64,000 nt of DNA from Pseudoselenomonas ruminantium (GTDB lineage Bacteria; Bacillota; Negativicutes; Selenomonadales; Selenomonadaceae), in NCBI GenBank assembly GCA_015058575.1, contig SVBZ01000003.1, positions 1 to 64,000 of the forward strand, in the 5' to 3' direction. The notes beneath the pieces were generated by a model. That model saw only the letters and a list, made by a program, of their open reading frames with translations. It ran no database searches and was not told where the DNA came from. This document shows positions 1 through 64,000 of the stretch, piece after piece (position 1 is the first letter of the stretch; each line of letters starts with the position of its first letter). Made by a program: the position numbers and the translations under genes.

Positions 1-138
1 CCGGCACATGTTGCTAGATACGTACGAAAGCCTCCATGCGGGTCATTTAGCGGGAGCGGAGAAAAAGTGCACCCGCCCCCACCCAAGCTGAGCTCTATCA
101 AGGTTATTTTAAGCTAGAACTAGCATACAAACTGCAAT
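1..138. other. Left edge, no gene recognised
   Basis: No convincing reading frame is seen before the stop codon of the efflux permease. A short inverted repeat (GCTAG-AA-CTAGC, 113-124) lies just past that stop. On the minus strand it is followed by TTAAAATAA, so it could be a weak terminator, but the stem is only five base pairs. Confidence 0.4.
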
Positions 139-1356
139 TTACTCATACCGCAGTGCTTCAATCGGGTCGAGTTTCGCAGCTTTGCGGGCCGGATAAATGC
201 CAAAGAACAGTCCGATGCCCACAGAAAAGACAAACGAAACGACGATCGGCATCAGCGTAATTACCGTCGTGAATGCGCCGATTTTCGCAATGAGCTGCGA
301 CACGGCACAGCCGACAAGAATACCAATGATACCACCAATGATACCGATGACCATCGACTCAATCAAGAACTGCGTCATGATATTCATAAACGTCGCCCCC
401 AGTGCCTTGCGGATGCCAATCTCGCGCGTGCGCTCCGTGACCGACACCATCATGATATTCATGATGCCGATACCGCCGACAAGCAGCGAAATGCCGGCGA
501 TTGCGCCCAAAAGCATCGTCAGCATCGCCGTGGACTGGCTCATTGTCTCCATCAAGCTCGTGAGATTGCGGACGTTGAAGTCATCCTCCTTGCCGCCGAT
601 GATATGATGGCGCATCCGCAGCAGATTCTCGACTTCGGCCTGCACCTGGTCCATCTTATTTTGATCAGCGACCTGGATGTTGATGGACTGGACATAGGTA
701 ATGCCAAGCATGCGCTCCTGCGCTGTCGTTATCGGCACATAGACCATATCATCCTGATCCTGCCCCATCGACGACTGGCCCTTGGATTCGAGCAGACCGA
801 TGACTTTGTACGGCTGATTGTTGATACGGATATTCTTGCCGACCGGATTATCCTTGGCAAACAGATTTGCTGCCACCGTCGTGCCGATAACCGCTACGCG
901 CGAACGCTTATTCATATCATTGGCCGAAATAAACGAACCATTGCTTACCGCCAGCGAACGGATGGACATGAACTCCGGCGTCACCCCCTGCACCGAGGTT
1001 TTCCAGTTGTTATTGCCATAGACAATCAGATATGACCCCGACACCGACGGAGAGACGTATTCGATATTCTTGATCTTGTTCTTGATAGCCTCCGCATCAT
1101 CGTATTTGAGCGTCTGCATCGAGCCAGCCGCGCCGCGTACACCGCCGCGGTTCGATGCCCCCGGCGAGACGATCAGCATATTGGAGCCGAGACTTGCAAT
1201 GGAATTGGTGACATTGCTGCGCACGCCCATGCCGACCGATACGAGGGCGATGACGGCTGCAACACCAATGATGATCCCAAGCATCGTCAGCAGGCTGCGC
1301 ATTTTGTTCGCGTAAAGGGAGGTAAGCGCCATCTGGAAGCTTTCACTAAACAACAT
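139..1356 (-). CDS. macB: MacB-type ABC transporter permease
   Basis: This is the membrane subunit of a tripartite MacAB-TolC-like exporter. It has one N-terminal membrane helix (MLGIIIGVAAVIALVSVG), a periplasmic MacB core domain of about 200 residues, and three C-terminal helices of the FtsX-like fold. The conserved segment TERTREIGIRKALGA follows the second helix. The frame can be extended upstream to 1446, but the ATG at 1356 has a GAAGGGAG ribosome site about 9 nt upstream and overlaps the end of the ATPase gene by 11 bp, as expected for translational coupling; this gives 405 aa. ATPase and permease are separate proteins, unlike E. coli MacB where they are fused. The substrate (antibiotic, peptide or lipid) cannot be told from sequence. 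Confidence 0.93.
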   Translation of the reverse strand: MLFSESFQMALTSLYANKMRSLLTMLGIIIGVAAVIALVSVGMGVRSNVTNSIASLGSNMLIVSPGASNRGGVRGAAGSMQTLKYDDAEAIKNKIKNIEYVSPSVSGSYLIVYGNNNWKTSVQGVTPEFMSIRSLAVSNGSFISANDMNKRSRVAVIGTTVAANLFAKDNPVGKNIRINNQPYKVIGLLESKGQSSMGQDQDDMVYVPITTAQERMLGITYVQSINIQVADQNKMDQVQAEVENLLRMRHHIIGGKEDDFNVRNLTSLMETMSQSTAMLTMLLGAIAGISLLVGGIGIMNIMMVSVTERTREIGIRKALGATFMNIMTQFLIESMVIGIIGGIIGILVGCAVSQLIAKIGAFTTVITLMPIVVSFVFSVGIGLFFGIYPARKAAKLDPIEALRYE

Positions 1357-2068
1357 CCATAACCACTCCCTTCCCTTCATCGCGCGTGATCTTGCCGTCA
1401 CGCACCAGCAGCTGCCGGCTTGCGCAAGCAGCGATCTCCGGCTCATGCGTGACGAGGATTATTGTGCGCCCTTTCTCATGCATGGTCTCAAAGATTTCCA
1501 TGATTTCCTTCGTCGACTTCGTATCAAGGTTGCCTGTCGGCTCGTCAGCCATGATGATATGCGGATCATTTACCAGTGCGCGGGCAATTGCCACGCGCTG
1601 CCGCTGGCCGCCCGAAAGCTCATTGGGCTGATGGTCCGCACGGTCGCCAAGACCGACGGCTTCCAGATAATGCATCGCGCGCTCCAGCCGTTCCCTGCGT
1701 CCTACGCCCGCATAAACAAGCGGCAGGGCCACATTCTCGAGTGCTGAGATACGCGATAGCAGATTGAAATTCTGGAACACAAAGCCGATTTTCCGATTCC
1801 GTGTGATAGCCAGCTTATCATCGCTGAGGCCAGCTACCTCCTCGCCATCGAGCTTATAGGACCCTTCCGACGGCCGGTCAAGGCAGCCCAGGATATTCAT
1901 GAGTGTCGACTTGCCCGAGCCTGACGGCCCCATCAATGCGGCAAACTCCCCTTGATAGATATTGGTCGTGATACCATCAAGCGCGGCGAGTTCCTCGCCG
2001 CCGATATGATAGATTTTCCGGATACCGGAAAGCTGTATGGTCGGATAACGATTTTCCTTTTTTTCCAT
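1346..2068 (-). CDS. MacB/LolD-type ABC transporter ATP-binding protein
   Basis: ATPase partner of the adjacent permease. Walker A (GPSGSGKST), the Q-loop region (FVFQNFNL), the signature LSGGQRQR, Walker B (IIMADEPTG) and the switch His (LVTHE) are all present, so it should be active. The sequence belongs to the LolCDE/MacB/FtsE subfamily of ATPases. An earlier ATG at 2092 overlaps the stop codon of the HlyD gene (TAATG) but has no ribosome site. The ATG at 2068 has AGGGA 5 nt upstream and is preferred (240 aa). The operon order is tolC, HlyD, ATPase, permease, reading leftward. Confidence 0.93.
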   Translation of the reverse strand: MEKKENRYPTIQLSGIRKIYHIGGEELAALDGITTNIYQGEFAALMGPSGSGKSTLMNILGCLDRPSEGSYKLDGEEVAGLSDDKLAITRNRKIGFVFQNFNLLSRISALENVALPLVYAGVGRRERLERAMHYLEAVGLGDRADHQPNELSGGQRQRVAIARALVNDPHIIMADEPTGNLDTKSTKEIMEIFETMHEKGRTIILVTHEPEIAACASRQLLVRDGKITRDEGKGVVMDVV

Positions 2069-2091
2069 CGGATTCCCTGCTTTCCCTCTCA

Positions 2092-3222
2092 TTACATTGG
2101 CGGCGGGCCGCCTCTGCTTTTCTTACTGCTCGTTGTCGTTGTTGCTGCTTTAGCGGTATAGGTGCTCACGACCTGCTCCCCCTCGGACAGCCCTGCAAGG
2201 ATTTCCACATACTCATCACTGTAAATGCCCGTTTCGACATAGCGGTTCTCCTGCGTGCCATCGGGATTCTTGACAATGACATAGGAGCCATTCGCATCAG
2301 TCTTGAGTGTCGAGATGGGTACCGCCAGCGCCCCTGCCTTCTCAGCCGTATTGATTTCTACGCGCGCCGTCATCGCTGGCAGCAGTTCATTGCCGGGATC
2401 ATCGACATCCAATGTCACATAGTAGTAAATGACGCTGGAGGACGAAGTGCTCGACGAACTACTTGAGGAAGAAGACGTGTCCCAGCTATTGCCCGTATCC
2501 GTCTGCGAGATGTTCGTAACGCGTGCCGTAAAGGTGCGGCCCGTGAAGCTGTCCACCGTAAAGGTCGCCGTCTGGCCAATCTTGACACTGCCAATATCCG
2601 TCTCATCGACTTTGGCCTGGATCTGCTTGCTCGAAAGATCGGCGATGCGCATGATGACCGTTGGGCTGCTAGTCCCCTGCACGGCCATCGTGCCCGGCGT
2701 CTTCGGCTCGCCGACAACCACGCCCGACATCGGTGCCGTGATTGTCATCTCGTTCATATCCGACTGCGCTTCCGACAACGCCGATACCGCTGTCTCATAA
2801 TTCATCTGCGCATCCTCCAGATCAGCCTGTGTCTTGGCACCGATGCTGTAAAGATAACTGGTGCGCTCATATTTTGCCTTGGTATTCGTGACTTTTATCT
2901 GTGCCTGGTCACGCTTGGCTTCATAATCTTTGCCATCGAGTGTCGCAATGGTCTGCCCGGCCGTGACCGTATCGTTCTCCTTGACGAGTACGTTCTTGAT
3001 ACGCGCCGTGACCTTCGAGCTGACCTCGACCGCGTGCACAGGACGGATGGTTCCCGTCGCTGAGACCGTCGATTTCATATCCATGCGTATGACTTCCGTC
3101 GTCTCCACAGCGGCCAGCTTCTTAGCCTGCTGCTGTCCCTGATAATATTTCCAGCCGCCAAACGCACAGGCCGCTACGAGCACTGCCGCAATACCAGCCT
3201 TCACTTTCCAGTTGATGTTCAT
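2092..3222 (-). CDS. HlyD/MacA-family periplasmic adaptor subunit
   Basis: Membrane-fusion protein that links the inner-membrane ABC transporter to the TolC channel. It has a short cytoplasmic start (MNINWKVK), one membrane anchor (about residues 9-25), a split biotinyl-lipoyl domain, and a coiled-coil hairpin region (KVTNTKAKYERTSYLYSIGA). A beta-barrel and a membrane-proximal domain follow. A serine-rich tract (nine serines, Thr, four serines, around residue 255) interrupts the beta-barrel region and is unusual for the family. The C-terminus is GGPPPM. Its ATG overlaps the stop of the outer-membrane gene by 4 bp (ATGA). At 376 aa the length fits MacA. Confidence 0.93.
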   Translation of the reverse strand: MNINWKVKAGIAAVLVAACAFGGWKYYQGQQQAKKLAAVETTEVIRMDMKSTVSATGTIRPVHAVEVSSKVTARIKNVLVKENDTVTAGQTIATLDGKDYEAKRDQAQIKVTNTKAKYERTSYLYSIGAKTQADLEDAQMNYETAVSALSEAQSDMNEMTITAPMSGVVVGEPKTPGTMAVQGTSSPTVIMRIADLSSKQIQAKVDETDIGSVKIGQTATFTVDSFTGRTFTARVTNISQTDTGNSWDTSSSSSSSSSTSSSSVIYYYVTLDVDDPGNELLPAMTARVEINTAEKAGALAVPISTLKTDANGSYVIVKNPDGTQENRYVETGIYSDEYVEILAGLSEGEQVVSTYTAKAATTTTSSKKSRGGPPPM

Positions 3223-4667
3223 TTCGTCTCCTCATTTCCTGCCAATTCATCCGCTACAGCCGCAGGTGTCGCTGCCGCCTGCGTATCTGCCCCTGCTGCC
3301 ACTCCGACCTGCTCGATGGGAGAGCTTGCCAGCGCCGCCGCAACGTCGGTTGAGAGTTTTGCCGCAGCCTCTTTTTCCGCAGGACTCAGGCTGATGCCCA
3401 TGGCATTTTCCACCGATGCCTTGTCGCGGGCATAATCATACTGCGCACTGATATAGTTGAGCTGCGCCGTCGAAAGCGCCTCCTGCGCATCGATGATATC
3501 GAGCATCAGGCCCTCGCCGGCACGATATTTCTCGCGGGCAATGTACGCATCTTCCTCAGCCTGATGCACCGCATCCTGCGTCGAATTGAGCCGTTTCTCA
3601 GCCTCCCGCATATTGTAATAGGCCTGCCGCACAGCCAGGTCAACATCTTCCTTGTCCTTGAGCAGATTGAGCTTAGCCACCTCGTATTCAGTCTGCGCGG
3701 CCTTGACGGAGGCATCGGTAACACCGCTATCGAAAATGCTCCACTTGAGGCCGACGCTGGCTGATGCACTCTGGCTCGACGAGCTCGACGGCTGGAACAC
3801 ATTCGTATTATCCAGGCCCAGCGATAGTGATACCGATGGCAGATAACCAGCCTTAGCAGCCTTTACGGCCTGCTCCTGCTGCTCGACCTTATACTGATCG
3901 ACACGCAGGTCCTTACGATTGGTATAGGCATAGGCAATGCAGTCATCGAGCGCAATCCCGAAAGCATCATAGCTGAAATCCGTCGTGAGATTCAGCGGCT
4001 CCGTGCGGTTTATATTGAGATAGTTACGCAATGTTGCCAGATCTACCTCATAGCTGTTCTGCGCTTTGATGAGATTCTGCCGCGCATTGCTAAGCTCGAC
4101 CGACGAGCGGATGACATCGATACGAGCCTTAGCCCCCGCCGAGTAAAGCTGGCTGACATTCGTGTAGTGCTCCTGGTATTTATCCACGGTTTCCTGCCGC
4201 ACAGCCACCGTCTTCTTGGCCTCCAAGGCATCATAATACGCCTTGATGACACTGAGCTTCAGATTTTCGCGGCTGCGATCGGTTAGCAGCCGTGCCGAAT
4301 CGGCAGCAAGCTCTGCCTTTTTGATATTGGCCTGATTCTGGCCACCTGTATAGAGCGGCAGCGAAGCTGACACACCGGCTCCATTTCTCGCCTGGCGGTC
4401 ACTGTCACTGCTCTTGCTCGTACTAAGGGTATCCGAAGCCGATACCGACACGCCATTGCTGCCTCTGGCTTTCTTGAGCGCCGCATCAGCCGTATCCTCA
4501 CCTTTTTGCGTGACCTTCAGGCTCGTGTTCTGCGTGAGGGCCATGTTCACGGCCTCCTGCAGCGACAAATCAGCCGCCAAGGCTGCTGGCATCAGGCCCA
4601 GCATGACACTGGCCAGCGCCAATGCTATTTTCTGCTGCCGTTTTTTTATCTGACGACTTATCTTCAC
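3219..4667 (-). CDS. TolC-family outer-membrane efflux protein
   Basis: First gene of the efflux operon, 482 aa. It has a signal peptide (hydrophobic core about residues 15-30, ending ALAADLSLQEA) followed by two tandem outer-membrane efflux protein repeats. These show the usual LxxA(V/L)xxAxxxNxxL pattern near the start and long helices (YRAGEGLMLDIIDAQEAL). Translation starts at GTG, supported by GGGAGG 7 nt upstream. This is the best evidence in the window that the cell has an outer membrane. The C-terminal 60 residues are Ala-rich and probably disordered. Confidence 0.92.
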   Translation of the reverse strand: MKISRQIKKRQQKIALALASVMLGLMPAALAADLSLQEAVNMALTQNTSLKVTQKGEDTADAALKKARGSNGVSVSASDTLSTSKSSDSDRQARNGAGVSASLPLYTGGQNQANIKKAELAADSARLLTDRSRENLKLSVIKAYYDALEAKKTVAVRQETVDKYQEHYTNVSQLYSAGAKARIDVIRSSVELSNARQNLIKAQNSYEVDLATLRNYLNINRTEPLNLTTDFSYDAFGIALDDCIAYAYTNRKDLRVDQYKVEQQEQAVKAAKAGYLPSVSLSLGLDNTNVFQPSSSSSQSASASVGLKWSIFDSGVTDASVKAAQTEYEVAKLNLLKDKEDVDLAVRQAYYNMREAEKRLNSTQDAVHQAEEDAYIAREKYRAGEGLMLDIIDAQEALSTAQLNYISAQYDYARDKASVENAMGISLSPAEKEAAAKLSTDVAAALASSPIEQVGVAAGADTQAAATPAAVADELAGNEETK

Positions 4668-4836
4668 AATTTTTCCTCCCCGAAAAACTACTTCATCCTG
4701 AAATTCGAATCCTGTTTTCTATTTTAACATAATTCCCCACAACTACATGGGTTTATTGGTTAGATTATGATAAAATAGGGTTGTTGTAAGAACATAAATT
4801 TTCTCTGAGAAATTCATTAAAAATAAGGAGCCATCC

Positions 4837-6618
4837 ATGGACAATCCATACTTTGAACAAGCCTTGGCGCTGCTGCGCCGCTTCTATGGCTACCGCAGTT
4901 TCCGCCCAGCCCAGACGCCGGTTATAAAAAGCCTGCTCTCGGGCCAGGACACGGTTGCCATCATGCCGACTGGCGCCGGCAAAAGCATCTGCTTCCAGAT
5001 ACCCGCTATGATATTTCCCGGCATCACGCTCGTCATCTCACCACTGATTTCCTTGATGAAAGACCAGGTTGACGCCCTCGCCGAGCAGGGCATTGCGGCC
5101 ACGTATATCAATAGCACGCTCTCGCTTACCGAATCCGATCTCCGCTTAAACGCCATTGCAGCTGGCAGGTTCAAGCTCGTCTACGTCGCTCCCGAGCGGC
5201 TTGAGACAAGTTATTTCCAATACATCATCGAACATCAGCCTATCTCGATGGTCGCCGTCGATGAGGCGCACTGTCTCTCACAATGGGGCCATGACTTCCG
5301 CCCAAGCTATCGTCAGATTGCGCCCTTCATCGCCAGCCTGCCACGCCGCCCGCTTATCGCTGCTTTCACAGCCACGGCTACCCCCGAGGTCAAGGAGGAT
5401 ATCATCAGCTTGCTCGGGCTGCACACGCCCCAGGTGCATGTCACGGGTTTTGACCGTCCGAATCTTTATTTCGAAGTGCGCCGCGGCGAGGACAAGAAGA
5501 AATTCATCACCAGCTACGTCCGCAACCATCCCGACGAGACCGGCATCATCTATGCTGCGACGCGCAAGGAAGTCGACAAGGTCTACGAGCTGCTGGCCAA
5601 GAAGAAGCTCGCGGTCGGCCGCTACCATGCAGGCATGACCGAAAAGCAGCGCACGAAGGCCCAGGACGACTTCCTCTACGATAACATCCAGGTCATCGTG
5701 GCTACCAACGCCTTCGGCATGGGCATCGACAAGAGCAACGTGCGCTACGTCATCCATTACAACATGCCCAAGAACATCGAAGCCTACTACCAGGAAGCAG
5801 GACGCGCCGGCCGCGATGGCGAACCAGGCACCTGCATCCTGCTCTACTCGCCGCAAGATACCATGACGCAGAAATACCTCATCGATGTCTCCATCGATGA
5901 CGAGCAGCGCAAAGCCCATAATCTCGGGCGCCTGCAGAAGATGGTCGACTACTGCCATACACCAGAATGCCTGCGCCACTTCATCATCCATTACTTCGGG
6001 GACAGCTCAGCCCCCGAAACCTGCGCGAACTGTGGCAACTGCAAGGCAGGACTTGAACGCGTCGACATCACACTTGATGCGCAGAAAGTCTTTTCCTGTG
6101 TCTATCGCATGCGCGAGCGCTTTGGCCTGACGCTTGTCGCCCAGGTGCTCAAAGGCTCAAACGATAAACGTGTCCGCGAACTCCATTTCAACGAGCTATC
6201 AACCTACGGCCTGATGAAGGAACGCAGTCTTGCCGACATCAAGCTGCTGATCCAGCGCTTTGTCGCCACCGACTATTTAGCAATGACCGAAAGCCAGTAT
6301 CCGGTACTGACGCTTGAGCCCCGTGCCTACGCCGTGCTCAAAGGACAGGAAAAAGTCTATCAGGCTATGCCCAAGCCCGAACAGGAAAAAGAACCCGCTG
6401 CCCCAGAGCTTTTCGACTACCTGCGCGCCCTGCGCAAAGAAATCGCCGCCCGCGATCATATTCCGCCCTATGTCGTCTTCTCCGACGCCACCCTGCGGGA
6501 TATGTGTGTCGTCCAGCCAGCGACCCTCGACGAAATGCTTGATGTCAAAGGCGTCGGCGAACTAAAACTCGAAAAATACGGTGCAGCCTTCCTGCAATGC
6601 ATCCAGGAACACCGCTAA
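4837..6618 (+). CDS. recQ: ATP-dependent DNA helicase RecQ
   Basis: 3'-5' DNA helicase for recombination and replication-fork repair, 593 aa. Domains in order: helicase core with motif I (MPTGAGKSICFQ), motif II (VDEAHCLSQWGHDFRPSY, including the aromatic-rich loop typical of RecQ), motif VI (YQEAGRAGRDG); RQC domain with the zinc cluster (CxxCGxC near residue 395); C-terminal HRDC domain (from about residue 515). All key residues are present. It is the only recognised housekeeping gene on the plus strand, diverging from the efflux operon across a 169-bp gap and converging on the clostripain gene. Confidence 0.97.
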   Translation: MDNPYFEQALALLRRFYGYRSFRPAQTPVIKSLLSGQDTVAIMPTGAGKSICFQIPAMIFPGITLVISPLISLMKDQVDALAEQGIAATYINSTLSLTESDLRLNAIAAGRFKLVYVAPERLETSYFQYIIEHQPISMVAVDEAHCLSQWGHDFRPSYRQIAPFIASLPRRPLIAAFTATATPEVKEDIISLLGLHTPQVHVTGFDRPNLYFEVRRGEDKKKFITSYVRNHPDETGIIYAATRKEVDKVYELLAKKKLAVGRYHAGMTEKQRTKAQDDFLYDNIQVIVATNAFGMGIDKSNVRYVIHYNMPKNIEAYYQEAGRAGRDGEPGTCILLYSPQDTMTQKYLIDVSIDDEQRKAHNLGRLQKMVDYCHTPECLRHFIIHYFGDSSAPETCANCGNCKAGLERVDITLDAQKVFSCVYRMRERFGLTLVAQVLKGSNDKRVRELHFNELSTYGLMKERSLADIKLLIQRFVATDYLAMTESQYPVLTLEPRAYAVLKGQEKVYQAMPKPEQEKEPAAPELFDYLRALRKEIAARDHIPPYVVFSDATLRDMCVVQPATLDEMLDVKGVGELKLEKYGAAFLQCIQEHR

Positions 6619-6631
6619 AAACAGCAAACAC

Positions 6632-6672
6632 AAAGCTCCCCTAAACCAGCCTTGGCCGTCTAGGGGAGCTTT
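6632..6672. terminator. Bidirectional terminator between recQ and the C11 peptidase gene
   Basis: A perfect 12-bp stem (AAAGCTCCCCTA / TAGGGGAGCTTT) with a 17-nt loop lies between the convergent stop codons. Flanking A and T residues on both sides make it usable on both strands. Confidence 0.8.
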
Positions 6673-6691
6673 GCTATATTCTGCATATTTC

Positions 6692-8572
6692 CTACAGATT
6701 GCCTACCTCTATAAGCTTGCCGCCTTCGAGGACAAAATACCCGCAGGCAGAATCCACCGCATCATTGCGCGGCATACGGAAGTTGAACGCAAATGTGTAT
6801 TTGCCATCAGCGAGTGGCTCATTTTGCAGAGCCGGTTCCTTATCGAGAACAAAGCTCTCGCCATTTATCATCTTGCCATTTTCAAGCAGGAACAGCGGCG
6901 TGATCTTATCCCCTGCATGGAGTTGCAGGACTTCACGATCCAACTGCTCACCTTCAATCAGTCTCTGCACACTCAGGATCTTCCAGGCAGCTTTTTCCTT
7001 GTTATAGGCAGCGCGCAGATAGCATTTCTTGTCATTCAGCAGGATGTAGGAATGGAACATATTATAGTCCGGCTGTTGTTCGTCAAGATCCAGCAGGATA
7101 GTATGTCCATTGAGTGCCGGCCACGTACAATCAAAATCATCCTGGAAAACGCCTTTTTCCCAATCCACCGTCAAGCTGTCACTGCTGCCCAGAAAAACGA
7201 ATTGGCCGTTCTTATCGTTATAGCCGAGCCAAAACGCTGCGTCACTGATAGCATGGACATCCTCAGGTGGCAGCGTAACTACAGCCGTGTTATCCGGGCC
7301 GATAACCAGCGGGCTCTGGGCAATCCTTTCCGTATCGAAATGATACCATGGTTCCCCACCACCACTGCCGCTTAGCATATTCCGGTAGAAATCAATAAAC
7401 ACCGGACTGGCTCCAGGTTGCGGCGTATATTTTGCCAGCGACAATACGCTGCCATCTAAGCAATAGTAACCAGCCAGTCCCCAGCCATGCTGGCGGTAAG
7501 GACCAGCCACCCGGTAAACCACTACATCCTTGATGGCTTTTTGCAGCGCCGCAGCGCTTTCTATGCCATGCAGATGCTCTGCCAGATTCCCCAAATCAAT
7601 CATGTTCGTCCAATTATCTTCCACATTGATGCCATATCGTTCCACCCCATTAGCTACCCGGTCATATGCGGTATAGACTTCACGCGGATTCGCATTGGCT
7701 GCTTCTTGTATTTCCTTCCCCATCGCTTCATAGGCATCATTGAGCGCTGGCAATTTCTGCATATCAAGCAAGGACAGCGTTGCACTATCTTCCGATTGAT
7801 ATTTTGCACAATAAGGCAGATAGGTCTCGCAGATGATCTTTCCCAAAGCGCGTCCATCCATCGACGGTTTCTTGGTCAAAGCACCAACCCAGCCGGCATA
7901 ATCCGACCCCGTTCCCGGCATGACTTCCTCTGATGCCGTTATGTAACGGGTATACCCATACAAGGTATTCGCTGTCTCGATGTTAGCCATCAAGCACATG
8001 TCAAACAACACCAAATCGAAAAATGGTGCATCTTTATCCGCCTTGGCCACTGCTGCCATTGCCTGCTGCACATCATTCAGGCTAAGTGATTCTTCATATT
8101 TTTCATCGTAGCACAAGCCGTTCAGACTGCCGCCGCCATGATCCCAGAATATCAGCATCCGATGGTCAGCAGGATAATTGTCTTTGGCATAACGCAGAAA
8201 ATCCTCAAAAGTCTTCTCTTCGGCCATGCTTGCCTGCTCCAACTCGGCCAGCTTGTGGAATCCCTTGCTGTCATAGACAAAACGCCCCAAGGCTTCGCTA
8301 GGAATCCCCTCGGTATGCCATGCATGCGCACCACCTGTCTGGATAAAGAAACGCACGTTATCCGGCAGCGGGACAGATTGCAGGCTGGCAAGGTTCTTCG
8401 AAGCCATTCCCTGTTCCGACTCCAGATCAGAACCGCACATATAGATATAGACAGCCCAGCTATCCTGCGCCAAGGTCTTTGACGTACAGCCAAACATCAA
8501 CACTCCGGCAGCCAAGCAAAACACCAGCAGCAGCCTGCACAGCCAGCGCCTGAAATTCTGTCCTGTATCCAT
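6692..8572 (-). CDS. Clostripain-family (C11) cysteine peptidase, lipoprotein
   Basis: Secreted, lipid-anchored peptidase of family C11. The N-terminus has a lipoprotein signal with the lipobox LMFGC. The catalytic dyad is visible: His in LIFWDHGGGSLNG and Cys in LVLFDMCLMANIETA. The rest of the C11 domain follows (WAVYIYMCGSDLES at the start), then about 250 residues of beta-rich C-terminal region not assigned. Of two in-frame ATGs, the one at 8572 has AAGGAG 8 nt upstream while the one at 8578 is only 2 nt from it, so 8572 is chosen (626 aa). C11 enzymes usually cleave after Arg or Lys and may self-process; the target here is unknown. Confidence 0.88.
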   Translation of the reverse strand: MDTGQNFRRWLCRLLLVFCLAAGVLMFGCTSKTLAQDSWAVYIYMCGSDLESEQGMASKNLASLQSVPLPDNVRFFIQTGGAHAWHTEGIPSEALGRFVYDSKGFHKLAELEQASMAEEKTFEDFLRYAKDNYPADHRMLIFWDHGGGSLNGLCYDEKYEESLSLNDVQQAMAAVAKADKDAPFFDLVLFDMCLMANIETANTLYGYTRYITASEEVMPGTGSDYAGWVGALTKKPSMDGRALGKIICETYLPYCAKYQSEDSATLSLLDMQKLPALNDAYEAMGKEIQEAANANPREVYTAYDRVANGVERYGINVEDNWTNMIDLGNLAEHLHGIESAAALQKAIKDVVVYRVAGPYRQHGWGLAGYYCLDGSVLSLAKYTPQPGASPVFIDFYRNMLSGSGGGEPWYHFDTERIAQSPLVIGPDNTAVVTLPPEDVHAISDAAFWLGYNDKNGQFVFLGSSDSLTVDWEKGVFQDDFDCTWPALNGHTILLDLDEQQPDYNMFHSYILLNDKKCYLRAAYNKEKAAWKILSVQRLIEGEQLDREVLQLHAGDKITPLFLLENGKMINGESFVLDKEPALQNEPLADGKYTFAFNFRMPRNDAVDSACGYFVLEGGKLIEVGNL

Positions 8573-8704
8573 TTTCATCGCTCCTTCTCTTTACGCATCA
8601 CCTATACAGCCCACAGGAATTCCCTCCGTTGAGCCTTTTATCTGTACTGCTATTTCTACTATTTCGACAAAATAAATTCCAGTCCTGTAAACAAGCAAAA
8701 TAAA

Positions 8705-8744
8705 AAACGGAAGATCTGCCGCAAAGCAGCAGACCTTCCGTTTT
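8705..8744 (-). terminator. Terminator of ctpA
   Basis: Read leftward, a strong hairpin (AACGGAAGGTCTGC ... GCAGATCTTCCGTT) is followed at once by TTTTATTTT, starting a few bases after the ctpA stop codon. Confidence 0.85.
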
Positions 8745-8746
8745 CT

Positions 8747-9901
8747 TTATTGCATTTTCTGTTGCAGGATTTCTCTCGCCTTGGCAAGCTGCACATCGGT
8801 GGTATCGCCTTCTGCAAAGTCCACCGTAACGTCCGGCTCAATGCCGACGCCATCGATACAGCGCCCATTCGGCGTATAGTATCTGGCGATTGTGAGTTTT
8901 AATCCATCATCCTCAAAGAGTGGTACGACCACCTGCACCGACCCTTTGCCATACGATTTCGTCCCAACAAGAGTACCGGCACCGGTATCCTGTAAAGCTC
9001 CCGCCAGGATTTCCGATGCGCTCGCGCTGTTGCCGTCAATGAGTACCACCACCGGATACTTAGGTGACTCAAGCGAAGAATCATGCTCCTCTTTCGAGCC
9101 ATCACGCTGGACGACGGAAACGATTGGCCCCTTCGGCACCAGCAGATTGGCAACCTCCACGCAACTCTTGACGAGACCGCCAGGATTCTGGCGCAGATCG
9201 ATGATAAGCCCCTGCATGCCCTCCTGGCCAAGTTTTTCAAACTCTTCCTTGAATTCCTCGCCTGTGTTCTCGCCAAACGAGGCAATGCGGATGTATCCCA
9301 TCTGGCTGCCCTCCAGCATCATGCCCTTTGCCGTGCGCAGCTTTATCGTATCGCGCTTTATCGTGTAGTCTCTGTCCTCAGTTCCCGCGCGGCGGATAGT
9401 CAAGGTCACATCCGTACCAATGTCGCCGCGAATATGCATCGAAACTTCTTCGGGCTGATATTCTGTGACCGGCGTGCCATCGACAGCTACGATTTCATCG
9501 TTGGCCTTGAGCCCTGCGGCTTCGCCTGGCGTTCCCTCAAGTACCGATACGATAGTGACCTTATTGTCCTTGAAGCCCATCGTCACACCGATGCCGCCGA
9601 ATGTACCGGCTGTATGCTCCTTGAGCGTCTTGTACATATCCTCTTTCAGATAGATTGAATGCGGATCGCCCAATGATTTTACCATGCCATCAATGGCCCC
9701 ATTCATCAGATCATGCGGATTAACATCGCGCACATAGCGCGCCTCAATCATACGCTTGACGCCAAGGAAACGAACGATATCTAGCGTTTTGGCCCCATCA
9801 AGCCCCAATACAGCCGCAAGCCCCATCAATGTCAGCAGGCTTGACACCAGGGCCGTGGCTGCAAGGCCAAGTATTATCTTTTTTTTGCTCACATACTGCA
9901 T
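8747..9901 (-). CDS. Carboxy-terminal processing protease (S41, CtpA/Prc)
   Basis: Periplasmic serine protease of family S41, 384 aa. It has an N-terminal membrane anchor or signal (about residues 9-33), a PDZ domain (GGIGVTMGFKDNK through VDGTPVTEY), then the S41 catalytic domain. The Ser/Lys dyad is seen in DGNSASASEI and TKSYGKGSVQ, and the oxyanion region is in LRQNPGGLV. It sits 12 bp behind an EnvC-like hydrolase gene and ftsEX. CtpA-type proteases often control cell-wall hydrolases by degradation, so a role in division or wall turnover is a reasonable inference. Confidence 0.94.
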   Translation of the reverse strand: MQYVSKKKIILGLAATALVSSLLTLMGLAAVLGLDGAKTLDIVRFLGVKRMIEARYVRDVNPHDLMNGAIDGMVKSLGDPHSIYLKEDMYKTLKEHTAGTFGGIGVTMGFKDNKVTIVSVLEGTPGEAAGLKANDEIVAVDGTPVTEYQPEEVSMHIRGDIGTDVTLTIRRAGTEDRDYTIKRDTIKLRTAKGMMLEGSQMGYIRIASFGENTGEEFKEEFEKLGQEGMQGLIIDLRQNPGGLVKSCVEVANLLVPKGPIVSVVQRDGSKEEHDSSLESPKYPVVVLIDGNSASASEILAGALQDTGAGTLVGTKSYGKGSVQVVVPLFEDDGLKLTIARYYTPNGRCIDGVGIEPDVTVDFAEGDTTDVQLAKAREILQQKMQ

Positions 9902-9912
9902 GTCTTTCTCCG

Positions 9913-11034
9913 TTATAAGTAGCTATACGGGCTGACCGGCTCACCACCACTGCGTACCTCAAAGTGGCAATGCGGCCCGGTGCTGTTACCCGTCGAGCCG
10001 CAATACGCGATGGTTTCGCCCTGGCTGACCGACTGCCCAACCGAAACGGCCAGCGATTGATTGTGTCCATAAAGTGTCGTGATACCGCCACCATGATTGA
10101 TGATGACCGTATTGCCATACCCTGAAATCCAGCCGGCATACTCGACAGTACCGGCCTGTGCGGCGCAAATGGCATCGCCATAGTCGGCACCGATATCAAT
10201 GCCGCTATGGTATTTCTGCGTCCCCGTAATCGGATGCACACGCCAGCCAAAATCCGAAGTAATCGTACCACCTACCGGCCAGATCATCGAACCATTGCCA
10301 GCCGCTGGCATATTCGCCATGCTGCTGCGCTGCAGCATCGCCGCGATCTGCTTCGATGCGGCCATGAGCTCATCATACTGACGGTCAACGGTGGCCTTGT
10401 CATTCTTCATCTTATCGATGATTTCCTTGCGGCGGCGCACCTTCTCCTCCATGACCTCGCGGGCCTGCCGCGCTTTTAGCTCCTGCTCAGCTCGCGCTTC
10501 TTTGTCCTTGGCCAGGCTCGCCTGCGTCGTCTCGATTTCATTTTTCTCAGACAGTACGCTCTGTACAAGGTCGTAATCCTGACGGATGACTTTTTTCAGC
10601 AAATCCATACGCGTCATGAAATCGGCAAAATCTTTCGCGCCGAACAGCACATCAAGATACGATACCTGTCCATTGATATAGATATCGCGCACCCGCTTGC
10701 CGAGATGTGCGCTCTTCTCCTCATAGTCCTTGCGGACCACCTTGAGCCGGGCTTCATTCTCATCCATGCGCGCGATGGTTTCTTCAAGGGCTACCTTGAG
10801 CTCCTTATGCGCGGAAATCGCCACCTCTGCCTCTTCATCGACCTGCCGCTTTTCCTCAGACAGCGACTCGATTTTCTGCTGCAGGGCCTCGCTTTCCTTG
10901 CGTTTCTCCTCAGCCTGGCGTTCGTAGCTGGCCTTGTCATCCTCACGCGAGGCCTGTACCGTCTCGGCGCCAAGTGTCGTGAGGAACCCCGCCGCAAGCG
11001 CAACCGCCAGAGCCTGTTCTGCTTTTCTCTTCAT
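9913..11034 (-). CDS. EnvC-like murein hydrolase activator / M23 peptidase
   Basis: 373 aa. A signal peptide is followed by a long coiled coil (about residues 30-245, rich in Glu/Lys/Gln) and a C-terminal LytM (M23) domain. The M23 zinc ligands look intact (HSGIDIGAD and GPHCHFEV), so unlike E. coli EnvC this protein may itself cut peptide cross-links. The coiled coil and the position directly behind ftsE-ftsX match PcsB/EnvC partners that FtsEX switches on during division. Start ATG at 11034 has AAGGAAGCAGAGG upstream. Confidence 0.92.
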   Translation of the reverse strand: MKRKAEQALAVALAAGFLTTLGAETVQASREDDKASYERQAEEKRKESEALQQKIESLSEEKRQVDEEAEVAISAHKELKVALEETIARMDENEARLKVVRKDYEEKSAHLGKRVRDIYINGQVSYLDVLFGAKDFADFMTRMDLLKKVIRQDYDLVQSVLSEKNEIETTQASLAKDKEARAEQELKARQAREVMEEKVRRRKEIIDKMKNDKATVDRQYDELMAASKQIAAMLQRSSMANMPAAGNGSMIWPVGGTITSDFGWRVHPITGTQKYHSGIDIGADYGDAICAAQAGTVEYAGWISGYGNTVIINHGGGITTLYGHNQSLAVSVGQSVSQGETIAYCGSTGNSTGPHCHFEVRSGGEPVSPYSYL

Positions 11035-11050
11035 GCCTCTGCTTCCTTCC

Positions 11051-11938
11051 TCAGACCTTCAGGAACCGCTTGAGTGAAATCGCCGAGCCCAAAGCACCGA
11101 TGGCCATGCCCGAGAGAATAATCGCCACCGTGACATAGTTCATAAACGGATACTGCGGCATCAATGGGAAAAAAGCCAGCGTATTGTAGATCTTGGCGGC
11201 CATCGCCGCATAGAAGCTGCGCAGGGCGATGGCCGCAAGCGTACCACCGACAAAGCCCATGACAACACCTTCGAGCACAAATGGCCAGCGGATGAACCAG
11301 TCCGTCGCTCCGACGTATTTCATGATGGCTACCTCTTTGCGCCGCGCAAATACCGTCAAGCGGATCGTATTCGAAATGATAAAAAGAGTCGCTGCCGCCA
11401 GCAGCACCATAAGCGCAAGGCCAAACACGCGGATCAGTCGCGTGATGTCAAAAAGATGTTTGACGACGTCCTGTCCATACTTGGCTGCTTCAACACCATC
11501 CATCTTCTCGATGGCCTTGGCTGCTGTCTCAACCATATCCGGCTGGGCTACCGTAAGCTCAAAGGACTCTGGCAGCGGATTCTGGTCGCCGAGCGCATCG
11601 AGCAAATACTTCTGGTCACCAAGACGCTCAGTCAGACGCTCCTTAGCTTCCTCACGGCTCACATACTTGACACTCTCGATGCCTTGCATATTCTCAAGGT
11701 CCTTCTGCAAATCCTTGCGTGCCGAAGTCTTTATGCTATCCTCCAGATACACGCTGATCTGCACCTCCGACTCCAGCGAGGAAGCCAACCGGTTCATATT
11801 GAGCACCAACGTCAAAAAGACGCCGAGCACAAACAGCGATACGGCTACCGTACCGACCGAGGCAAACGACATCCAGTTATTGCGCCGGAGCGAGTGAAAT
11901 ACCTCCGTAATGAAATATTCACTGGTCCTAAGCTTCAT
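11051..11938 (-). CDS. ftsX: Cell-division permease-like protein FtsX
   Basis: Four-helix membrane protein that forms the FtsEX complex and relays ATP hydrolysis to a wall hydrolase outside. N-terminal helix at about residues 25-45 (SVGTVAVSLFVLGVFLTL), an extracellular domain of about 110 residues (the hydrolase-binding part), then three C-terminal helices. The ATG at 11944 is only 2 nt from the AGGAGG site; the ATG at 11938 has 8-nt spacing and is chosen (295 aa). The gene overlaps the end of ftsE. Confidence 0.94.
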   Translation of the reverse strand: MKLRTSEYFITEVFHSLRRNNWMSFASVGTVAVSLFVLGVFLTLVLNMNRLASSLESEVQISVYLEDSIKTSARKDLQKDLENMQGIESVKYVSREEAKERLTERLGDQKYLLDALGDQNPLPESFELTVAQPDMVETAAKAIEKMDGVEAAKYGQDVVKHLFDITRLIRVFGLALMVLLAAATLFIISNTIRLTVFARRKEVAIMKYVGATDWFIRWPFVLEGVVMGFVGGTLAAIALRSFYAAMAAKIYNTLAFFPLMPQYPFMNYVTVAIILSGMAIGALGSAISLKRFLKV

Positions 11939-12614
11939 AACCATAGCCTCCTCTTAATTCATCGCGCACGATATGGCCATCTTCGATGGCAATGACGCGA
12001 CGCTTCATCGTATCGACAATCGTGCGGTCATGCGTTGCCATGACGATTGTCGTGCCTGCCTTGTTGATGCGCTTGAAGATATCCATGATATCCCAGCTTG
12101 TATCGGGGTCAAGATTGCCCGTCGGCTCATCGGCAATGACGATGGCCGGATCGTTGACGATGGCGCGCGCAATTGCCACGCGCTGCTGCTCGCCGCCGGA
12201 AAGCTGCGCTGGGAAGCAGTTATACTTCTCCCTGAGGCCAACGACATCGAGAACGGCATTGACACTGCGCTGCATCAAGCGGCGCGGCGCTTCGATGACC
12301 TGCATCGCAAAGGCCACATTCTCGAACACCGTCTTATCGGGCAGCAGGCGGTAATCCTGAAAGATAACGCCAAGCCCGCGGCGCAGGTATGGCACCTCCT
12401 TATGGCTCATATTGACCACATCATGTCCATTGACCGTAAGGATGCCGCTCGTCGGCAGTTCCTCGCGGAACAGCATCTTGATGAACGTTGACTTGCCGGC
12501 ACCGCTGGCACCGACGATAAAGACAAACTCGCCCTTTTCGATATCGACATTGACACCGTCGAGAGCCACCGCACCATTTTCATATATCTTGGAAACGTTG
12601 CTCATATGTATCAT
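11928..12614 (-). CDS. ftsE: Cell-division ATP-binding protein FtsE
   Basis: ATPase of FtsEX. Walker A (GASGAGKST), signature [14 protein letters not shown], Walker B ([13 protein letters not shown]) and switch His (MATHD) are intact. The frame extends to 12638 but the ATG at 12614 ([14 protein letters not shown]) matches the usual FtsE N-terminus and has GGAGG upstream, giving 228 aa. It heads the unit ftsE-ftsX-M23 hydrolase-ctpA. Confidence 0.94.
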
Positions 12615-12685
12615 AGGATACTCATCCTCCGCATTCAAATTGCAAAACTATCTTTTATTGTACCATATCCATGGTAAAAATATAA

Positions 12686-12707
12686 GCCTTCCCCCTACAG
12701 GGAAGGC
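12686..12707 (-). terminator. Terminator of the DUF2993-DUF5693-csaB unit
   Basis: GGCCTTCCC-type hairpin (8-bp stem GCCTTCCC/GGGAAGGC, 6-nt loop) read leftward just after the csaB stop, followed by TTATATTTTT. Confidence 0.75.
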
Positions 12708-12717
12708 CTGTGTCTAT

Positions 12718-13809
12718 TCACTTATGGGCCAGATTCAGCGCCAGCTCTGCATTGCTGGCGGCCTGATCGCGCAGCGCCGACAAAAGCTCAGCATTCTGCT
12801 GGCGGAACGTCTGCTTATCGTTCCACTTGCGGCGGATCTCCGCCATGAGCTCATCCGCTGTGACATCCCGCAAATTGCCGACCGGCTGCTCGCCAATGGA
12901 CTGCAGGAAACGGTCGATTTTCGGATCGTAGGAAATGCCAAGCATCGGCACACCCATGACCCCGGCAAAAATCAAGGCATGCAGGCGGATGCCAAGCATC
13001 AGATCCATGTTGCCGACGAGCGATAGGAACTCGCTGGTCGTATACTCATCTTTGAGCACCGTACATGGCTCCTTGGTACGCGCAGCGATATCGCGCGCCG
13101 CCCTTACATCATCGGGGAACTGCATCGGCAGGAACACGACGCGGGCACCGAGCTCACGGACCACGCGGTCGGAAACCTCGGCCAGCACCTCTTTGTAATG
13201 CGTCCAGCCCTGCCACTCGCGCACCGAAATGCCGACAACCGGCTTGGCTCCATCTGCCTGATAGGCCTTGAAGATGGCACGGCCAGCCGCACGGTCCACC
13301 GGATGGATAGCCAGTACCGGATCGGCCGTACATTGAATTTCCGGCCGGCGAATGCCCAAGCGGTCAAGCTCCTTGAGCGAGCCCTCATCGCGTACCGTGA
13401 TAAGATCCACGCGATTGCCCAGCCAGCACATCGCCCGCTCAGCCACACGGCCAAGAATCGGGCCAATGCCCTGGGCATAGAGCATAACCTTCGTGCCCAG
13501 CAAGCGGGCCAGCAGGATGATAGCCAGATAGTAGTAAAGACTGCGGCGGCTCGTGACATTCTGCAGCAGGCTGCCGCCGCCGCTTATCAGAAGATCCGCC
13601 TGGCGCAGTTCACGGATGATAGCGGGCAGTCCGAGCCAGGAAACCGCGTCGACACCATGACGCTTGCGCGTATCTTCAGGGTCAGCAGAAATCACCGTGA
13701 TATGAAGTTTTGGGTCGAGATCTCCAAGGACCTCCAGCATTGCTGCCAGCATCGCTTCATCGCCGGCATTTTTCGAGCCGTAATATCCCGATACGACGAT
13801 CCTGCTCAT
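12718..13809 (-). CDS. csaB: Polysaccharide pyruvyl transferase CsaB
   Basis: Transfers pyruvate from PEP to a cell-wall polysaccharide; in Firmicutes the ketal-pyruvyl group anchors SLH-domain proteins. The N-terminus VVSGYYGSKNAGDEAML is the family signature. Other conserved stretches are LLISGGGSLLQNVTS, YAQGIGP and LGIRLHALIFA. At 363 aa the length is typical. The gene overlaps the upstream DUF5693 gene by 4 bp (ATGA), an arrangement common in Firmicutes. In Negativicutes the outer membrane is tethered by SLH porins, so CsaB may serve envelope tethering; that link is an inference. Confidence 0.93.
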   Translation of the reverse strand: MSRIVVSGYYGSKNAGDEAMLAAMLEVLGDLDPKLHITVISADPEDTRKRHGVDAVSWLGLPAIIRELRQADLLISGGGSLLQNVTSRRSLYYYLAIILLARLLGTKVMLYAQGIGPILGRVAERAMCWLGNRVDLITVRDEGSLKELDRLGIRRPEIQCTADPVLAIHPVDRAAGRAIFKAYQADGAKPVVGISVREWQGWTHYKEVLAEVSDRVVRELGARVVFLPMQFPDDVRAARDIAARTKEPCTVLKDEYTTSEFLSLVGNMDLMLGIRLHALIFAGVMGVPMLGISYDPKIDRFLQSIGEQPVGNLRDVTADELMAEIRRKWNDKQTFRQQNAELLSALRDQAASNAELALNLAHK

Positions 13810-15866
13810 GAATCTGCCTTACTCCCCTTTGCTTTCGAAATAATGACCTGCCAAAGCTCCACAAGAACCATGGCAATGGCGCCAATCCCTGCGCCCAGCA
13901 CAATGCCGCCGATGCCACGCATGAACGACATGTAGACCGGCGTGCGCATATGCGCAAACGTCTCTACCATCGACCCCTGGCCAATCGTGGCCACGAGCAC
14001 CAAGGCGAAAAATACCATCGTCGGCCACTTGCGCCAGAACGCCATTGCGGCGAGCATGAAAGCCGGATGACCAATCATAAGCTCTTTAGTGCGCGGTCTG
14101 GCATAGAAGGCCTGCTCGAGGAATGCGCGGAACTTGAGCTCCGACTGCGAAACCGGCATGCCCGACGTATGGCCGCTGCGGGCCACGAAGACGATACCAG
14201 CTATGAGCACAAGTCCCATCAGGAAAAGTGTCTTGACGCGAACCGGCATATCGAGGATTTTCTTGAGCTGATTGACAACGCCTTCGGTATCATCCATCTT
14301 GCCATCGAAAATGTCAAAACGCTGCAGGAAAGCTGCGCCCACCAGGATAATCGGCAATATAAATGTCAGCTTGATGCCGCGGAAAATCTGGAATTCGAGC
14401 AAATACTCGGTATCCGCAAGCGAGCCCGAAAGATAAGCCGCACCGATATAAGCAAGTGCGCCAGTGACGAACAGCGCCAGAGCTGCCGTCACGATAAGGC
14501 GCGGCAGGGCGATTTTGGCCTTCTCCTTGAACGCACGCACGCGGTCAAGCTGGAAGATGACCGCCAGCGCCGGGAATACATTTGCGCTGGCCAGTGCTGC
14601 CAGGATGCGGATTTTCGAGCCATTGCCCATAAGCACCGGTACCGCAGCCGCCAAAGCGAACAATACAAACAAAAGATACTGCGTTTTAGGACGCGCGTTG
14701 AGCGCCGGAATCACCAGCGAAAGATAGAGCACGACAGCCGCCGCTACGCCCATCATGACGAGTGCACGCAGCCCCTTGGACGGCAGGAGCTCCGGAAACG
14801 TGCCCGCCGGGCCGATCGTATAGCCATGCGCCACGAGTTTATCATGCGTGTCCTGGAAATATTTCAGATTCGTCTCCAAAAGGCTCATATTCGGCGACGG
14901 CTTATCGTAGATGCGCATGAGGTCGATGCGGATATTGCGCTCCTCGTCCGTATTTGACCAACGCTCGACAGCCGTATCGATCTTGAGTTTCGGCTGCTCA
15001 TCCTTCGGCACCGCGTAGAGACGGGCCACATGGTCATAGCCAACACCTTTGGCCACCTCGTTCATGCCATCCTGATGATAGAACTGCAGCTGTGTCGTCG
15101 CCTCGATAAGGCCCAGGGTCAGATTGCGTTCCTTCATCTCATCAATGGTCGTCTGCAGCGCCTTCGTTGCGCCGAGCACCTGGCTGCCCGAGAATACGAC
15201 CTCCGAAATGCGGAAGCCATCCATGCGGCCAAATACAGCCTTGACATCATCAGGCGTGCAGGCCGCATAATTGCTTGGACGGGCCAGCACATAGAAGCCC
15301 GCATCGTTTACAGCCTGCATCTCATCCGTCGGCATGCCGATATCCATCTTGACGAAGGACTCATAATGCGCCTTTACGGCCATGACCTCTTCCGAACCGA
15401 CCGTAAAGAGTCTGACGCGGTCTTTCCCGAGACGGCGCGGCACATCTTCCTTGAGTTCCTTCCACGTCTGCGCATGATGGCCGACGATATAGACCTCCGT
15501 ACCGATGATTTTGCCCTCAGCGGCAAGCTTCTGCCAGAGCGGATCCGTCAAACGGCCACTATGGTAGTCGGCCAGCAGCTGGCTGCCAGCAATGGCCGTT
15601 GCCTTGCCATTGGCATTGAGTTTCTTGAACGTCGTATCATAGACAGCCAGCGAAGTGATGCCGGCCTCCTTGGCCTGCTGCAGCACCTCGTCCACCGGCT
15701 TGCCCTCGCGCTCTGCCAGCTCGATAAGCCCCTCATAATCGATAGCCATATCGACCTGACGATTCACCTGCTCGGCAGCATGGCGCTGAAAGCTTATCGC
15801 CAGCGCTGCAGCCAGACCGATGGCGATAAACAGCAGCAGCCAGCGGTTATACTTAAATACCTTCAT
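13806..15866 (-). CDS. DUF5693 family polytopic membrane protein
   Basis: 686 aa. One N-terminal helix (residues about 9-26) precedes a soluble domain of about 330 residues (DYEGLIELAEREGK, FRISEVVFSGSQVLG). A C-terminal half follows with roughly eight membrane helices. The family often sits directly next to csaB, as here. A role in supplying or moving the pyruvylated glycan is plausible but not shown. The biochemical function is unknown. Confidence 0.85.
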   Translation of the reverse strand: MKVFKYNRWLLLFIAIGLAAALAISFQRHAAEQVNRQVDMAIDYEGLIELAEREGKPVDEVLQQAKEAGITSLAVYDTTFKKLNANGKATAIAGSQLLADYHSGRLTDPLWQKLAAEGKIIGTEVYIVGHHAQTWKELKEDVPRRLGKDRVRLFTVGSEEVMAVKAHYESFVKMDIGMPTDEMQAVNDAGFYVLARPSNYAACTPDDVKAVFGRMDGFRISEVVFSGSQVLGATKALQTTIDEMKERNLTLGLIEATTQLQFYHQDGMNEVAKGVGYDHVARLYAVPKDEQPKLKIDTAVERWSNTDEERNIRIDLMRIYDKPSPNMSLLETNLKYFQDTHDKLVAHGYTIGPAGTFPELLPSKGLRALVMMGVAAAVVLYLSLVIPALNARPKTQYLLFVLFALAAAVPVLMGNGSKIRILAALASANVFPALAVIFQLDRVRAFKEKAKIALPRLIVTAALALFVTGALAYIGAAYLSGSLADTEYLLEFQIFRGIKLTFILPIILVGAAFLQRFDIFDGKMDDTEGVVNQLKKILDMPVRVKTLFLMGLVLIAGIVFVARSGHTSGMPVSQSELKFRAFLEQAFYARPRTKELMIGHPAFMLAAMAFWRKWPTMVFFALVLVATIGQGSMVETFAHMRTPVYMSFMRGIGGIVLGAGIGAIAMVLVELWQVIISKAKGSKADS

Positions 15867-15881
15867 TGCTTCACATTCACC

Positions 15882-16577
15882 TTATTCCTTATTATCCCGT
15901 GCCGCCGTGATGATGACCGCGCCATCGGTCTGCTCGACCTGGCGTATCTTCATGCCCAGCGGCAGCTTATCGGCAGCTGCCAGCTGGATGTTGCCGAACA
16001 GATCGCCCAGCTTTGCTGTACCGATAAGGGTATTTCTCATTTCCAGTCTCGTCATCAAGAAGAACAAGGCCCCGCTGTTCTCGGTAATCTGCCCTTCCAT
16101 CTCGATATCTGCCACACGGCCGAATATTTTGGCATTGGCCGTGACCAAAACGCGGTCGCGGTTGATGTTGACCTGGATATTTTCTATTTTATCTACGCGG
16201 CGCTGCAGGACTTCCCGCAGGTTCTCCTCGTCGACTGTTCCCGTAAGCGTCAGTTCATCGGCCTTCTTTACCTGTATGCCCTGCTCATGGAAGAGTGCCG
16301 GCATATCAAGCTGCACATTGCGCCCCTTGAGCGTAAGTTCCCGCAGAAACACCTGGCCAACCTTCGCCTGATGCAGTACTGCATCGAACTGCTGGATGCG
16401 CCCGATAGCAAGCAGCGCCGCAGGCGTGGAATCCACCGTAACCACAACATCATCCGTCGCAGCCTTCTGCGCCAGTTTCGTCTTGATTGTCGACTGTGCC
16501 AGCCAGGGCAGCACCGTCGCGCTTGACACGATTAATATTATGAATAACAAGCCCAGAATAGTCAAGCCTTTTCGCAA
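15882..16577 (-). CDS. DUF2993 (LmeA-like) membrane-anchored protein
   Basis: About 231 aa, with an N-terminal membrane helix (LTILGLLFIILIVSSATVL) and a beta-rich domain that matches the DUF2993 pattern (VTVDSTPAALLAIGRIQ, LTLKGRNVQLD). DUF2993 proteins are thought to bind lipids in the envelope. The frame opens at a TTG at 16601, but that region lies inside the prfB terminator hairpin. A TTG at 16577 has GAGGTGAT 4-8 nt upstream and is preferred. It is the first gene of the DUF2993-DUF5693-csaB unit. Confidence 0.75.
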   Translation of the reverse strand: MRKGLTILGLLFIILIVSSATVLPWLAQSTIKTKLAQKAATDDVVVTVDSTPAALLAIGRIQQFDAVLHQAKVGQVFLRELTLKGRNVQLDMPALFHEQGIQVKKADELTLTGTVDEENLREVLQRRVDKIENIQVNINRDRVLVTANAKIFGRVADIEMEGQITENSGALFFLMTRLEMRNTLIGTAKLGDLFGNIQLAAADKLPLGMKIRQVEQTDGAVIITAARDNKE

Positions 16578-16599
16578 ATCAATCACCTCGCAAAGTAAC

Positions 16600-16635
16600 A
16601 AGGAGCCAGGAACATTCGCGTACTCCTGACTCCTT
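16600..16635 (-). terminator. Terminator of prfB
   Basis: Read leftward: AAGGAG-T-CAGGA ... TCCTG-G-CTCCTT, an 11-bp stem with one internal mismatch, followed by TTGTTACTTT. It lies a few bases past the prfB stop codon. Confidence 0.7.
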
Positions 16636-16640
16636 AAAGA

Positions 16641-17747
16641 TTAAAATTCGTGATTTGCCTTAGCATTCAAGAAGGCACGGATGAACGGATCGATTTCACC
16701 ATCCATGACCGCCTGAACATTGCCCGTCTCATGGTTCGTGCGATGATCCTTGACCATCGTATATGGCTGGAATACATAGGAACGGATCTGGCTGCCCCAT
16801 TCGATGTTCTGCTGATCGCCCTCGAGCTTGGCAAGCTCTGCCTCTTTCTTCTCCATCTCGAGTTCAAAGAGTTTGGCGCGCAGCATCTTGAGGCACTGCT
16901 CACGGTTCTGCAGCTGCGAGCGCTCATTCTGGCACTGGACGACGATACCCGTCGGCTCATGCGTCATGCGGACAGCCGAAGACGTCTTATTGATGTGCTG
17001 GCCACCGGCGCCCGAAGCACGGTATGTATCAACGCGGACATCGGACATATTGATATCGACCTCAACGGCATCGTCGATTTCCGGCATGATATCGCAGGCC
17101 GAGAACGACGTATGGCGGCGCGCATTGGCATCAAACGGCGAAATGCGCACGAGACGATGGACGCCCTTCTCCGACTTGAGGAAGCCATAGGCATTGTGCC
17201 CCTTGATAAAGAGCGTTGCCGACTTGACGCCAGCCTCATCGCCCGGCAGCAGGTCAGCCGTCTCGACCGTAAAGCCGTGACGCTCCGCCCAGCGGCCGTA
17301 CATGCGCAAAAGCATCTGCGTCCAGTCCTGTGCCTCCGTTCCACCTGCACCAGCATGCAGCGTCAGGATGGCATTGTTGGCATCGTATGGACCTGAGAGC
17401 AGTACTTCAAGCTGCAGGGCCTCCAGCCCCTCGGCGACGGCGTCAAGTTCAGCCTTGACGTCCTCTTCCATGCTCGCGTCATCTTCTTCCATGCCCATCT
17501 CGAACAGCGTTTCTGCATCCTCAAACTTGTTGAGCAGTGCCTTGTATTTGTCGACGCTGATCTTGACATCGTTGAGCTCCTGGTTGATTTTCTGTGCCTG
17601 CTCGGCATCATCCCAGAAGGTCGGCTCGCCCATCTTGTATTCGAGCTCGGCGATTTTTTCCTCTTTTGCCGGAACCTCGAGGGACGTTTCCATCTGCGCG
17701 AGCTTTTCACGCAGCTCGCCCAGCTGTGGTTTCAAATCTTCTAGCAT
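16641..17747 (-). CDS. prfB: Peptide chain release factor 2
   Basis: Terminates translation at UGA and UAA. RF2 identity is shown by the SPF anticodon-like motif (VRISPFDANARRHTSF) and the catalytic GGQ loop (RASGAGGQHINKTSS). The family's usual programmed +1 frameshift near codon 25 (CUU UGA) is absent: the segment METSLEVPAKEE is coded continuously, with CTC GAG GTT at that point. The 368-aa protein therefore comes from a single frame. AGGTGG lies 4 nt before the ATG. It lies between secA and the csaB unit. Confidence 0.97.
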   Translation of the reverse strand: MLEDLKPQLGELREKLAQMETSLEVPAKEEKIAELEYKMGEPTFWDDAEQAQKINQELNDVKISVDKYKALLNKFEDAETLFEMGMEEDDASMEEDVKAELDAVAEGLEALQLEVLLSGPYDANNAILTLHAGAGGTEAQDWTQMLLRMYGRWAERHGFTVETADLLPGDEAGVKSATLFIKGHNAYGFLKSEKGVHRLVRISPFDANARRHTSFSACDIMPEIDDAVEVDINMSDVRVDTYRASGAGGQHINKTSSAVRMTHEPTGIVVQCQNERSQLQNREQCLKMLRAKLFELEMEKKEAELAKLEGDQQNIEWGSQIRSYVFQPYTMVKDHRTNHETGNVQAVMDGEIDPFIRAFLNAKANHEF

Positions 17748-17785
17748 TGTTCCACCTTTACTTATGTAAAACCTAATGATCTATC

Positions 17786-20404
17786 TTACTCGTCCTTGCC
17801 GCAGCAATTCTTATACTTCTTGCCGCTGCCGCAAGGACATGGGTCGTTGCGGCCGACCTTTTTGCCATCATTCGTGACCGGTTTCTTCTTCGCCTCTGCC
17901 GCGCTGACTTCATCGCCATGGGAGGCCTGCGCATTTTTCAGATGGTCGGAAAGCTGCGAGCGCTGCTCCTTGATAGCCTGCTCGAGTTTCTGCTTCTGCG
18001 CGGGGCTCGGTTCCTCGCCAGTCTGCTGCTGCGCAGCAGCTGCTTGCTGTTCCGGCGTAATGATGCTGACATGGTACATCAGCGAAGCGATCTGATCCTG
18101 GATAGCACCTTCCATTTCCTCGAACATATCCAGCGCCTCGATCTTGTACTCGACGAGCGGATTGCGCTGGCCATAGGCACGCAGGTTGATGCCCTCGCGC
18201 AGCATGTCCATATGGTCGAGATGCTCCATCCACTTGCTGTCGACAACACGCAGCATGACGACCTTCTCGAGCTCGCGCATGTTCTCTTCGCCAAACAGCA
18301 GCTCACGCTGATGATAGCCTTCCTCAGCGAGTTTTTCAAGCTCTTCTTTGAGCTCATCGCGGCTGAGCTCTACGAGCTCTTCCTTCTTGAGACGACCGGC
18401 CGGCGCGTAGATCTTCTCAGCATCTTCGATAAGACCGTCCAGCTGCCATTCCTCCGGATAGAGCTGCTCATTGGCATACTGGTTCATCTCATCTTTGATG
18501 ATGTGCTTGACCATGCCCATGATATTCTCGCGCAGGTTATCGCCCATGAGGATCTTGCGGCGCTCACCGTACATGACCTCACGCTGCTGGTTCATGACAT
18601 CATCATACTCGAGGACATGCTTGCGGATATCGAAGTTGCGTGCCTCGACTTTCTTCTGTGCATGCTCGATGGAGTTCGTGATGAGCTTATGCTCGATCGG
18701 CTCATCCTCTTCCATACCCAGCTTGTCCATCATGCCCGCAATGCGGTCCGAAGCAAACAGGCGCAGCAGGTCATCTTCGAGCGACAGGAAGAAGCGGGAT
18801 GCACCCGGATCGCCCTGACGGCCCGAACGGCCGCGCAGCTGATTATCGATGCGGCGGGACTCATGACGCTCCGTGCCGACGATGAACAGACCGCCAAGCT
18901 CTGGCACACCTTCGCCGAGCTTGATATCCGTACCACGGCCAGCCATGTTCGTCGCAATCGTGACAGCACCCTTCTGGCCGGCATCGGCGATGATTTCTGC
19001 CTCTTTCTCGTGGAACTTCGCATTGAGCACATTGTGCGGGATGCCATTTTTACGCAGCACAGCACTGAGTTCCTCCGACTGCGTGATGGACGTCGTACCG
19101 ATAAGCACTGGCTGCCCTTTGGCATGCAGCTCCTTGACCACCTTGCCGACCGCTCTGTACTTAGCCTTCTTGGTCTTGTAGATGAGATCCGGATAATCAA
19201 CGCGCTGTACCGGCTTATTCGTCGGCACGACAATGACCGGCAGATTGTAGATCTTGAGGAACTCATCTTCCTCCGTCTTCGCCGTACCAGTCATACCAGC
19301 CAGCTTGTCGTACATGCGGAAGTAGTTCTGGAACGTAATCGTGGCCAGCGTCTGTGACTCGCGCTGGATCTTGACGCCCTCTTTAGCCTCGATAGCCTGA
19401 TGCAGGCCATCGGAATAGCGGCGGCCTTCCATCAGTCGGCCCGTGAATTCATCGACGATGATGACCTCATCGCCACGCACGACATAATCGCGGTCACGCT
19501 TCATAAGTGCCTTAGCACGCAGTGCCGCCGTAAAGCAATGCGAGAGCTCGATATTCTCCGGTGCGTAGAGGTTCGTGATGCCGAGCATCTTCTCGATTTT
19601 CGGCACCGTACTGTCGGCTGCAGCTACGGTCTTCTGTTTCTCATCGACCGTATAATCAGCACCTTCCTTGAGTCCTGCGACCGCCTTGGCCATGACTGCA
19701 TACATATCCGTCGATTTTGCGCCCGGACCCGAAATGATCAGCGGCGTACGTGCCTCATCGATAAGGATCGAGTCCACCTCATCGACGATTGCATAATGCA
19801 GCTCACGCTGAACCATCTGGTCCTGCGAGATGACCATGTTATCGCGCAGATAGTCAAAACCGAACTCATTATTCGTACCAAACGTGACATCGCAGCCATA
19901 AGCGTATTTACGCTCCGGGAAATCCATATCATGGACAACAAGGCCGACCGTCAGTCCAAGGTAACGATAGAGCTTACCCATTTCCTCGCTATCACGGCGG
20001 GCCAGGTAGTCATTGACCGTAATCACATGAACACCCTTGCCCGTAAGCGCATTGAGGTAAACCGGCAACGTCGCCACGAGCGTCTTACCTTCACCAGTAC
20101 GCATCTCAGCAATGCGTCCCTCATGCAGGCACATACCACCGATCATCTGGACATCGAAGTGACGCATGCCGAGCACACGGCGCGAACCCTCGCGGACTAC
20201 AGCGAAAGCCTCCGGCAGGATATCATCGAGCGTCTCGCCATTTTCGAGACGCTCACGGAACTTATTCGTATAGCCCGTCAGCTTATCATCCGTCAGATTC
20301 TGCATCTGCGGTTCGAGGGCATTGATTTTCTCGACGACCTCGCGATAACGTGCTATCTCTTTATCGTTATTGTCACCCAAGAATCTTTTAAGAAATCCCA
20401 GCAA
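17786..20404 (-). CDS. secA: Protein translocase ATPase SecA
   Basis: Motor of the Sec export pathway, 872 aa. Motifs: Walker A ([14 protein letters not shown]), [13 protein letters not shown], the helicase motif [28 protein letters not shown], and the C-terminal SEC-C zinc site ([13 protein letters not shown]). The start is TTG, supported by AGGAG 9 nt upstream. It is a single-copy, full-length SecA1 type. Confidence 0.97.
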
Positions 20405-20533
20405 ACAAAATCACTCCTATTACAATTATAACTTCTACAAGTAGTCTTACCTTACAATATTAACAAACTGCCTTAGATAAGTCAATTCGTGCAACTCTTT
20501 TCCTATTATATCTATAGCTTTATGCATCATAAA

Positions 20534-20555
20534 AGCCTTCCCTGCCGGGAAGGCT
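20534..20555 (-). terminator. Terminator of hpf
   Basis: Perfect 9-bp stem AGCCTTCCC/GGGAAGGCT with a TGCC loop, just beyond the hpf stop. T-runs are present on both sides, so it may also act in the other direction. Confidence 0.8.
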
Positions 20556-20585
20556 CTTTTTTCGCTATTTATTTGTCCTAGACGG

Positions 20586-21134
20586 TCAGTTGCCCGACTC
20601 GATCAGTCCATAGTTGCCATCGGTGCGCTTATAGACCACATTGACTTCCTCCGTCTCCGAATCACGGAACACGAAGAAGTTGTGATTCAGCAGGTTCATC
20701 TGCATGATGGCTTCCTGCGTATCCATCGGTTTGACGATAAAGCGTTTCGTCTTGACTACCTTGTACTCCTCGTCCGTCTCATCCTGTTTTTCGGGAACAG
20801 CCGGCACATTTAACGCCTCAGCCTTGAATCCGCCACCGCGGAAACGACGAGCCAGTTTCGTTTTCTGTTTGTGGATCTGACGCTCCAGCTTTTCTACGAC
20901 CAGATCAATCGACGTGTACATGTCCATCGTGGCTTCCTCGCCGCGAAGCAGGATGCCACCTTGCACCGGTACCGTGACCTCAACGATGTGACGGCCCTTC
21001 GATACCGTGAGCAATACGGAAATCTCGCCGACATTGTCAAAGTACTTCGTCACTTTGCCGACGCGTTTCTCCACGTACTCACGCAGAGAAGGAGTGATCT
21101 CGATGTTCTTGCCTCTTACAGTGAATGTTGCCAT
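20586..21134 (-). CDS. hpf: Ribosome hibernation-promoting factor, long form
   Basis: Dimerises 70S ribosomes to inactive 100S particles in slow growth. The N-terminal RaiA/S30AE domain (FTVRGKNIEITPSLREYVEKRV) and C-terminal dimerisation domain (IVRKTKRF-like region, PMDTQEAIMQMNLLNHNFFVFRDSET) make it the long Firmicutes form, 182 aa. The open frame runs to 21305, but the ATG at 21134 (MATFTVRG) is the family start and has GGGG 9 nt upstream. Confidence 0.96.
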   Translation of the reverse strand: MATFTVRGKNIEITPSLREYVEKRVGKVTKYFDNVGEISVLLTVSKGRHIVEVTVPVQGGILLRGEEATMDMYTSIDLVVEKLERQIHKQKTKLARRFRGGGFKAEALNVPAVPEKQDETDEEYKVVKTKRFIVKPMDTQEAIMQMNLLNHNFFVFRDSETEEVNVVYKRTDGNYGLIESGN

Positions 21135-21303
21135 ACGACACATCCCCTTTCTTATGATGGACCATGGCAGATGCCACGGCTCTTTTCGTATAATCCTGCC
21201 TTCCGGTAGGTTTATACCCTTAGTATTCGCTAACAAGCAGCAAAACCCTTCTTTTCGGACAAAGAAAAAATCTGAAATTTCAATGAAAGTGATTCTGCCC
21301 ATC

Positions 21304-21329
21304 AAAAAACCCGGCTCAAATGAGCCGGG
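21304..21329 (-). terminator. Terminator of the cold-shock gene
   Basis: Perfect 8-bp stem (CCCGGCTC/GAGCCGGG, loop ATTT read leftward) followed by TTTTTT. Confidence 0.9.
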
Positions 21330-21348
21330 GTGACATTTTACCTTTGTC

Positions 21349-21549
21349 TTACGCCGTCTTTACGACATTCGACGCCTGCGGGCCACGAGCCCCCTCGACG
21401 ATGTCAAACTCTACAGCCTGACCTTCATTCAGCGTCTTGAACCCTTCGTCCTTGATTGCCGAAAAATGTACGAATACATCATCGCCATCCTCACGAGCAA
21501 TGAAGCCATAACCTTTTTCCGCACTGAACCATTTTACTTTGCCAACCAT
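21349..21549 (-). CDS. Cold-shock domain protein (CspA family)
   Basis: 66-aa single OB-fold RNA chaperone. RNP1 (KGYGFI) and RNP2 (DVFVHFSAI) motifs are present. The open frame begins at 21588, but AGGAGG lies 7 nt before the ATG at 21549 (MVGKVKWF), which is the standard Csp start. It is monocistronic, with its own promoter and terminator. Confidence 0.97.
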
Positions 21550-21603
21550 TGAGATTCCTCCTAGTGAAAAAATACCGCACCACAACAATAGTGGTCAATC
21601 CTA

Positions 21604-21632
21604 ATTATAATTGTTGGCAATCCCACTGTCAA
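21604..21632 (-). promoter_or_regulatory. Consensus sigma-70 promoter of the cold-shock gene
   Basis: TTGACA (21627-21632) and TATAAT (21604-21609) are both perfect and separated by 17 bp. The inferred 5' UTR of about 50 nt contains a short hairpin (ACCAC ... GTGGT), consistent with the structured leaders seen on csp mRNAs. Confidence 0.9.
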
Positions 21633-21680
21633 TATTTCTATTTTTTTCTGACAAATTATTTTTATCTTGCAAATCCGCGA

Positions 21681-22400
21681 TTACAGGACTTTGGACAAAA
21701 ACAGCTTCGTACGCTCCTGTTGCGGATGCTCAAACACCTCTTTAGGCGTCCCCTGCTCAAGGATCTTGCCCTGATCGACAAACAACAGCCGGTCACCGAC
21801 TTCACGGGCAAAGCCCATCTCATGCGTGACGATGACCATCGTCATGCCCTCCTTCGCCAGACTGCGCATGACATCGAGTACCTCGCCGACCATCTCGGGG
21901 TCAAGTGCTGATGTCGGCTCGTCAAACAGCATAATCTTCGGCTTCATCGCCAGCGCCCGGGCAATCGCCACACGCTGCTGCTGGCCGCCCGAAAGCTGTG
22001 TCGGATAATTATCGGCCTTATCTGCCAGCCCCACGCGCGTAAGCAGCCGGACAGCCTCGCTTTTCGCTTCGTCCGCTGCCATATGGCGTACCTTCATCGG
22101 CGCCAGCATGATATTCTGCAGCACCGTCATATGCGGGAACAGATTGAACCGCTGGAACACCATGCCGACTTCCTCACGCACCTTATTGATATTGGCTTCG
22201 CCGTCCAGCACGATACCGTCGACACAGACCGTCCCCTTCGTCGGCTCCTCCAGATAGTTCATGCAGCGCAGCAGCGTGCTCTTGCCCGAGCCCGACGGCC
22301 CAATAATGACGACAACTTCTTTTTCCTTGATATCGAGGTCGATGCCCTTCAAAACATCCACCTTGCCATACGATTTATACAAATCCTTAATGTTTATCAT
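21681..22400 (-). CDS. glnQ: Polar amino acid ABC transporter ATP-binding protein (GlnQ-like)
   Basis: ATPase of a polar amino acid importer. Walker A ([15 protein letters not shown]), signature [15 protein letters not shown], Walker B ([13 protein letters not shown]) and switch His (IVTHEMGFA) are intact. The HisP/GlnQ-type segment VCVDG follows Walker A. 239 aa. The start overlaps the end of the permease gene by 14 bp. Glutamine is the likeliest substrate by family resemblance, but other polar amino acids are possible. Confidence 0.93.
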
Positions 22401-23052
22401 CAGTCTTGAACCTCCACTCCAGATAAGCCACGAAACGCGAAATGGAAAGCGTCATGATCAGATAGATAATCGCAACGCAAGTCCAGATCTCCACCGACGC
22501 ATACGTCTTGGCGATAATGAGCTGGCCGCGGCGCGTAAGCTCCTCAAAGCCGATAACCGAAACGAGCGAGGAATCCTTGAGCAGAGCGATAAATTCATTG
22601 CCAAGCTGCGGAATAACGCGCTTGAACGCCTGCGGAATGATGATGTAGCGCATCGTCTGTGCCCAGGTCATACCGAGCGAACGACCAGCCTCCATCTGTC
22701 CCTTGTCGATGGACTGGATGCCCGAGCGGAAAATCTCGGTGACATAAGCCCCCGAGTTCAGCCCGCAAGCACTGATGGCCGCGACATACGGATCGCTGCG
22801 CTGCCCCGTCAGCAGCGGCAAAGCAAAGTATACCAGGAAAATCTGCACCAGCAGCGGCGTACCGCGGAAAAAATCAACATAAACAGCCGCGATGATGCGG
22901 AAAATGCGGATATTCACGATGCGGGCAATGCCCATGAATAAACCGATGATGATACCGACGATAACCGACAATGCCGTTATCTTGACTGTGATAGCCGCCC
23001 CCATCAACAAAAGCGGCAATGAATCCTGCACCAGCTGGAAATTAAAGTCCAT
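22387..23052 (-). CDS. glnP: Polar amino acid ABC transporter permease (GlnP-like)
   Basis: 221 aa with about five membrane helices and the HisMQ-type EAA loop ([22 protein letters not shown]). The stretch [20 protein letters not shown] is typical of polar amino acid permeases. It forms the importer with the ATPase and the binding protein on either side. AGGTGAAGG precedes the ATG. Confidence 0.93.
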
Positions 23053-23183
23053 AAACCTTCACCTGTTTCCTTTGCCATTTAATTTAATATTTATACACCC
23101 ATGAATCATTCTATAGCTTATTATATTTCAATGGTTACCAGCTGTCAACATTGAATCCTTCGCGAATTTTCAGCATAAAAAAG

Positions 23184-23207
23184 CACCAGCCGCATAGCGT
23201 GCTGGTG
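23184..23207 (-). terminator. Intra-operon terminator between binding protein and permease genes
   Basis: Read leftward, CACCAGC ... GCTGGTG is a 7-bp stem followed by TTTTTT. It lies between the binding-protein gene and glnP. Partial read-through here would give more binding protein than membrane components, as is usual for such operons. Confidence 0.7.
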
Positions 23208-23229
23208 TTTTTTTATGCAATATCAGTGA

Positions 23230-24015
23230 TTATTTTTTCTCGCCGAACCATTTAGCGAAAATCTTGTCATACTCACCGTTTTCCTTGATTTTCTTGAAAG
23301 CTGCATTGATTTTTTCCTGCAGCTCTTTGTTATCCTTGCCAACAGCAATGCCATAATCCTCAGCCGTCAGTTTCTCCTCCAGAGCCTTGACGCCCGTAGC
23401 ACCGCTCTTTGTGATGTAGTAGTCATTGACCGGACGGTCATTTACTACAGCATCGACACCACCAGCCTTGAGCTCCATGAAGCAGTCAGCCGGCGTATTG
23501 AGCGTCTTGATCTCTACCCCGTCAATCTTGCCGACCTCAGCTGCACTCGTCGTGCCCATCTGGACAGCCACTTTCTTACCTTTGAGATCCTGGAAGGTCT
23601 TGATGCTCTGCTCATCGCTGCGGACTACCATCGTCAAGCCGGACTGATAATACGGCTCCGAGAACAGCACATTCTGTTTGCGCTCATCATTGATTGTCAT
23701 ACCCGAAATGATGACATCGATATTCTTGCCCTGCAAGGCCGGGATAAGACCATCGAAACCGAGATTCTGGATTTCGACCTCATAGCCCATCTCCTTGCCG
23801 ATAGCACGGATCAGATCCATATCAAAGCCCTGGTATTCTTTCTGGCCCTCATCCTGGAACTCAAACGGCGCAAAGTCAATCGACGAACCGACCTTGAGCA
23901 CCTTAGCCCCCGAGCCGCTGCCCGAAGAAGCATTCTGGCTGCCGCCGCAGCCAGCCAGAGCGAACACTGCAAAGGCACAAACTGCCAGAAGTGCCAATAC
24001 TTTTCTCATTTTCAT
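23230..24015 (-). CDS. glnH: Polar amino acid-binding lipoprotein (GlnH-like)
   Basis: Receptor of the importer, 261 aa. It has a lipoprotein signal with lipobox LAGCGG and then an SBP family 3 domain: KVLKVGSSIDFAPFEF, EYQGFDMDLIRAIGKEMG, GKKVAVQMGTTS. The frame opens at 24048, but TAGGGA lies 5 nt before the ATG at 24015 and the signal peptide begins there. Confidence 0.93.
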   Translation of the reverse strand: MKMRKVLALLAVCAFAVFALAGCGGSQNASSGSGSGAKVLKVGSSIDFAPFEFQDEGQKEYQGFDMDLIRAIGKEMGYEVEIQNLGFDGLIPALQGKNIDVIISGMTINDERKQNVLFSEPYYQSGLTMVVRSDEQSIKTFQDLKGKKVAVQMGTTSAAEVGKIDGVEIKTLNTPADCFMELKAGGVDAVVNDRPVNDYYITKSGATGVKALEEKLTAEDYGIAVGKDNKELQEKINAAFKKIKENGEYDKIFAKWFGEKK

Positions 24016-24066
24016 GAAAATCCCTACCTTCTCAAATAGTTTTGTCATTTACAGTGAAACAAAATG

Positions 24067-24140
24067 AAGCCCAAGCGTAAAGCTTGAGCTCCATTGCTCA
24101 CGCACATTTATTATTATAGCACACGCTGAGCAAACTGCAA
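24067..24140 (-). promoter_or_regulatory. Promoter and leader hairpin of the glutamine-type importer
   Basis: TTGCAG (24135-24140), 16-bp spacer, TATAAT (24113-24118) immediately after the stop of the zinc-ribbon gene. The leader then contains AGCTCAAGC-TTTAC-GCTTGGGCT (24067-24090) followed by TTCATTTTGTTT. This hairpin could be an attenuator or only a stabilising 5' structure. Confidence 0.65.
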
Positions 24141-24144
24141 GAGA

Positions 24145-24435
24145 TTAGTCTCTCTCAACTCTTTTTTTATTGAAGCAGTCACGGCAGTAAACCGGACGGT
24201 CATTTTTCGGCTCGAACGGAACTTCCGTCTCCTTGCCACACTCAGCGCAAGTTACCTTGAACATCTGACGCTGCTCACCGCCCTCACGCGTACGACGGCG
24301 CTTGTCACGGCAGTCACGGCAACGTGCCGGCTCGTTCTCGAAACCTTTCTCAGCGTAGAACTCCTGCTCACCAGCGGTGAACGTGAATTCCTTGCCACAA
24401 TCTTTGCATACCAGTGTCTTGTCTTCGAAAGCCAT
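24145..24435 (-). CDS. Small zinc-ribbon protein (zf-trcl family)
   Basis: 96 aa, with three CxxC pairs and a fourth half-site: CKDCGKEF, CRDCRDKRRR, CAECGKE and CRDCFNKKR. That gives two zinc ribbons. The N-terminal part (LVCKDCGKEFTFTAGEQEFY) matches a widespread family of unknown function. Basic residues between the ribbons suggest nucleic acid contact, but no function is established. Confidence 0.85.
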   Translation of the reverse strand: MAFEDKTLVCKDCGKEFTFTAGEQEFYAEKGFENEPARCRDCRDKRRRTREGGEQRQMFKVTCAECGKETEVPFEPKNDRPVYCRDCFNKKRVERD

Positions 24436-24574
24436 AAGATAATCCCCTTACTAGAAAAAATAAATGTTACTTTTGGTCCCCCACTTCTCTTTATGTAAAA
24501 AACACGAAGAAAAGAACGTCCCAAAGGCTATTATACTAAATTACTGTCAAAAATGCAAGTTTTTTTGTTATTGT

Positions 24575-26293
24575 TTAATTTGTGCAAAAATTCTCCCATA
24601 TTTGACAATAACCAGTTTCCAACTCATTCATATAGTTTTTGCGATCCATGAGCGGCGATTTGAGCAGATTCGCCCTAAGCCCCGAATGGTACGCCCCCAC
24701 AAGCTCCGGTGCATTGCCAAGCTGCACAGCCCGGCGCACATAGTTGATATCATTTTCAACCACCAGTTCCTTGACCCCAGCATTCGTGAGGATCGACGCC
24801 CCAAAGCGTGCCCCGTGACTGCGCCCGCGAATGCTCACGACTGGCACGCCCATATAGAGTGCCTCACAGGTCGTAAGGCCACCATTATACGGCATCGTAT
24901 CAAGCGCAATATCGATGTCGCGGTACTGCTCGAGGTAATCAGGACTGTACGGCCGCAGCTCCACACGTCCCAGGCTGATGCCCAGCCGTGTCAGGCGGTC
25001 TTTCACGATTGCCTGTCCCGATGGGATGCTGCAAATCTTGCCCTTGATGACCAGCCGCGAGTCTTTGACCTGATCGAGGATGCCCCGCCACAAAAGCAGC
25101 GTCTCATCGGTCACCTTGGCAAAATTGTTGAAACTGCCAAAGGTCATATAGCCATTGCGCATGCACGGAGCCTCCATACCAGCTGCTGGTATCTCGCGCA
25201 CAAAGCCTGGCGCATAGCAGAGATGCGAGTGAGGCAGGCGCAGGATCTTTTCTGTAAACCCAGCGGCCGTAGCCTCCCCTGTCGGCAGACAGACCTCATC
25301 GGAAAGAAAATAATCAACAGCCGACAGGCCTGTCGTATTCATATAGCCAATGCCTGCCATCTGCACGGGTGCCGGACGATAAGCCATGATTGGCAGACAG
25401 CTCCCCTGCGTATGCCCCGACAGATCGACAAGGATGTCAATCTTGTCCTCAGCGATCAGCCGGGCCGCAGTCCGCGGACTGCGGCCGCGCAGCTCCCGCC
25501 AATGTACATGGCAGGCACGCAGTTTACGCGTTACCTCATCGGTGCGCCCGGTCGAATAGCAATAGATGGAAAACCGCTTATCATCGTAATACTTGAGCAG
25601 CGGCTCCAGAAAAGATGCTACGGCATGTTCGCGGAAATCCGGCGACAGATACCCGATGCGCAGCTTCTTGCCCGGCAATTTCTTCACATCATCGTGCGCA
25701 TAAGCCGTGATGCCAAGCAGCGGTTCATATTGCTCAGCGGCCTGCCGGCTCTCCTGCAGCGACTGATTCCGATAATTGCGCATGAATAGGTACTTGCTGT
25801 ACGAATCCGCCTTAGCCAGCGGCTCATCCATAAGCTCACTGCGCGCCAGAAGTTCCGCCGCCGCCTTGTCAGGTGCTGCTGCCAGATATTCCCCATCGGC
25901 AAGCCATCCACGCGCTTTGTCAAGGATATGCTGCAGCACACCATAATACGCATCATCGGGGTCAAGTGCCTGCCGCTTGCGCTCCGTCTCAGCGACGATT
26001 TCATGCAAGAGCGGCAATTCCTCATCGAGACGGAACTCGACAGCCGCCAGGCCTGCCTTTACGAGCCGCCCGCGCAAATGCTTGGGCTTCCTTGCCAGGA
26101 TCTCCTCCACCAATGTCTGTGCCTCTTCGCGTTCTCCCGAATACAAGGCAGCTTCGGCCATGACAGCTGCGCCGTCCATGCTTTCCGCATCGAGATCCCA
26201 AAGCTCCCGCGCACAAGCGCGCATCCCCTTGGGATCGCCATCCGCCGCAAATTTATCTGCTAAACTCAGCCAATTCAGTACATCGTGGTTCAT
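24575..26293 (-). CDS. SPINDLY/OGT-like GT41 glycosyltransferase with TPR-like N-terminus
   Basis: About 572 aa. Residues 1-200 are helical and TPR-like; from about 210 the GT41 catalytic region begins (LRIGYLSPDFREHAVASF) and continues through IDILVDLSGHTQGS, PVQMAGIGYMNTTG, SFNNFAKVTDE, DIALDTMPYNGGLTTCEALYMGVPVVS and GARFGASIL. These are the donor-binding and catalytic stretches of bacterial O-GlcNAc-transferase-like enzymes. The start codon at 26293 has AGGAG 9 nt upstream. It is the last gene of the large minus-strand glycan locus. Such enzymes in bacteria glycosylate proteins (for example flagellins or adhesins) in the cytoplasm; the target here is not visible. Confidence 0.9.
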   Translation of the reverse strand: MNHDVLNWLSLADKFAADGDPKGMRACARELWDLDAESMDGAAVMAEAALYSGEREEAQTLVEEILARKPKHLRGRLVKAGLAAVEFRLDEELPLLHEIVAETERKRQALDPDDAYYGVLQHILDKARGWLADGEYLAAAPDKAAAELLARSELMDEPLAKADSYSKYLFMRNYRNQSLQESRQAAEQYEPLLGITAYAHDDVKKLPGKKLRIGYLSPDFREHAVASFLEPLLKYYDDKRFSIYCYSTGRTDEVTRKLRACHVHWRELRGRSPRTAARLIAEDKIDILVDLSGHTQGSCLPIMAYRPAPVQMAGIGYMNTTGLSAVDYFLSDEVCLPTGEATAAGFTEKILRLPHSHLCYAPGFVREIPAAGMEAPCMRNGYMTFGSFNNFAKVTDETLLLWRGILDQVKDSRLVIKGKICSIPSGQAIVKDRLTRLGISLGRVELRPYSPDYLEQYRDIDIALDTMPYNGGLTTCEALYMGVPVVSIRGRSHGARFGASILTNAGVKELVVENDINYVRRAVQLGNAPELVGAYHSGLRANLLKSPLMDRKNYMNELETGYCQIWENFCTN

Positions 26294-26352
26294 GAACAAG
26301 GACTCCTACTCCGTCTCGTAATCTCGCATATTTTCTTACATTCGACAAAAAA

Positions 26353-26386
26353 CCTGAAACTCCTGCTAGACTACAGGAATTTCAGG
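26353..26386 (-). terminator. Terminator of the StrF-like glycosyltransferase gene
   Basis: Read leftward, CCTGAAATTCCTG ... CAGGAGTTTCAGG (12 pairs with one mismatch) then TTTTTTGTC, directly after the stop of the gene at 26394. Confidence 0.8.
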
Positions 26387-26393
26387 TTTTCCC

Positions 26394-27098
26394 TCACACC
26401 TCTGGATGCAGCTCGCTTCCATATTCCTTTACGAATATCTTCTGATATTCCTTATATTCCACAGCCAGCGGTTTTTCCTTCGGGCAATGGATGCACCAGA
26501 AATCTTTTTCCTGATTGGGAACAACCACCTTGAGCCCGCGCCGCTGCATCTCCTTGCAGAGCGACGTATCGTAAAGATGAAAGCCCGTGAACAGATCTTC
26601 ACGCCACGGGATATCATACTGTGTCGCGATGAACAGGCCATCGACAGCCTCGACCTCCTGGCATGCTCCCTCGGGCTCCCGGCAATGCGAATCGACAACG
26701 CTTTCGGGCTCGCAGGCATGCAGCACGCGGCCATACGTCCGCAGCCCATCCCACCAGACACCGCTCTTTGGCAGGCTGCGGCAGCCAATCACACCGACCG
26801 CACCTACTGTTTCATCGGCAAAAAGTTTTTGCAGATCACGCACCAGATGCTTATTGACTACCAGCGTATCCTGATGAAGATAAACTTTATACTTCGCATC
26901 TGACTGCTGCATACCAATATTGTAGCCCGCACACATCGAGGCTGCGCCTTGCACAGGGATAAATTCAGCCTTCATCCCAGCAGGCAGCTCCAAGTGCTCC
27001 AGATAAAGGCGGCACTCACTATACCAATCTTCACTATTGACGCAGGTGATAAAGGCTACTTTGCCAGCATCAAGTGCTTTGTTTATCGTCAAATCCAT
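26394..27098 (-). CDS. StrF-like glycosyltransferase (GT2-type fold)
   Basis: 234 aa. The sequence matches the small StrF/Glyco_tranf_2_5 group: VAFITCVNSEDWYSECRLYL at the start, GAASMCAGYNIGMQQSDAKY, then the DXD-like LHQDTLVV, and later VDGLFIATQYDIPWRED and GFHLYDTSLCKEMQRRG. It probably transfers a sugar to a glycan or protein made in this locus. ATG at 27098 has GAGGGA 6 nt upstream and is preferred over the TTG at 27101. It lies 10 bp after a methyltransferase-like gene. Confidence 0.8.
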   Translation of the reverse strand: MDLTINKALDAGKVAFITCVNSEDWYSECRLYLEHLELPAGMKAEFIPVQGAASMCAGYNIGMQQSDAKYKVYLHQDTLVVNKHLVRDLQKLFADETVGAVGVIGCRSLPKSGVWWDGLRTYGRVLHACEPESVVDSHCREPEGACQEVEAVDGLFIATQYDIPWREDLFTGFHLYDTSLCKEMQRRGLKVVVPNQEKDFWCIHCPKEKPLAVEYKEYQKIFVKEYGSELHPEV

Positions 27099-27108
27099 CA
27101 AATATCCC

Positions 27109-28053
27109 TCATCTTCCCGGCTGCGCCTGCAATTCCTGCTCCAGCTCCTCGATCCAGCGCAGTTCCTGCACCGAAGTCACATTTTCCCGCGCACTCTCCA
27201 GCATCGCCACGATTTCATCGAGTTCCCGCCCCGAATAGCGGACAAGATTCCGATAGAACCTTTCTGGATGGAACACTGCCTGTTTCACGAAATTTGCCGT
27301 ATAATCGGCAAACAATCCCGTCTCTTCATAAAACGCCCAAAAAAAGCGGCATTGCCCCTCTAAATCCACACCATATTCGATGCGATGCAGATAATCCGAC
27401 AGCTGTTTGCGCTGCTCCTTCGTATACATAGACTTTAACAGCGCCATCTCGGGCATCGAGCGGTCAGCCTTCACCAGCCAAAACTCCGTATCGATATCCG
27501 CATGGATATTCTCAAAGCCCGCCGCCACGAGCCTGTCCACGATATCACTTTCTGCCTCGCGCCGCTGCGGCCGCACGGTCACATTCTTGTAATACGAGGC
27601 ATAGAGCAAACGCTCAAACTCTGACTTCGCATAAAGCCGCGCCACCACATGATAATAATGGCCATCCATCAACTCCTCAAGCACCGACCAATGACGGATA
27701 TTGCGGAAACTCGTCAAAAATGAACCCGTCTGCTTCAAAAACGTCGAAAACCCCGCCGCAATGTCCTGCGGATTGCCCGCCTGCTCCAACGTCAGGTCCG
27801 AAATGATGTAATCGAGGCTCTCCGCTGCAAACGGCAGGCGTTCATTGAGATAATCCACGCAGGAAAACTTCACATCCAGCCCCTCATAGCCATCCATCGC
27901 ATCAGATTCAGCCGCTACCGCCAGAATCTCCGCCTGCGGCATCATCTGCCTAAGCTCCGGCAAGTAATAGAGACTCTCCACCACCAGAATCCGCAGCGGC
28001 AAATCTCCCGCCTGCAAAAATCCCAAAAGTTCCGGCTTTATCTTCTCCGCCAT
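27109..28053 (-). CDS. Methyltransferase-like protein of the glycan locus
   Basis: 314 aa. The first 150 residues follow the order of a class I SAM methyltransferase: LRILVVESLYYLPELRQMMP (strand 1 and loop), VKFSCVDYLNERLPFAAESLDYIISDLTLEQAG, then a helix-strand at FLKQTGSFLTSFRNIRHWS. The glycine-rich SAM loop is poorly conserved, so activity is uncertain. The C-terminal 130 residues are helical and unassigned. The gene lies between a glycosyltransferase and a toxin-antitoxin pair. Start ATG at 28053 has GGGGGA 5 nt upstream. Confidence 0.6.
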   Translation of the reverse strand: MAEKIKPELLGFLQAGDLPLRILVVESLYYLPELRQMMPQAEILAVAAESDAMDGYEGLDVKFSCVDYLNERLPFAAESLDYIISDLTLEQAGNPQDIAAGFSTFLKQTGSFLTSFRNIRHWSVLEELMDGHYYHVVARLYAKSEFERLLYASYYKNVTVRPQRREAESDIVDRLVAAGFENIHADIDTEFWLVKADRSMPEMALLKSMYTKEQRKQLSDYLHRIEYGVDLEGQCRFFWAFYEETGLFADYTANFVKQAVFHPERFYRNLVRYSGRELDEIVAMLESARENVTSVQELRWIEELEQELQAQPGR

Positions 28054-28082
28054 CACAATCCCCCATCAATCCGTCCTAGCCT

Positions 28083-28352
28083 TTATTTCTGATAGATTTC
28101 CCGCCTGTTCCCAACCGTCAAGGCAAGAATTACAAGTTTTTCATCTTGAATATCACAAATCATACGGTAATCCCCTATCCGATACCGCCACAATCCACTT
28201 AAATTCGCGGTCAAGCCTTTGCCATGTACACGGGGATTTTCACAAGCTACCAAATTATTTTCAATCCAAGCCTTTAAGATTCGTTGGGTATATTTATCCA
28301 GCTTCTTGAACTCCTTATCAAAGCGTGCTGTAGTTGCTACTTGATAAGTCAT
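28083..28352 (-). CDS. RelE/ParE-family toxin
   Basis: 89 aa. Matches the type II toxin fold: ARFDKEFKKLDKYTQRILKAW at the N-terminus, NPRVHGKGLTANLSGLWRYRIGDYRMICDI in the middle (the conserved GLWRYRIGDYR core) and NRREIYQK at the end. RelE members cut mRNA on the ribosome. The frame can be extended to 28397 but the ATG at 28352 overlaps the antitoxin stop by 4 bp (ATGA), the normal coupling. Confidence 0.9.
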   Translation of the reverse strand: MTYQVATTARFDKEFKKLDKYTQRILKAWIENNLVACENPRVHGKGLTANLSGLWRYRIGDYRMICDIQDEKLVILALTVGNRREIYQK

Positions 28353-28570
28353 ACATCCAGTTCCTTCCACAATTCCCCGATGGGATGACTCTTGCATCCA
28401 TCTGACACATACTCATCATAAGCCTCTTTTGCCACAGTTACGTCATATTCATCCTGTATTTTCTCAAACAGCGCTCGCTTAAAAGCTTCCCCTAAAGAAA
28501 TTGCCTGTAATTTAGCATAACTTTCTGCCAACATACGTTCTTCATCAGTCAATCGAATAGAAAATGCCAT
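28349..28570 (-). CDS. RelB/DUF6290-type antitoxin
   Basis: 73 aa, first gene of the pair. The N-terminus (AFSIRLTDEERMLAESYAK) is a ribbon-helix-helix DNA-binding domain; the C-terminal half (VAKEAYDEYVSDG ... GELWKELDV) is the toxin-binding tail. The ATG at 28570 has AAGGGG 8 nt upstream; an ATG at 28576 is only 2 nt from that site. Confidence 0.88.
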   Translation of the reverse strand: MAFSIRLTDEERMLAESYAKLQAISLGEAFKRALFEKIQDEYDVTVAKEAYDEYVSDGCKSHPIGELWKELDV

Positions 28571-28585
28571 GATCATCGCCCCTTT

Positions 28586-28620
28586 AGTACATTGTACTAT
28601 GTAGAAAAAACAACGTCAAC
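28586..28620 (-). promoter_or_regulatory. Promoter with overlapping operator of the RelBE-like pair
   Basis: TTGACG (28615-28620), 17-bp spacer, TACAAT (28592-28597). The -10 box sits inside a palindrome TAGTACA-T-TGTACTA (28586-28600). A ribbon-helix-helix antitoxin binding here would block RNA polymerase, giving the usual autoregulation. Confidence 0.8.
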
Positions 28621-28630
28621 ATTTTGCGTA

Positions 28631-29743
28631 TTACAATTCACCACTGACAACTTCGCTTTTTACTGCCGCCAATGCCGTCTCAATGACTTTATCCATATCA
28701 TAATACTTATACATTGCCAGCCTGCCACCGAGAATCAGATTATCTTCCTTCGCCGCCAGTTCTGCATACTTTGCATAAAGCTGCTGATTCCGCTCATCAT
28801 TGACCGGATAATAGGCTTCCTCGCCGGGCTTCCATTCCTGCGGATATTCGCGCGTCACATAGGTCACCGACTGCGTGCCGAATTCAAAATGCTTGTGTTC
28901 GATGATGCGCGTATACGGTACCTCGGCCGCCGTATAGTTCATAACCGCCACGCCCTGGTAATTTTCCTGCGCCAGTCGCTCTGTCTCAAATTTCAAGCCA
29001 CGATACTCCAGCCGCCCAAGCTTATAGGCAAAATACTCATCAAGAGCCCCAGTATAGACCACCTTGCGCGCTGCTCCCTCATACTCCGCCTGGGACGCAT
29101 TATAATCGACACCTGTTTTTACCTCGATGCCTTCCAATAAGCCATCGATAATCTTATTATAGCCGCCAATAGGGATACCCTGATAGAGCGCATTGAAATA
29201 GTTGTTATCATACGTATAGCGCACGGGAAGCCGTTTGATGATAAACGCCGGCAGTTCCGTACACTTGCGCCCCCACTGCTTTTCCGTATAGCCCTTGATG
29301 AGCCTCTCATAGATATCACGGCCTACAAGCGAAATCGCCTGCTCCTCAAGATTCTGCGGCTCGCCTTTTATCTCTGCCCGCTGTGCGGCAATCTTCTCTG
29401 CCGCTTCCTGCGGAGTCACTACACCCCACATCGCATGAAACGTATTCATATTGAACGGCAGATTGTAAAGCTCCCCACGGAAATTGGCCACCGGCGAATT
29501 CACATACTGATTGAAGTCCGCAAACTGGTTCACATACTGCCAGACCTCTTTGTTATTCGTGTGGAAGATATGCGCGCCATACACATGAACATTGATGCCA
29601 TCGCGCTCCTCACAACGGATATTGCCGCCCACAGCCTCACGCTTCTCTAGCACCAGGCACTTCTTGCCCCGCTTCGTCATCTCATGCGCAAATACTGCGC
29701 CAAACAGGCCCGAGCCTACAATCAAATAATCGTATTTTACCAC
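28631..29743 (-). CDS. glf: UDP-galactopyranose mutase
   Basis: FAD enzyme that converts UDP-galactopyranose to UDP-galactofuranose, 370 aa. It has the N-terminal FAD site (YLIVGSGLFGAVFAHEM), the motif GGNIRCEERDGINVHVYGAHIFHT, and the substrate region (GYTEKQWGRKCTELPAFIIKRLPVR). Start is GTG with AAGGATT upstream. Its presence predicts Galf in the surface glycan. The neighbours are a toxin-antitoxin pair and the second GT41 gene. Confidence 0.96.
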   Translation of the reverse strand: MVKYDYLIVGSGLFGAVFAHEMTKRGKKCLVLEKREAVGGNIRCEERDGINVHVYGAHIFHTNNKEVWQYVNQFADFNQYVNSPVANFRGELYNLPFNMNTFHAMWGVVTPQEAAEKIAAQRAEIKGEPQNLEEQAISLVGRDIYERLIKGYTEKQWGRKCTELPAFIIKRLPVRYTYDNNYFNALYQGIPIGGYNKIIDGLLEGIEVKTGVDYNASQAEYEGAARKVVYTGALDEYFAYKLGRLEYRGLKFETERLAQENYQGVAVMNYTAAEVPYTRIIEHKHFEFGTQSVTYVTREYPQEWKPGEEAYYPVNDERNQQLYAKYAELAAKEDNLILGGRLAMYKYYDMDKVIETALAAVKSEVVSGEL

Positions 29744-29760
29744 AATCCTTTACTCCTCTG

Positions 29761-31344
29761 CTAAACTTTCTTACCATCCTCAAAGGCCTGCTGATACAAA
29801 TCCTCCATTTCCCGCATGTACGCAGCGCCATCCATAAGCGGCGAAGCCTGCATCATACGGCGCAGATTCGCACGCAGCAAAGATAGCAATTCCAAATCCC
29901 CTGCAATCTTCACAGCAATATCAACATATCCTTCCGCATCCTCAGCCACCAGTTCCTGCAAGCCCAAGTTTGCTAGGAAACTATAGCCGAATCTTGCCCC
30001 ATGGCGATTGCCCTTGAGCGTCACCACTGGTACGCCCATATACAGAGCCTCACAAGTCGTAAGACCGCCTGGATACGGACTGGTATCCAGTGCAATGTCC
30101 ATATCGTTATATTGTTCGAGATAATCCTTCGATAATCCTCTAAACTCGATGCGCTCCATCGGCATCCCGAGCCGCTCAAAACGCTGCCGTGTATAGGAAA
30201 TTCCCTCCTCAATCCCCAGAAGCGAGTGTTTGAGCAGCAAACGCGAATCTGGCACACGCTGCAGGATTTCCTTCCAAACCAATAGCATGCCATCATTGAC
30301 CTTCGCAAAATTATTAAAGCAGCCAAACGTCACATAGCCCTTTGCCAGACACGGCGCCTGCCCCACCGATGGGAATGCTGAAAACGGCTGATAACAAAAA
30401 TGGCTCTGCGGCAGACGCAGTAATTTTTCCGTAAAATAAGGCGAGTGTTCCTCCGGCGAACAGTAACGATCAGACAGAAATCCCTGCATTTCCTGCATCC
30501 CAGTGCTATTGAAATAACCAATCCCGGAAATTTGTACCAGCGCCGGCCGATACGCAAACACCGGCAAAGCATTCTCTGCCGAATGCCCCGCCAAGTCGAT
30601 CAGAATATCGATTTCATCGGCGCGTATCTGTTGCGCCATTTCCACCCACGAACAGTCGGAAACATCCCGCCAGGTATCGCATCCCTGCTGCAAAACAGCC
30701 GTCACATTATCAGGCTGCCGCACCAGCGAATACCCACAAACACGAAAACGATTCCTGTCATATTGACAAAACAGCGGCCGCACGAACTGTGCCACCGCAT
30801 GCTCCCGTAAATCAGCCGAAAGATACCCCACACGTATCTTCTCATGCTGCCAGTCCGGTGCTGGATATGGCTCTATCGCTAAATCCGCTAAGAGCCTCCG
30901 ATACAGCGCATAAAGCGACTGCATATATTCCGCAGTAACGCCATCGATGGCATTGGCCGAAAAAAGCGCATTGCTGCACTCCACAAGCTTCTGCTCCTTA
31001 TCCGGCTCCAGTTCCACAGATTTTTTGAAAGCCTCCACCGACAGCTCACTTTCCCCCAGCCGCCGTAGCACCGAACCCAACATGCTCCAAGCATCCGCCA
31101 AAAGCTTTGCCTCGCCCGAATCAGCAAACCGCTCGAATAATTCCTCGAGCACCCTGACCTCTGACACATACTTCTGCTGGTCGCGCAGGATATACGCCAT
31201 CAAAAGCATCCCGCGCAGCGACTTCATGCCACTCCGCTGCCAAAACCTCCGCAGCACCTGCTCAGCCTCCACCAACTGCTTTTGCTTCCATAGGCTGAAC
31301 GCATTCTGATAAGCCTCAATTATCCGCTGACGTCCATTTTCCAT
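29761..31344 (-). CDS. Second SPINDLY/OGT-like GT41 glycosyltransferase
   Basis: 527 aa paralogue of the GT41 at 24575. The N-terminal region (residues 1-160) is helical and TPR-like, with ESELSVEAFKKSVELEPDKE resembling one TPR. The catalytic region runs from IRVGYLSADLREHAVAQF through IDILIDLAGHSAENALPVFAYRPALVQISGIGYFNSTG, CFNNFAKVNDG and DIALDTSPYPGGLTTCEALYMGVPVVT. Two GT41 enzymes in one locus suggests sequential or separate protein acceptors. Confidence 0.9.
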   Translation of the reverse strand: MENGRQRIIEAYQNAFSLWKQKQLVEAEQVLRRFWQRSGMKSLRGMLLMAYILRDQQKYVSEVRVLEELFERFADSGEAKLLADAWSMLGSVLRRLGESELSVEAFKKSVELEPDKEQKLVECSNALFSANAIDGVTAEYMQSLYALYRRLLADLAIEPYPAPDWQHEKIRVGYLSADLREHAVAQFVRPLFCQYDRNRFRVCGYSLVRQPDNVTAVLQQGCDTWRDVSDCSWVEMAQQIRADEIDILIDLAGHSAENALPVFAYRPALVQISGIGYFNSTGMQEMQGFLSDRYCSPEEHSPYFTEKLLRLPQSHFCYQPFSAFPSVGQAPCLAKGYVTFGCFNNFAKVNDGMLLVWKEILQRVPDSRLLLKHSLLGIEEGISYTRQRFERLGMPMERIEFRGLSKDYLEQYNDMDIALDTSPYPGGLTTCEALYMGVPVVTLKGNRHGARFGYSFLANLGLQELVAEDAEGYVDIAVKIAGDLELLSLLRANLRRMMQASPLMDGAAYMREMEDLYQQAFEDGKKV

Positions 31345-31360
31345 ATCCCAACCACCTTAA

Positions 31361-32230
31361 CTATACCGCCTCTACTTGACTAGACAACGCCTTAAAAAAA
31401 TCTGCTCCCCAAAGCTGCAATTTTTCTTCTGTTTTGATAAAGCTTCTCACATCCTGCTTTGCCTGCTCATAGTCGATAGACTCAAACCTCTCCATCAGCA
31501 TATTCCTCACATCCTGAATGGTCAAAGCTTCTTCCCTAGTCCAATGCCCAGTCTGCTCCAAGCGTTTTTGCAAATGAAACAGGTTAACCTTTGTCCTATT
31601 CGTAATATACCAGACAAAGTCATAGATGTCGCGCCCCTTTACCCTGTTCCACCAATTTCGGCAAAGCACTGCATGCAATTTCCCCGCAAATAAAGATGGT
31701 TCATCATACAAACGGACCATATAAGGAACAGGACGCAGACCGTATTTAATATCATACGCAGCTCCCACAGGCGGATTCGTATCGATCTCCATCTTTATTT
31801 TTATTACTTCATGCGGTGCAATTCCTGGAAAGCCACGTTCCTCTTTGTCCCATATCGTAAGCAATTGAATTATGGTCTCGCCTTTGATAAAAGCAGACTG
31901 CACATCAGTTTGATTAGCCTTGATTTTTGGGGACACCGACATTTCTAAGCCATGACTTGCCAACGCCTCCTCCACATAGGAAAAATATGCATCCAAGGAA
32001 AAATCCGCATTAGGTTCAGCTAGAGAAAAGTCCATATCTTCAGAAAAACGGTCTAACCCGTAAAAGATTCGCAGTGACGTCCCACCATAAAAAGCTGCCT
32101 TTTGAAAAAAATCACTGCGACTCAAGCCATATAACGCTATCTCTTGGACAATTTCCTTCAACGCATTCCTATAGTCATCAGCCGTCTTTGGCTCATAGAA
32201 CTTCATATAGTCATTCAATAACGTATCCAC
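31361..32230 (-). CDS. abiEii: AbiEii-type nucleotidyltransferase toxin
   Basis: 289 aa, toxin of a type IV toxin-antitoxin/abortive infection system. The nucleotidyltransferase signature is GGTSLRIFYGLDRFSEDMDFSL (G-G-T/S...R..EDxD); further conserved stretches are IKMEIDTNPP and LFAGKLHAVLCRNWWNRVKGRDIYDF. AbiEii proteins use GTP or other NTPs to block growth. Start is GTG at 32230, 4 bp after the antitoxin stop. It sits between two surface-glycan gene groups. Confidence 0.9.
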   Translation of the reverse strand: MDTLLNDYMKFYEPKTADDYRNALKEIVQEIALYGLSRSDFFQKAAFYGGTSLRIFYGLDRFSEDMDFSLAEPNADFSLDAYFSYVEEALASHGLEMSVSPKIKANQTDVQSAFIKGETIIQLLTIWDKEERGFPGIAPHEVIKIKMEIDTNPPVGAAYDIKYGLRPVPYMVRLYDEPSLFAGKLHAVLCRNWWNRVKGRDIYDFVWYITNRTKVNLFHLQKRLEQTGHWTREEALTIQDVRNMLMERFESIDYEQAKQDVRSFIKTEEKLQLWGADFFKALSSQVEAV

Positions 32231-32234
32231 AAGT

Positions 32235-32819
32235 TCACCGCCCCTTATTCAAGAATTCTCCTAACAAATTCAGGTTGCGTCGTCTATAACGTGGCACTAG
32301 CTGCTGCAGCTCTTGCCGATTCAACTGCGCAAATGCTTCTTCATCGATGCGTAAATCAGCAAACAGCAATTCCACCAACGCCTTTTGACTATATACCGGT
32401 GTCTGAACATACAGCATATCACATAGCGCCTTTTCTGGAGATGCAATGGCATAAAACATATTATTTTCCTGCTCGCACTTAACACCTAGCGGAAAAGCTG
32501 CCGCAGGGATATCACGATACGTAAAAAAACCCAAATCATTTTTATAGGTCTTAGAACGGTTCTTCCGAAAGGTAGCTGAAGTACAAGCGTAAACGCGTTC
32601 CGGAATCAAACCATATCTTGAAAGTGCTGTTTCAAACGAGATATACGACGGCCCATATATCACACCTGCGACTAGATACGAGGAAATATTTTTGGTTGTT
32701 ACATATAATCCTCTTCGCAAACGAAAAAGATTCCCCTCCTGAACCATCCGCTTGATTTTCATATCAGGATTGGCATACCCAGAAAAAGAATCCAATAAAT
32801 CATATGTCGTTCTAATCAT
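32235..32819 (-). CDS. abiEi: AbiEi-type antitoxin
   Basis: 194 aa. An N-terminal winged helix (KIKRMVQEGNLFRLRRGLYVTTK) is followed by the antitoxin domain (YISFETALSRYGLIPERVYACTSAT, ASPEKALCDMLY). The ATG at 32819 has GGAGG 8 nt upstream; the GTG at 32834 is the start of that site itself and is rejected. AbiEi also represses its own promoter. Confidence 0.9.
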   Translation of the reverse strand: MIRTTYDLLDSFSGYANPDMKIKRMVQEGNLFRLRRGLYVTTKNISSYLVAGVIYGPSYISFETALSRYGLIPERVYACTSATFRKNRSKTYKNDLGFFTYRDIPAAAFPLGVKCEQENNMFYAIASPEKALCDMLYVQTPVYSQKALVELLFADLRIDEEAFAQLNRQELQQLVPRYRRRNLNLLGEFLNKGR

Positions 32820-32824
32820 ATCAT

Positions 32825-32871
32825 TTTCCTCCACTAACTATAATTATATGATAGTTAGTGGAGGAAATCAA
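32825..32871 (-). promoter_or_regulatory. Promoter of abiE inside a perfect 17-bp inverted repeat
   Basis: TTGATT (32866-32871), 17-bp spacer, TATAAT (32843-32848). Two perfect 17-bp arms (32825-32841 and 32851-32867) with a 9-bp centre enclose the -10 box. One arm overlaps the -35 box and the other contains the antitoxin ribosome site. This fits known autorepression of abiE by AbiEi at inverted repeats; an mRNA hairpin hiding the ribosome site is also possible only if transcription starts upstream of the distal arm. Confidence 0.85.
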
Positions 32872-32893
32872 GGCAAATAGCAATACTCTATAG

Positions 32894-33844
32894 CTATTTG
32901 CTCGAAACCCGATTGGCAAAATACTGTCCTACCTTATGGATAAACTTCAATGCATCTGCTTTCATTTCATCGGGAAACGCCGTCAAGACTGGCGCCGTCT
33001 CAAAACTCAGTACCCCTTGATAATCAATATTCTTCAAACCGCGGACAAAACCTTCCCAATCAGTCGAAGAGGCATTTTCCCGCGTCCGCGTGAACGTAAA
33101 CGGAATCTGATGCAAATCCAGCCGTCCATCGTTGTCATGGATGTGCAGTACCTTCAGCCGCTGGCCAAGCCGCGTGAGGAAATGCTCGAAATCAAGCCCC
33201 ACCAGGTTCGCATGCCCTGTATCAAAGCAAAATCCCAACACCTCTGCACCATACTGCTCATTGATGCGGTCAATCCGCTCGACAGCCTTATCTACATTAC
33301 AGCACGGTCCTTCCACCATATGCCCATTCAGATTGTCGTATAGGTTCTCGATGCAGATTGTAATCCCCATCTCCTTGGCCATTGGTGCCAAATAGTGGAT
33401 GAACCGCTCTGTCTCCGCCCACTCGGCCGCCTCAGCTCCCAGGAAATACGTGAGCTTGAACCCATGGATTACAATGTAGGGGCAGTCAAAGAACTTGCAA
33501 AGCTGCATGCTCTTGGGCGCCATTTCCTCCCATAAGTAATGATTGAGCGCATCCTCCCCCTGCGGCACATAGGCAGGATATGGCATATGCATCTGCCCGA
33601 TCGTGATTCCCATCTTCTCCGCCGCCTGCTTATGCGGCTGAAAGAACGCCTCCAATTCCGCCATTGACTTGTCAAAGAAATGGCTGTTCTTCATCTTGTA
33701 GATATCCGTATTGCGCATATAGCCATTCAGGCTGAAATCTACATGCGAAAATCCCGCCTCCTTTAAGAGACGGAACCCAAGCTCAGGACATGCATCGTCT
33801 ATTACTTCTTTCGTCTGTACACCAATTCCCTGCACCGCCATCAT
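32894..33844 (-). CDS. Sugar phosphate isomerase/epimerase-like TIM barrel
   Basis: 316 aa in the AP-endonuclease-2/xylose-isomerase-like TIM barrel family. Conserved metal-site stretches: MGITIGQMHMPYP, GITICIENLYD (Glu ligand), LGFCFDTGHANLVG (Asp and His ligands), LKVLHIHDNDGRLDLH (His/Asp) and GVLSFETAP (Glu). These give a complete metal centre, so it should be an active isomerase or epimerase. The ATG at 33844 overlaps the stop of the preceding gene by 4 bp (ATGA). It is probably paralogous to that gene and may make an unusual sugar for the locus. Confidence 0.85.
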   Translation of the reverse strand: MMAVQGIGVQTKEVIDDACPELGFRLLKEAGFSHVDFSLNGYMRNTDIYKMKNSHFFDKSMAELEAFFQPHKQAAEKMGITIGQMHMPYPAYVPQGEDALNHYLWEEMAPKSMQLCKFFDCPYIVIHGFKLTYFLGAEAAEWAETERFIHYLAPMAKEMGITICIENLYDNLNGHMVEGPCCNVDKAVERIDRINEQYGAEVLGFCFDTGHANLVGLDFEHFLTRLGQRLKVLHIHDNDGRLDLHQIPFTFTRTRENASSTDWEGFVRGLKNIDYQGVLSFETAPVLTAFPDEMKADALKFIHKVGQYFANRVSSK

Positions 33845-35085
33845 TTCACCTGCTCTTTCCATGCATCCGACTCCAGCCGCTCGAAATGAAACGATGGCAT
33901 GAATTCATCATTGAACCGCTCAATTGGATTCTTTACGCCCATGTCGCGCAGCTGCTGCTCGATTTCTTCATAATATACATTACAGATAAATATCGCACAA
34001 TCCTCCGGCAAGCTGCGTAAATCCTCCGGCGCATGCACCGAAAGTCCACAGAACTCTGTCCCCCAGACCTGCGGATTATTATCACAAGTATAAAGCGGCG
34101 GAAATTCCTCGCCATAGCATTTCATATAAGCCCGGCACATATTCCCTGCACCAAACAATACCCGACTGGAATAACGCCGCAAACATTCCTCCATCTGCAC
34201 CTGCCAAGTCAGATACTCTGCCACCTTATGCGCAAAGGATAGCATCGCAGGGCGCAGCAGTCCTGACAAAGCTGTAAGCGTCGTCCGGAAGTCCAGTACC
34301 GCAGCCCCAGAGAAATCTACCGCCCGCAAACCACGGATAAGATTTAGCCAATCCATGCGCGAACCGCCGCCATGCGCCGACGAAAACGGCAGCAGCGAAT
34401 CGTCATGGATACCATCGTTTTCCCGCAGGATAACCGCCTGCAAGCGTGCGCCTAAAGCAGTCACGAAATCATACATATTGATTCCTATGAGGTTACACAC
34501 ACCCGCATCAAGACAAAAGCCCAACACCTCTGCCCCTAACGCCGCATTGATTTCATCAACGAATGCCATTGCCTGCGCTGGCTCACCACAGAACCCACGC
34601 ACCAAATGACCGTTTATATTCCTATAACTATTCATAACGAGCAAGCGGACTTTTGCCGATTGTGCCATTCGCCCCAGTCGCAGAAAGTATTCACGGTTCT
34701 TCGCAAAATTCTCTGCATAACTACCACCAGCCAGGCCACGCACCACTAGCATGTCAATACTATACTGAGCAGTCTTTTGGATACAAATCTCTGCCAGTCT
34801 TATCTCAAGTTCTTCCGAATCCGGAATCTTCTGCTCGGACTCAAAATGCGGAGCAAAAGCCAAGCCGAGTAACACTCCCTGTCGCTTGGCCTCCTCGACA
34901 TACCGATCCGCCCACTCCTGCCAATGAGCCTCAGCCTCAGCCCGCCGTTTTTTCCCAGCAAAACCACCAGCAAACAGCCCAAAATCCAGCACCGTCTCAG
35001 AAAAGCCTCTCTGAGCAAGCTTTTCCAACCCGCCACGTGGTCGCCTATGCTCAACAATCCCCACAGGAGAACAAACTATTCTCAT
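33841..35085 (-). CDS. Isomerase-like TIM barrel fused to a C-terminal Rossmann module
   Basis: 414 aa. The first 300 residues are a TIM barrel related to the next gene (MNSYRNINGHLVRGFCGEP, VLGFCLDAGVCNLIG, AVILRENDGIHDD), but metal ligands differ: the motif with Asp-x-Gly-His has become DAGVC, so it may be catalytically altered. From about residue 307 a Rossmann-like module follows (VLFGAGNMCRAYMKCYG, TCDNNPQVWG, VHAPEDL). The same module recurs in many genes to the right. ATG at 35085 has AGGTG 5 nt upstream; a GTG at 35091 is also possible. Confidence 0.78.
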   Translation of the reverse strand: MRIVCSPVGIVEHRRPRGGLEKLAQRGFSETVLDFGLFAGGFAGKKRRAEAEAHWQEWADRYVEEAKRQGVLLGLAFAPHFESEQKIPDSEELEIRLAEICIQKTAQYSIDMLVVRGLAGGSYAENFAKNREYFLRLGRMAQSAKVRLLVMNSYRNINGHLVRGFCGEPAQAMAFVDEINAALGAEVLGFCLDAGVCNLIGINMYDFVTALGARLQAVILRENDGIHDDSLLPFSSAHGGGSRMDWLNLIRGLRAVDFSGAAVLDFRTTLTALSGLLRPAMLSFAHKVAEYLTWQVQMEECLRRYSSRVLFGAGNMCRAYMKCYGEEFPPLYTCDNNPQVWGTEFCGLSVHAPEDLRSLPEDCAIFICNVYYEEIEQQLRDMGVKNPIERFNDEFMPSFHFERLESDAWKEQVK

Positions 35086-35110
35086 ACTCACACCTGCCTA
35101 AAATTATTCT

Positions 35111-35144
35111 AAAAAACCGCTGATTTCTCATTTGAAATCAGCGG
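35111..35144 (-). terminator. Terminator of the doc toxin operon
   Basis: Perfect 11-bp stem CCGCTGATTTC/GAAATCAGCGG with a 6-nt loop, then TTTTTT read leftward. The right part of the hairpin lies within the last codons and stop of the toxin gene. Confidence 0.9.
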
Positions 35145-35535
35145 CTATATGGGATTCTATCCATTGCGATAAATCCTGATACGCTATTTTGCCCTCTGCA
35201 ACCCCCAGAATGGCCTCTTCCATTTCGTCTTCAGTGCATTCCAGAAATCTATTATTTGCGAGAAGAAAAGTTTCCATAGCATGAACAGCTACTCGCTTAT
35301 TGCCATCTATAAACGCATGGTTAGTTGCAATACCAAAGCATAGCCTAGCTGCTTTTAAACAAATACCTGGATATAAATCTTCACCACCAAAAGTTTTAAA
35401 CGGCTCGTTGACTGCTGATTCCAATAAGGACATATCCCTAACTCCTTTACTCACGGGTATGTCCGTTTTTTCCAGGTCATCATGAAACTGTAATATATTC
35501 TCTAAAAGCGGCTGTATAAGGAGTTCAATACTCAT
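35128..35535 (-). CDS. doc: Doc/Fic-family death-on-curing toxin
   Basis: 135 aa. The Fic motif is complete: NHAFIDGNKRVAVHAMETFL (HxFxDGNKR). Doc toxins phosphorylate EF-Tu using this motif. The ATG overlaps the stop of the small upstream antitoxin by 4 bp. A terminator directly behind it insulates the pair from the glycan genes. Confidence 0.92.
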   Translation of the reverse strand: MSIELLIQPLLENILQFHDDLEKTDIPVSKGVRDMSLLESAVNEPFKTFGGEDLYPGICLKAARLCFGIATNHAFIDGNKRVAVHAMETFLLANNRFLECTEDEMEEAILGVAEGKIAYQDLSQWIESHIAADFK

Positions 35536-35702
35536 TTATTTGCCAGCCTTCTATAAAGATTCTCATTCTTCTTCATAACTTGCTGCGACAGTTGCGTCCA
35601 TAATTCTTTTACCTGCGCATTATTCTGAGACGTTAGTACAATCCGTGTCGACTGTGTGCCAAGACTAGCCTTGGTATGTGTCACTACCATTTTTTTATCC
35701 AT
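35532..35702 (-). CDS. 56-aa putative antitoxin of the Doc toxin
   Basis: Small gene directly before doc, overlapping by ATGA. The product is 56 aa (starting MDKKMVVTHTKASLGTQS, ending LYRRLANK) with a strong AAGGAGGTG ribosome site 6 nt before the ATG. It does not show the usual Phd N-terminus. The first 24 residues have alternating hydrophobic residues like a ribbon, and the rest is helical (NAQVKELWTQLSQQVMKKNE). Assignment as antitoxin rests on position and coupling only. Confidence 0.75.
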   Translation of the reverse strand: MDKKMVVTHTKASLGTQSTRIVLTSQNNAQVKELWTQLSQQVMKKNENLYRRLANK

Positions 35703-35752
35703 CGTCAACACCTCCTTGACGACATTATAACATCACCACCTATCAGTTTCAA
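35702..35752 (-). promoter_or_regulatory. Promoter and inverted repeat of the Doc operon
   Basis: TTGAAA (35747-35752), 17-bp spacer, TATAAT (35724-35729). Just downstream, TCGTCAA-N7-TTGACGA (35702-35722) encloses the ribosome site AGGAGG. It could be a protein operator or an mRNA hairpin that hides the site. Confidence 0.75.
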
Positions 35753-35789
35753 TATTCGGTTATCAACGTACCATCGACATAAAAATGTA

Positions 35790-38039
35790 TTATATCAGCC
35801 GTTCCGTAATCAACTTCTTGAGCTTTGTCGATGACGTACTCTGCGTATACGGGAAGAACACCATCGTGCTGCCACGTTCCTCCAGCCATGACTTCTTCTT
35901 CAGCCATATTGGATCATGTTCGTAATCACTGCCAGAGAATTGTACATCGAAGTGATAAAGCTTCCAAGCCATATTCGTATCCGGATGCTCGAAGGGGATT
36001 TCATGTGCCTCATCCACGTAGCGGCAAGCTCGCACCATTTCCAAACGCTCCTCAAAAGGAACAAAAGGCTCTACCTTCTTGCCCTCACGCACCTGACGAT
36101 CAGACACCACGCCTACAATCAAATAATCGCACTGTTCCTTGGCCCGGCGCAAAAGATTCAAATGCCCGATATGGAACAAGTCAAACACCCCAGCTACATA
36201 GCCAACATGATATTTCTTTTTCTCTTCCGCTGCATCCGGCTTCACATTATCCGTTATAGGTGTTCGCGGAATTGCATACGCCTTGCCCGGATCAAAAATA
36301 CTGTAATCGTCAATTTGCATGGACTCCAATTGCTCCATGACCGGCAAGAAATTCTTGATGCAAACAAGAACCTTGTACTCCCCTGGGTCCATATTCTCCA
36401 AGAGTACCGGCGATTGCACCTTTACCCCATGAATCTCCGTCCCCCAGGCAGCTTCATTATTGTCCACGATTGCATATACCGGATAACGGACACGGTAAAG
36501 ATCCATATACTCTCTGGCATATCTGCCACTGCCAAATAGAATTATTTTCTTGCTATCGGCATCCTGGAAAATATCCAAAAACAATCTGCGATAGTCACGC
36601 CCCAAACAATTCATATAACTCCGATTTGCTGCTACCAAACCATTATCCCGCCGTACTAAGCGGTGGTAATCTGCCAGAGGTTCCTTCTGCAGCAACTCCC
36701 GCAGGAAAGCCCACTCCATCTCCAACCATCTTTGCTTCTCCTCCAGCAAACCATAGCGGGCATATAAATCATCTTTCGGAAGTATCTTCTCCAGCTCAGA
36801 ATTCCCTGCATAGAATGTTGCAATCATACGGGTCAGTACCACATTCACGGGATAATTCTCTGCCGAAAACTCCTGATCAAAGAAAACAAATTGTCCATCT
36901 AGATAAAAGCTATTCAGCGGAACCATATCGAGAAAAGCCTCGTCAAAAAGCTCAGTTTCCCCCATATTTCCCTTCACATCCGTAAACTCTCCCCGATGTA
37001 TCGGCGAAGATGCTAAAATAGCATCCCGAAAAGCATCCATGGCTTGCAAGAAAGCGTCTTTATCTCGTTGGAGCAAATCTTTCAAATAAACCTGTCCCGT
37101 AACCGAATCGATACATGGCATGATATAGCGGTCATCCGTATCCAAACGACCTTCTACCACGGGCACGCCCTGCTCCTGTAATTTCTTCATATGCTGCGCC
37201 AAGCGTCTCAGCCGTGCCATCCCTTCCGGCGGATACGCAGCTGCTTTACTGACCGTTCCATCCGCATGTATCACCGTCATCATAGCATTTTCTTTGCCCC
37301 GCTCCAATGACGACGTAACATATAGCGCATCTGCAAAATCTGCCTTAGGCGAACATTCAATCAAATAAGCATTCGCCATAGCATGAAACAATCCATTATC
37401 CGCTAACGTACGATACAAAGACTCTTCCTGCAAAAAAACAGACCGGGGATTATGGTAACTAGGGAAAAGTCTATTGGCCAAATCCTCTTTCGGCAATTGT
37501 CCATCAGCAAATAGAAATACCGGCTCCTCCAGATTCGGCAGAACCGAATAAAACTTTCGCCGCGACCAGCCGGCAGCTTCCAACATGACCTCGATCTCTC
37601 CCCGAGCATACATCCGCCCCCGTGGAGATTGTCCCTGTCGATAATCCTCTATCCCATCAAATATTCTATGCGTATAAAGGTCACGATCCCCGCAAAAATA
37701 GCGCATCCCCAGGCGATTATTCATTGCCAATAGCAGCACGCCATCCTCTGCCAGTAATTGGCGAAGCCCTACCAAAACTTCTACCGGATCAGTTGCTTGC
37801 TCTAAAGTGCTTATCGCTACCACATAGTCAAATTTACCTTCTATACTGCTTATCTGTTCAAGACCTGCAGTAACCACGTCCATCTGAAAGACATGCCGCA
37901 GCATATCCGCCATAGCACCGTCGTCACCTAGGCACAAAACTCTGCACCCATGTCGAAACGGATACCAGCGAAGCAGTGCCGTAGGCAGCTCCGCAATCAT
38001 TTCCGCCCATTTTGCTTTAGTTGTCTCTTCTAAAAACAT
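35790..38039 (-). CDS. Multidomain methyltransferase / kinase-like / Rossmann / cytidylyltransferase protein
   Basis: 749 aa. Residues 30-160 look like a SAM methyltransferase (CRVLCLGDDGAMADML, YVVAISTLEQATDP). Residues about 240-480 have features of a small-molecule kinase-like fold (SPIHRGEFTDVKGN; FVFFDQEFSAENYPVNVVLTR), tentative. Residues 497-590 are the Rossmann module (KIILFGSGRYAREYMDLY, AIVDNNEAAWG, VQSPVLL). Residues 610-749 are a cytidylyltransferase of the TagD/GCT type (GYVAGVFDLFHIGHLNLLRRA with the HxGH site at 623-626, and PYTQSTSSTKLK). It could make a CDP-activated alcohol for the CDP-glycerol-type transferases nearby. Intact frame, good ribosome site (GAGGAAAAACT). Confidence 0.8.
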   Translation of the reverse strand: MFLEETTKAKWAEMIAELPTALLRWYPFRHGCRVLCLGDDGAMADMLRHVFQMDVVTAGLEQISSIEGKFDYVVAISTLEQATDPVEVLVGLRQLLAEDGVLLLAMNNRLGMRYFCGDRDLYTHRIFDGIEDYRQGQSPRGRMYARGEIEVMLEAAGWSRRKFYSVLPNLEEPVFLFADGQLPKEDLANRLFPSYHNPRSVFLQEESLYRTLADNGLFHAMANAYLIECSPKADFADALYVTSSLERGKENAMMTVIHADGTVSKAAAYPPEGMARLRRLAQHMKKLQEQGVPVVEGRLDTDDRYIMPCIDSVTGQVYLKDLLQRDKDAFLQAMDAFRDAILASSPIHRGEFTDVKGNMGETELFDEAFLDMVPLNSFYLDGQFVFFDQEFSAENYPVNVVLTRMIATFYAGNSELEKILPKDDLYARYGLLEEKQRWLEMEWAFLRELLQKEPLADYHRLVRRDNGLVAANRSYMNCLGRDYRRLFLDIFQDADSKKIILFGSGRYAREYMDLYRVRYPVYAIVDNNEAAWGTEIHGVKVQSPVLLENMDPGEYKVLVCIKNFLPVMEQLESMQIDDYSIFDPGKAYAIPRTPITDNVKPDAAEEKKKYHVGYVAGVFDLFHIGHLNLLRRAKEQCDYLIVGVVSDRQVREGKKVEPFVPFEERLEMVRACRYVDEAHEIPFEHPDTNMAWKLYHFDVQFSGSDYEHDPIWLKKKSWLEERGSTMVFFPYTQSTSSTKLKKLITERLI

Positions 38040-38087
38040 AGTTTTTCCTCAATTCACTTCATACATCTTGTCAATAAACACCATAAA

Positions 38088-39422
38088 TCAAAGCTGTTTA
38101 CGCAGCATTTGATCCAGCCGATATACGTGTTTAAATCCATATTTGACCAAGTTTTTATATAGTTCATACTGAAGCGATTCCGTCACAGCGATGACTACAG
38201 CCCCAGACGCAGCGTATTGTTGGAGGTCCTGGAGTTCCTGTACAGGAATCCCACCACACCTATCAGTGGATTCATCTTTTTGCGTTACAGCAAAACAAGT
38301 AACCGGAATACCTCTAACTCGCAATCGCTCATGAAGCCATTGCCCTACTTTCCCGGCTCCATATATTATCAATTGAGGATACTTGGTAATACCAGTAATC
38401 CACCCATCCACATACAGATCTTCATTTTGAAATTCACAAAGTTCAAAGCGCGGATCATGTAACTCTTTGGCACTTGACAAGAAAAAGGCATATAAATCTT
38501 CATGCATACGGCTAATTTTGTCCCATACATCAGGACGGAATACATCCTTTTTAATACGCCCAGCATGAAAATCAACGTCAAAAGAATTGGCCATCTTTAG
38601 CAGCAATGCATATTGATAAGGTGCTGCCACACGATAATAATGATTCAGATAATCTCCATATTTCGTAGCAACAAAATTCTGTTCAAGTACCGGAAAATGT
38701 TTCCATTTCTCTTCCAATATTTCTTCCAGCCACTCATATTCATCAAATACATTCATTATCCGACGCGGATTATGCATAGATGAATCCCCATTATCCCGGC
38801 GATAATACACAAACGCATCCGGTAACAAATATATGCGTTTAGCTTTTACCCATACTTGTATCGCGAAGGATATATCCTGGAAAGCTGCGCCTGGTGTTTC
38901 ATGAAAGTAGATTTTCTGCTGCTCTAGAAAGGAACGACGATAAATCCCAGACCAAATAGTATCTGCTTTATTGATAATTTGAGGAACCATGACCGCATTA
39001 ATCGAAACCTCCATAGGATAGTCTTGCAATGAATCTCTAAATTCCGTCCTATCCTCATAAAAGTTATAATAATTAGCCTTGACCACATCAGCCTGTTGCT
39101 CAATTGCCGCTTCGTACAATTTTTCAAAAGCTTCTCGAGCAATAAAATCATCACTTTCCAAAATACCGACATATTCTCCTGTCGCTTGGGACAGCGCCAC
39201 GTTCATTGTATTACCATAGCCCGTATTCACTTTATGGAAAACCTTTATACGAATATCCTTATTGGCATATTCGTCAAGAATTTTTCCACTAGCATCTGTA
39301 GATCCATCATCAATTGCAATGATCTCAATATCATTCATAGTTTGATTTATTAAGCTATCCAAACAAGTAGATAAATACCGTTCAACATTATAAACTGGAA
39401 CTAATACTGAAATTTTAGGCAT
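38088..39422 (-). CDS. GT2 glycosyltransferase fused to Rossmann module
   Basis: 444 aa. GT-A fold family 2: SVLVPVYNVERYLSTCLDSL, IIAIDDGSTDASGKI, and YVGILESDDFIAREAF (DD metal motif). The C-terminal 90 residues (from about 350) are the Rossmann module: LIIYGAGKVGQWLHERL, CFAVTQKDES, GGIPVQEL. The frame opens at 39467 but the ATG at 39422 has GGAGG 7 nt upstream and gives the normal GT2 start. It follows another GT2-Rossmann fusion gene. Confidence 0.9.
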   Translation of the reverse strand: MPKISVLVPVYNVERYLSTCLDSLINQTMNDIEIIAIDDGSTDASGKILDEYANKDIRIKVFHKVNTGYGNTMNVALSQATGEYVGILESDDFIAREAFEKLYEAAIEQQADVVKANYYNFYEDRTEFRDSLQDYPMEVSINAVMVPQIINKADTIWSGIYRRSFLEQQKIYFHETPGAAFQDISFAIQVWVKAKRIYLLPDAFVYYRRDNGDSSMHNPRRIMNVFDEYEWLEEILEEKWKHFPVLEQNFVATKYGDYLNHYYRVAAPYQYALLLKMANSFDVDFHAGRIKKDVFRPDVWDKISRMHEDLYAFFLSSAKELHDPRFELCEFQNEDLYVDGWITGITKYPQLIIYGAGKVGQWLHERLRVRGIPVTCFAVTQKDESTDRCGGIPVQELQDLQQYAASGAVVIAVTESLQYELYKNLVKYGFKHVYRLDQMLRKQL

Positions 39423-39435
39423 TATGAATCCTCCA

Positions 39436-40677
39436 TTACAAATACGCTTTAGATAATAGCGATGCAATATTTTTTTTATATGCTTTTAAACTCATAATCT
39501 TATCTTTAGGAACCTTCCATTTTTCTCGAAGCTCCTCTACAGCTTCTTCTACAGCCTCTTTACTATATATTGCAACAACAAGAATATCAAATTTCATTTC
39601 TTTAATTGCCGAAATTGGTTGTATATCTCGATGCTGATCCTGCAGATAATAACCAGCCATTTTCTTACTTACAGCATTAGCTTTATCAAAATTCTTATCA
39701 ACGATAGCCACGATCTTTTCATACCAACCACGCTGCCATAACTCTTTATATAAGGCGTGTCCACATACTCCAGCACCATATATAACAATTTCTTTCCCAT
39801 ATAGGTGTTCAATTTCAGGAAAATACCATAAATTAACACGATCTAAATCTATACCATAAAGCCCCCGAAGGACTCTAACATTTAATAAAATAGCATATTG
39901 GTACAATTGTGGCATCAAAACATTAGCATAAGCAGATTCCTCAAACGCTTCCTTCAAATTGCAATACAATCTATACATATTTTCCGGCTCATTTACATTT
40001 GGCTTAGTTTCTGCTGAGCCAGAATGTATATCATAATGATAGAATATTTCTCTCATTATATATATACTTTTGCAAGCTAAACAGTATCGATATAAAATCA
40101 TTGCATCTTCACCATAAAACACACGTGTATCTATCTTATTTACAACCGCTTTAAGTAGTTTAGCTCGAAAAAATTTAGTAACCAAATAACAACGTAACCC
40201 TTTTGTATTTCGCGAAAAATCATGTAACATTATCGGATAAAAATCTGTTGATAAATCGGTATATAAACCACTATTGTAATTATCAAAAATTATTTCATTA
40301 TATCCATTTTCATGGTGTCCATAAACATCACTAGACACCAAGTCACACTTATATTGCTTCATTTTTTCATATAATCGAGTATACATATACGGTTCTATCC
40401 AGTCATCACTATCTACAAATCCTATATATTCCCCTGTCGCAAGTTCTATTCCTTTTTTTCTTATAGATGCAATACCTTGGTGCTCGCACTTGAATGCTTT
40501 TATTCTAACATCCTTTTTTTGGTACTCTGATATTACCCTATAACTATTGTCTAAAGAACCATCATCTAACAATAAGATTTCCAAATCCGTATACGTTTGT
40601 GCAAGAATGCTATCCAAACAGCGAGATAAATATTTTTCTACATTATAAACTGGTACGATTATAGAAATAACAGACAT
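39436..40677 (-). CDS. GT2 glycosyltransferase fused to Rossmann module
   Basis: 413 aa, same architecture as its neighbour: SIIVPVYNVEKYLSRCLDSI, ILLLDDGSLDNSYRV, YIGFVDSDDWIEPYMY. The C-terminal module starts at about 295 (EIVIYGAGVCGHALYKELWQ, AIVDKNFDKANA). The two GT2 genes are similar at the N-terminus but their C-terminal modules diverge, so the duplication is not recent. The DNA is clearly AT-rich from here rightward. Confidence 0.9.
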   Translation of the reverse strand: MSVISIIVPVYNVEKYLSRCLDSILAQTYTDLEILLLDDGSLDNSYRVISEYQKKDVRIKAFKCEHQGIASIRKKGIELATGEYIGFVDSDDWIEPYMYTRLYEKMKQYKCDLVSSDVYGHHENGYNEIIFDNYNSGLYTDLSTDFYPIMLHDFSRNTKGLRCYLVTKFFRAKLLKAVVNKIDTRVFYGEDAMILYRYCLACKSIYIMREIFYHYDIHSGSAETKPNVNEPENMYRLYCNLKEAFEESAYANVLMPQLYQYAILLNVRVLRGLYGIDLDRVNLWYFPEIEHLYGKEIVIYGAGVCGHALYKELWQRGWYEKIVAIVDKNFDKANAVSKKMAGYYLQDQHRDIQPISAIKEMKFDILVVAIYSKEAVEEAVEELREKWKVPKDKIMSLKAYKKNIASLLSKAYL

Positions 40678-40692
40678 TATATTATCACCATC

Positions 40693-42201
40693 TCATCCCA
40701 TTAAATCTAAAATAAATTTTGCGGCACGTTCACTTGCATGACCATCCTCATTTACACCATAACTATTTAGAAATTCTTCCAATTTTTTTAGGTAATCATT
40801 CTTTGAAAATGACCTTATATTATTTAATAATTCATTATTACTCTTAGCTACAGGAAATGGCAAATCATTATAATCAATTAGTAACTGTCGTTCATTTTTT
40901 AAATACTCATCTAAATCAGGCGCATACAAAAATATCGGTCTTTTTATAAAAGCTGCCTCAAACATAACACTGGAATAATCAGATATTAAAATATCCGCTG
41001 CTGCAACTAGCTCTTCCGCATCACTATACTCACTAACATTTATGACATTATTATCAATTTCATATTTAGAAACAAATTGTTTCACAGCAGGATGTAACCG
41101 TAATAAGAATACATAATTCTCATTATATTTTCCTTTTAACTCCTTACAAATCGCCCCAAAATCAATATCTATATATTGTTCATCAATTCCATAACTTGTT
41201 CCTTTTTTATGACGAAATGTAGGTGCATATAATATAATTTTATCTGTATCTTTTATATGGTAATACTTTCTTATTTTGATATAGTTATCATTGCAAAAAG
41301 CACCATCTGATCTTGGTGATCCAATATGCTTATACACACCATTAAAATTAAAACCTTTTCGACACGTATCTTCATCAAATTTAGAACCAACGAAAAAGAA
41401 ATCCGTATTGTCAATTGTGTATTTTACAGCCGCAACCATATTTTCGTTTTTCACAAATAAACAATCGTCCAAATAAAACTTTTTCAAAGTTATACTTGAC
41501 CAATGCTTTACCTGAATCCATAATTGCCCTCTTGGTTTTTGAACACATGAATACGGCAACGCATTATCCATAATTATAATCTTCGAATCTCTAAATTCAT
41601 TACATAGCTCAACTGGATGCGAAATTTTTACCTGAACTACACCTGGAGGTGCATCCTTTCTACACTGTTCGACACCCCAAATAATGTCTATATTATGGCT
41701 TTTTTCTAACAATTTATTCGTAATATATTTCCCATGATCACCATAATCATTCATAAAAATAAAAACCGAGTGATTATTTTGGGGTATAGTAATCGAATTA
41801 CTTTCGAAATACTCCAATGTATTTTTGTCCAATTCTTCACTAGAAAAAACATTCTCATAGTGTTTTTTATACAAAGCCGATTCTATTGCACTTCCATCTT
41901 TTATTGCTAATATTACGATCGTCCTGCTAGGATTATAATTATTCAATAGCCACTGAAAATTACGGATTATAATTTCTTTAGTTACAAACTCACTATCATC
42001 CTCCCATACATCCTTAAGCAAGCGTTCTTGCTTAAGGGGATCATTATCAATAACACAATCAAAATCTAATTGATTACCTTGGCGAATAAAAGTAAGCCTG
42101 CCACGCTTCCCAGCACCAAATAAAACAATTTTGTACTTCACCTCCATTTTTTTGACATCGAACCAAGTATGTATTTTATTATCGTACATCATATCACCCA
42201 T
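40693..42201 (-). CDS. CDP-glycerol glycerophosphotransferase-like enzyme with N-terminal Rossmann module
   Basis: 502 aa. Residues 22-125: Rossmann module (YKIVLFGAGKRGRLTF, CVIDNDPLKQERLL). From about 140 a TagB/TagF-type GT-B transferase follows: APTFRHKKGTSYG, NYVFLLRLHPAVKQF, NVSEYSDAEELVAAADILISDYSSVMFEAAFIKRPIFLY (the last holds the conserved Asp-Tyr-Ser-Ser). Such enzymes transfer polyol-phosphate from CDP-polyol. The start overlaps the stop of the HAD gene by 8 bp. In an organism without typical teichoic acids this probably modifies an outer-surface glycan. Confidence 0.87.
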   Translation of the reverse strand: MGDMMYDNKIHTWFDVKKMEVKYKIVLFGAGKRGRLTFIRQGNQLDFDCVIDNDPLKQERLLKDVWEDDSEFVTKEIIIRNFQWLLNNYNPSRTIVILAIKDGSAIESALYKKHYENVFSSEELDKNTLEYFESNSITIPQNNHSVFIFMNDYGDHGKYITNKLLEKSHNIDIIWGVEQCRKDAPPGVVQVKISHPVELCNEFRDSKIIIMDNALPYSCVQKPRGQLWIQVKHWSSITLKKFYLDDCLFVKNENMVAAVKYTIDNTDFFFVGSKFDEDTCRKGFNFNGVYKHIGSPRSDGAFCNDNYIKIRKYYHIKDTDKIILYAPTFRHKKGTSYGIDEQYIDIDFGAICKELKGKYNENYVFLLRLHPAVKQFVSKYEIDNNVINVSEYSDAEELVAAADILISDYSSVMFEAAFIKRPIFLYAPDLDEYLKNERQLLIDYNDLPFPVAKSNNELLNNIRSFSKNDYLKKLEEFLNSYGVNEDGHASERAAKFILDLMG

Positions 42202-44206
42202 TTTTCCCCATAGGTTTATTAATTAAATTATCTATGAATGATACTACAGAAAATAATTTATTTTCTGTTTCTTCGTCAATATAATGATGTGAAAAGAACA
42301 ACATTTCCCCTATCGTCGAATTTAATGGAGCATGTGGTATATATAACTTATCAATAAATGTCAAATAAAAGCTTTCAATTCCATTAAAGCATTCTTGTAA
42401 CCATTTTAATTGGTGATTATCCTTATGATTTGAATCAAAAACAGGCTCTCCATTACCATCAAAACAAATCACCGATGCCTCTGGTGAAGTTAAAACATTT
42501 TCCAAAATGAAAACTTCACTTACATTAAAAGAGTAGGCATCTGTATCCAATTTATTCATCATATATTTTACATTTATATTTCCCAAACTTGTTCCGATAT
42601 TTATCCCCATGTAATATCCATTAAGGTCTTTGTTTAAACCTCTGTTTAGATAATACTGTGATGTTCCAGAAGATATCAAATCAACAAATACACCTCTAGA
42701 TAAATCTATATTATTTTTACTTAAATATATTTTATAGTTTTCTCTATATTTTTGTGACAAACAAATTGCATGTTCAGTATTAGATACTTCTTCTAAATAT
42801 ATTTCATTTAATACATTAGTGCCAATTTTTTTCCTTATATCATATATATCAGTAACATCATTTATACTGGAATTAACAGCTGCTTTTCGTGATGTATAAA
42901 AATACACAGCATCAGGTAATTCTCCAAAATATTTAGCTAAATTATATTTTTTATATAATTTATAAAAAATATACCCATCCCGAGAAGCAAATAAAATTTG
43001 CTTATACTTAGATTTTGCAGCTTGCACCACAATCCATACCATAAAAACTGTCACAAGGGGGGCAATGAAGCATCTACAGTAATCATAGAGTGTCATTGAT
43101 TCTATTTTTTTTCCTATACATCTAGTAAATGGATCATTAAATAATATAGATATGTATGCCCCTAAAAGGGAACGCTCATTAATACCTGCTGCGGCAAAAG
43201 CCATATATGAGTTCATTTTGTACAACATACTTCTGCTGCTAGGAATAATAAATGAGTCTATCCCATATATCTGTGCTGCCAAACCATCAGCGACCTTATT
43301 ATCACCTATATGTAAAAACCGTTTCCCATGTACTTTGCTTTTTAATACACCAAACAATCCATTAGTTTTAGGCACGCCTTCAAAGCCAGATATCAATATT
43401 CCATCATAGCCTTTAATTCCATTGTTATGGAGCAGTTCCCCTAGAATCGATTCTGGTAAATACATGTCAGAAACTAAGTATATTTTCTTATTTAAAGCTT
43501 TCGCTTTTCGATAGGTATCTACCATTCTACTGCGAGAAATAATAACATCTCTTTCTACAGCAATTTCGATCTCTTTTATTATTTCACACTCTCGATCGCT
43601 TAAATTTTCCTGTCGCTTTAATGCAATATATATTCCATCCAGCGTATGGTTATTTTTTTCTATTGCCAGACGTTCTGCAATCATACGCTTAACTTTAAAT
43701 TCCGGAATTATAATCCCTTCATCTTTTATTCGATATTCCACAATATCGAATACGTCTTCAGGAGTTAAGGTTCTTCTCATCAATAATGTATCAAAAATAT
43801 CAAATGTAATTACATCATGAGATTCTATTTCACTTTTCAAAAAATCAGCATCGATTTTTTCACTGGAATTACACTCCCATACTTTGCTATCAAGCGTTTC
43901 TGTAAGATTATTTCCGAATCGATCCATCACCGTGATTGAATTTGCTTTGCATATATCTGATATCCTATCATATATTATCTTTTCATTATTTAGAGCTGAT
44001 AAAATAATGACCAAATCAATATTATTATCAACAGCGTCTTCCAGTGAAAGAATAGGATACCCCTCGAATACACCTTCGCTCTTTTTCCCATCTAATATAC
44101 AGTATATTGATATGTCATTTTTTTCATCAATAAATTTCTTTGCATTTAAGCCTGTTCCATACAAAGCAATTTTTTTATATTTTTGATACGTAGTACATTT
44201 CTGCAT
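42194..44206 (-). CDS. HAD-superfamily protein (COG5610-like) with N-terminal Rossmann module
   Basis: 670 aa. Residues 11-95: Rossmann module (KKIALYGTGLNAKKFI, CILDGKKSEGVFEGYPIL). Residues 130-340: HAD domain with motif I DIFDTLLMRR (D136, D139), motif II region IYLVSDMYLP and motif IV LHIGDNKVADGLAA. The C-terminal 330 residues (QILFASRDGYIFYKLYKKY, VFVDLISSGTSQYYLNRGL) form a second conserved region seen in this family. HAD members of this type occur in glycan loci; substrate unknown. It is immediately left of the IS4-like element. Confidence 0.83.
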   Translation of the reverse strand: MQKCTTYQKYKKIALYGTGLNAKKFIDEKNDISIYCILDGKKSEGVFEGYPILSLEDAVDNNIDLVIILSALNNEKIIYDRISDICKANSITVMDRFGNNLTETLDSKVWECNSSEKIDADFLKSEIESHDVITFDIFDTLLMRRTLTPEDVFDIVEYRIKDEGIIIPEFKVKRMIAERLAIEKNNHTLDGIYIALKRQENLSDRECEIIKEIEIAVERDVIISRSRMVDTYRKAKALNKKIYLVSDMYLPESILGELLHNNGIKGYDGILISGFEGVPKTNGLFGVLKSKVHGKRFLHIGDNKVADGLAAQIYGIDSFIIPSSRSMLYKMNSYMAFAAAGINERSLLGAYISILFNDPFTRCIGKKIESMTLYDYCRCFIAPLVTVFMVWIVVQAAKSKYKQILFASRDGYIFYKLYKKYNLAKYFGELPDAVYFYTSRKAAVNSSINDVTDIYDIRKKIGTNVLNEIYLEEVSNTEHAICLSQKYRENYKIYLSKNNIDLSRGVFVDLISSGTSQYYLNRGLNKDLNGYYMGINIGTSLGNINVKYMMNKLDTDAYSFNVSEVFILENVLTSPEASVICFDGNGEPVFDSNHKDNHQLKWLQECFNGIESFYLTFIDKLYIPHAPLNSTIGEMLFFSHHYIDEETENKLFSVVSFIDNLINKPMGKNG

Positions 44207-44347
44207 AATTTATCACATGGTATATATATTATATATACCCATCTCCTTCCATAAAATACTAATATTTGTATTTCATATTCATTACTCAAACTTCGCAGTT
44301 GCAAAACTGCTTATTAATTATTAACTCAGATTTTCAAAAATAAAATA

Positions 44348-44416
44348 GCATAAGCCGTCTCCGTTTTGTATAATGAAAGTGACCAAACTATCACAACATA
44401 AACGGAGGGCTTATGC
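44348..44416 (+). promoter_or_regulatory. Leader hairpin hiding the transposase ribosome site
   Basis: GCATAAGCC-GT-CTCCGTTT (44348-44366) pairs with AAACGGAG-GGCTTATGC (44400-44416), which contains the GGAGGG ribosome site of the transposase. TATAAT (44369-44374) lies between the arms. Transcripts entering from outside would form the hairpin, whereas those starting inside would not. Confidence 0.7.
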
Positions 44417-44417
44417 C

Positions 44418-45698
44418 ATGAATATGGTAGCACATAATCATCAGTCTCGTGAACTCCTTTCCTCGAAAATTTCTCATTTTCTTGAAGAATTCCATGTAGG
44501 ACAGATCCTCAAATCCTGCAATGCGTACAAAGTATGCGGGTTTTCGGTCAAATCTGTATTCCAAGTAGCCTTTGAAAATGCTTTCAGCAATAAATCATTC
44601 TTCTAGAAACAGCGGGAGTATTCAAACTCCATTCCTTTTGCTAAAGACACCTTTTATCGCTTTATGAATTCCAGCAGCATCAACTGGCGCAGATTTACCC
44701 TTCAGCTCGCTTCAACTGTTATTGGGAAAATCGAACCGCTTACCCAGGAGAACCTCCGTAATGTACTGATTGTTGATGATTCCCTCTTTAGCCGGGCACG
44801 CTCGAAAAAGGTAGAACTGCTAGCTAAAGTTTTTGACCATGTAGCGCATAAGTACACCAAAGGATTCCGCATGTTGACTCTTGGCTGGAGCGATGGAAAT
44901 TCCTTCCTGCCATTGAGTCAGTGCCTGTTATCTTCTGCAGAACATGAAAACCGACTGCAGGAAGCATCTTCAGATATTGATGCGAGAAGCAATGGCGGCA
45001 AGTTGCGTAAGCTGGCTCAGACCAAGGCTACCAGCGTGATGCTAACCTTGCTGAAAGATGCGAAAGCTGCTGATATTCCAGCAAAGTATGTCCTTTTTGA
45101 CACTTGGTTCTGTTCACCGTCTTCTTTGCTATAAGTCAAGGATATTGGCTACGATGTCATTGGCATGATCAAGAAAAGTGACAAAATTCATTTTCGCTAC
45201 AATGGACGGATGCAAAATGCACCTGCCATTTTCCGCGCAGCCAAGAAGTGCCGTAGCCGATCCTCGTATCTTCTTTCCGTGGAAGCGGAGGCTATTAAAG
45301 GAGCCCAGGCTATTCCCGTAAAACTGGTCTTGGTTAGAAACAGGAACAACCAACAGGATTATCTGATTTTGGTTTCTACGGATGTCAGTCTGTCCGAAGA
45401 AGAAATCATCCAAACCTATGGCAAGCGCTGGAATATAGAAGTCTTTTTCAAAATGTGCAAATCGTACCTGAAACTTGGCAAAGAGAGCAGAACTATGTCT
45501 TATGATGCAATGACCGCCCATGTGTCTGTTGTATTGGCTAGATATATGCTGTTATCTCTGGAACAACGCAGAAAAGTCGATAAGCGGAGTATTGGCGAAT
45601 TATTCTATATTTCGTGCGATGAATTGCAGGATTTGCAGTACATGGATGCGCTGGTTATGGTTTTGAAAAAACTTGTATCCATGATAACGGAAAAATAG
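44418..45698 (+). pseudogene. IS4-family (DDE) transposase with two in-frame stop codons
   Basis: One continuous frame is broken by TAG (44604-44606) and TAA (45132-45134), with no frameshift. Remaining pieces show a DDE transposase: VLIVDDSLFSRARSKK (first Asp), AKYVLFDTWFCSP (second Asp), and TYGKRWNIEVFFKMCKSYLKLG (YREK-like motif with the catalytic Glu). Start ATG at 44418 has GGAGGG 8 nt upstream. Both stops are one C-to-T change away from Gln codons. The copy should be dead unless stops are read through. Confidence 0.88.
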
Positions 45699-45814
45699 CT
45701 TTTCCTTGAAAATGAACTTAATACCATGCTGGATTCCTTCTTGGAAAATCTGCCCAATGTATGGCACAACTGCCTAAACCGATGTGCATGAGGTTGCTGT
45801 TTTAGCACTTCAGC

Positions 45815-45838
45815 CCCTATATTACGCTTAATATAGGG
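45815..45838 (+). terminator. Terminator at the right end of the IS4-like element
   Basis: Perfect 10-bp stem CCCTATATTA/TAATATAGGG with loop CGCT, then GCTTGTTTC, behind the transposase. Being nearly symmetrical it might also act on leftward transcription into the locus. Confidence 0.6.
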
Positions 45839-45864
45839 CTTGTTTCAGATGTGCAAAGTTTGAG

Positions 45865-47028
45865 TTATTTACTGTAATAATTGTCAAAAATCCAATCCTC
45901 TATTTTTATATAAACATAATAGTCTTTAAATTCTCTAAGACCATAGAATTCTAACTTTTTTTGCATTTCTTTCATATATTTAGTTGATGCTATAATAAAC
46001 TTGTATCCATTTACTATTCCCCATGGCAAATCTGGATACATTACTTTTATACCATTAAACTTTTCAACAGCTGTATTTTCATCAAAAAAAGCTACTATTT
46101 GTCTATCAAATTTTGTTAAAACAGCATATGCTCTTTCACCTACAACGCCAGTTCCCCATATTATATATTTTTCTCCACAGGGTAGCAAAGAATTAATTTT
46201 TTTTATTTTTTTCACATCTCCATACTTTATAAAACGGGATAATATATATGGTTTTACATAATTATAAAAATATGATTGAAAATCATTCGATTTTTCAGAA
46301 AAGATTTCCAATTTAGCTCGAGACAAATCAGGGAAAAATTTTATTATATATTTTTCCCATAAAGTGTAATTATAACTTTTTGACCAGCCATGAGTGCCGA
46401 ACGGTAAATTGTTTGAAGATATCTTCCTATGACAGTGCGAAACATCATTCTCAATTGAAAATTCTAAAGCGACATTCACACTAGGTACTGTAAAGTTTAA
46501 ATTCTCATGTTTTCCACAATATCCGAAAAATTTATCTTCATAATTCTCAAATTCATCTTTCATACCAGATATATCAAATATGTACTCTTTGTTTTTTGTC
46601 ATTCGAATACAACTTTGTACTTTACGTAAGGATAAGCCCCCATTTCCTACACGTCCACATTTTTTCCAAAGCAATCTTGGAGTAGGCGCACCAATATAGT
46701 CGTATCCAAGATTGCAAAAATGTTTTAATTTATCACTAAACACAAAAGCGTCTAACTGATATATAAGAATGTAGGTATAATTATCGAATCTATCGTAAAA
46801 CTTATAATCCAACATAAGTTTGCTATATGATTTTATACTTTCAAAAAACTCATCTGGAAAATATTCCTTGTAAACACCTTTAACATCAATTATATCACAA
46901 AGTTTTTGTGGCATAATAAAATAAATAGGATAATCATGTAACATATCCAATGCTTGCTTAAGAGATATTTTTTCCGTTTCTGTTAATTGCTTTTTATATA
47001 TAGGTATTACAACAGCAACCTGTTTCAT
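45865..47028 (-). CDS. DUF5672-type glycosyltransferase-like protein with C-terminal Rossmann module
   Basis: 387 aa. The first 260 residues match DUF5672 proteins: VAVVIPIYKKQLTETEKISL, YILIYQLDAFVFSDKL (a DxD-like acidic site), YDYIGAPTPR, GRVGNGGLSLRKV, PFGTHGW. From about 286 the Rossmann module follows (KYIIWGTGVVGERAY, AFFDENTAVEKFNGIKVMYPDL). Closely related in plan to the gene at 47078. ATG at 47028 is used; a TTG at 47031 also has a good ribosome-site distance. Its stop lies at the edge of the IS4-like element. Confidence 0.8.
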   Translation of the reverse strand: MKQVAVVIPIYKKQLTETEKISLKQALDMLHDYPIYFIMPQKLCDIIDVKGVYKEYFPDEFFESIKSYSKLMLDYKFYDRFDNYTYILIYQLDAFVFSDKLKHFCNLGYDYIGAPTPRLLWKKCGRVGNGGLSLRKVQSCIRMTKNKEYIFDISGMKDEFENYEDKFFGYCGKHENLNFTVPSVNVALEFSIENDVSHCHRKISSNNLPFGTHGWSKSYNYTLWEKYIIKFFPDLSRAKLEIFSEKSNDFQSYFYNYVKPYILSRFIKYGDVKKIKKINSLLPCGEKYIIWGTGVVGERAYAVLTKFDRQIVAFFDENTAVEKFNGIKVMYPDLPWGIVNGYKFIIASTKYMKEMQKKLEFYGLREFKDYYVYIKIEDWIFDNYYSK

Positions 47029-47077
47029 CAATAATTTATCTCCTTAGAAAATACATATTTCCAATTATTATTATTGT

Positions 47078-48277
47078 TTATCGTCCCCACTTAACAATAG
47101 ATCTTCTATAATACTCCATACTTAATGCTTCAATTATATCTGTAAACAATAAATAATCCTCCCCCCTTCTAAGGCCAAATCGTCTTAGAACGCTTTCAAT
47201 CTCATTAATATAATTTTTTATAGTAACTGTAACTATATAGATATATTTCCCTCTAGTAATTATTTCTATATTTGGAAAAACAACTTCGATATTTCCTATT
47301 TCTTTTACATTATAATCACGGCTAAAAAAACAATCAACCTTTCTATTTAACATATTAAATAAGCGAAGTGCATCCCCCCCTATTTTCCCCGCTCCCCATA
47401 ACACATATCGTCCTTTTATGGGAAGCAACTTATCGAAATAAGCACTATAACTTTTTATTTGGCCACTACGCTGAAGTCGCTCAATAAGATATTGCCCTAA
47501 AGAAATATGATGCTCATCTTCATAAGAGAACCCTTTTACTCCTTCAATCTCTTTAGTAATTTCATCCATGTTAGAAATATATTTCCCGATATATGGTTTC
47601 CATATTTTCCAAAATGCATATTTAGACCAACCATGACATCCAAACGGTAATGTATTTTCTGACAATTTTCTATAACACTTCATAACCTCTCCTTCAATAC
47701 AAAACAAAAGTGCAGTAACCTTGTCCGAAACCAGAAAACTAATTTCCTCATCATATCCACAATATGCAAAAAATTGATCTTCCCCCTCCTCAAATCTATT
47801 TTTCATTCCTGTACGCATATATATTTCTTCTTTTTGTGCAGTTATTCTTATACATGAACTGATTTTTCGCAATGATAATCCACCATTCCCCACTCGAGTT
47901 TTTAAGCCTCTCCACTTACCCCAAAAAGGTATAGGTGCACCTATATAATCATATCCAAGCGAACAAAAATGTTCTAATTTATCTTCAAAAACGAATGCAT
48001 CCAGTTGGTAAACTAACATATAATCATAGTGCCTAAAACGTTCATAAAACTCTTTTGTTAAAAGTAATTTGCTATATGAAACAACATTTTCAAAGCATTC
48101 ATTCGGCCAAAATTCAACCTGATAGTTTTTAACTTGAAAAAAATATTTCATCTTTATAGGTGCCACAAAGACTAAATCATAATTATTTAATACTTTTTTC
48201 ACCTGATTGAGAGATGCACGCTCCGATGGTTTTAAAGTCTCTTGATAAACAGGCACAACAATTACTATTTTGTACAT
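47078..48277 (-). CDS. DUF5672-type glycosyltransferase-like protein with C-terminal Rossmann module
   Basis: 399 aa paralogue of the gene at 45865, with the same two-part structure: IVIVVPVYQETLKPSERASL, YMLVYQLDAFVFEDKLEHF, YDYIGAPIPFW, TRVGNGGLSLRKI, PFGCHGWSK, then module YVLWGAGKIGGDALRLF (from about 290), CFFSRDYNVKEIGNIEVVFP. The pair probably arose by tandem duplication and now acts on different sugars or acceptors. All catalytic-looking residues are shared by both copies. Confidence 0.82.
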   Translation of the reverse strand: MYKIVIVVPVYQETLKPSERASLNQVKKVLNNYDLVFVAPIKMKYFFQVKNYQVEFWPNECFENVVSYSKLLLTKEFYERFRHYDYMLVYQLDAFVFEDKLEHFCSLGYDYIGAPIPFWGKWRGLKTRVGNGGLSLRKISSCIRITAQKEEIYMRTGMKNRFEEGEDQFFAYCGYDEEISFLVSDKVTALLFCIEGEVMKCYRKLSENTLPFGCHGWSKYAFWKIWKPYIGKYISNMDEITKEIEGVKGFSYEDEHHISLGQYLIERLQRSGQIKSYSAYFDKLLPIKGRYVLWGAGKIGGDALRLFNMLNRKVDCFFSRDYNVKEIGNIEVVFPNIEIITRGKYIYIVTVTIKNYINEIESVLRRFGLRRGEDYLLFTDIIEALSMEYYRRSIVKWGR

Positions 48278-48289
48278 TTTATATCACCT

Positions 48290-49396
48290 TTAACTTGACA
48301 CTATTTTATCAATTTCATCCCAAAAATATACACGTTTACATTTATCCTTTATAATTTGTTTTAAAACAACATCATGTGATTTCATTGTAATAATTACAGC
48401 ATCCACTGAAGGCCAATTATCATGTGGCAAAAGAATCTTAATGAAGCGACTCTCTTTCTTTATTGCATCTATTCCATACTTAACTTTTATGTTTAGGAAT
48501 TCACTAAATGCCAAAAAAGCCTTTCCAACTGCTCCCATTCCATAAACTGCGATATTGTGTATCCCCATATCATCGAACCATTGGTTAATCCTTGCAATAT
48601 ATCTATTACTATATATCTTCCCACTATATGTCAGCTCGTTGATTGCACCAAAATATTTTTTATATTCCAAATCACCACCTCCTAAAAAACATTTTGTACA
48701 TCCCATTTTAATAATTTGTTCCAAAAAAAGTACATATTGTAAACTTCCGATTGAAAATTTTTTTAATCTGGAATCGTAGGAAAAATTTTCTAAATATATC
48801 GTATCATTCACTCTGCAAAATAAAATAATACCAAGAACTCCAAAAGAAGAATTAAGCAACATTACATCTGTTATATGATAAGTGTCAATATATTCCCTTG
48901 GTGATAAATTATACTCACAATTATGTGTGATTTTTTTCCACATAAAATATTGGTTAATTATTTTATTATCAATCATCATACTAGAAACTATCTCAACACC
49001 AATCTCTCCAACAGCCTGTTCTAGTAGGCGTAGTTCCCTCTTCAAGTTGTAACGATGTTTCTTGCTCAAACGATTCATCAATATTTCTTTAGTCGCCGGT
49101 AAAGGAATATATATATTATTACTTTTATAAAGCCATCCATTGTAATTATTACCAGCACGAATTACCTCTATATAGAGCACTTCTGACCACATTAAAAAAA
49201 CATCTTTTATACATTTATCAAATATTGTTTGTGGAAAAGTTTTCCCCCATACGTTTATTTTTGCATAATCACCTAATTTATATACTGAAATTATATATTT
49301 TTCTCTTCCATATTCGTAGCTTAATTCTTCTACATCATCATAAATCAAATCAAATCTATTATGAATCAAGTCATCCGATGAAAACACATACAACAT
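48290..49396 (-). CDS. GNAT/FemAB-like acyltransferase with C-terminal Rossmann module
   Basis: 368 aa. Residues about 95-265 resemble the BioF2/FemAB-type GNAT fold: RLSKKHRYNLKRELRLLEQ, GVLGIILFCRVNDTIYLENFSYD, SIGSLQYVLFLEQIIKMGCTKCFLGGGDLEYKKYFGA. The final 90 residues are the Rossmann module (NIAVYGMGAVGKAFLAFSEF). It probably acylates an amino-sugar of the glycan; this fits the deacetylase gene next to it. ATG at 49396 has GGAGAGG 6 nt upstream and is chosen over 49411. Confidence 0.75.
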   Translation of the reverse strand: MLYVFSSDDLIHNRFDLIYDDVEELSYEYGREKYIISVYKLGDYAKINVWGKTFPQTIFDKCIKDVFLMWSEVLYIEVIRAGNNYNGWLYKSNNIYIPLPATKEILMNRLSKKHRYNLKRELRLLEQAVGEIGVEIVSSMMIDNKIINQYFMWKKITHNCEYNLSPREYIDTYHITDVMLLNSSFGVLGIILFCRVNDTIYLENFSYDSRLKKFSIGSLQYVLFLEQIIKMGCTKCFLGGGDLEYKKYFGAINELTYSGKIYSNRYIARINQWFDDMGIHNIAVYGMGAVGKAFLAFSEFLNIKVKYGIDAIKKESRFIKILLPHDNWPSVDAVIITMKSHDVVLKQIIKDKCKRVYFWDEIDKIVSS

Positions 49397-49421
49397 GATA
49401 AGCCTCTCCATAGATAGTTTT

Positions 49422-50471
49422 TCAGGATATATCGAATAGTGCTTGCAATGATACTATATTTTTATATCCCAACTTGTTTAATTTCGCCTCTATTTCATCA
49501 TAATAAGTGATTGCTGTAACAATGACAACATCTACTTCTATATCTCCATTTTCTGGAATCAAGGCCCTAGTCCCTTCCAGCCTGTTAGACAGTGCCCTTA
49601 CATCTAATATATCAATCACGTTTATTTTAGTTTTATCGATTTCTCTATAAAACAATTTTCCTAATTCAGAAAATCCATAAATGGAGATATTCTTCCAATC
49701 TTTTTCTACCAACAATTTAGTTATTTCATTACCATCTTGATAATTTTTTATCCAACGTAAAAGCAATCTATAAAATGCCTGATATTTTTGAAGCGTTTTT
49801 TCTCTTTCTATTAATTCGTCTATTTCTGATTCTTTTTGAATGTCTATTTTTTTAAACGTTTCCCAATATGACTCCTTATCGCCCCCTTGACAAGCACGAT
49901 ACTTTCCCAAAGCACAAGCGATATCGACATATGGCAAACTAACCATTTGATCTTTATGACAAGAAATAAACGTTCTTTTCTTATCCATTACATCAGTAAT
50001 ATCCACATAATGTGATACATCATGAAATGGAACGTGTACCTCATATTGATACACATCTGCCATGACGTTCAAATCTTTTAAATAATTAACAGCAAAATAG
50101 CATACTGCAGCATGATCTGGATGATTATCATCCTCCCAAGGAATAAAAATTTTAGTATAAGAAGAAAAATCTATATTTTGAAAGATATTCTTGCCGTGTC
50201 TCGTCAACATCCCATCTTCATAACCTAACCAAAAAAAAGAATTCACCTCTGCTAATTTCATCTCTTCTTCAAATTGTTTCCTTCGAATCTCCGCTTCTTT
50301 TTCAGAAGACACACTTATATTTCCCTGTCTACCATCGGTAACTACAAACACATCACATTGAGAAGCATATTTTGCCATCACGCCACCTACTCCTATGCAT
50401 TCGTCGTCGGGATGTGGCGCAATAATTGCTATCTTATCATCCTTTTCAAAACATATAGGTAATACTGTCAT
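49422..50471 (-). CDS. PIG-L (LmbE) family deacetylase with C-terminal Rossmann module
   Basis: 349 aa. Zinc-dependent N-deacetylase: AIIAPHPDDECIGVGGVMA (HPDDE) and EDDNHPDHAAVCYF (HPDH) are intact. The C-terminal module starts at about 260 (NISIYGFSELGKLFYREI, IDILDVRALSNRLEGTRALIPE); here the second Gly-rich position is FSE, so nucleotide binding may be altered. The GTG at 50489 is rejected because ATG at 50471 has GGGGAAG upstream. Likely removes an acetyl group from an N-acetylated sugar, with the GNAT-like neighbour adding another group. Confidence 0.87.
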   Translation of the reverse strand: MTVLPICFEKDDKIAIIAPHPDDECIGVGGVMAKYASQCDVFVVTDGRQGNISVSSEKEAEIRRKQFEEEMKLAEVNSFFWLGYEDGMLTRHGKNIFQNIDFSSYTKIFIPWEDDNHPDHAAVCYFAVNYLKDLNVMADVYQYEVHVPFHDVSHYVDITDVMDKKRTFISCHKDQMVSLPYVDIACALGKYRACQGGDKESYWETFKKIDIQKESEIDELIEREKTLQKYQAFYRLLLRWIKNYQDGNEITKLLVEKDWKNISIYGFSELGKLFYREIDKTKINVIDILDVRALSNRLEGTRALIPENGDIEVDVVIVTAITYYDEIEAKLNKLGYKNIVSLQALFDIS

Positions 50472-50491
50472 AACACTCTTCCCCAACACAG

Positions 50492-51010
50492 TTACAAATT
50501 ATCATTATTAAATATACCATAAACATCATAAAATATTTGGCGCCATGCATTATACACATCAAATTCCAAAAATTCTTCCACACTTTTCTAGCTTCTCCCC
50601 CCATCTTTTCCCGGTATTCAACATCATCTAATAGTTTTATTATTGCATTAGCTGCTGCAACAGTATCACCTTGTGAAACTGCCATATAGCCTCTACCAGA
50701 TCTTGTAAGTTCCAGCCAAGGAATCTCATACATAACCATAGGCAATCCCCATTGTTTACTTTCTATAATTACCTGCGAAAAACTTTCATATGATGATGTA
50801 AATAAAAAATATCTGTAACTTTATAAAAATCATCTACTATTTTATGATATCCACATATTTCTATGTTACTCTCTAAATTATATCGCCTAATATTATCCAC
50901 AAGGAGATTATACTCATACTCACGATCCTTACTTCCTACTAGCTTCAGTTTTGCTTTTGGATATACCTTTATTACATCACGCATAATAGGTATAATGACC
51001 TTTCCCCGCG
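50492..51010 (-). pseudogene. GT4-family glycosyltransferase, 5'-truncated and twice frameshifted
   Basis: Only the C-terminal half remains, in three frames. Read leftward: VIKVYPKAKLKLVGSKD, ...IEICGYHKIVDDFYKVTDIF | SSYESFSQVIIESKQWGLPMV | ...EKMGGEARK | VEEFLEFDVYNAWRQIFYDV, ending at TAA (50492-50494). The first break is at a run of six T and the second at a run of four A; each looks like loss of one base. The E-x7-E-type site (ESFSQVIIE) and GLPMV are typical of GT4. The N-terminal half is missing where the IS3-family fragment begins. Confidence 0.8.
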
Positions 51011-51395
51011 TGGTTAGACACCCAAAACGAAAGGATTCTCTCGATTTTATAAAAATGCTTGATTTTTCGCTGCATTCAAGCCATTTAGGCTCCTGGTGGC
51101 TATAAAAGATTTATAATTTGCAATCCTATTACACTACTAAAGCTTGCTTGCATCTTGCTACGTAATAACGTTCTGGTGTCGTATAGCCGATGCTGGAATG
51201 CAGCCGTTTCCGGTTGTAAAAAATCCAAATGTACTCGAAGATTGCAGACTTTGCTCCTGCTCGTATACGAAAATGCTGATCATTCAGCCACTCCTGATTC
51301 ATCGTACCCAAAAAGCTTTCCATCGGGGCGTTGTCCCAGCAGTTGCCTATACGGCTCATGCTGCAGATAAGATGATTCCGCTCTATCATAAACCA
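51011..51395 (-). mobile_element. IS3-family fragment, 3' end only
   Basis: The left edge reads TGGTTAGACACCC (51011-51023), which resembles a TG-starting IS3-family terminal repeat. Between this and the transposase fragment lie about 115 non-coding bases. The right edge is near 51395, where similarity stops. Only one end of the element is present. Confidence 0.65.
51129..51389 (-). pseudogene. IS3-family transposase OrfB, C-terminal fragment
   Basis: 86 codons. ICSMSRIGNCWDNAPMESFLG carries the final catalytic Glu of the DDE triad; FNRKRLHSSIGYTTPERYY-like tail (FYNRKRLHSSIGYTTPE) is characteristic. Everything before MIERNH (the first two Asp) is missing, so the fragment is inactive. Confidence 0.88.
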
Positions 51396-51495
51396 TTCAA
51401 TAAGTAAATAATTTCTTTTTCTTCACGTAACATCCGAAAAAATCATCCATAAATTACTGTAAATCAGCTCCAATTTACATTTAAGTAGTATAGGC

Positions 51496-52614
51496 TTATT
51501 GCGTTAAAGAATCACCATCAAGATAAATAAAACTGCTCTCATGCAATCGTGCATGCAATCGTGCCAAAGCCTGCATAGGTCCCTTCCTTTCGCCAAACCA
51601 CGATCCTCCATTTCTATGGATGATAAACGTCTTATCATTCACGTATTCATAGCCACAACATACCCCTTCATCTATAAACAGCTCACCTGGATACACCGTC
51701 ATCCCTTGAAGGTACTGCAAATCACCATTCCGAATCAACCCATGTCGTTCCAGAATTTCTGTTTCGTAATCCATGCAGACCTTCATCTCTGTTCGCTTTT
51801 TCATCATGAACGACTCCGTATCGTATGCATCCATCCATTCTTTAATTACGCTATTGTGAGCCTGTCCTCCGAATCCGAGGCCAGAACCAATTTGATTACG
51901 TACAAAGGCACAAAATCCCTTCTGATAGCACAACTCATCCAAGGGACGCAACACCTCTACATCTGCATCAAAGTAAATCCCACCATACTGATAAACAACA
52001 TCCTTCCGCGCATAATCGGATACAAATGCCCAACAGCCTTGCTCAGCTGCTTGCTTCATGTAATGATGTTTGCTGATATCATAATTAGTTTCATCCCATC
52101 TTCTGATTTCCCAACCAGGACAGTTCTTGTTCCAACTGTCTATGCAGTTTTGATATAATTCAGGCAAGGGCCTTCCCCCAAACCAACAGTAATGTATGAT
52201 ATGGGGAATAATTTGCTTTTCTTCCAATCGAAATGTACTAGGGATTTTATGTCCTTCGTAAGAGTATCCCGCCATAATACTGTAGGCGGTGTAGCATACA
52301 GCATCTTTCAGCTCAGCTATATTACTCAACTGAAGCAGAATCTCCATTGTTGCATTGACTCCAGTCGTCAATATCCATTCAGCATTACGACCGCCGCATC
52401 GAATCGCTTCCTGCGGTGACATAATTTCCAAGCTCCTGCCATGATAAAGTATTCTCCTCCCCCAGTGAGCGGTATTATTGTCCACAACGCCAATAATATC
52501 GTTGTCAAGATTAATCATCTCACAAAACTTCTGATAAACCATGCCCGATCCCCAAAATACAATAGGCACTCGTCTATCAGACAATTCGTGACTACTTGTC
52601 AATCCCAAGTACAT
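51496..52614 (-). CDS. GT32-like sugar transferase with N-terminal Rossmann module
   Basis: 372 aa. Residues about 15-110: Rossmann module (VPIVFWGSGMVYQKFCEM, GVVDNNTAHWG, IMSPQEAI). From about 135: Gly_transf_sug/GT32 (IPHIIHYCWFGGRPLPE, DYARKDVVYQYGGIYFDADVEV with the DxD at 216-218, and later HRNGGSW). Intact frame; start has GAGAGGAAAAGA. GC content is higher than in its neighbours, which may mark a different origin. It stands apart, with 349 bp of non-coding DNA upstream and mobile DNA downstream. Confidence 0.87.
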   Translation of the reverse strand: MYLGLTSSHELSDRRVPIVFWGSGMVYQKFCEMINLDNDIIGVVDNNTAHWGRRILYHGRSLEIMSPQEAIRCGGRNAEWILTTGVNATMEILLQLSNIAELKDAVCYTAYSIMAGYSYEGHKIPSTFRLEEKQIIPHIIHYCWFGGRPLPELYQNCIDSWNKNCPGWEIRRWDETNYDISKHHYMKQAAEQGCWAFVSDYARKDVVYQYGGIYFDADVEVLRPLDELCYQKGFCAFVRNQIGSGLGFGGQAHNSVIKEWMDAYDTESFMMKKRTEMKVCMDYETEILERHGLIRNGDLQYLQGMTVYPGELFIDEGVCCGYEYVNDKTFIIHRNGGSWFGERKGPMQALARLHARLHESSFIYLDGDSLTQ

Positions 52615-52963
52615 TCTTTTCCTCTCCCCGCCTCAATGTAATTTTTTCGAATTCGTTAGCATTATATCAGTCACAAATATATCCCACATACTACCAGTAT
52701 TGAGATAACCTGATTCTGTAATTACGTACAGAAGATACATCATCCATCATGGTTTTATCAACATATCAGCTGACTATTCATGACTCGAATGCTATTCTCA
52801 ATTTTTTCCTCAGCTTCACTGACATTTTTTAGCTAAGCATAATATTATAAGACTTTATAATAGTTAGCTATGTAGAACATATTGGTATGTTCACAGCCAC
52901 TGTAACATTCAACAGTTTCATAAACTCTCTACGTTGCCTTAATAGGGAGTCTGAAAGTTAGTT
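52615..52963. other. 349-bp non-coding stretch with two inverted repeats
   Basis: No convincing gene. Inverted repeats: TTCTGTA-ATTACG-TACAGAA (52714-52733), and a larger AT-rich structure with outer arms TAGCTAA/TTAGCTA around TATTATAA...TTATAATA (about 52831-52873). Promoter-like TATAAT sequences occur on the minus strand within the latter, so it may hold the promoter for the GT32-like gene, but no -35 box is convincing. Confidence 0.5.
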
Positions 52964-53863
52964 CTATTTAATAACAGCTATACTGCAATGATCACCAATA
53001 GGAAACTTACGTAATAATCCTCCTGTTTCTTGTTCGTAATCTTTTACCGCTTTGTTTACGCTCGGCAACTCTGGATGAAAAAAATCATGCAACAAAATCA
53101 CACCGCCACTTGACATTTTAGGATAGAAGAATCGCAATCCCTCTAACATAGGCTGATACAAATCCATGTCAAGATTCACAAAGCAAAAAATATCATCAAC
53201 GTCTGCTGCGCTTTCAGGGAAGTATCCAACACAAAACTCACAAAGATTTATATTTTCCATTCGCTTTTTCACAGTATTTATATTCGTACATAAGAAGCCA
53301 TCTCTTTTATTAAACTCACCTCTTAGAAAAGACTCATTTCCAATTGCACGCTCTACATCCAAGTCTTTTTCTGAGAAGCCTTCAAACGTATCAAATAAAT
53401 AACATCTCCTATCGTAAAAATACTTGTTTATATAATATGCAAATTCTCCTCTGTTGACTCCAGCTTCAGCTACGCTTCCATTTATCTTTTCCTCATAAAC
53501 ATATTTCGAAAAAGATTTTACCCAATTTACTCTTATATCAGATTCATCATAACGATTATGATTTGAAAAAACTTTTGTTTTAAGTTCCTCATCCTCAAGC
53601 AGAAAAATACATTTTTCTCTTGGCACATGCAATTCACATAGCTGTTTCCTTATCTCCTCCCTAGCTGTTTCTGAAGCTACTGATACAACGATTTTATCAT
53701 ATTCTAATTTTTGTATCTCTTCTGGTCGTTTCACCAACCCGTTTTCTAAATTATCATTTTTATTGTCTATCCAACCAATTATTATATGTGATGTATGTTC
53801 CTTAATATATTTTTCAAAAATCTTTCCATTGCGACCGGCCCCAAATATCAAAATCTTAGCCAT
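52964..53863 (-). CDS. TylF-like methyltransferase with N-terminal Rossmann module
   Basis: 299 aa. Residues 3-90: Rossmann module (KILIFGAGRNGKIFEKYIK, GWIDNKNDNLENGLVKRPEEI). From about 125: TylF/macrocin O-methyltransferase family (VAEAGVNRGEFAYYIN, YLFDTFEGFSEKDL, FVNLDMDLYQPMLEGLRFFYPKM, GGVILLHDFFHPEL), with the SAM site and the metal-binding Asp residues. Probably O-methylates a sugar. Good GAGGGGAGAAAG ribosome site. Confidence 0.88.
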   Translation of the reverse strand: MAKILIFGAGRNGKIFEKYIKEHTSHIIIGWIDNKNDNLENGLVKRPEEIQKLEYDKIVVSVASETAREEIRKQLCELHVPREKCIFLLEDEELKTKVFSNHNRYDESDIRVNWVKSFSKYVYEEKINGSVAEAGVNRGEFAYYINKYFYDRRCYLFDTFEGFSEKDLDVERAIGNESFLRGEFNKRDGFLCTNINTVKKRMENINLCEFCVGYFPESAADVDDIFCFVNLDMDLYQPMLEGLRFFYPKMSSGGVILLHDFFHPELPSVNKAVKDYEQETGGLLRKFPIGDHCSIAVIK

Positions 53864-53877
53864 ACTCTTTCTCCCCT

Positions 53878-55461
53878 CTATTCACATATTTTTTGTGATA
53901 TTAAATCAGCTATATTTCTGTTCACTACTTCATTCAAATGTGAAGGAACAGCCCCATATTCATAGCCATCATCGGTAAAATAGTTTTTCAGTCTTGATGT
54001 ATCTACAGACTTGCATTTTTCACAGTTACATTCGAAGAAATCATAATAGTACTTTAATTTTTTATTGATTTTTACAATCTCATTCTTGTCCTCAAAATCA
54101 ACACATCCTGTTAAATCTCCATGTCTTTCACTAAGATAGCTTTTTACAAGAATAATATGCTCACTTGGTATATAGCATCTTAGCCTATTTATAAAATTTA
54201 AACATTCTTTTTTCCACAACACATCACATTCTTCACTAAATCTTGATATAACTCTACCTGTCACAGATACGACCGCATCATCAAAGGCATCTGTCTTGGT
54301 CAAATAACCACCATCAACTTCCAATATATCAAAACGCTCTTCCGTAAAATCCAGAATTAAATATTCTTCTTTTTCTTCTTTTATTATATCCCAAAACGAC
54401 GATGCAATATCCCTTCTCACCATAATTTGTCTATACTTATTTTTATGTGAGATATCTAATCCATCAACAGGATGCATAACACTAATAATACTAGAAAAAT
54501 TGAACCGTAAATAAGGGTCATTCAGCTGATCCATATCGCGCAAAATGACATTAAGATTATATCCTCCAAAAGTAATGTAAGAAATCTCTCTATTATGAGG
54601 AAATAATTCTCTCAAAAAAGTTCTGTAATTATTACGCAGCTCCAAGAAATCATCTTTTCCTCTAAGCGGATACAATCCGGCCAAACTTTCAGATGATTTT
54701 ATATGTAACATCCTTCGTAATGTATCTCTGTATTTAGAAAACAGTCCTCTCTTTTTGAAACCATCTATCAAACATCTATAAGCCTGAATGCCTTCTGCAT
54801 TAAAATCAACCGCATTCCCCCTAGGCTTAGCGGAAAGAGAATTTTCCCTGAACTTTCTATAATAATAAAGAGGCTTTCTCACACATACAACCTTATTGGC
54901 AAGAGCCACAAGCAATGCATACACTCCACGTGCTTGGCTGTGACAATCTGGGAATTCTATCTGATTGTCTATCCATAATGTTTTTTTATATAGACATCGC
55001 CAAATAGCAGTATACCCTCTCTTTATCCGTTCTTCTTTATTGTACTCCTTTCCAACAGCTCCCCAGCAAACTTTTACAGTTTTCTTCCCCGTATTATTAT
55101 TAACTCGATATACATCACATTCCACTATATCAGCATCTTCAGTTATAATCTTCTCATATAGCAGTTTCAAATAATCCCTATCCAGCCAATCATCTGCATC
55201 TACAAAAGCAATATATCTGCCCTCAGCTTTCCTTATGCCATAGTTTCTTGTGAGTGATGGGCCTTCATTTTCTTTTGAATATAACTTGAATCTCTTATCC
55301 CTAATAGCCCATTCATTGCACACCTGCTCAGATTTGTCTGTCGAACCATCATTTATCATCAACACTTCAAAATCACGATATGATTGACCAGCTACAGTTT
55401 CCAGACATTGATTCAGATATTTCTCTACATTGTATACTGGAATGATTACACTTATCTCCAT
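53878..55461 (-). CDS. GT2 glycosyltransferase with C-terminal DUF6270-like domain
   Basis: 527 aa. N-terminal GT2: SVIIPVYNVEKYLNQCLETV, VLMINDGSTDKSEQV, YIAFVDADDWLDRDYL. From about 295 the sequence resembles DUF6270 (ITFGGYNLNVILRDM, LRFNFSSIISVMHP, EYLILDFTEERFDIL), a domain with a likely SGNH-like fold; the expected GSC-type start is replaced by GGYN, so catalysis is doubtful. This gene lacks the Rossmann module found in the other GT2 genes here. 14 bp before the TylF-like gene. Confidence 0.8.
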   Translation of the reverse strand: MEISVIIPVYNVEKYLNQCLETVAGQSYRDFEVLMINDGSTDKSEQVCNEWAIRDKRFKLYSKENEGPSLTRNYGIRKAEGRYIAFVDADDWLDRDYLKLLYEKIITEDADIVECDVYRVNNNTGKKTVKVCWGAVGKEYNKEERIKRGYTAIWRCLYKKTLWIDNQIEFPDCHSQARGVYALLVALANKVVCVRKPLYYYRKFRENSLSAKPRGNAVDFNAEGIQAYRCLIDGFKKRGLFSKYRDTLRRMLHIKSSESLAGLYPLRGKDDFLELRNNYRTFLRELFPHNREISYITFGGYNLNVILRDMDQLNDPYLRFNFSSIISVMHPVDGLDISHKNKYRQIMVRRDIASSFWDIIKEEKEEYLILDFTEERFDILEVDGGYLTKTDAFDDAVVSVTGRVISRFSEECDVLWKKECLNFINRLRCYIPSEHIILVKSYLSERHGDLTGCVDFEDKNEIVKINKKLKYYYDFFECNCEKCKSVDTSRLKNYFTDDGYEYGAVPSHLNEVVNRNIADLISQKICE

Positions 55462-55624
55462 ACTCCAACGCCCCTCACTTACCTAGTCACAGCAAAAATT
55501 CTAAAATTGTATCTCCCCAACGGCCTGACTAATTATCGCTATCCCGTTTATCTTTTCTGTTACTTTTCCAACATTATATAAGCTCGCATTATTTCACTAA
55601 TTTCATCTCGAGTATAATACTTTT

Positions 55625-56182
55625 CTAAATCTTTTTTTGTATCAGTACATCCTGACTGAAAATATTATTGCTGAAATAGCTTGCATCACAATCATACACA
55701 TCACAACTCAACGCATCTACATTATAATATTTTGCCAGTATCAATCTATGAAAACAATCCATCAAACAGTAATCCCTGGCAATCTTCACATTATAATCTT
55801 GAAAGAATCCTTTATTCTCGAATTGGTAGATCCTATCTTTAAACCTATTCCACCTTTGTTCGGCAGACTTAAAGGTCGTGAAATGCATATAAGTTTTCTT
55901 ATATATCGCTCCATTATATTTATTATGTCCTAGATAATCGCACAACGAAAAATAATAAACTGCTGGCAAGCAACCACTATGCAGATTCTTAATCAGTTTA
56001 CTCACTTTCACTGGTATATTTCTTTGAACCGGCTCTCCAACTTCTATATCAAACAGGTGATGATATATACTGATGACTCTCGTAAATCCCAGTGCTCTAG
56101 CATATTTTTCCATTTCAAGAGCCGCATCATCATGAGCTGCTATAAACACCAGACTACTTCTATCAACTTCATCTATCGACAT
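55625..56182 (-). pseudogene. 5'-truncated relative of the Rossmann plus ParB-like protein
   Basis: 185 codons remain. The start (SSLVFIAAHDDAALEMEKYARALG) is the second half of the Rossmann module; its glycine-rich first half is missing and the adjacent 500 bp is mobile-looking DNA. The C-terminal half (RWNRFKDRIYQFENKGFF ... DYCLMDCFHRLILAKYYNVDAL) aligns with residues about 180-225 of the gene at 58506. The ATG at 56182 may be accidental. Could be expressed as a remnant. Confidence 0.65.
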
Positions 56183-56685
56183 AACCTGACAGGCATTCAG
56201 TGTCTCTCCATTTACAAGACTTCAATTCTCCTTACCTCCCGGAGCCTGTCAGTCCTCCCAGATATACAAGTAGTACCATCGCATGCTCGCCACGACGCTC
56301 TATTGCCCCCGACGTAACCTGAACAGCCTCTCTTTATCGGTTGTACTTTGCTGTCTGCGACCTTGAGAGCGGTATCAACTTCCGCTGCATATAACTCGGG
56401 GCTGAATAGCTTCACGCTTTCGCATTGCGACTCTCCTGTTCCTTTGCCTACGCTTAAACCTAACCTCGCACCTTCGGCTCCAAGGCTAAACATTAACTGC
56501 TCGTTAGGCTTTGCCGAACGTGGACTTTCACCACTCTATATTACTTGCACCGGGCTGGCTTACCCTCATGAATGTATTTTACCATTAATTCTTGGTGTAC
56601 ATCAAAGAGGGTATAAGTCAATGCCGAATTCCTTATTGAAAAATCCACCTAAATTTTGACTTATTTGGGGTGTGCGAAGTATGAA
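56183..56685 (-). mobile_element. Probable mobile-element remnant, possibly group II intron 5' region
   Basis: About 500 bp, richer in GC than the flanks, inserted where the N-terminus of the gene at 55625 should be. On the minus strand it has segments such as CCCGGTGCAAGTAA, AGTGGTGAAAGTCCAC and GGACTGACAGGCTCCGGGAGG, reminiscent of group II intron domain I. No intron-encoded reverse transcriptase is present. The right edge (56672-56698) resembles the right end of the IS4-like element. Frames within it look accidental. Identification is tentative. Confidence 0.35.
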
Positions 56686-57324
56686 TTATTTACTATACTC
56701 ATGGATAAAATTTGAAGTTTCCATCAACAACTCTTCTGATTTATCCAAAAAATCCACCAGCATCACATTCTCATCACCAGAAATTCTATGAATATAGTCC
56801 AGTTTATCCAAAAGTGGTTTCGCACTATCTATACTATCCAACCTGCTATGCAACACAAAGCGACATTGAATACTTATGCTTCTATCCGCACTGGCAGTTT
56901 GATCTTTTCGTCTCACTAATGTCGCATACCTATTGATGTCTGCATAATATTTTCCCATAGTCGACACAACATTATTGCAGAAATTTTCTCTGATTTGAAG
57001 CAATACATTCTCACGATCTGCATTTCTTTGACAACTAATTTCAGTTTTATGGTTCATGTATTTATTTCGATCCTTATCATTGTTTTCTTTTTGTATCCTT
57101 TCTGTCATTCCAGTAGAAATTAAAACGGCCCAAATAGTACCAATCCCTCCAAAGATACCACCGATATAGCTCCCCCAGAATGAAGCCCAAGCCTCATTAC
57201 TTATATTTGATGGTAGCTTCGATGGAAAAAATACAAACTGCAATAATACAGGAAATATAATAACTAAAAAACAAATCAAAACACCAAGATAAAATTTATC
57301 ATTAGTGATAACATACTTCTTCAA
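56686..57324 (-). CDS. Two-helix membrane protein of unknown function
   Basis: 212 aa. Two membrane helices (about 12-33: YLGVLICFLVIIFPVLLQFV; about 48-70: FWGSYIGGIFGGIGTIWAVL) followed by a cytoplasmic helical region with a hydrophilic coiled-coil-like segment. I do not recognise the family; proteins with this FWGSY-GG-GGIG pattern occur sporadically in accessory regions. It lies between mobile-element remnants, so it is probably cargo. Its last codons (YSK) lie in a junction sequence repeated elsewhere in the window. Confidence 0.65.
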   Translation of the reverse strand: MKKYVITNDKFYLGVLICFLVIIFPVLLQFVFFPSKLPSNISNEAWASFWGSYIGGIFGGIGTIWAVLISTGMTERIQKENNDKDRNKYMNHKTEISCQRNADRENVLLQIRENFCNNVVSTMGKYYADINRYATLVRRKDQTASADRSISIQCRFVLHSRLDSIDSAKPLLDKLDYIHRISGDENVMLVDFLDKSEELLMETSNFIHEYSK

Positions 57325-57611
57325 CCATTGTCCTCCTCGTTACCTTAATATTTAAGTTAAATAACTCATTACGCCAGTCACTTTAACCGCTCAGACAAGA
57401 AGTACAAGCAGTTAGTAGCACCTATCTTTTTATTCCACATTCAAAAATGGAATTTGAGAGATTATCTACAAATTTTATTATTTCTAATTCAGTCATCTTT
57501 CTCCAACGGATTGTCAACCCCAATGCAACACTTTTGAAAATGGACCTCATATGGTATTTTTAAGATGAAATTACAATCTAAGAGCAGCAACACATAACTC
57601 AAAATAAAAAA

Positions 57612-57672
57612 ACGCATAGCCCTCTGGTATAATGGTGTTTGCGACAACCCATTTCCATGAGGAACTATGCGT
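57612..57672 (+). promoter_or_regulatory. Leader hairpin of the IS30-family transposase
   Basis: ACGCATAG-C-CCTC (57612-57624) pairs with GAGG-AA-CTATGCGT (57659-57672), which includes the ribosome site and start codon. TATAAT lies between the arms (57628-57633). The plan is the same as in the IS4-like element. Confidence 0.65.
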
Positions 57673-58494
57673 CATTACAAACATCTTACACTATATGAGA
57701 GAGAAAATCTACTATTTCTTAAGGCCAATGGCTATTCCATAACTGCTATAGCCAAAAGTATGGGGCGCAATAAGGGAACTATATCCCGTGAGCTTCGTCG
57801 GAAATCTGTTGCCAATCAGTATATGCCAGTAGTGGCACAACACCAGTATCAGGCACGCCATGCATATTGCAAGCCACATAACAGGCTGAAACACGCCCGG
57901 CTTTTGAAGCACGTGAAGCACAGGCTGCTTGAATGTCAGTGGTCTCCAGAAGAAATTGCCGGACGGCTGAGAGCCGAATATGGCAGGTGCGTAATAAGCA
58001 CCACAACCATCTGTCGTGCGATATACAGTGGATGGCTGAACGCTCCCAAAGCCTCCACGGCAAGCATCATAAAAAAGTTGAGACACCGTGGCAAGCGCAT
58101 GAAGAAGCGCTCCATTGAGGAGGAGCGTGGTAAAATCCAGATCAGCCACGATATTACAGAACGCCCAGCAGGAGCCGAAAACCGCTCAAAAATAGGCCAC
58201 CGGGAAGCGGATACCGTTGTGGACAAGCAAGGAAAAGCCTGCCTTGTAACCCTTGTCGACCGAAAAAGTCGCTACCTTATGTGCGGCAAGGCTGACAAGA
58301 AAAATGCTCAGGCAGTCAGCAGGGCAATGGTTGACCTGCTTCTTGATGCCAAAGCCCTGTCGGTAACGCCTGACAAGAGCAAAGAATTTGCCCGCTATGC
58401 AGATACGACCGAATACCTAAAGATGGCCTGCCATTGTCTTAACTACAGAACACCATATGAGGTCCATTTTGAGGAAGTGTTGCACTTAGCTTGA
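57667..58494 (+). pseudogene. IS30-family transposase, internal in-frame deletion
   Basis: 275 aa. The N-terminal helix-turn-helix (LTLYERENLLFLKANGYSIT, KSMGRNKGTISRELRR) and the first part of the catalytic domain are present: GHREADTVV (first Asp) and SVTPDKSKEF (second Asp). About 50-60 residues are missing between EYLKM and CLNYRTPYEV, including the NENTNG stretch with the catalytic Glu. Frame is kept. The product could bind the ends but not cut them. Confidence 0.85.
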
Positions 58495-58505
58495 CAATCC
58501 GTCAC

Positions 58506-59324
58506 CTAATAATAAATATAACTTAAATACTTATTTTTTTCCTCAAGAGCATTTTGTTCTGACTGAGTAAACTTCAATAAATGTATATTCGCAATCAGAG
58601 GAATAGCCGCTGGATTATGTATTTCTTTATATGGAACCGTTTCTGGATATATCTCACATTTTACATTCGATAACCGATGATATAACGCTAATGAAATACG
58701 ATGCGCACCATCAACTATTAACCCATTCCCCAATATTTTAACTGGTTTATTTTCATCATAACCTTTCTTTTCCCAATTAATAATAAGTTTCAAAAATTCT
58801 CTTAGCCTTTTTTCCACCACATCATCAGCTGAATCTAGTAATTTGATTGACTTTTTATATATTTCGTACCCATAATCATTTTTTCCATAATATTGTTCGA
58901 TTGCTAAATATCTTGCAGGTAACACTATACTATCTTTGCTCGCACGCCATATTGTTGTCAAACTAACATCGCTTATATAAGGCTTTCCCAACATAACTTC
59001 ATACAAAAATGGGTATATCCATATATACTCTCTATAGCCTTTTTTTTGCAAAGCAATTTCTATTTGGGGAACTATTGCCTCATGCACTGCAATCAATACC
59101 AAAGGGTTTGAATACTTTTTTAATCCGTCCAGGCTTATAACTGGAAAACCTTCTACACTTGTCACTGTATTTGACGAAGTCACGTATGCTTTAATTCTTT
59201 CGCCTAACCCTTGCCTTCTCAACGTTTTAAAAAAACGTTGTGCAACATATCCCGCCCCATAAATCACACACTCTCTAGAAGCTATTATTCTTTTTAAATC
59301 ATCAGCATCCTTAATATTTAACAT
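58506..59324 (-). CDS. Rossmann module fused to ParB/sulfiredoxin-like domain
   Basis: 272 aa. Residues about 17-105: Rossmann module (ECVIYGAGYVAQRFFKTL, AYVTSSNTVTSVEGFPVISLDGL). The C-terminal half (NWEKKGYDENKPVKILGNGLIVDGAHRISLALYHRL) has the GxHR pattern of ParB/sulfiredoxin-like NTP-binding domains (DGAHR at 205-209). I know no named function for this combination. ATG at 59324 is used; a TTG at 59342 is an alternative. The gene begins the segment right of the IS30 copy. A damaged second copy lies at 55625. Confidence 0.7.
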   Translation of the reverse strand: MLNIKDADDLKRIIASRECVIYGAGYVAQRFFKTLRRQGLGERIKAYVTSSNTVTSVEGFPVISLDGLKKYSNPLVLIAVHEAIVPQIEIALQKKGYREYIWIYPFLYEVMLGKPYISDVSLTTIWRASKDSIVLPARYLAIEQYYGKNDYGYEIYKKSIKLLDSADDVVEKRLREFLKLIINWEKKGYDENKPVKILGNGLIVDGAHRISLALYHRLSNVKCEIYPETVPYKEIHNPAAIPLIANIHLLKFTQSEQNALEEKNKYLSYIYY

Positions 59325-59362
59325 TGATAAATAATTCCTCAATCTTTACGACCTGCTAATAT

Positions 59363-60415
59363 TCATACCGCATATAAAACAGTATCATTACCAGAAAATG
59401 AATACGTACGTAAATACATTTTATAATCAGGGTGAATTCTTAGTAAAAAAATTGGAATATCCCATATATCATTTCGCTTATGATATACGCTTATAGCAAG
59501 CTTTGGCCTGCTTTTTTTTATCGTATTCACTGCCCCCTGCAAAGCTCGCAGCTCTGAACCCTCTATATCCATTTTTATAAAAGTAGCTCTTTTATTACTT
59601 ATCACAGAATCAATACTTTTTACGTGTATTTCTTCCCCACTGACAACATCAGTTTGTATTGTCCTGTCCCCTGCAATATCTTGTCCTTTCTTTAAACGAA
59701 GAATTGTATCTTCATTCCACAAACCGCATTCATAATACTTGATCTTATCAGGAGTAGTTATCTTAGCTAAATTATTTTTACATTTATGCATTAAATCCGA
59801 ATTTGGTTCAAATAAATATATCTTTCGATAATCTCCGCCACACCATCTTATAAATTGCTCTGAAGTCTCACCCTGGAACCCCCCACAATCAACAAATATT
59901 TCTTCAGGACAATGTTGTAACACATCCAAATCAAAATACTGACATTCCTCTGCCATTTTCCCCATAATAAGTAAGTTTTGTTTAGATATTCCTTCATTCA
60001 TAAATTGAGCAACAACTGATTGATAATTAAATAAAATAGAAATAACAATATAATATTCATGTAGTTTGGGACGCATATCATCAAAACTAAACACTTTCAA
60101 TCCATTTATCGTTTGACCACTTTTTTTATTATCTATAAAGCAATCTACTTTAATATCCGGGAAGAAATTTACAATAGATTTTCCCCATGTACCTGCTCCA
60201 AATAAAGCAACCTTTTTTTTTGTCATAGCTACTTTCTCGAGTAGCACCTTTCCCAATACACTATTTCGTACAATTTCTTTCATGTACTTTTTTTCATCAG
60301 TTAAACTATATAACGAACGACTTAAATATATCTGTCTTGATATATCGTCCTGAAGCTGATTATATACATTTTTTAGAGATACAGTATTTTCTTCTTCACC
60401 ATAAAAGCTATCCAT
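59363..60415 (-). CDS. FkbM-family methyltransferase with Rossmann module
   Basis: 350 aa. Residues about 66-150: Rossmann module (KKVALFGAGTWGKSIVNFF, CFIDNKKSGQTINGLKVF). From about 185: FkbM methyltransferase (EIFVDCGGFQGETSEQFI, IYLFEPNSDLM, VKSIDSVISN, TFIKMDIEGSELRALQGA). Catalytic stretches are intact. O-methylation of a glycan sugar is likely. The ATG at 60415 has GGAGG 5 nt upstream; the GTG at 60427 is part of that site. Stop and start nearly touch the epimerase gene. Confidence 0.88.
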   Translation of the reverse strand: MDSFYGEEENTVSLKNVYNQLQDDISRQIYLSRSLYSLTDEKKYMKEIVRNSVLGKVLLEKVAMTKKKVALFGAGTWGKSIVNFFPDIKVDCFIDNKKSGQTINGLKVFSFDDMRPKLHEYYIVISILFNYQSVVAQFMNEGISKQNLLIMGKMAEECQYFDLDVLQHCPEEIFVDCGGFQGETSEQFIRWCGGDYRKIYLFEPNSDLMHKCKNNLAKITTPDKIKYYECGLWNEDTILRLKKGQDIAGDRTIQTDVVSGEEIHVKSIDSVISNKRATFIKMDIEGSELRALQGAVNTIKKSRPKLAISVYHKRNDIWDIPIFLLRIHPDYKMYLRTYSFSGNDTVLYAV

Positions 60416-60426
60416 TTTTTCCTCCA

Positions 60427-61476
60427 CTATCTATCACACATGATATCCACAGTCTTCTTTAATCCATTTTTCATATCGCAATCAGCTTGCCATCCAATTC
60501 TTTGTATTTTGCTTGTATCCATAACAGCAATTTGAGCCTTAGAGAATCCTTTTTTCTCCACCGCATTAGGTAATTCAAAAATAATATTTTTATTGGATAT
60601 TTCAGCCAATATTTCTGCAATTTCTCTCAACTGAAATACTCCATAAGTATCTGCAATATTGTATGCTTCTCCGTCATTACCACTAACTAATAAAAGCAAC
60701 AATGCTCTCACAGCATCCATAACATAGATATAAGAAAAGCGTTGCGTACCATCACTTTTTAATACTATATCCTCACCGTTAATAGTATTTATGATAAATT
60801 GGGACAGAGCCTTACTATCATCCAAGCGCATAGTAGGCCCATAAACGCGTGACAATCTGGGTATAACAATATCCATTCCATATTGCTCACGATAAGCTTG
60901 ACATAGAGCCTCTCCTGCTCTTTTCCCCTCTGGATAAGCTGCACGCAAAGTATTACAATCTAAATATCCACAGTATTTTTCATCAAATATATCTGTTTCG
61001 TATAACGCATTACCGTATATTTCTACAGAAGACAAAAACAATACTCTTGCTACATTTTTTTCACGACCAAATTCCAATATGTTTTTTGTCCCCTCAATAT
61101 TGGTCATTAAAGCCCCAATAGGATCTTGAGCATAAAGGCGCGGATGGGTATTGCTTGCAGCATGAATTATATAATCAATATCTACCTCTATATTGAATGA
61201 TTCATTGATATCAAACTGTACAAAATAAAAAAATTGCGAATTCCAATAATCTGCAAATCGTTCTCGTGCCTTATCCTCGCTTCGACTCAAAGCATAAACT
61301 TTAATATCTTCATTATACAACTTATTTCTAAGCATAATCGCATCTATTAGCACAGTTCCCAGTAAGCCACTTGCCCCTGTAATCAGGATGCTTTTCCCGG
61401 TTATTTTATTCCAGTCTATACCGTAATTTGTTATTTTTTCTATTTCCATTTCATATAATTCATTATGGAAAAACAT
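60427..61476 (-). CDS. NAD-dependent epimerase/dehydratase
   Basis: 349 aa SDR. Cofactor site SILITGASGLLGTVLID; conserved IIHAASNTHP and LFLSSVEIYG; catalytic Tyr/Lys in AAYPEGKRAGE; VIPRLSRVYGPTM and FSYIYVMDAVRAL downstream. This is an extended-SDR nucleotide-sugar epimerase or dehydratase. The substrate may be the CDP-activated product of the neighbouring cytidylyltransferase. No Rossmann module beyond the SDR fold itself. Operon with IspD/TarI-like and glycerophosphotransferase-like genes. Confidence 0.9.
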   Translation of the reverse strand: MFFHNELYEMEIEKITNYGIDWNKITGKSILITGASGLLGTVLIDAIMLRNKLYNEDIKVYALSRSEDKARERFADYWNSQFFYFVQFDINESFNIEVDIDYIIHAASNTHPRLYAQDPIGALMTNIEGTKNILEFGREKNVARVLFLSSVEIYGNALYETDIFDEKYCGYLDCNTLRAAYPEGKRAGEALCQAYREQYGMDIVIPRLSRVYGPTMRLDDSKALSQFIINTINGEDIVLKSDGTQRFSYIYVMDAVRALLLLLVSGNDGEAYNIADTYGVFQLREIAEILAEISNKNIIFELPNAVEKKGFSKAQIAVMDTSKIQRIGWQADCDMKNGLKKTVDIMCDR

Positions 61477-61494
61477 TTTATATTATCTCCATTT

Positions 61495-62214
61495 CTATTT
61501 CATCCACTCACTTCTTTTTACAGTAAGAAGCGCTTTAAATAATTCAAAATCTTCTACAGTTGTTATTTTTATATTTTTGTTTGATCCCTTGGCAAAATAT
61601 AATTTTTCGCCTAAATCCGCCATCATAGTATTAGTATATGCAGAACCATAGATACCAATTTTCTCTTTAAATGCTTTTTGGTAACAATCATATAACTTAC
61701 AGAATTTATATGCCTGTGGAGTAACCACTCTTCTCAATGTCTCTCTTGGAATATATTTAGTTGTTGATATCTCGTCATCTTTTATAAAAATTTGTTCATT
61801 GTATGGTAATGATGACACCGCATTACCATACTTATGGCACACGACCAAAACATCAGAAATTACTTCCTCATCTATCATTGGACGAATACCATCATGAATA
61901 ATCACAACATCCTCATTTTCCAATTTATCCTTTAAGTTGACTATTCCGTTACGGATAGATTCCTGTCCAGTCTCTCCGCCAGATACGACCCATTTCAGTT
62001 TTGTTATATTATATTGTTTTGCATAAGCTCTTAATATATCATGCCAACCTTCCAAACATACTACTTCGATAGCATCAATCTCTGGATGTTTTTGAAAGCT
62101 TTCTAAAGTATATATTATTATTGGTTTATCGTTAATATTTATAAACTGCTTTGGAATATCTTGCCCTGTTCGAGTTCCCTTTCCACCAGCAATAATTAGC
62201 GCTATATTTTTCAT
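61495..62214 (-). CDS. IspD/TarI-like cytidylyltransferase
   Basis: 239 aa. The nucleotide-binding start is ALIIAGGKGTRTGQDIPKQFI; other family stretches are VVSGGETGQESIRNGI, VVIIHDGIRPMIDEEV, RRVVTPQAYKF and KITTVEDFELF. The last matches the metal-binding Asp region. Because it sits with a CDP-polyol-type transferase and an SDR enzyme rather than MEP-pathway genes, TarI-like CTP:polyol-phosphate activation is more likely than isoprenoid synthesis. Confidence 0.85.
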   Translation of the reverse strand: MKNIALIIAGGKGTRTGQDIPKQFININDKPIIIYTLESFQKHPEIDAIEVVCLEGWHDILRAYAKQYNITKLKWVVSGGETGQESIRNGIVNLKDKLENEDVVIIHDGIRPMIDEEVISDVLVVCHKYGNAVSSLPYNEQIFIKDDEISTTKYIPRETLRRVVTPQAYKFCKLYDCYQKAFKEKIGIYGSAYTNTMMADLGEKLYFAKGSNKNIKITTVEDFELFKALLTVKRSEWMK

Positions 62215-62230
62215 AAATACCTCGCATTTA

Positions 62231-63475
62231 TCAAGTCATTATACTACTCTCAATAAAATCCGCAATTCTCTCTGAAGCCTTTCCATCATTTATCATACCT
62301 AGATCTAAGCACATTTTATCGATTTCATATTGATATTTTTGTTTTTCGAAACAATCAATAATATCATTCATCTCTCCATTATTAGTTGCAATGGCAAACG
62401 GAGGTTTAGCATCAACATTAGGAGCAATTTCACGATTTGTTGTTATTGTTTTATCCTCAGATATAACAAAATTCATTCCACCACGTTGATTAATATATTC
62501 GTCTAAATCATCCATATACAAAAAAACAGGTAATTTCATCGCCCCCGCTTCAAAAGCAATACTTGAAAAATCTGTAATAACTACATCGCTAGCTGCCAAC
62601 AGCTCATACATATCATCATATTGGCTAACATCGATAATTTTTTCACTGTCTGCCCCATCCATATTCTTTTGCTGCAACGCTAATTGCGGATGAAGTCTCT
62701 GAAACATAATCCATTCTCCGCCAAATTTTTCTTGCAATTTCCTTATTACATTCTCCTTATTTAAGGAAGCATCTTCAAGCAAAACCTGTCTTCTCGTTTT
62801 TTGTCCTATTTCTCGATATGTTGGGGCATAGAGAACAATATGCATAGTCTGTGGTAATTTAAACAGATCTCTTATGTATATCCTAGATCTCTGCCTGTCA
62901 TTAACTAATATATCTTCCCTAGCTTGACCATATTTTAGAAATTCTCCTTCATATACCATACCTTTTACAAATGCCTCTGTTGTCCAATCCGAACTGGATA
63001 TCATATAATCAATCATATCTGAATCATGCTTACTGACAAGATATGCTATTTTAGAAAAAGCTCTTCCACGCCACATGCCAATAGCTTTAAAACCTACATT
63101 TCCATGCCATGTATTAATATAAACCTGATCTGCACGTTTACGGACTTCCAACGGCTTACGATAGTTATCGATCCACAATTTTGATGTTGAAAGATAAAAC
63201 GCTCTATTCAACAACGTATTTTTCTTCTTTTTTATATAAGAGGGGAATTTTTTCCTTTCATCATTAACCAACCAAACATATTCATAACCACATTCTCTAC
63301 GCTGTAACTCCTCGATTATATATTTTGGATTACAGCAAAACCCGCCTTTACCTTCAAATGTAACAATACATATTCTATTCTCACGAATTGAATATACTCT
63401 AAATATATAAAACAAGATACTTTCTACGACACTTTTTATTTTTCGGTATTTAATATAGATATTTTCTGATATCAC
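62231..63475 (-). CDS. CDP-glycerol/ribitol-type polymer transferase
   Basis: 414 aa TagB/TagF/TarL-like enzyme: YVWLVNDERKKFPSYIKKKKN, YINTWHGNVGFKAIGMW, VLYAPTYREIGQKTRRQ, DVSQYDDMYELLAASDVVITDFSSIAFEAGAMKLPVFLY (with the conserved Asp-Phe-Ser-Ser). Unlike the other member at 40693 it lacks a Rossmann module. Start is GTG with GGAG 6 nt upstream, overlapping the preceding short frame closely. Expected to add polyol-phosphate units to the surface glycan. Confidence 0.88.
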   Translation of the reverse strand: MISENIYIKYRKIKSVVESILFYIFRVYSIRENRICIVTFEGKGGFCCNPKYIIEELQRRECGYEYVWLVNDERKKFPSYIKKKKNTLLNRAFYLSTSKLWIDNYRKPLEVRKRADQVYINTWHGNVGFKAIGMWRGRAFSKIAYLVSKHDSDMIDYMISSSDWTTEAFVKGMVYEGEFLKYGQAREDILVNDRQRSRIYIRDLFKLPQTMHIVLYAPTYREIGQKTRRQVLLEDASLNKENVIRKLQEKFGGEWIMFQRLHPQLALQQKNMDGADSEKIIDVSQYDDMYELLAASDVVITDFSSIAFEAGAMKLPVFLYMDDLDEYINQRGGMNFVISEDKTITTNREIAPNVDAKPPFAIATNNGEMNDIIDCFEKQKYQYEIDKMCLDLGMINDGKASERIADFIESSIMT

Positions 63476-63478
63476 ATC

Positions 63479-63809
63479 TTACTCCATTCTAGTGCAGTAT
63501 CTTAGTTCATTAACTGCTATTAATTCTTCTATTATCCCCAAATATTCGAAGTATTCATTACCTATTTTTAAGTAAACTCCCGACTTTATATTTGTAGCAA
63601 TTATATAATATATATTTTTATTAGCGTCTAAAGCATGATAAATAGGACTGTTATTGAACCATCTTTTACATTCTTCTAAGTTAGCAATTATTCCGCTATT
63701 ATTTACCAATTTTATAATGCACTCTCTTGCATTTCTACTATCATCATATATTAACTAATTTGCTACTAAAATTATTAACACACCATACCAAATATTTGCA
63801 TTCATCCAT
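63479..63809 (-). pseudogene. Small unrecognised gene, possibly frameshifted
   Basis: A 20-codon start (ATG at 63809 after GGGAGTATATATT, peptide MDECKYLVWCVNNFSSKLVNI) ends at TGA, while the frame two bases on continues as YDDSRNARECIIKLVNNSGIIANLEE and on to RME at 63479. Restoring one AT unit at the ATATAT tract near 63750 would join the two into about 109 residues. No family is recognised. The downstream part alone could start at TTG (63709). Confidence 0.4.
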
Positions 63810-64000
63810 AATATATACTCCCATCACTTTGTAGTACATATCCTCTTCTCATGATAAAACATCCCGTGCGCAACATGCTCCTCTAGCCACACTGAGATGT
63901 TAACAAATCATGCGTGAATCATGTTCCGTTACCATTCGGACAATCTTCGAAAACGATGCCCCGCGCTGGAGGCCGATTGGCTTCGTTGCAATACTTGCAT
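63810..64000. other. Right edge, no gene recognised
   Basis: About 190 bp with no convincing gene. The last 100 bp are GC-richer than the AT-rich locus. On the minus strand a 32-codon open frame (with IATKPIGLQRGASFSKIV) comes in from outside and ends at TAA near 63910; it may be the tail of a gene beyond the window, not identified. Confidence 0.35.

What the first reader, a model, noticed from the sequence alone, without database searches (positions are those of the whole stretch)
33841..60415. One Rossmann-like module fused to at least 14 unrelated glycan enzymes in a single locus
Seen directly: a segment of about 85-100 residues with [FYW]G[ASTM]GxxG, a short strand ending in D[NEK], a G-x-x-V-x-x-P turn and a final [ILV]xx[AT]x..LxxxG helix occurs in genes at 33841 (C), 35790 (internal), 38088 (C), 39436 (C), 40693 (N), 42194 (N), 45865 (C), 47078 (C), 48290 (C), 49422 (C), 51496 (N), 52964 (N), 58506 (N) and 59363 (N/middle), plus a half copy at 55625. 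The partner domains include TIM barrel, cytidylyltransferase, GT2, GT32, DUF5672, TagF-like, HAD, GNAT, PIG-L, TylF, FkbM and ParB-like. Known: the N-domain of PglD-type acetyltransferases has a similar pattern and binds UDP-sugars. Inference: the module is a shared ligand-binding or docking unit that gathers these enzymes on a common carrier or scaffold. I do not know of a described system with this many different fusions in one cluster.
Basis: partly seen in the sequence, partly recalled or inferred. Interest (0 to 1): 0.9.

Follow-up and report, generated by a model that had tools for sequence, protein, structure and literature searches.

The report
One binding module, many glycan enzymes
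In one stretch of a Selenomonas chromosome the same small protein module, which likely binds a nucleotide or nucleotide-sugar, is joined to 14 proteins of 12 kinds, mostly predicted sugar-processing enzymes, and related bacteria repeat the arrangement with other enzymes, so the module would act as a shared sensor that tunes a whole surface-sugar pathway.

Summary
The observation largely holds. Fourteen segments of about 87-110 residues in 14 genes (33841-60427, all minus strand) are one domain. A model grown from a Lachnospiraceae-MAG module without window-strain sequences finds these 14 on the contig (E 4e-25 to 6e-5) and no other ORF searched. Partners are of 12 kinds, not 14 (GT2 and DUF5672 occur twice). 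The "half copy" at 55625 is not significant. Two divergent copies, predicted with confidence, share the nearest solved structures: Rex, 3nkl, 2g6t. The module belongs to the Rossmann superfamily of PglD_N, the WbaP nucleotide-sensing domain and Rex, but 12 of 14 copies reach no Pfam cut-off. It is a shuffled cassette: 76 module pairs at 40% identity or more have undetectably related partners. Of 81 family genomes, 27 hold 5 or more copies, strongly clustered. Best explanation: a nucleotide(-sugar) sensing accessory domain, by analogy with WbaP; ligand binding is untested. Docking on a scaffold has less support, since modules of one genome are no more alike than those of different genomes, but stand-alone modules with a predicted membrane helix keep it open.

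The parts
33898..34173 (-). module A, C-terminal, in gene 33841-35091 (xylose-isomerase-like TIM barrel, PF01261)
   Evidence: E 3.7e-25
36279..36557 (-). module B, internal, in gene 35790-38039 (methyltransferase-like N part, cytidylyltransferase-like C part PF01467)
   Evidence: E 2.7e-21; structure model pLDDT 94.2
38100..38384 (-). module C, C-terminal, in gene 38088-39467 (GT2, PF00535); lacks the acidic residue at the end of strand 2 (AVTQ)
   Evidence: E 1e-15
39472..39801 (-). module D, C-terminal, in gene 39436-40677 (GT2, PF00535); as a segment also over the Pfam cut-offs of TrkA_N, Shikimate_DH and F420_oxidored
   Evidence: E 3.7e-9
41824..42141 (-). module E, N-terminal, in gene 40693-42201 (CDP-glycerol glycerophosphotransferase-like, PF04464); divergent
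   Evidence: E 3.9e-6; missed in leave-one-out
43910..44179 (-). module F, N-terminal, in gene 42194-44206 (HAD-like, sub-threshold PF00702)
   Evidence: E 2e-10
45892..46182 (-). module G, C-terminal, in gene 45865-47031 (DUF5672, PF18922)
   Evidence: E 6.6e-14
47126..47422 (-). module H, C-terminal, in gene 47078-48277 (DUF5672, PF18922)
   Evidence: E 4.6e-10
48305..48565 (-). module I, C-terminal, in gene 48290-49411 (GNAT, PF13480)
   Evidence: E 5.7e-5; structure model pLDDT 89.0
49431..49700 (-). module J, C-terminal, in gene 49422-50489 (PIG-L deacetylase, PF02585); preceded by a linker segment that aligns with small module-only proteins
   Evidence: E 4.4e-10
52273..52578 (-). module K, N-terminal, in gene 51496-52614 (GT32-like, PF04488)
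   Evidence: E 1.5e-7
53582..53863 (-). module L, N-terminal, in gene 52964-53863 (TylF, PF05711); the only window copy over the PglD_N cut-off
   Evidence: E 5.2e-15
58998..59282 (-). module N, N-terminal, in gene 58506-59342 (no Pfam partner; ParB-like DGxHR motif by recall); lacks the acidic residue
   Evidence: E 4.9e-12
59945..60223 (-). module O, internal, in gene 59363-60427 (FkbM methyltransferase, PF05050)
   Evidence: E 1.4e-16
55625..56182 (-). gene with a possible remnant of the second half of the module at its N-terminus; not established
   Evidence: 2.3 bits, profile 48-80 aligned to residues 3-33; best of 200 shuffles 3.5 bits

Best explanation
The locus fuses one small Rossmann-type domain to 14 proteins of 12 kinds, mostly predicted glycan enzymes, and the domain likely works as an interchangeable nucleotide or nucleotide-sugar sensor that adjusts each enzyme to the state of the pathway. 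Shown by calls: 14 homologous copies, recurrence and clustering in relatives, similar modules (40-52% identical) on unrelated partners, the predicted fold, and a glycine-loop and acidic signature kept in most copies. Inferred: that the pocket binds a nucleotide (UMP/UDP/CDP-like, or an NDP-sugar) and that binding changes the activity of the fused enzyme, as reported for the structurally similar domain of WbaP, whose truncated form is stabilised by UMP, UDP and UTP and whose full-length enzyme is inhibited by UMP (PMC10942596). Such a sensor would not depend on the chemistry of its partner, which fits fusions to transferases, a deacetylase, methyltransferases, an isomerase-like barrel and a cytidylyltransferase.
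Against: No ligand was tested. 114 of 266 modules lack the full signature, and 30 have V in place of the acid (28 of them followed by S/T); C and N here are of that kind. That may mean another ligand or none. Neighbours also include NAD(H)-binding Rex, CoA-binding SucD and, for copy I, many NAD(P) dehydrogenases, so the ligand class is not fixed. The PF13727 model of the WbaP domain matched no window protein or segment scanned; the link to WbaP rests on fold and on weak profile hits (entries 30us, 9s7s, 30wc, 9s8l at E 0.0016-0.0017 with A1 and 0.0002 with A2; 8t53 at 0.03-0.04). The WbaP sensing result is one study.
Confidence: 0.45

Rival explanations
1. The module holds the NDP-sugar substrate for the fused enzyme, as PglD-type N-domains do (recalled), rather than sensing.
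Against: Several partners do not obviously use NDP-sugars (GNAT, PIG-L, HAD-like, TIM barrel, cytidylyltransferase), and family members without the module exist in the island.
Confidence: 0.22
2. The module is a docking unit: modules bind each other or a membrane-anchored module, gathering the enzymes into one assembly.
For: Tight clustering: 147 of 150 listed hits within 10 kb of another against about 10 expected. Small module-only proteins occur in the clusters, two of them (L131:8234-8698, L115:11341-11826) with an N-terminal transmembrane helix by hydropathy, sharing a linker with an invariant W with the PIG-L fusion of the window. WbaP is a dimer with contacts at this domain.
Against: Modules with unrelated partners are no more alike inside one genome than between genomes (0.207 both). 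WbaP's contact at this domain is made almost entirely by a beta-hairpin with its apex at residue 259, outside the aligned range 145-243.
Confidence: 0.2
3. Structural hitch-hiker: the domain only stabilises its partner and spreads because glycan loci recombine often.
For: Mosaic locus: strain comparison shows blocks of 85-90% identity, divergent blocks and one block at 99.6%. 114 of 266 modules (43%) lack the full signature.
Against: Glycines at positions 6 and 8 (97% and 89%) and D30 (83%) stay conserved among 266 diverse modules, more than stability alone would seem to need (inference).
Confidence: 0.1

Closest known systems
WbaP/CpsE DUF (PF13727), large monotopic phosphoglycosyl transferases
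   Different: There it sits on one enzyme family; here on 12 partner kinds in one locus. The dimer hairpin near residue 259 lies outside the aligned range. No PF13727 match.
PglD_N (PF17836), N-domain of sugar acetyltransferases
   Same: Pfam model matched by most modules (8 of 49 at E<=0.01); similar glycine loop
   Different: Only 1 of 14 window copies passes its cut-off; no hexapeptide acetyltransferase partner among the 14
C2185-like_N (PF22674) and PDB 2g6t (that the two are the same protein is my inference)
   Different: A search of the window's genome with PF22674.2 finds none of the 14
Methyltransf_14 (PF08484), C-methyltransferase C-terminal domain
   Different: A fixed part of one methyltransferase architecture (recalled)
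Rex NAD(H)-binding domain
   Different: No Rex DNA-binding domain in the window proteins

Membership tests
PglD_N (PF17836) | score over the curated cut-off (23.4 bits) | tested here: not met
   1 of 14 window copies (L52964) passes; the others are below or undetected (A, H, I and J were scanned only as whole proteins)
PglD_N (PF17836) | fused to a left-handed beta-helix acetyltransferase (feature recalled) | tested here: not met
   no such partner in Pfam scans of the 14 hosts
C2185-like_N (PF22674) | score over the curated cut-off (27 bits) | tested here: inconclusive
   own-genome search with PF22674.2 finds none of the 14; but a precomputed list gives PF22674.3 for P0001, 99% identical to the module region of O59363, and 2 of 49 modules match at E<=0.01
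CoA_binding_3 / WbaP DUF (PF13727) | match to the Pfam model | tested here: not met
   absent from Pfam scans of the 14 hosts at E<=0.1 and of 10 of the 14 segments at E<=10
CoA_binding_3 / WbaP DUF (PF13727) | binds UMP/UDP and regulates the fused enzyme | not testable with these tools
   needs biochemistry; precedent seen in PMC10942596
Rex | N-terminal DNA-binding domain before the Rossmann domain | tested here: not met
   none in Pfam scans of the 14 hosts
Rossmann superfamily of Rex/PglD_N/WbaP domains | same fold and detectable profile similarity | tested here: met
One module family in the window | each copy found by a model built without it | tested here: met
   14 of 14 with the window-free model; 13 of 14 in leave-one-out
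Nucleotide(-sugar) binder | GxGxx[GA] loop plus acid at the end of strand 2 | tested here: inconclusive
   152 of 266 non-redundant modules have all four; 233 have both first glycines, 226 the acid

The most novel reading that the evidence does not exclude
A portable allosteric cassette puts a whole glycan locus under one small-molecule signal: enzymes of every step, from sugar-phosphate handling to transfer and decoration, carry the same sensor, and membrane-anchored stand-alone copies link the enzymes at the membrane, giving a pathway-wide switch or assembly built by domain shuffling.
Probability: 0.25. Interest if true: 0.88.

Novelty: new variant of a known kind. Interest (0 to 1): 0.62.

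Why it matters
A single enzyme family with a nucleotide-sensing accessory domain is known (WbaP, PMC10942596). A locus in which a dozen kinds of enzyme carry a domain of that superfamily, repeated with other enzymes in many genomes of the same family and in at least two Lachnospiraceae MAGs and one Clostridium MAG, would be a general solution to coordinating surface-glycan synthesis. The module is a cheap marker for such loci, gives a family context to uncharacterised partners such as DUF5672, and is small enough to test directly.

Tried and rejected
Several unrelated Rossmann families: rejected, because one window-free model finds all 14. But hhalign does not separate modules from Rex and PglD_N: module-module probabilities are 85-100, Rex-module 94-99, PglD-module 56-98, and some cross-subgroup scores (B-I 36) are below Rex-module scores (B-Rex 57). 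The profile sets overlap, which inflates scores inside subgroups.

Locus-specific ligand or interface: no signal. Flagellin locus: 6 flagellin matches in the genome, none on this contig, so the carrier of the glycan is unknown. PF22674 as the module's name: conflicting. Half copy 55625: not significant. Word-based protein searches found only 3 and 8 near relatives of two hosts.

Literature: 10 searches of open-licence PMC listed no paper that by title or start of abstract describes this fusion set. Only PMC10942596 was opened (passages, its section 9); the rest were seen as listings with the start of the abstract. Statements about PglD and Methyltransf_14 ligands, Rossmann contact positions and the ParB label are recall.

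Counts and dropped rows. The first iterated set (331 proteins, 98 partner clusters, 108 shuffled pairs) held truncated duplicates from overlapping loci. On non-overlapping loci, without proteins at locus ends, the counts are 272 proteins, 77 clusters (68 with a member of 190 aa or more) and 76 pairs in 50 proteins. The conservation set (266) is non-redundant at 60% but still holds a few PglD- or oxidoreductase-like hits. 15 of 98 cluster representatives were dropped before the Pfam scans (fragments, locus edges, PglD/oxidoreductase-like). Phylum counts (64 of 398) include Rex: of 12 places with frames of about 206-249 aa that I fetched, 9 show the GxGNxG pattern of Rex. Clustering uses 150 listed of 199 matches in 20 genomes, partly chosen because they had clusters; one search uses the 150 listed of 342 matches (my sum of the table) of the evenly drawn family sample, 136 without G000.

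Full report
What was checked. The window is bases 1-64000 of a 108,313-base contig of a 2.84 Mb, 59-contig genome. Named relatives by the 749-aa gene B: Selenomonas sp. ND2010 (95% identity) and S. ruminantium GACV-9 (77%); records of the window's own genome may be left out of that list. Fourteen segments were cut from 14 minus-strand genes and aligned.

Partners. Pfam finds TIM barrel, cytidylyltransferase (with a weak methyltransferase part), GT2 twice, CDP-glycerol glycerophosphotransferase-like, HAD (below cut-off), DUF5672 twice, GNAT, PIG-L, GT32-like, TylF and FkbM; one partner has no Pfam match. That is 12 kinds in 14 proteins. The module is N-terminal, internal or C-terminal. In the module region 12 of the 14 reach no Pfam cut-off; L passes PglD_N, and D passes TrkA_N, Shikimate_DH and F420_oxidored (A, H, I and J were scanned only as whole proteins).

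Elsewhere. With the 14-row alignment, 47 of 81 genomes of the same family match at E<=1e-5, and 27 of 81 (the window's own included) hold 5 or more, up to 26. In an even sample of the phylum 64 of 398 match, a figure that includes Rex hits; at most 12 candidates per genome were scored. In 20 chosen genomes 147 of the 150 listed hits lie within 10 kb of another hit, against a mean of 9.9 and a maximum of 27 in 1000 random placements. In the family sample without the window's genome 103 of 136 listed hits lie within 20 kb of another, against a mean of 8.7 and a maximum of 21. On non-overlapping fetched loci, without proteins at locus ends, 272 proteins carry the module: 143 copies C-terminal, 102 N-terminal, 29 in the middle; their partner parts form 77 single-linkage clusters (before this clean-up 331 proteins and 98 clusters). 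Of the 98, 83 representatives were scanned: the rows shown (the 25 most frequent families of 35, and of 36) hold 40 Pfam names, including radical SAM, GT4-like, GT8, GT9, GT11, GT56, WbsX, GT-D, RgpF, TupA, pyruvyl transferase, polysaccharide deacetylase, WavE, MptE-like and FrhB. Ten proteins from genomes with 1-3 copies carry TIM barrel, FkbM, radical SAM or C-methyltransferase partners.

Shuffling. 76 pairs of modules at 40% identity or more over 60 residues or more, in 50 proteins, sit in proteins whose other parts share no BLASTP hit at E<=0.01; 4 pairs are in one locus. The locus itself is mosaic. The fetched stretch of ND2010 matches 28.7-40.7 kb at about 87% and not the rest of its length. 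The fetched stretch of GACV-9 matches 24.4-38.0 kb at 85-90% with a gap, 48.3-56.1 kb at 87%, and 58,435-62,395 at 99.6%, next to a transposase-like gene; the outer ends of the first and last block are set by the ends of the fetched stretch. GC falls from about 0.50 (up to 35.1 kb) to 0.28-0.43 from 38 kb on.

Conservation. In 266 modules non-redundant at 60% the strongest well-filled positions are G6 (97%), G8 (89%), D30 (83%), L75 (81%), I71 (67%) and G11 (59%, A 20%); G79 is 88% where present, and a KWG turn after the acid is weaker. G6, G8, G11 and D30 are where Rossmann domains contact the nucleotide (general knowledge). A class of 30 has V30, 28 of them with S/T31; copies C and N look like it.

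Mechanism. The domain is an accessory: two FkbM and two DUF5672 proteins at the other end of the island have no significant module. The best-documented relative is the WbaP domain: the isolated domain is stabilised by UMP, UDP and UTP, destabilised by UDP-Gal, and the full enzyme is inhibited by UMP with IC50 4.1 uM; the authors propose nucleotide sensing (PMC10942596). A sensor of a common by-product or building block could usefully be fused to enzymes of any chemistry. This explains the breadth of partners better than substrate holding does. That our module binds and senses is inference.

Docking. If all modules of a locus bound one co-evolving partner, modules of one genome should resemble each other more than modules of different genomes. 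They do not (964 same-genome and 26,473 different-genome pairs with unrelated partners, both 0.207). The test is weak against a generic interface. For docking speak small module-only proteins: 10 under 190 aa away from locus ends, in 9 loci (whether each is a complete gene was not tested). Two have a predicted transmembrane start, and five sequences including the PIG-L fusion share a linker with an invariant W. Seven related small proteins are in the large protein set, some near-identical to the queries.

Verdict. Real, recurrent and, in the ten searches made, not found described (listings only apart from PMC10942596). The domain type is known; its use as a locus-wide cassette is the new part.

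Noticed in passing
58435-62395: About 4 kb is 99.6% identical to S. ruminantium GACV-9 (G050) while other long shared blocks are 85-90%: likely a recent transfer beside a transposase-like gene at 57667-58494 (HTH_38 and weak rve). The block may go further; the fetched stretch ended there.
   Followed up: partly
L131:8234-8698 and L115:11341-11826: Small module-only proteins with an N-terminal transmembrane helix by hydropathy, inside glycan clusters.
   Followed up: partly
53878-55461: GT2 whose C-terminal part is DUF6270 instead of the module.
   Followed up: no
29761-31344; L009:14928-19801: GT41-type proteins at both ends of the island (PF13844).
   Followed up: partly
44664-45698, 51129-51389: Transposase fragments in the low-GC island (DDE_5, DDE_Tnp, rve).
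   Followed up: partly
28083-28397, 31361-32834, 35128-35535: Toxin-antitoxin-type genes among the glycan genes: ParE-like, AbiEii with a weak AbiEi match, Fic/Doc.
   Followed up: partly
L092:7427-8737: A protein with two module hits and an MptE-like domain.
   Followed up: no
L008:8062-9432: Cytidylyltransferase-like domain fused to a Gfo/Idh oxidoreductase, another cytidylyltransferase fusion in the same island.
   Followed up: no
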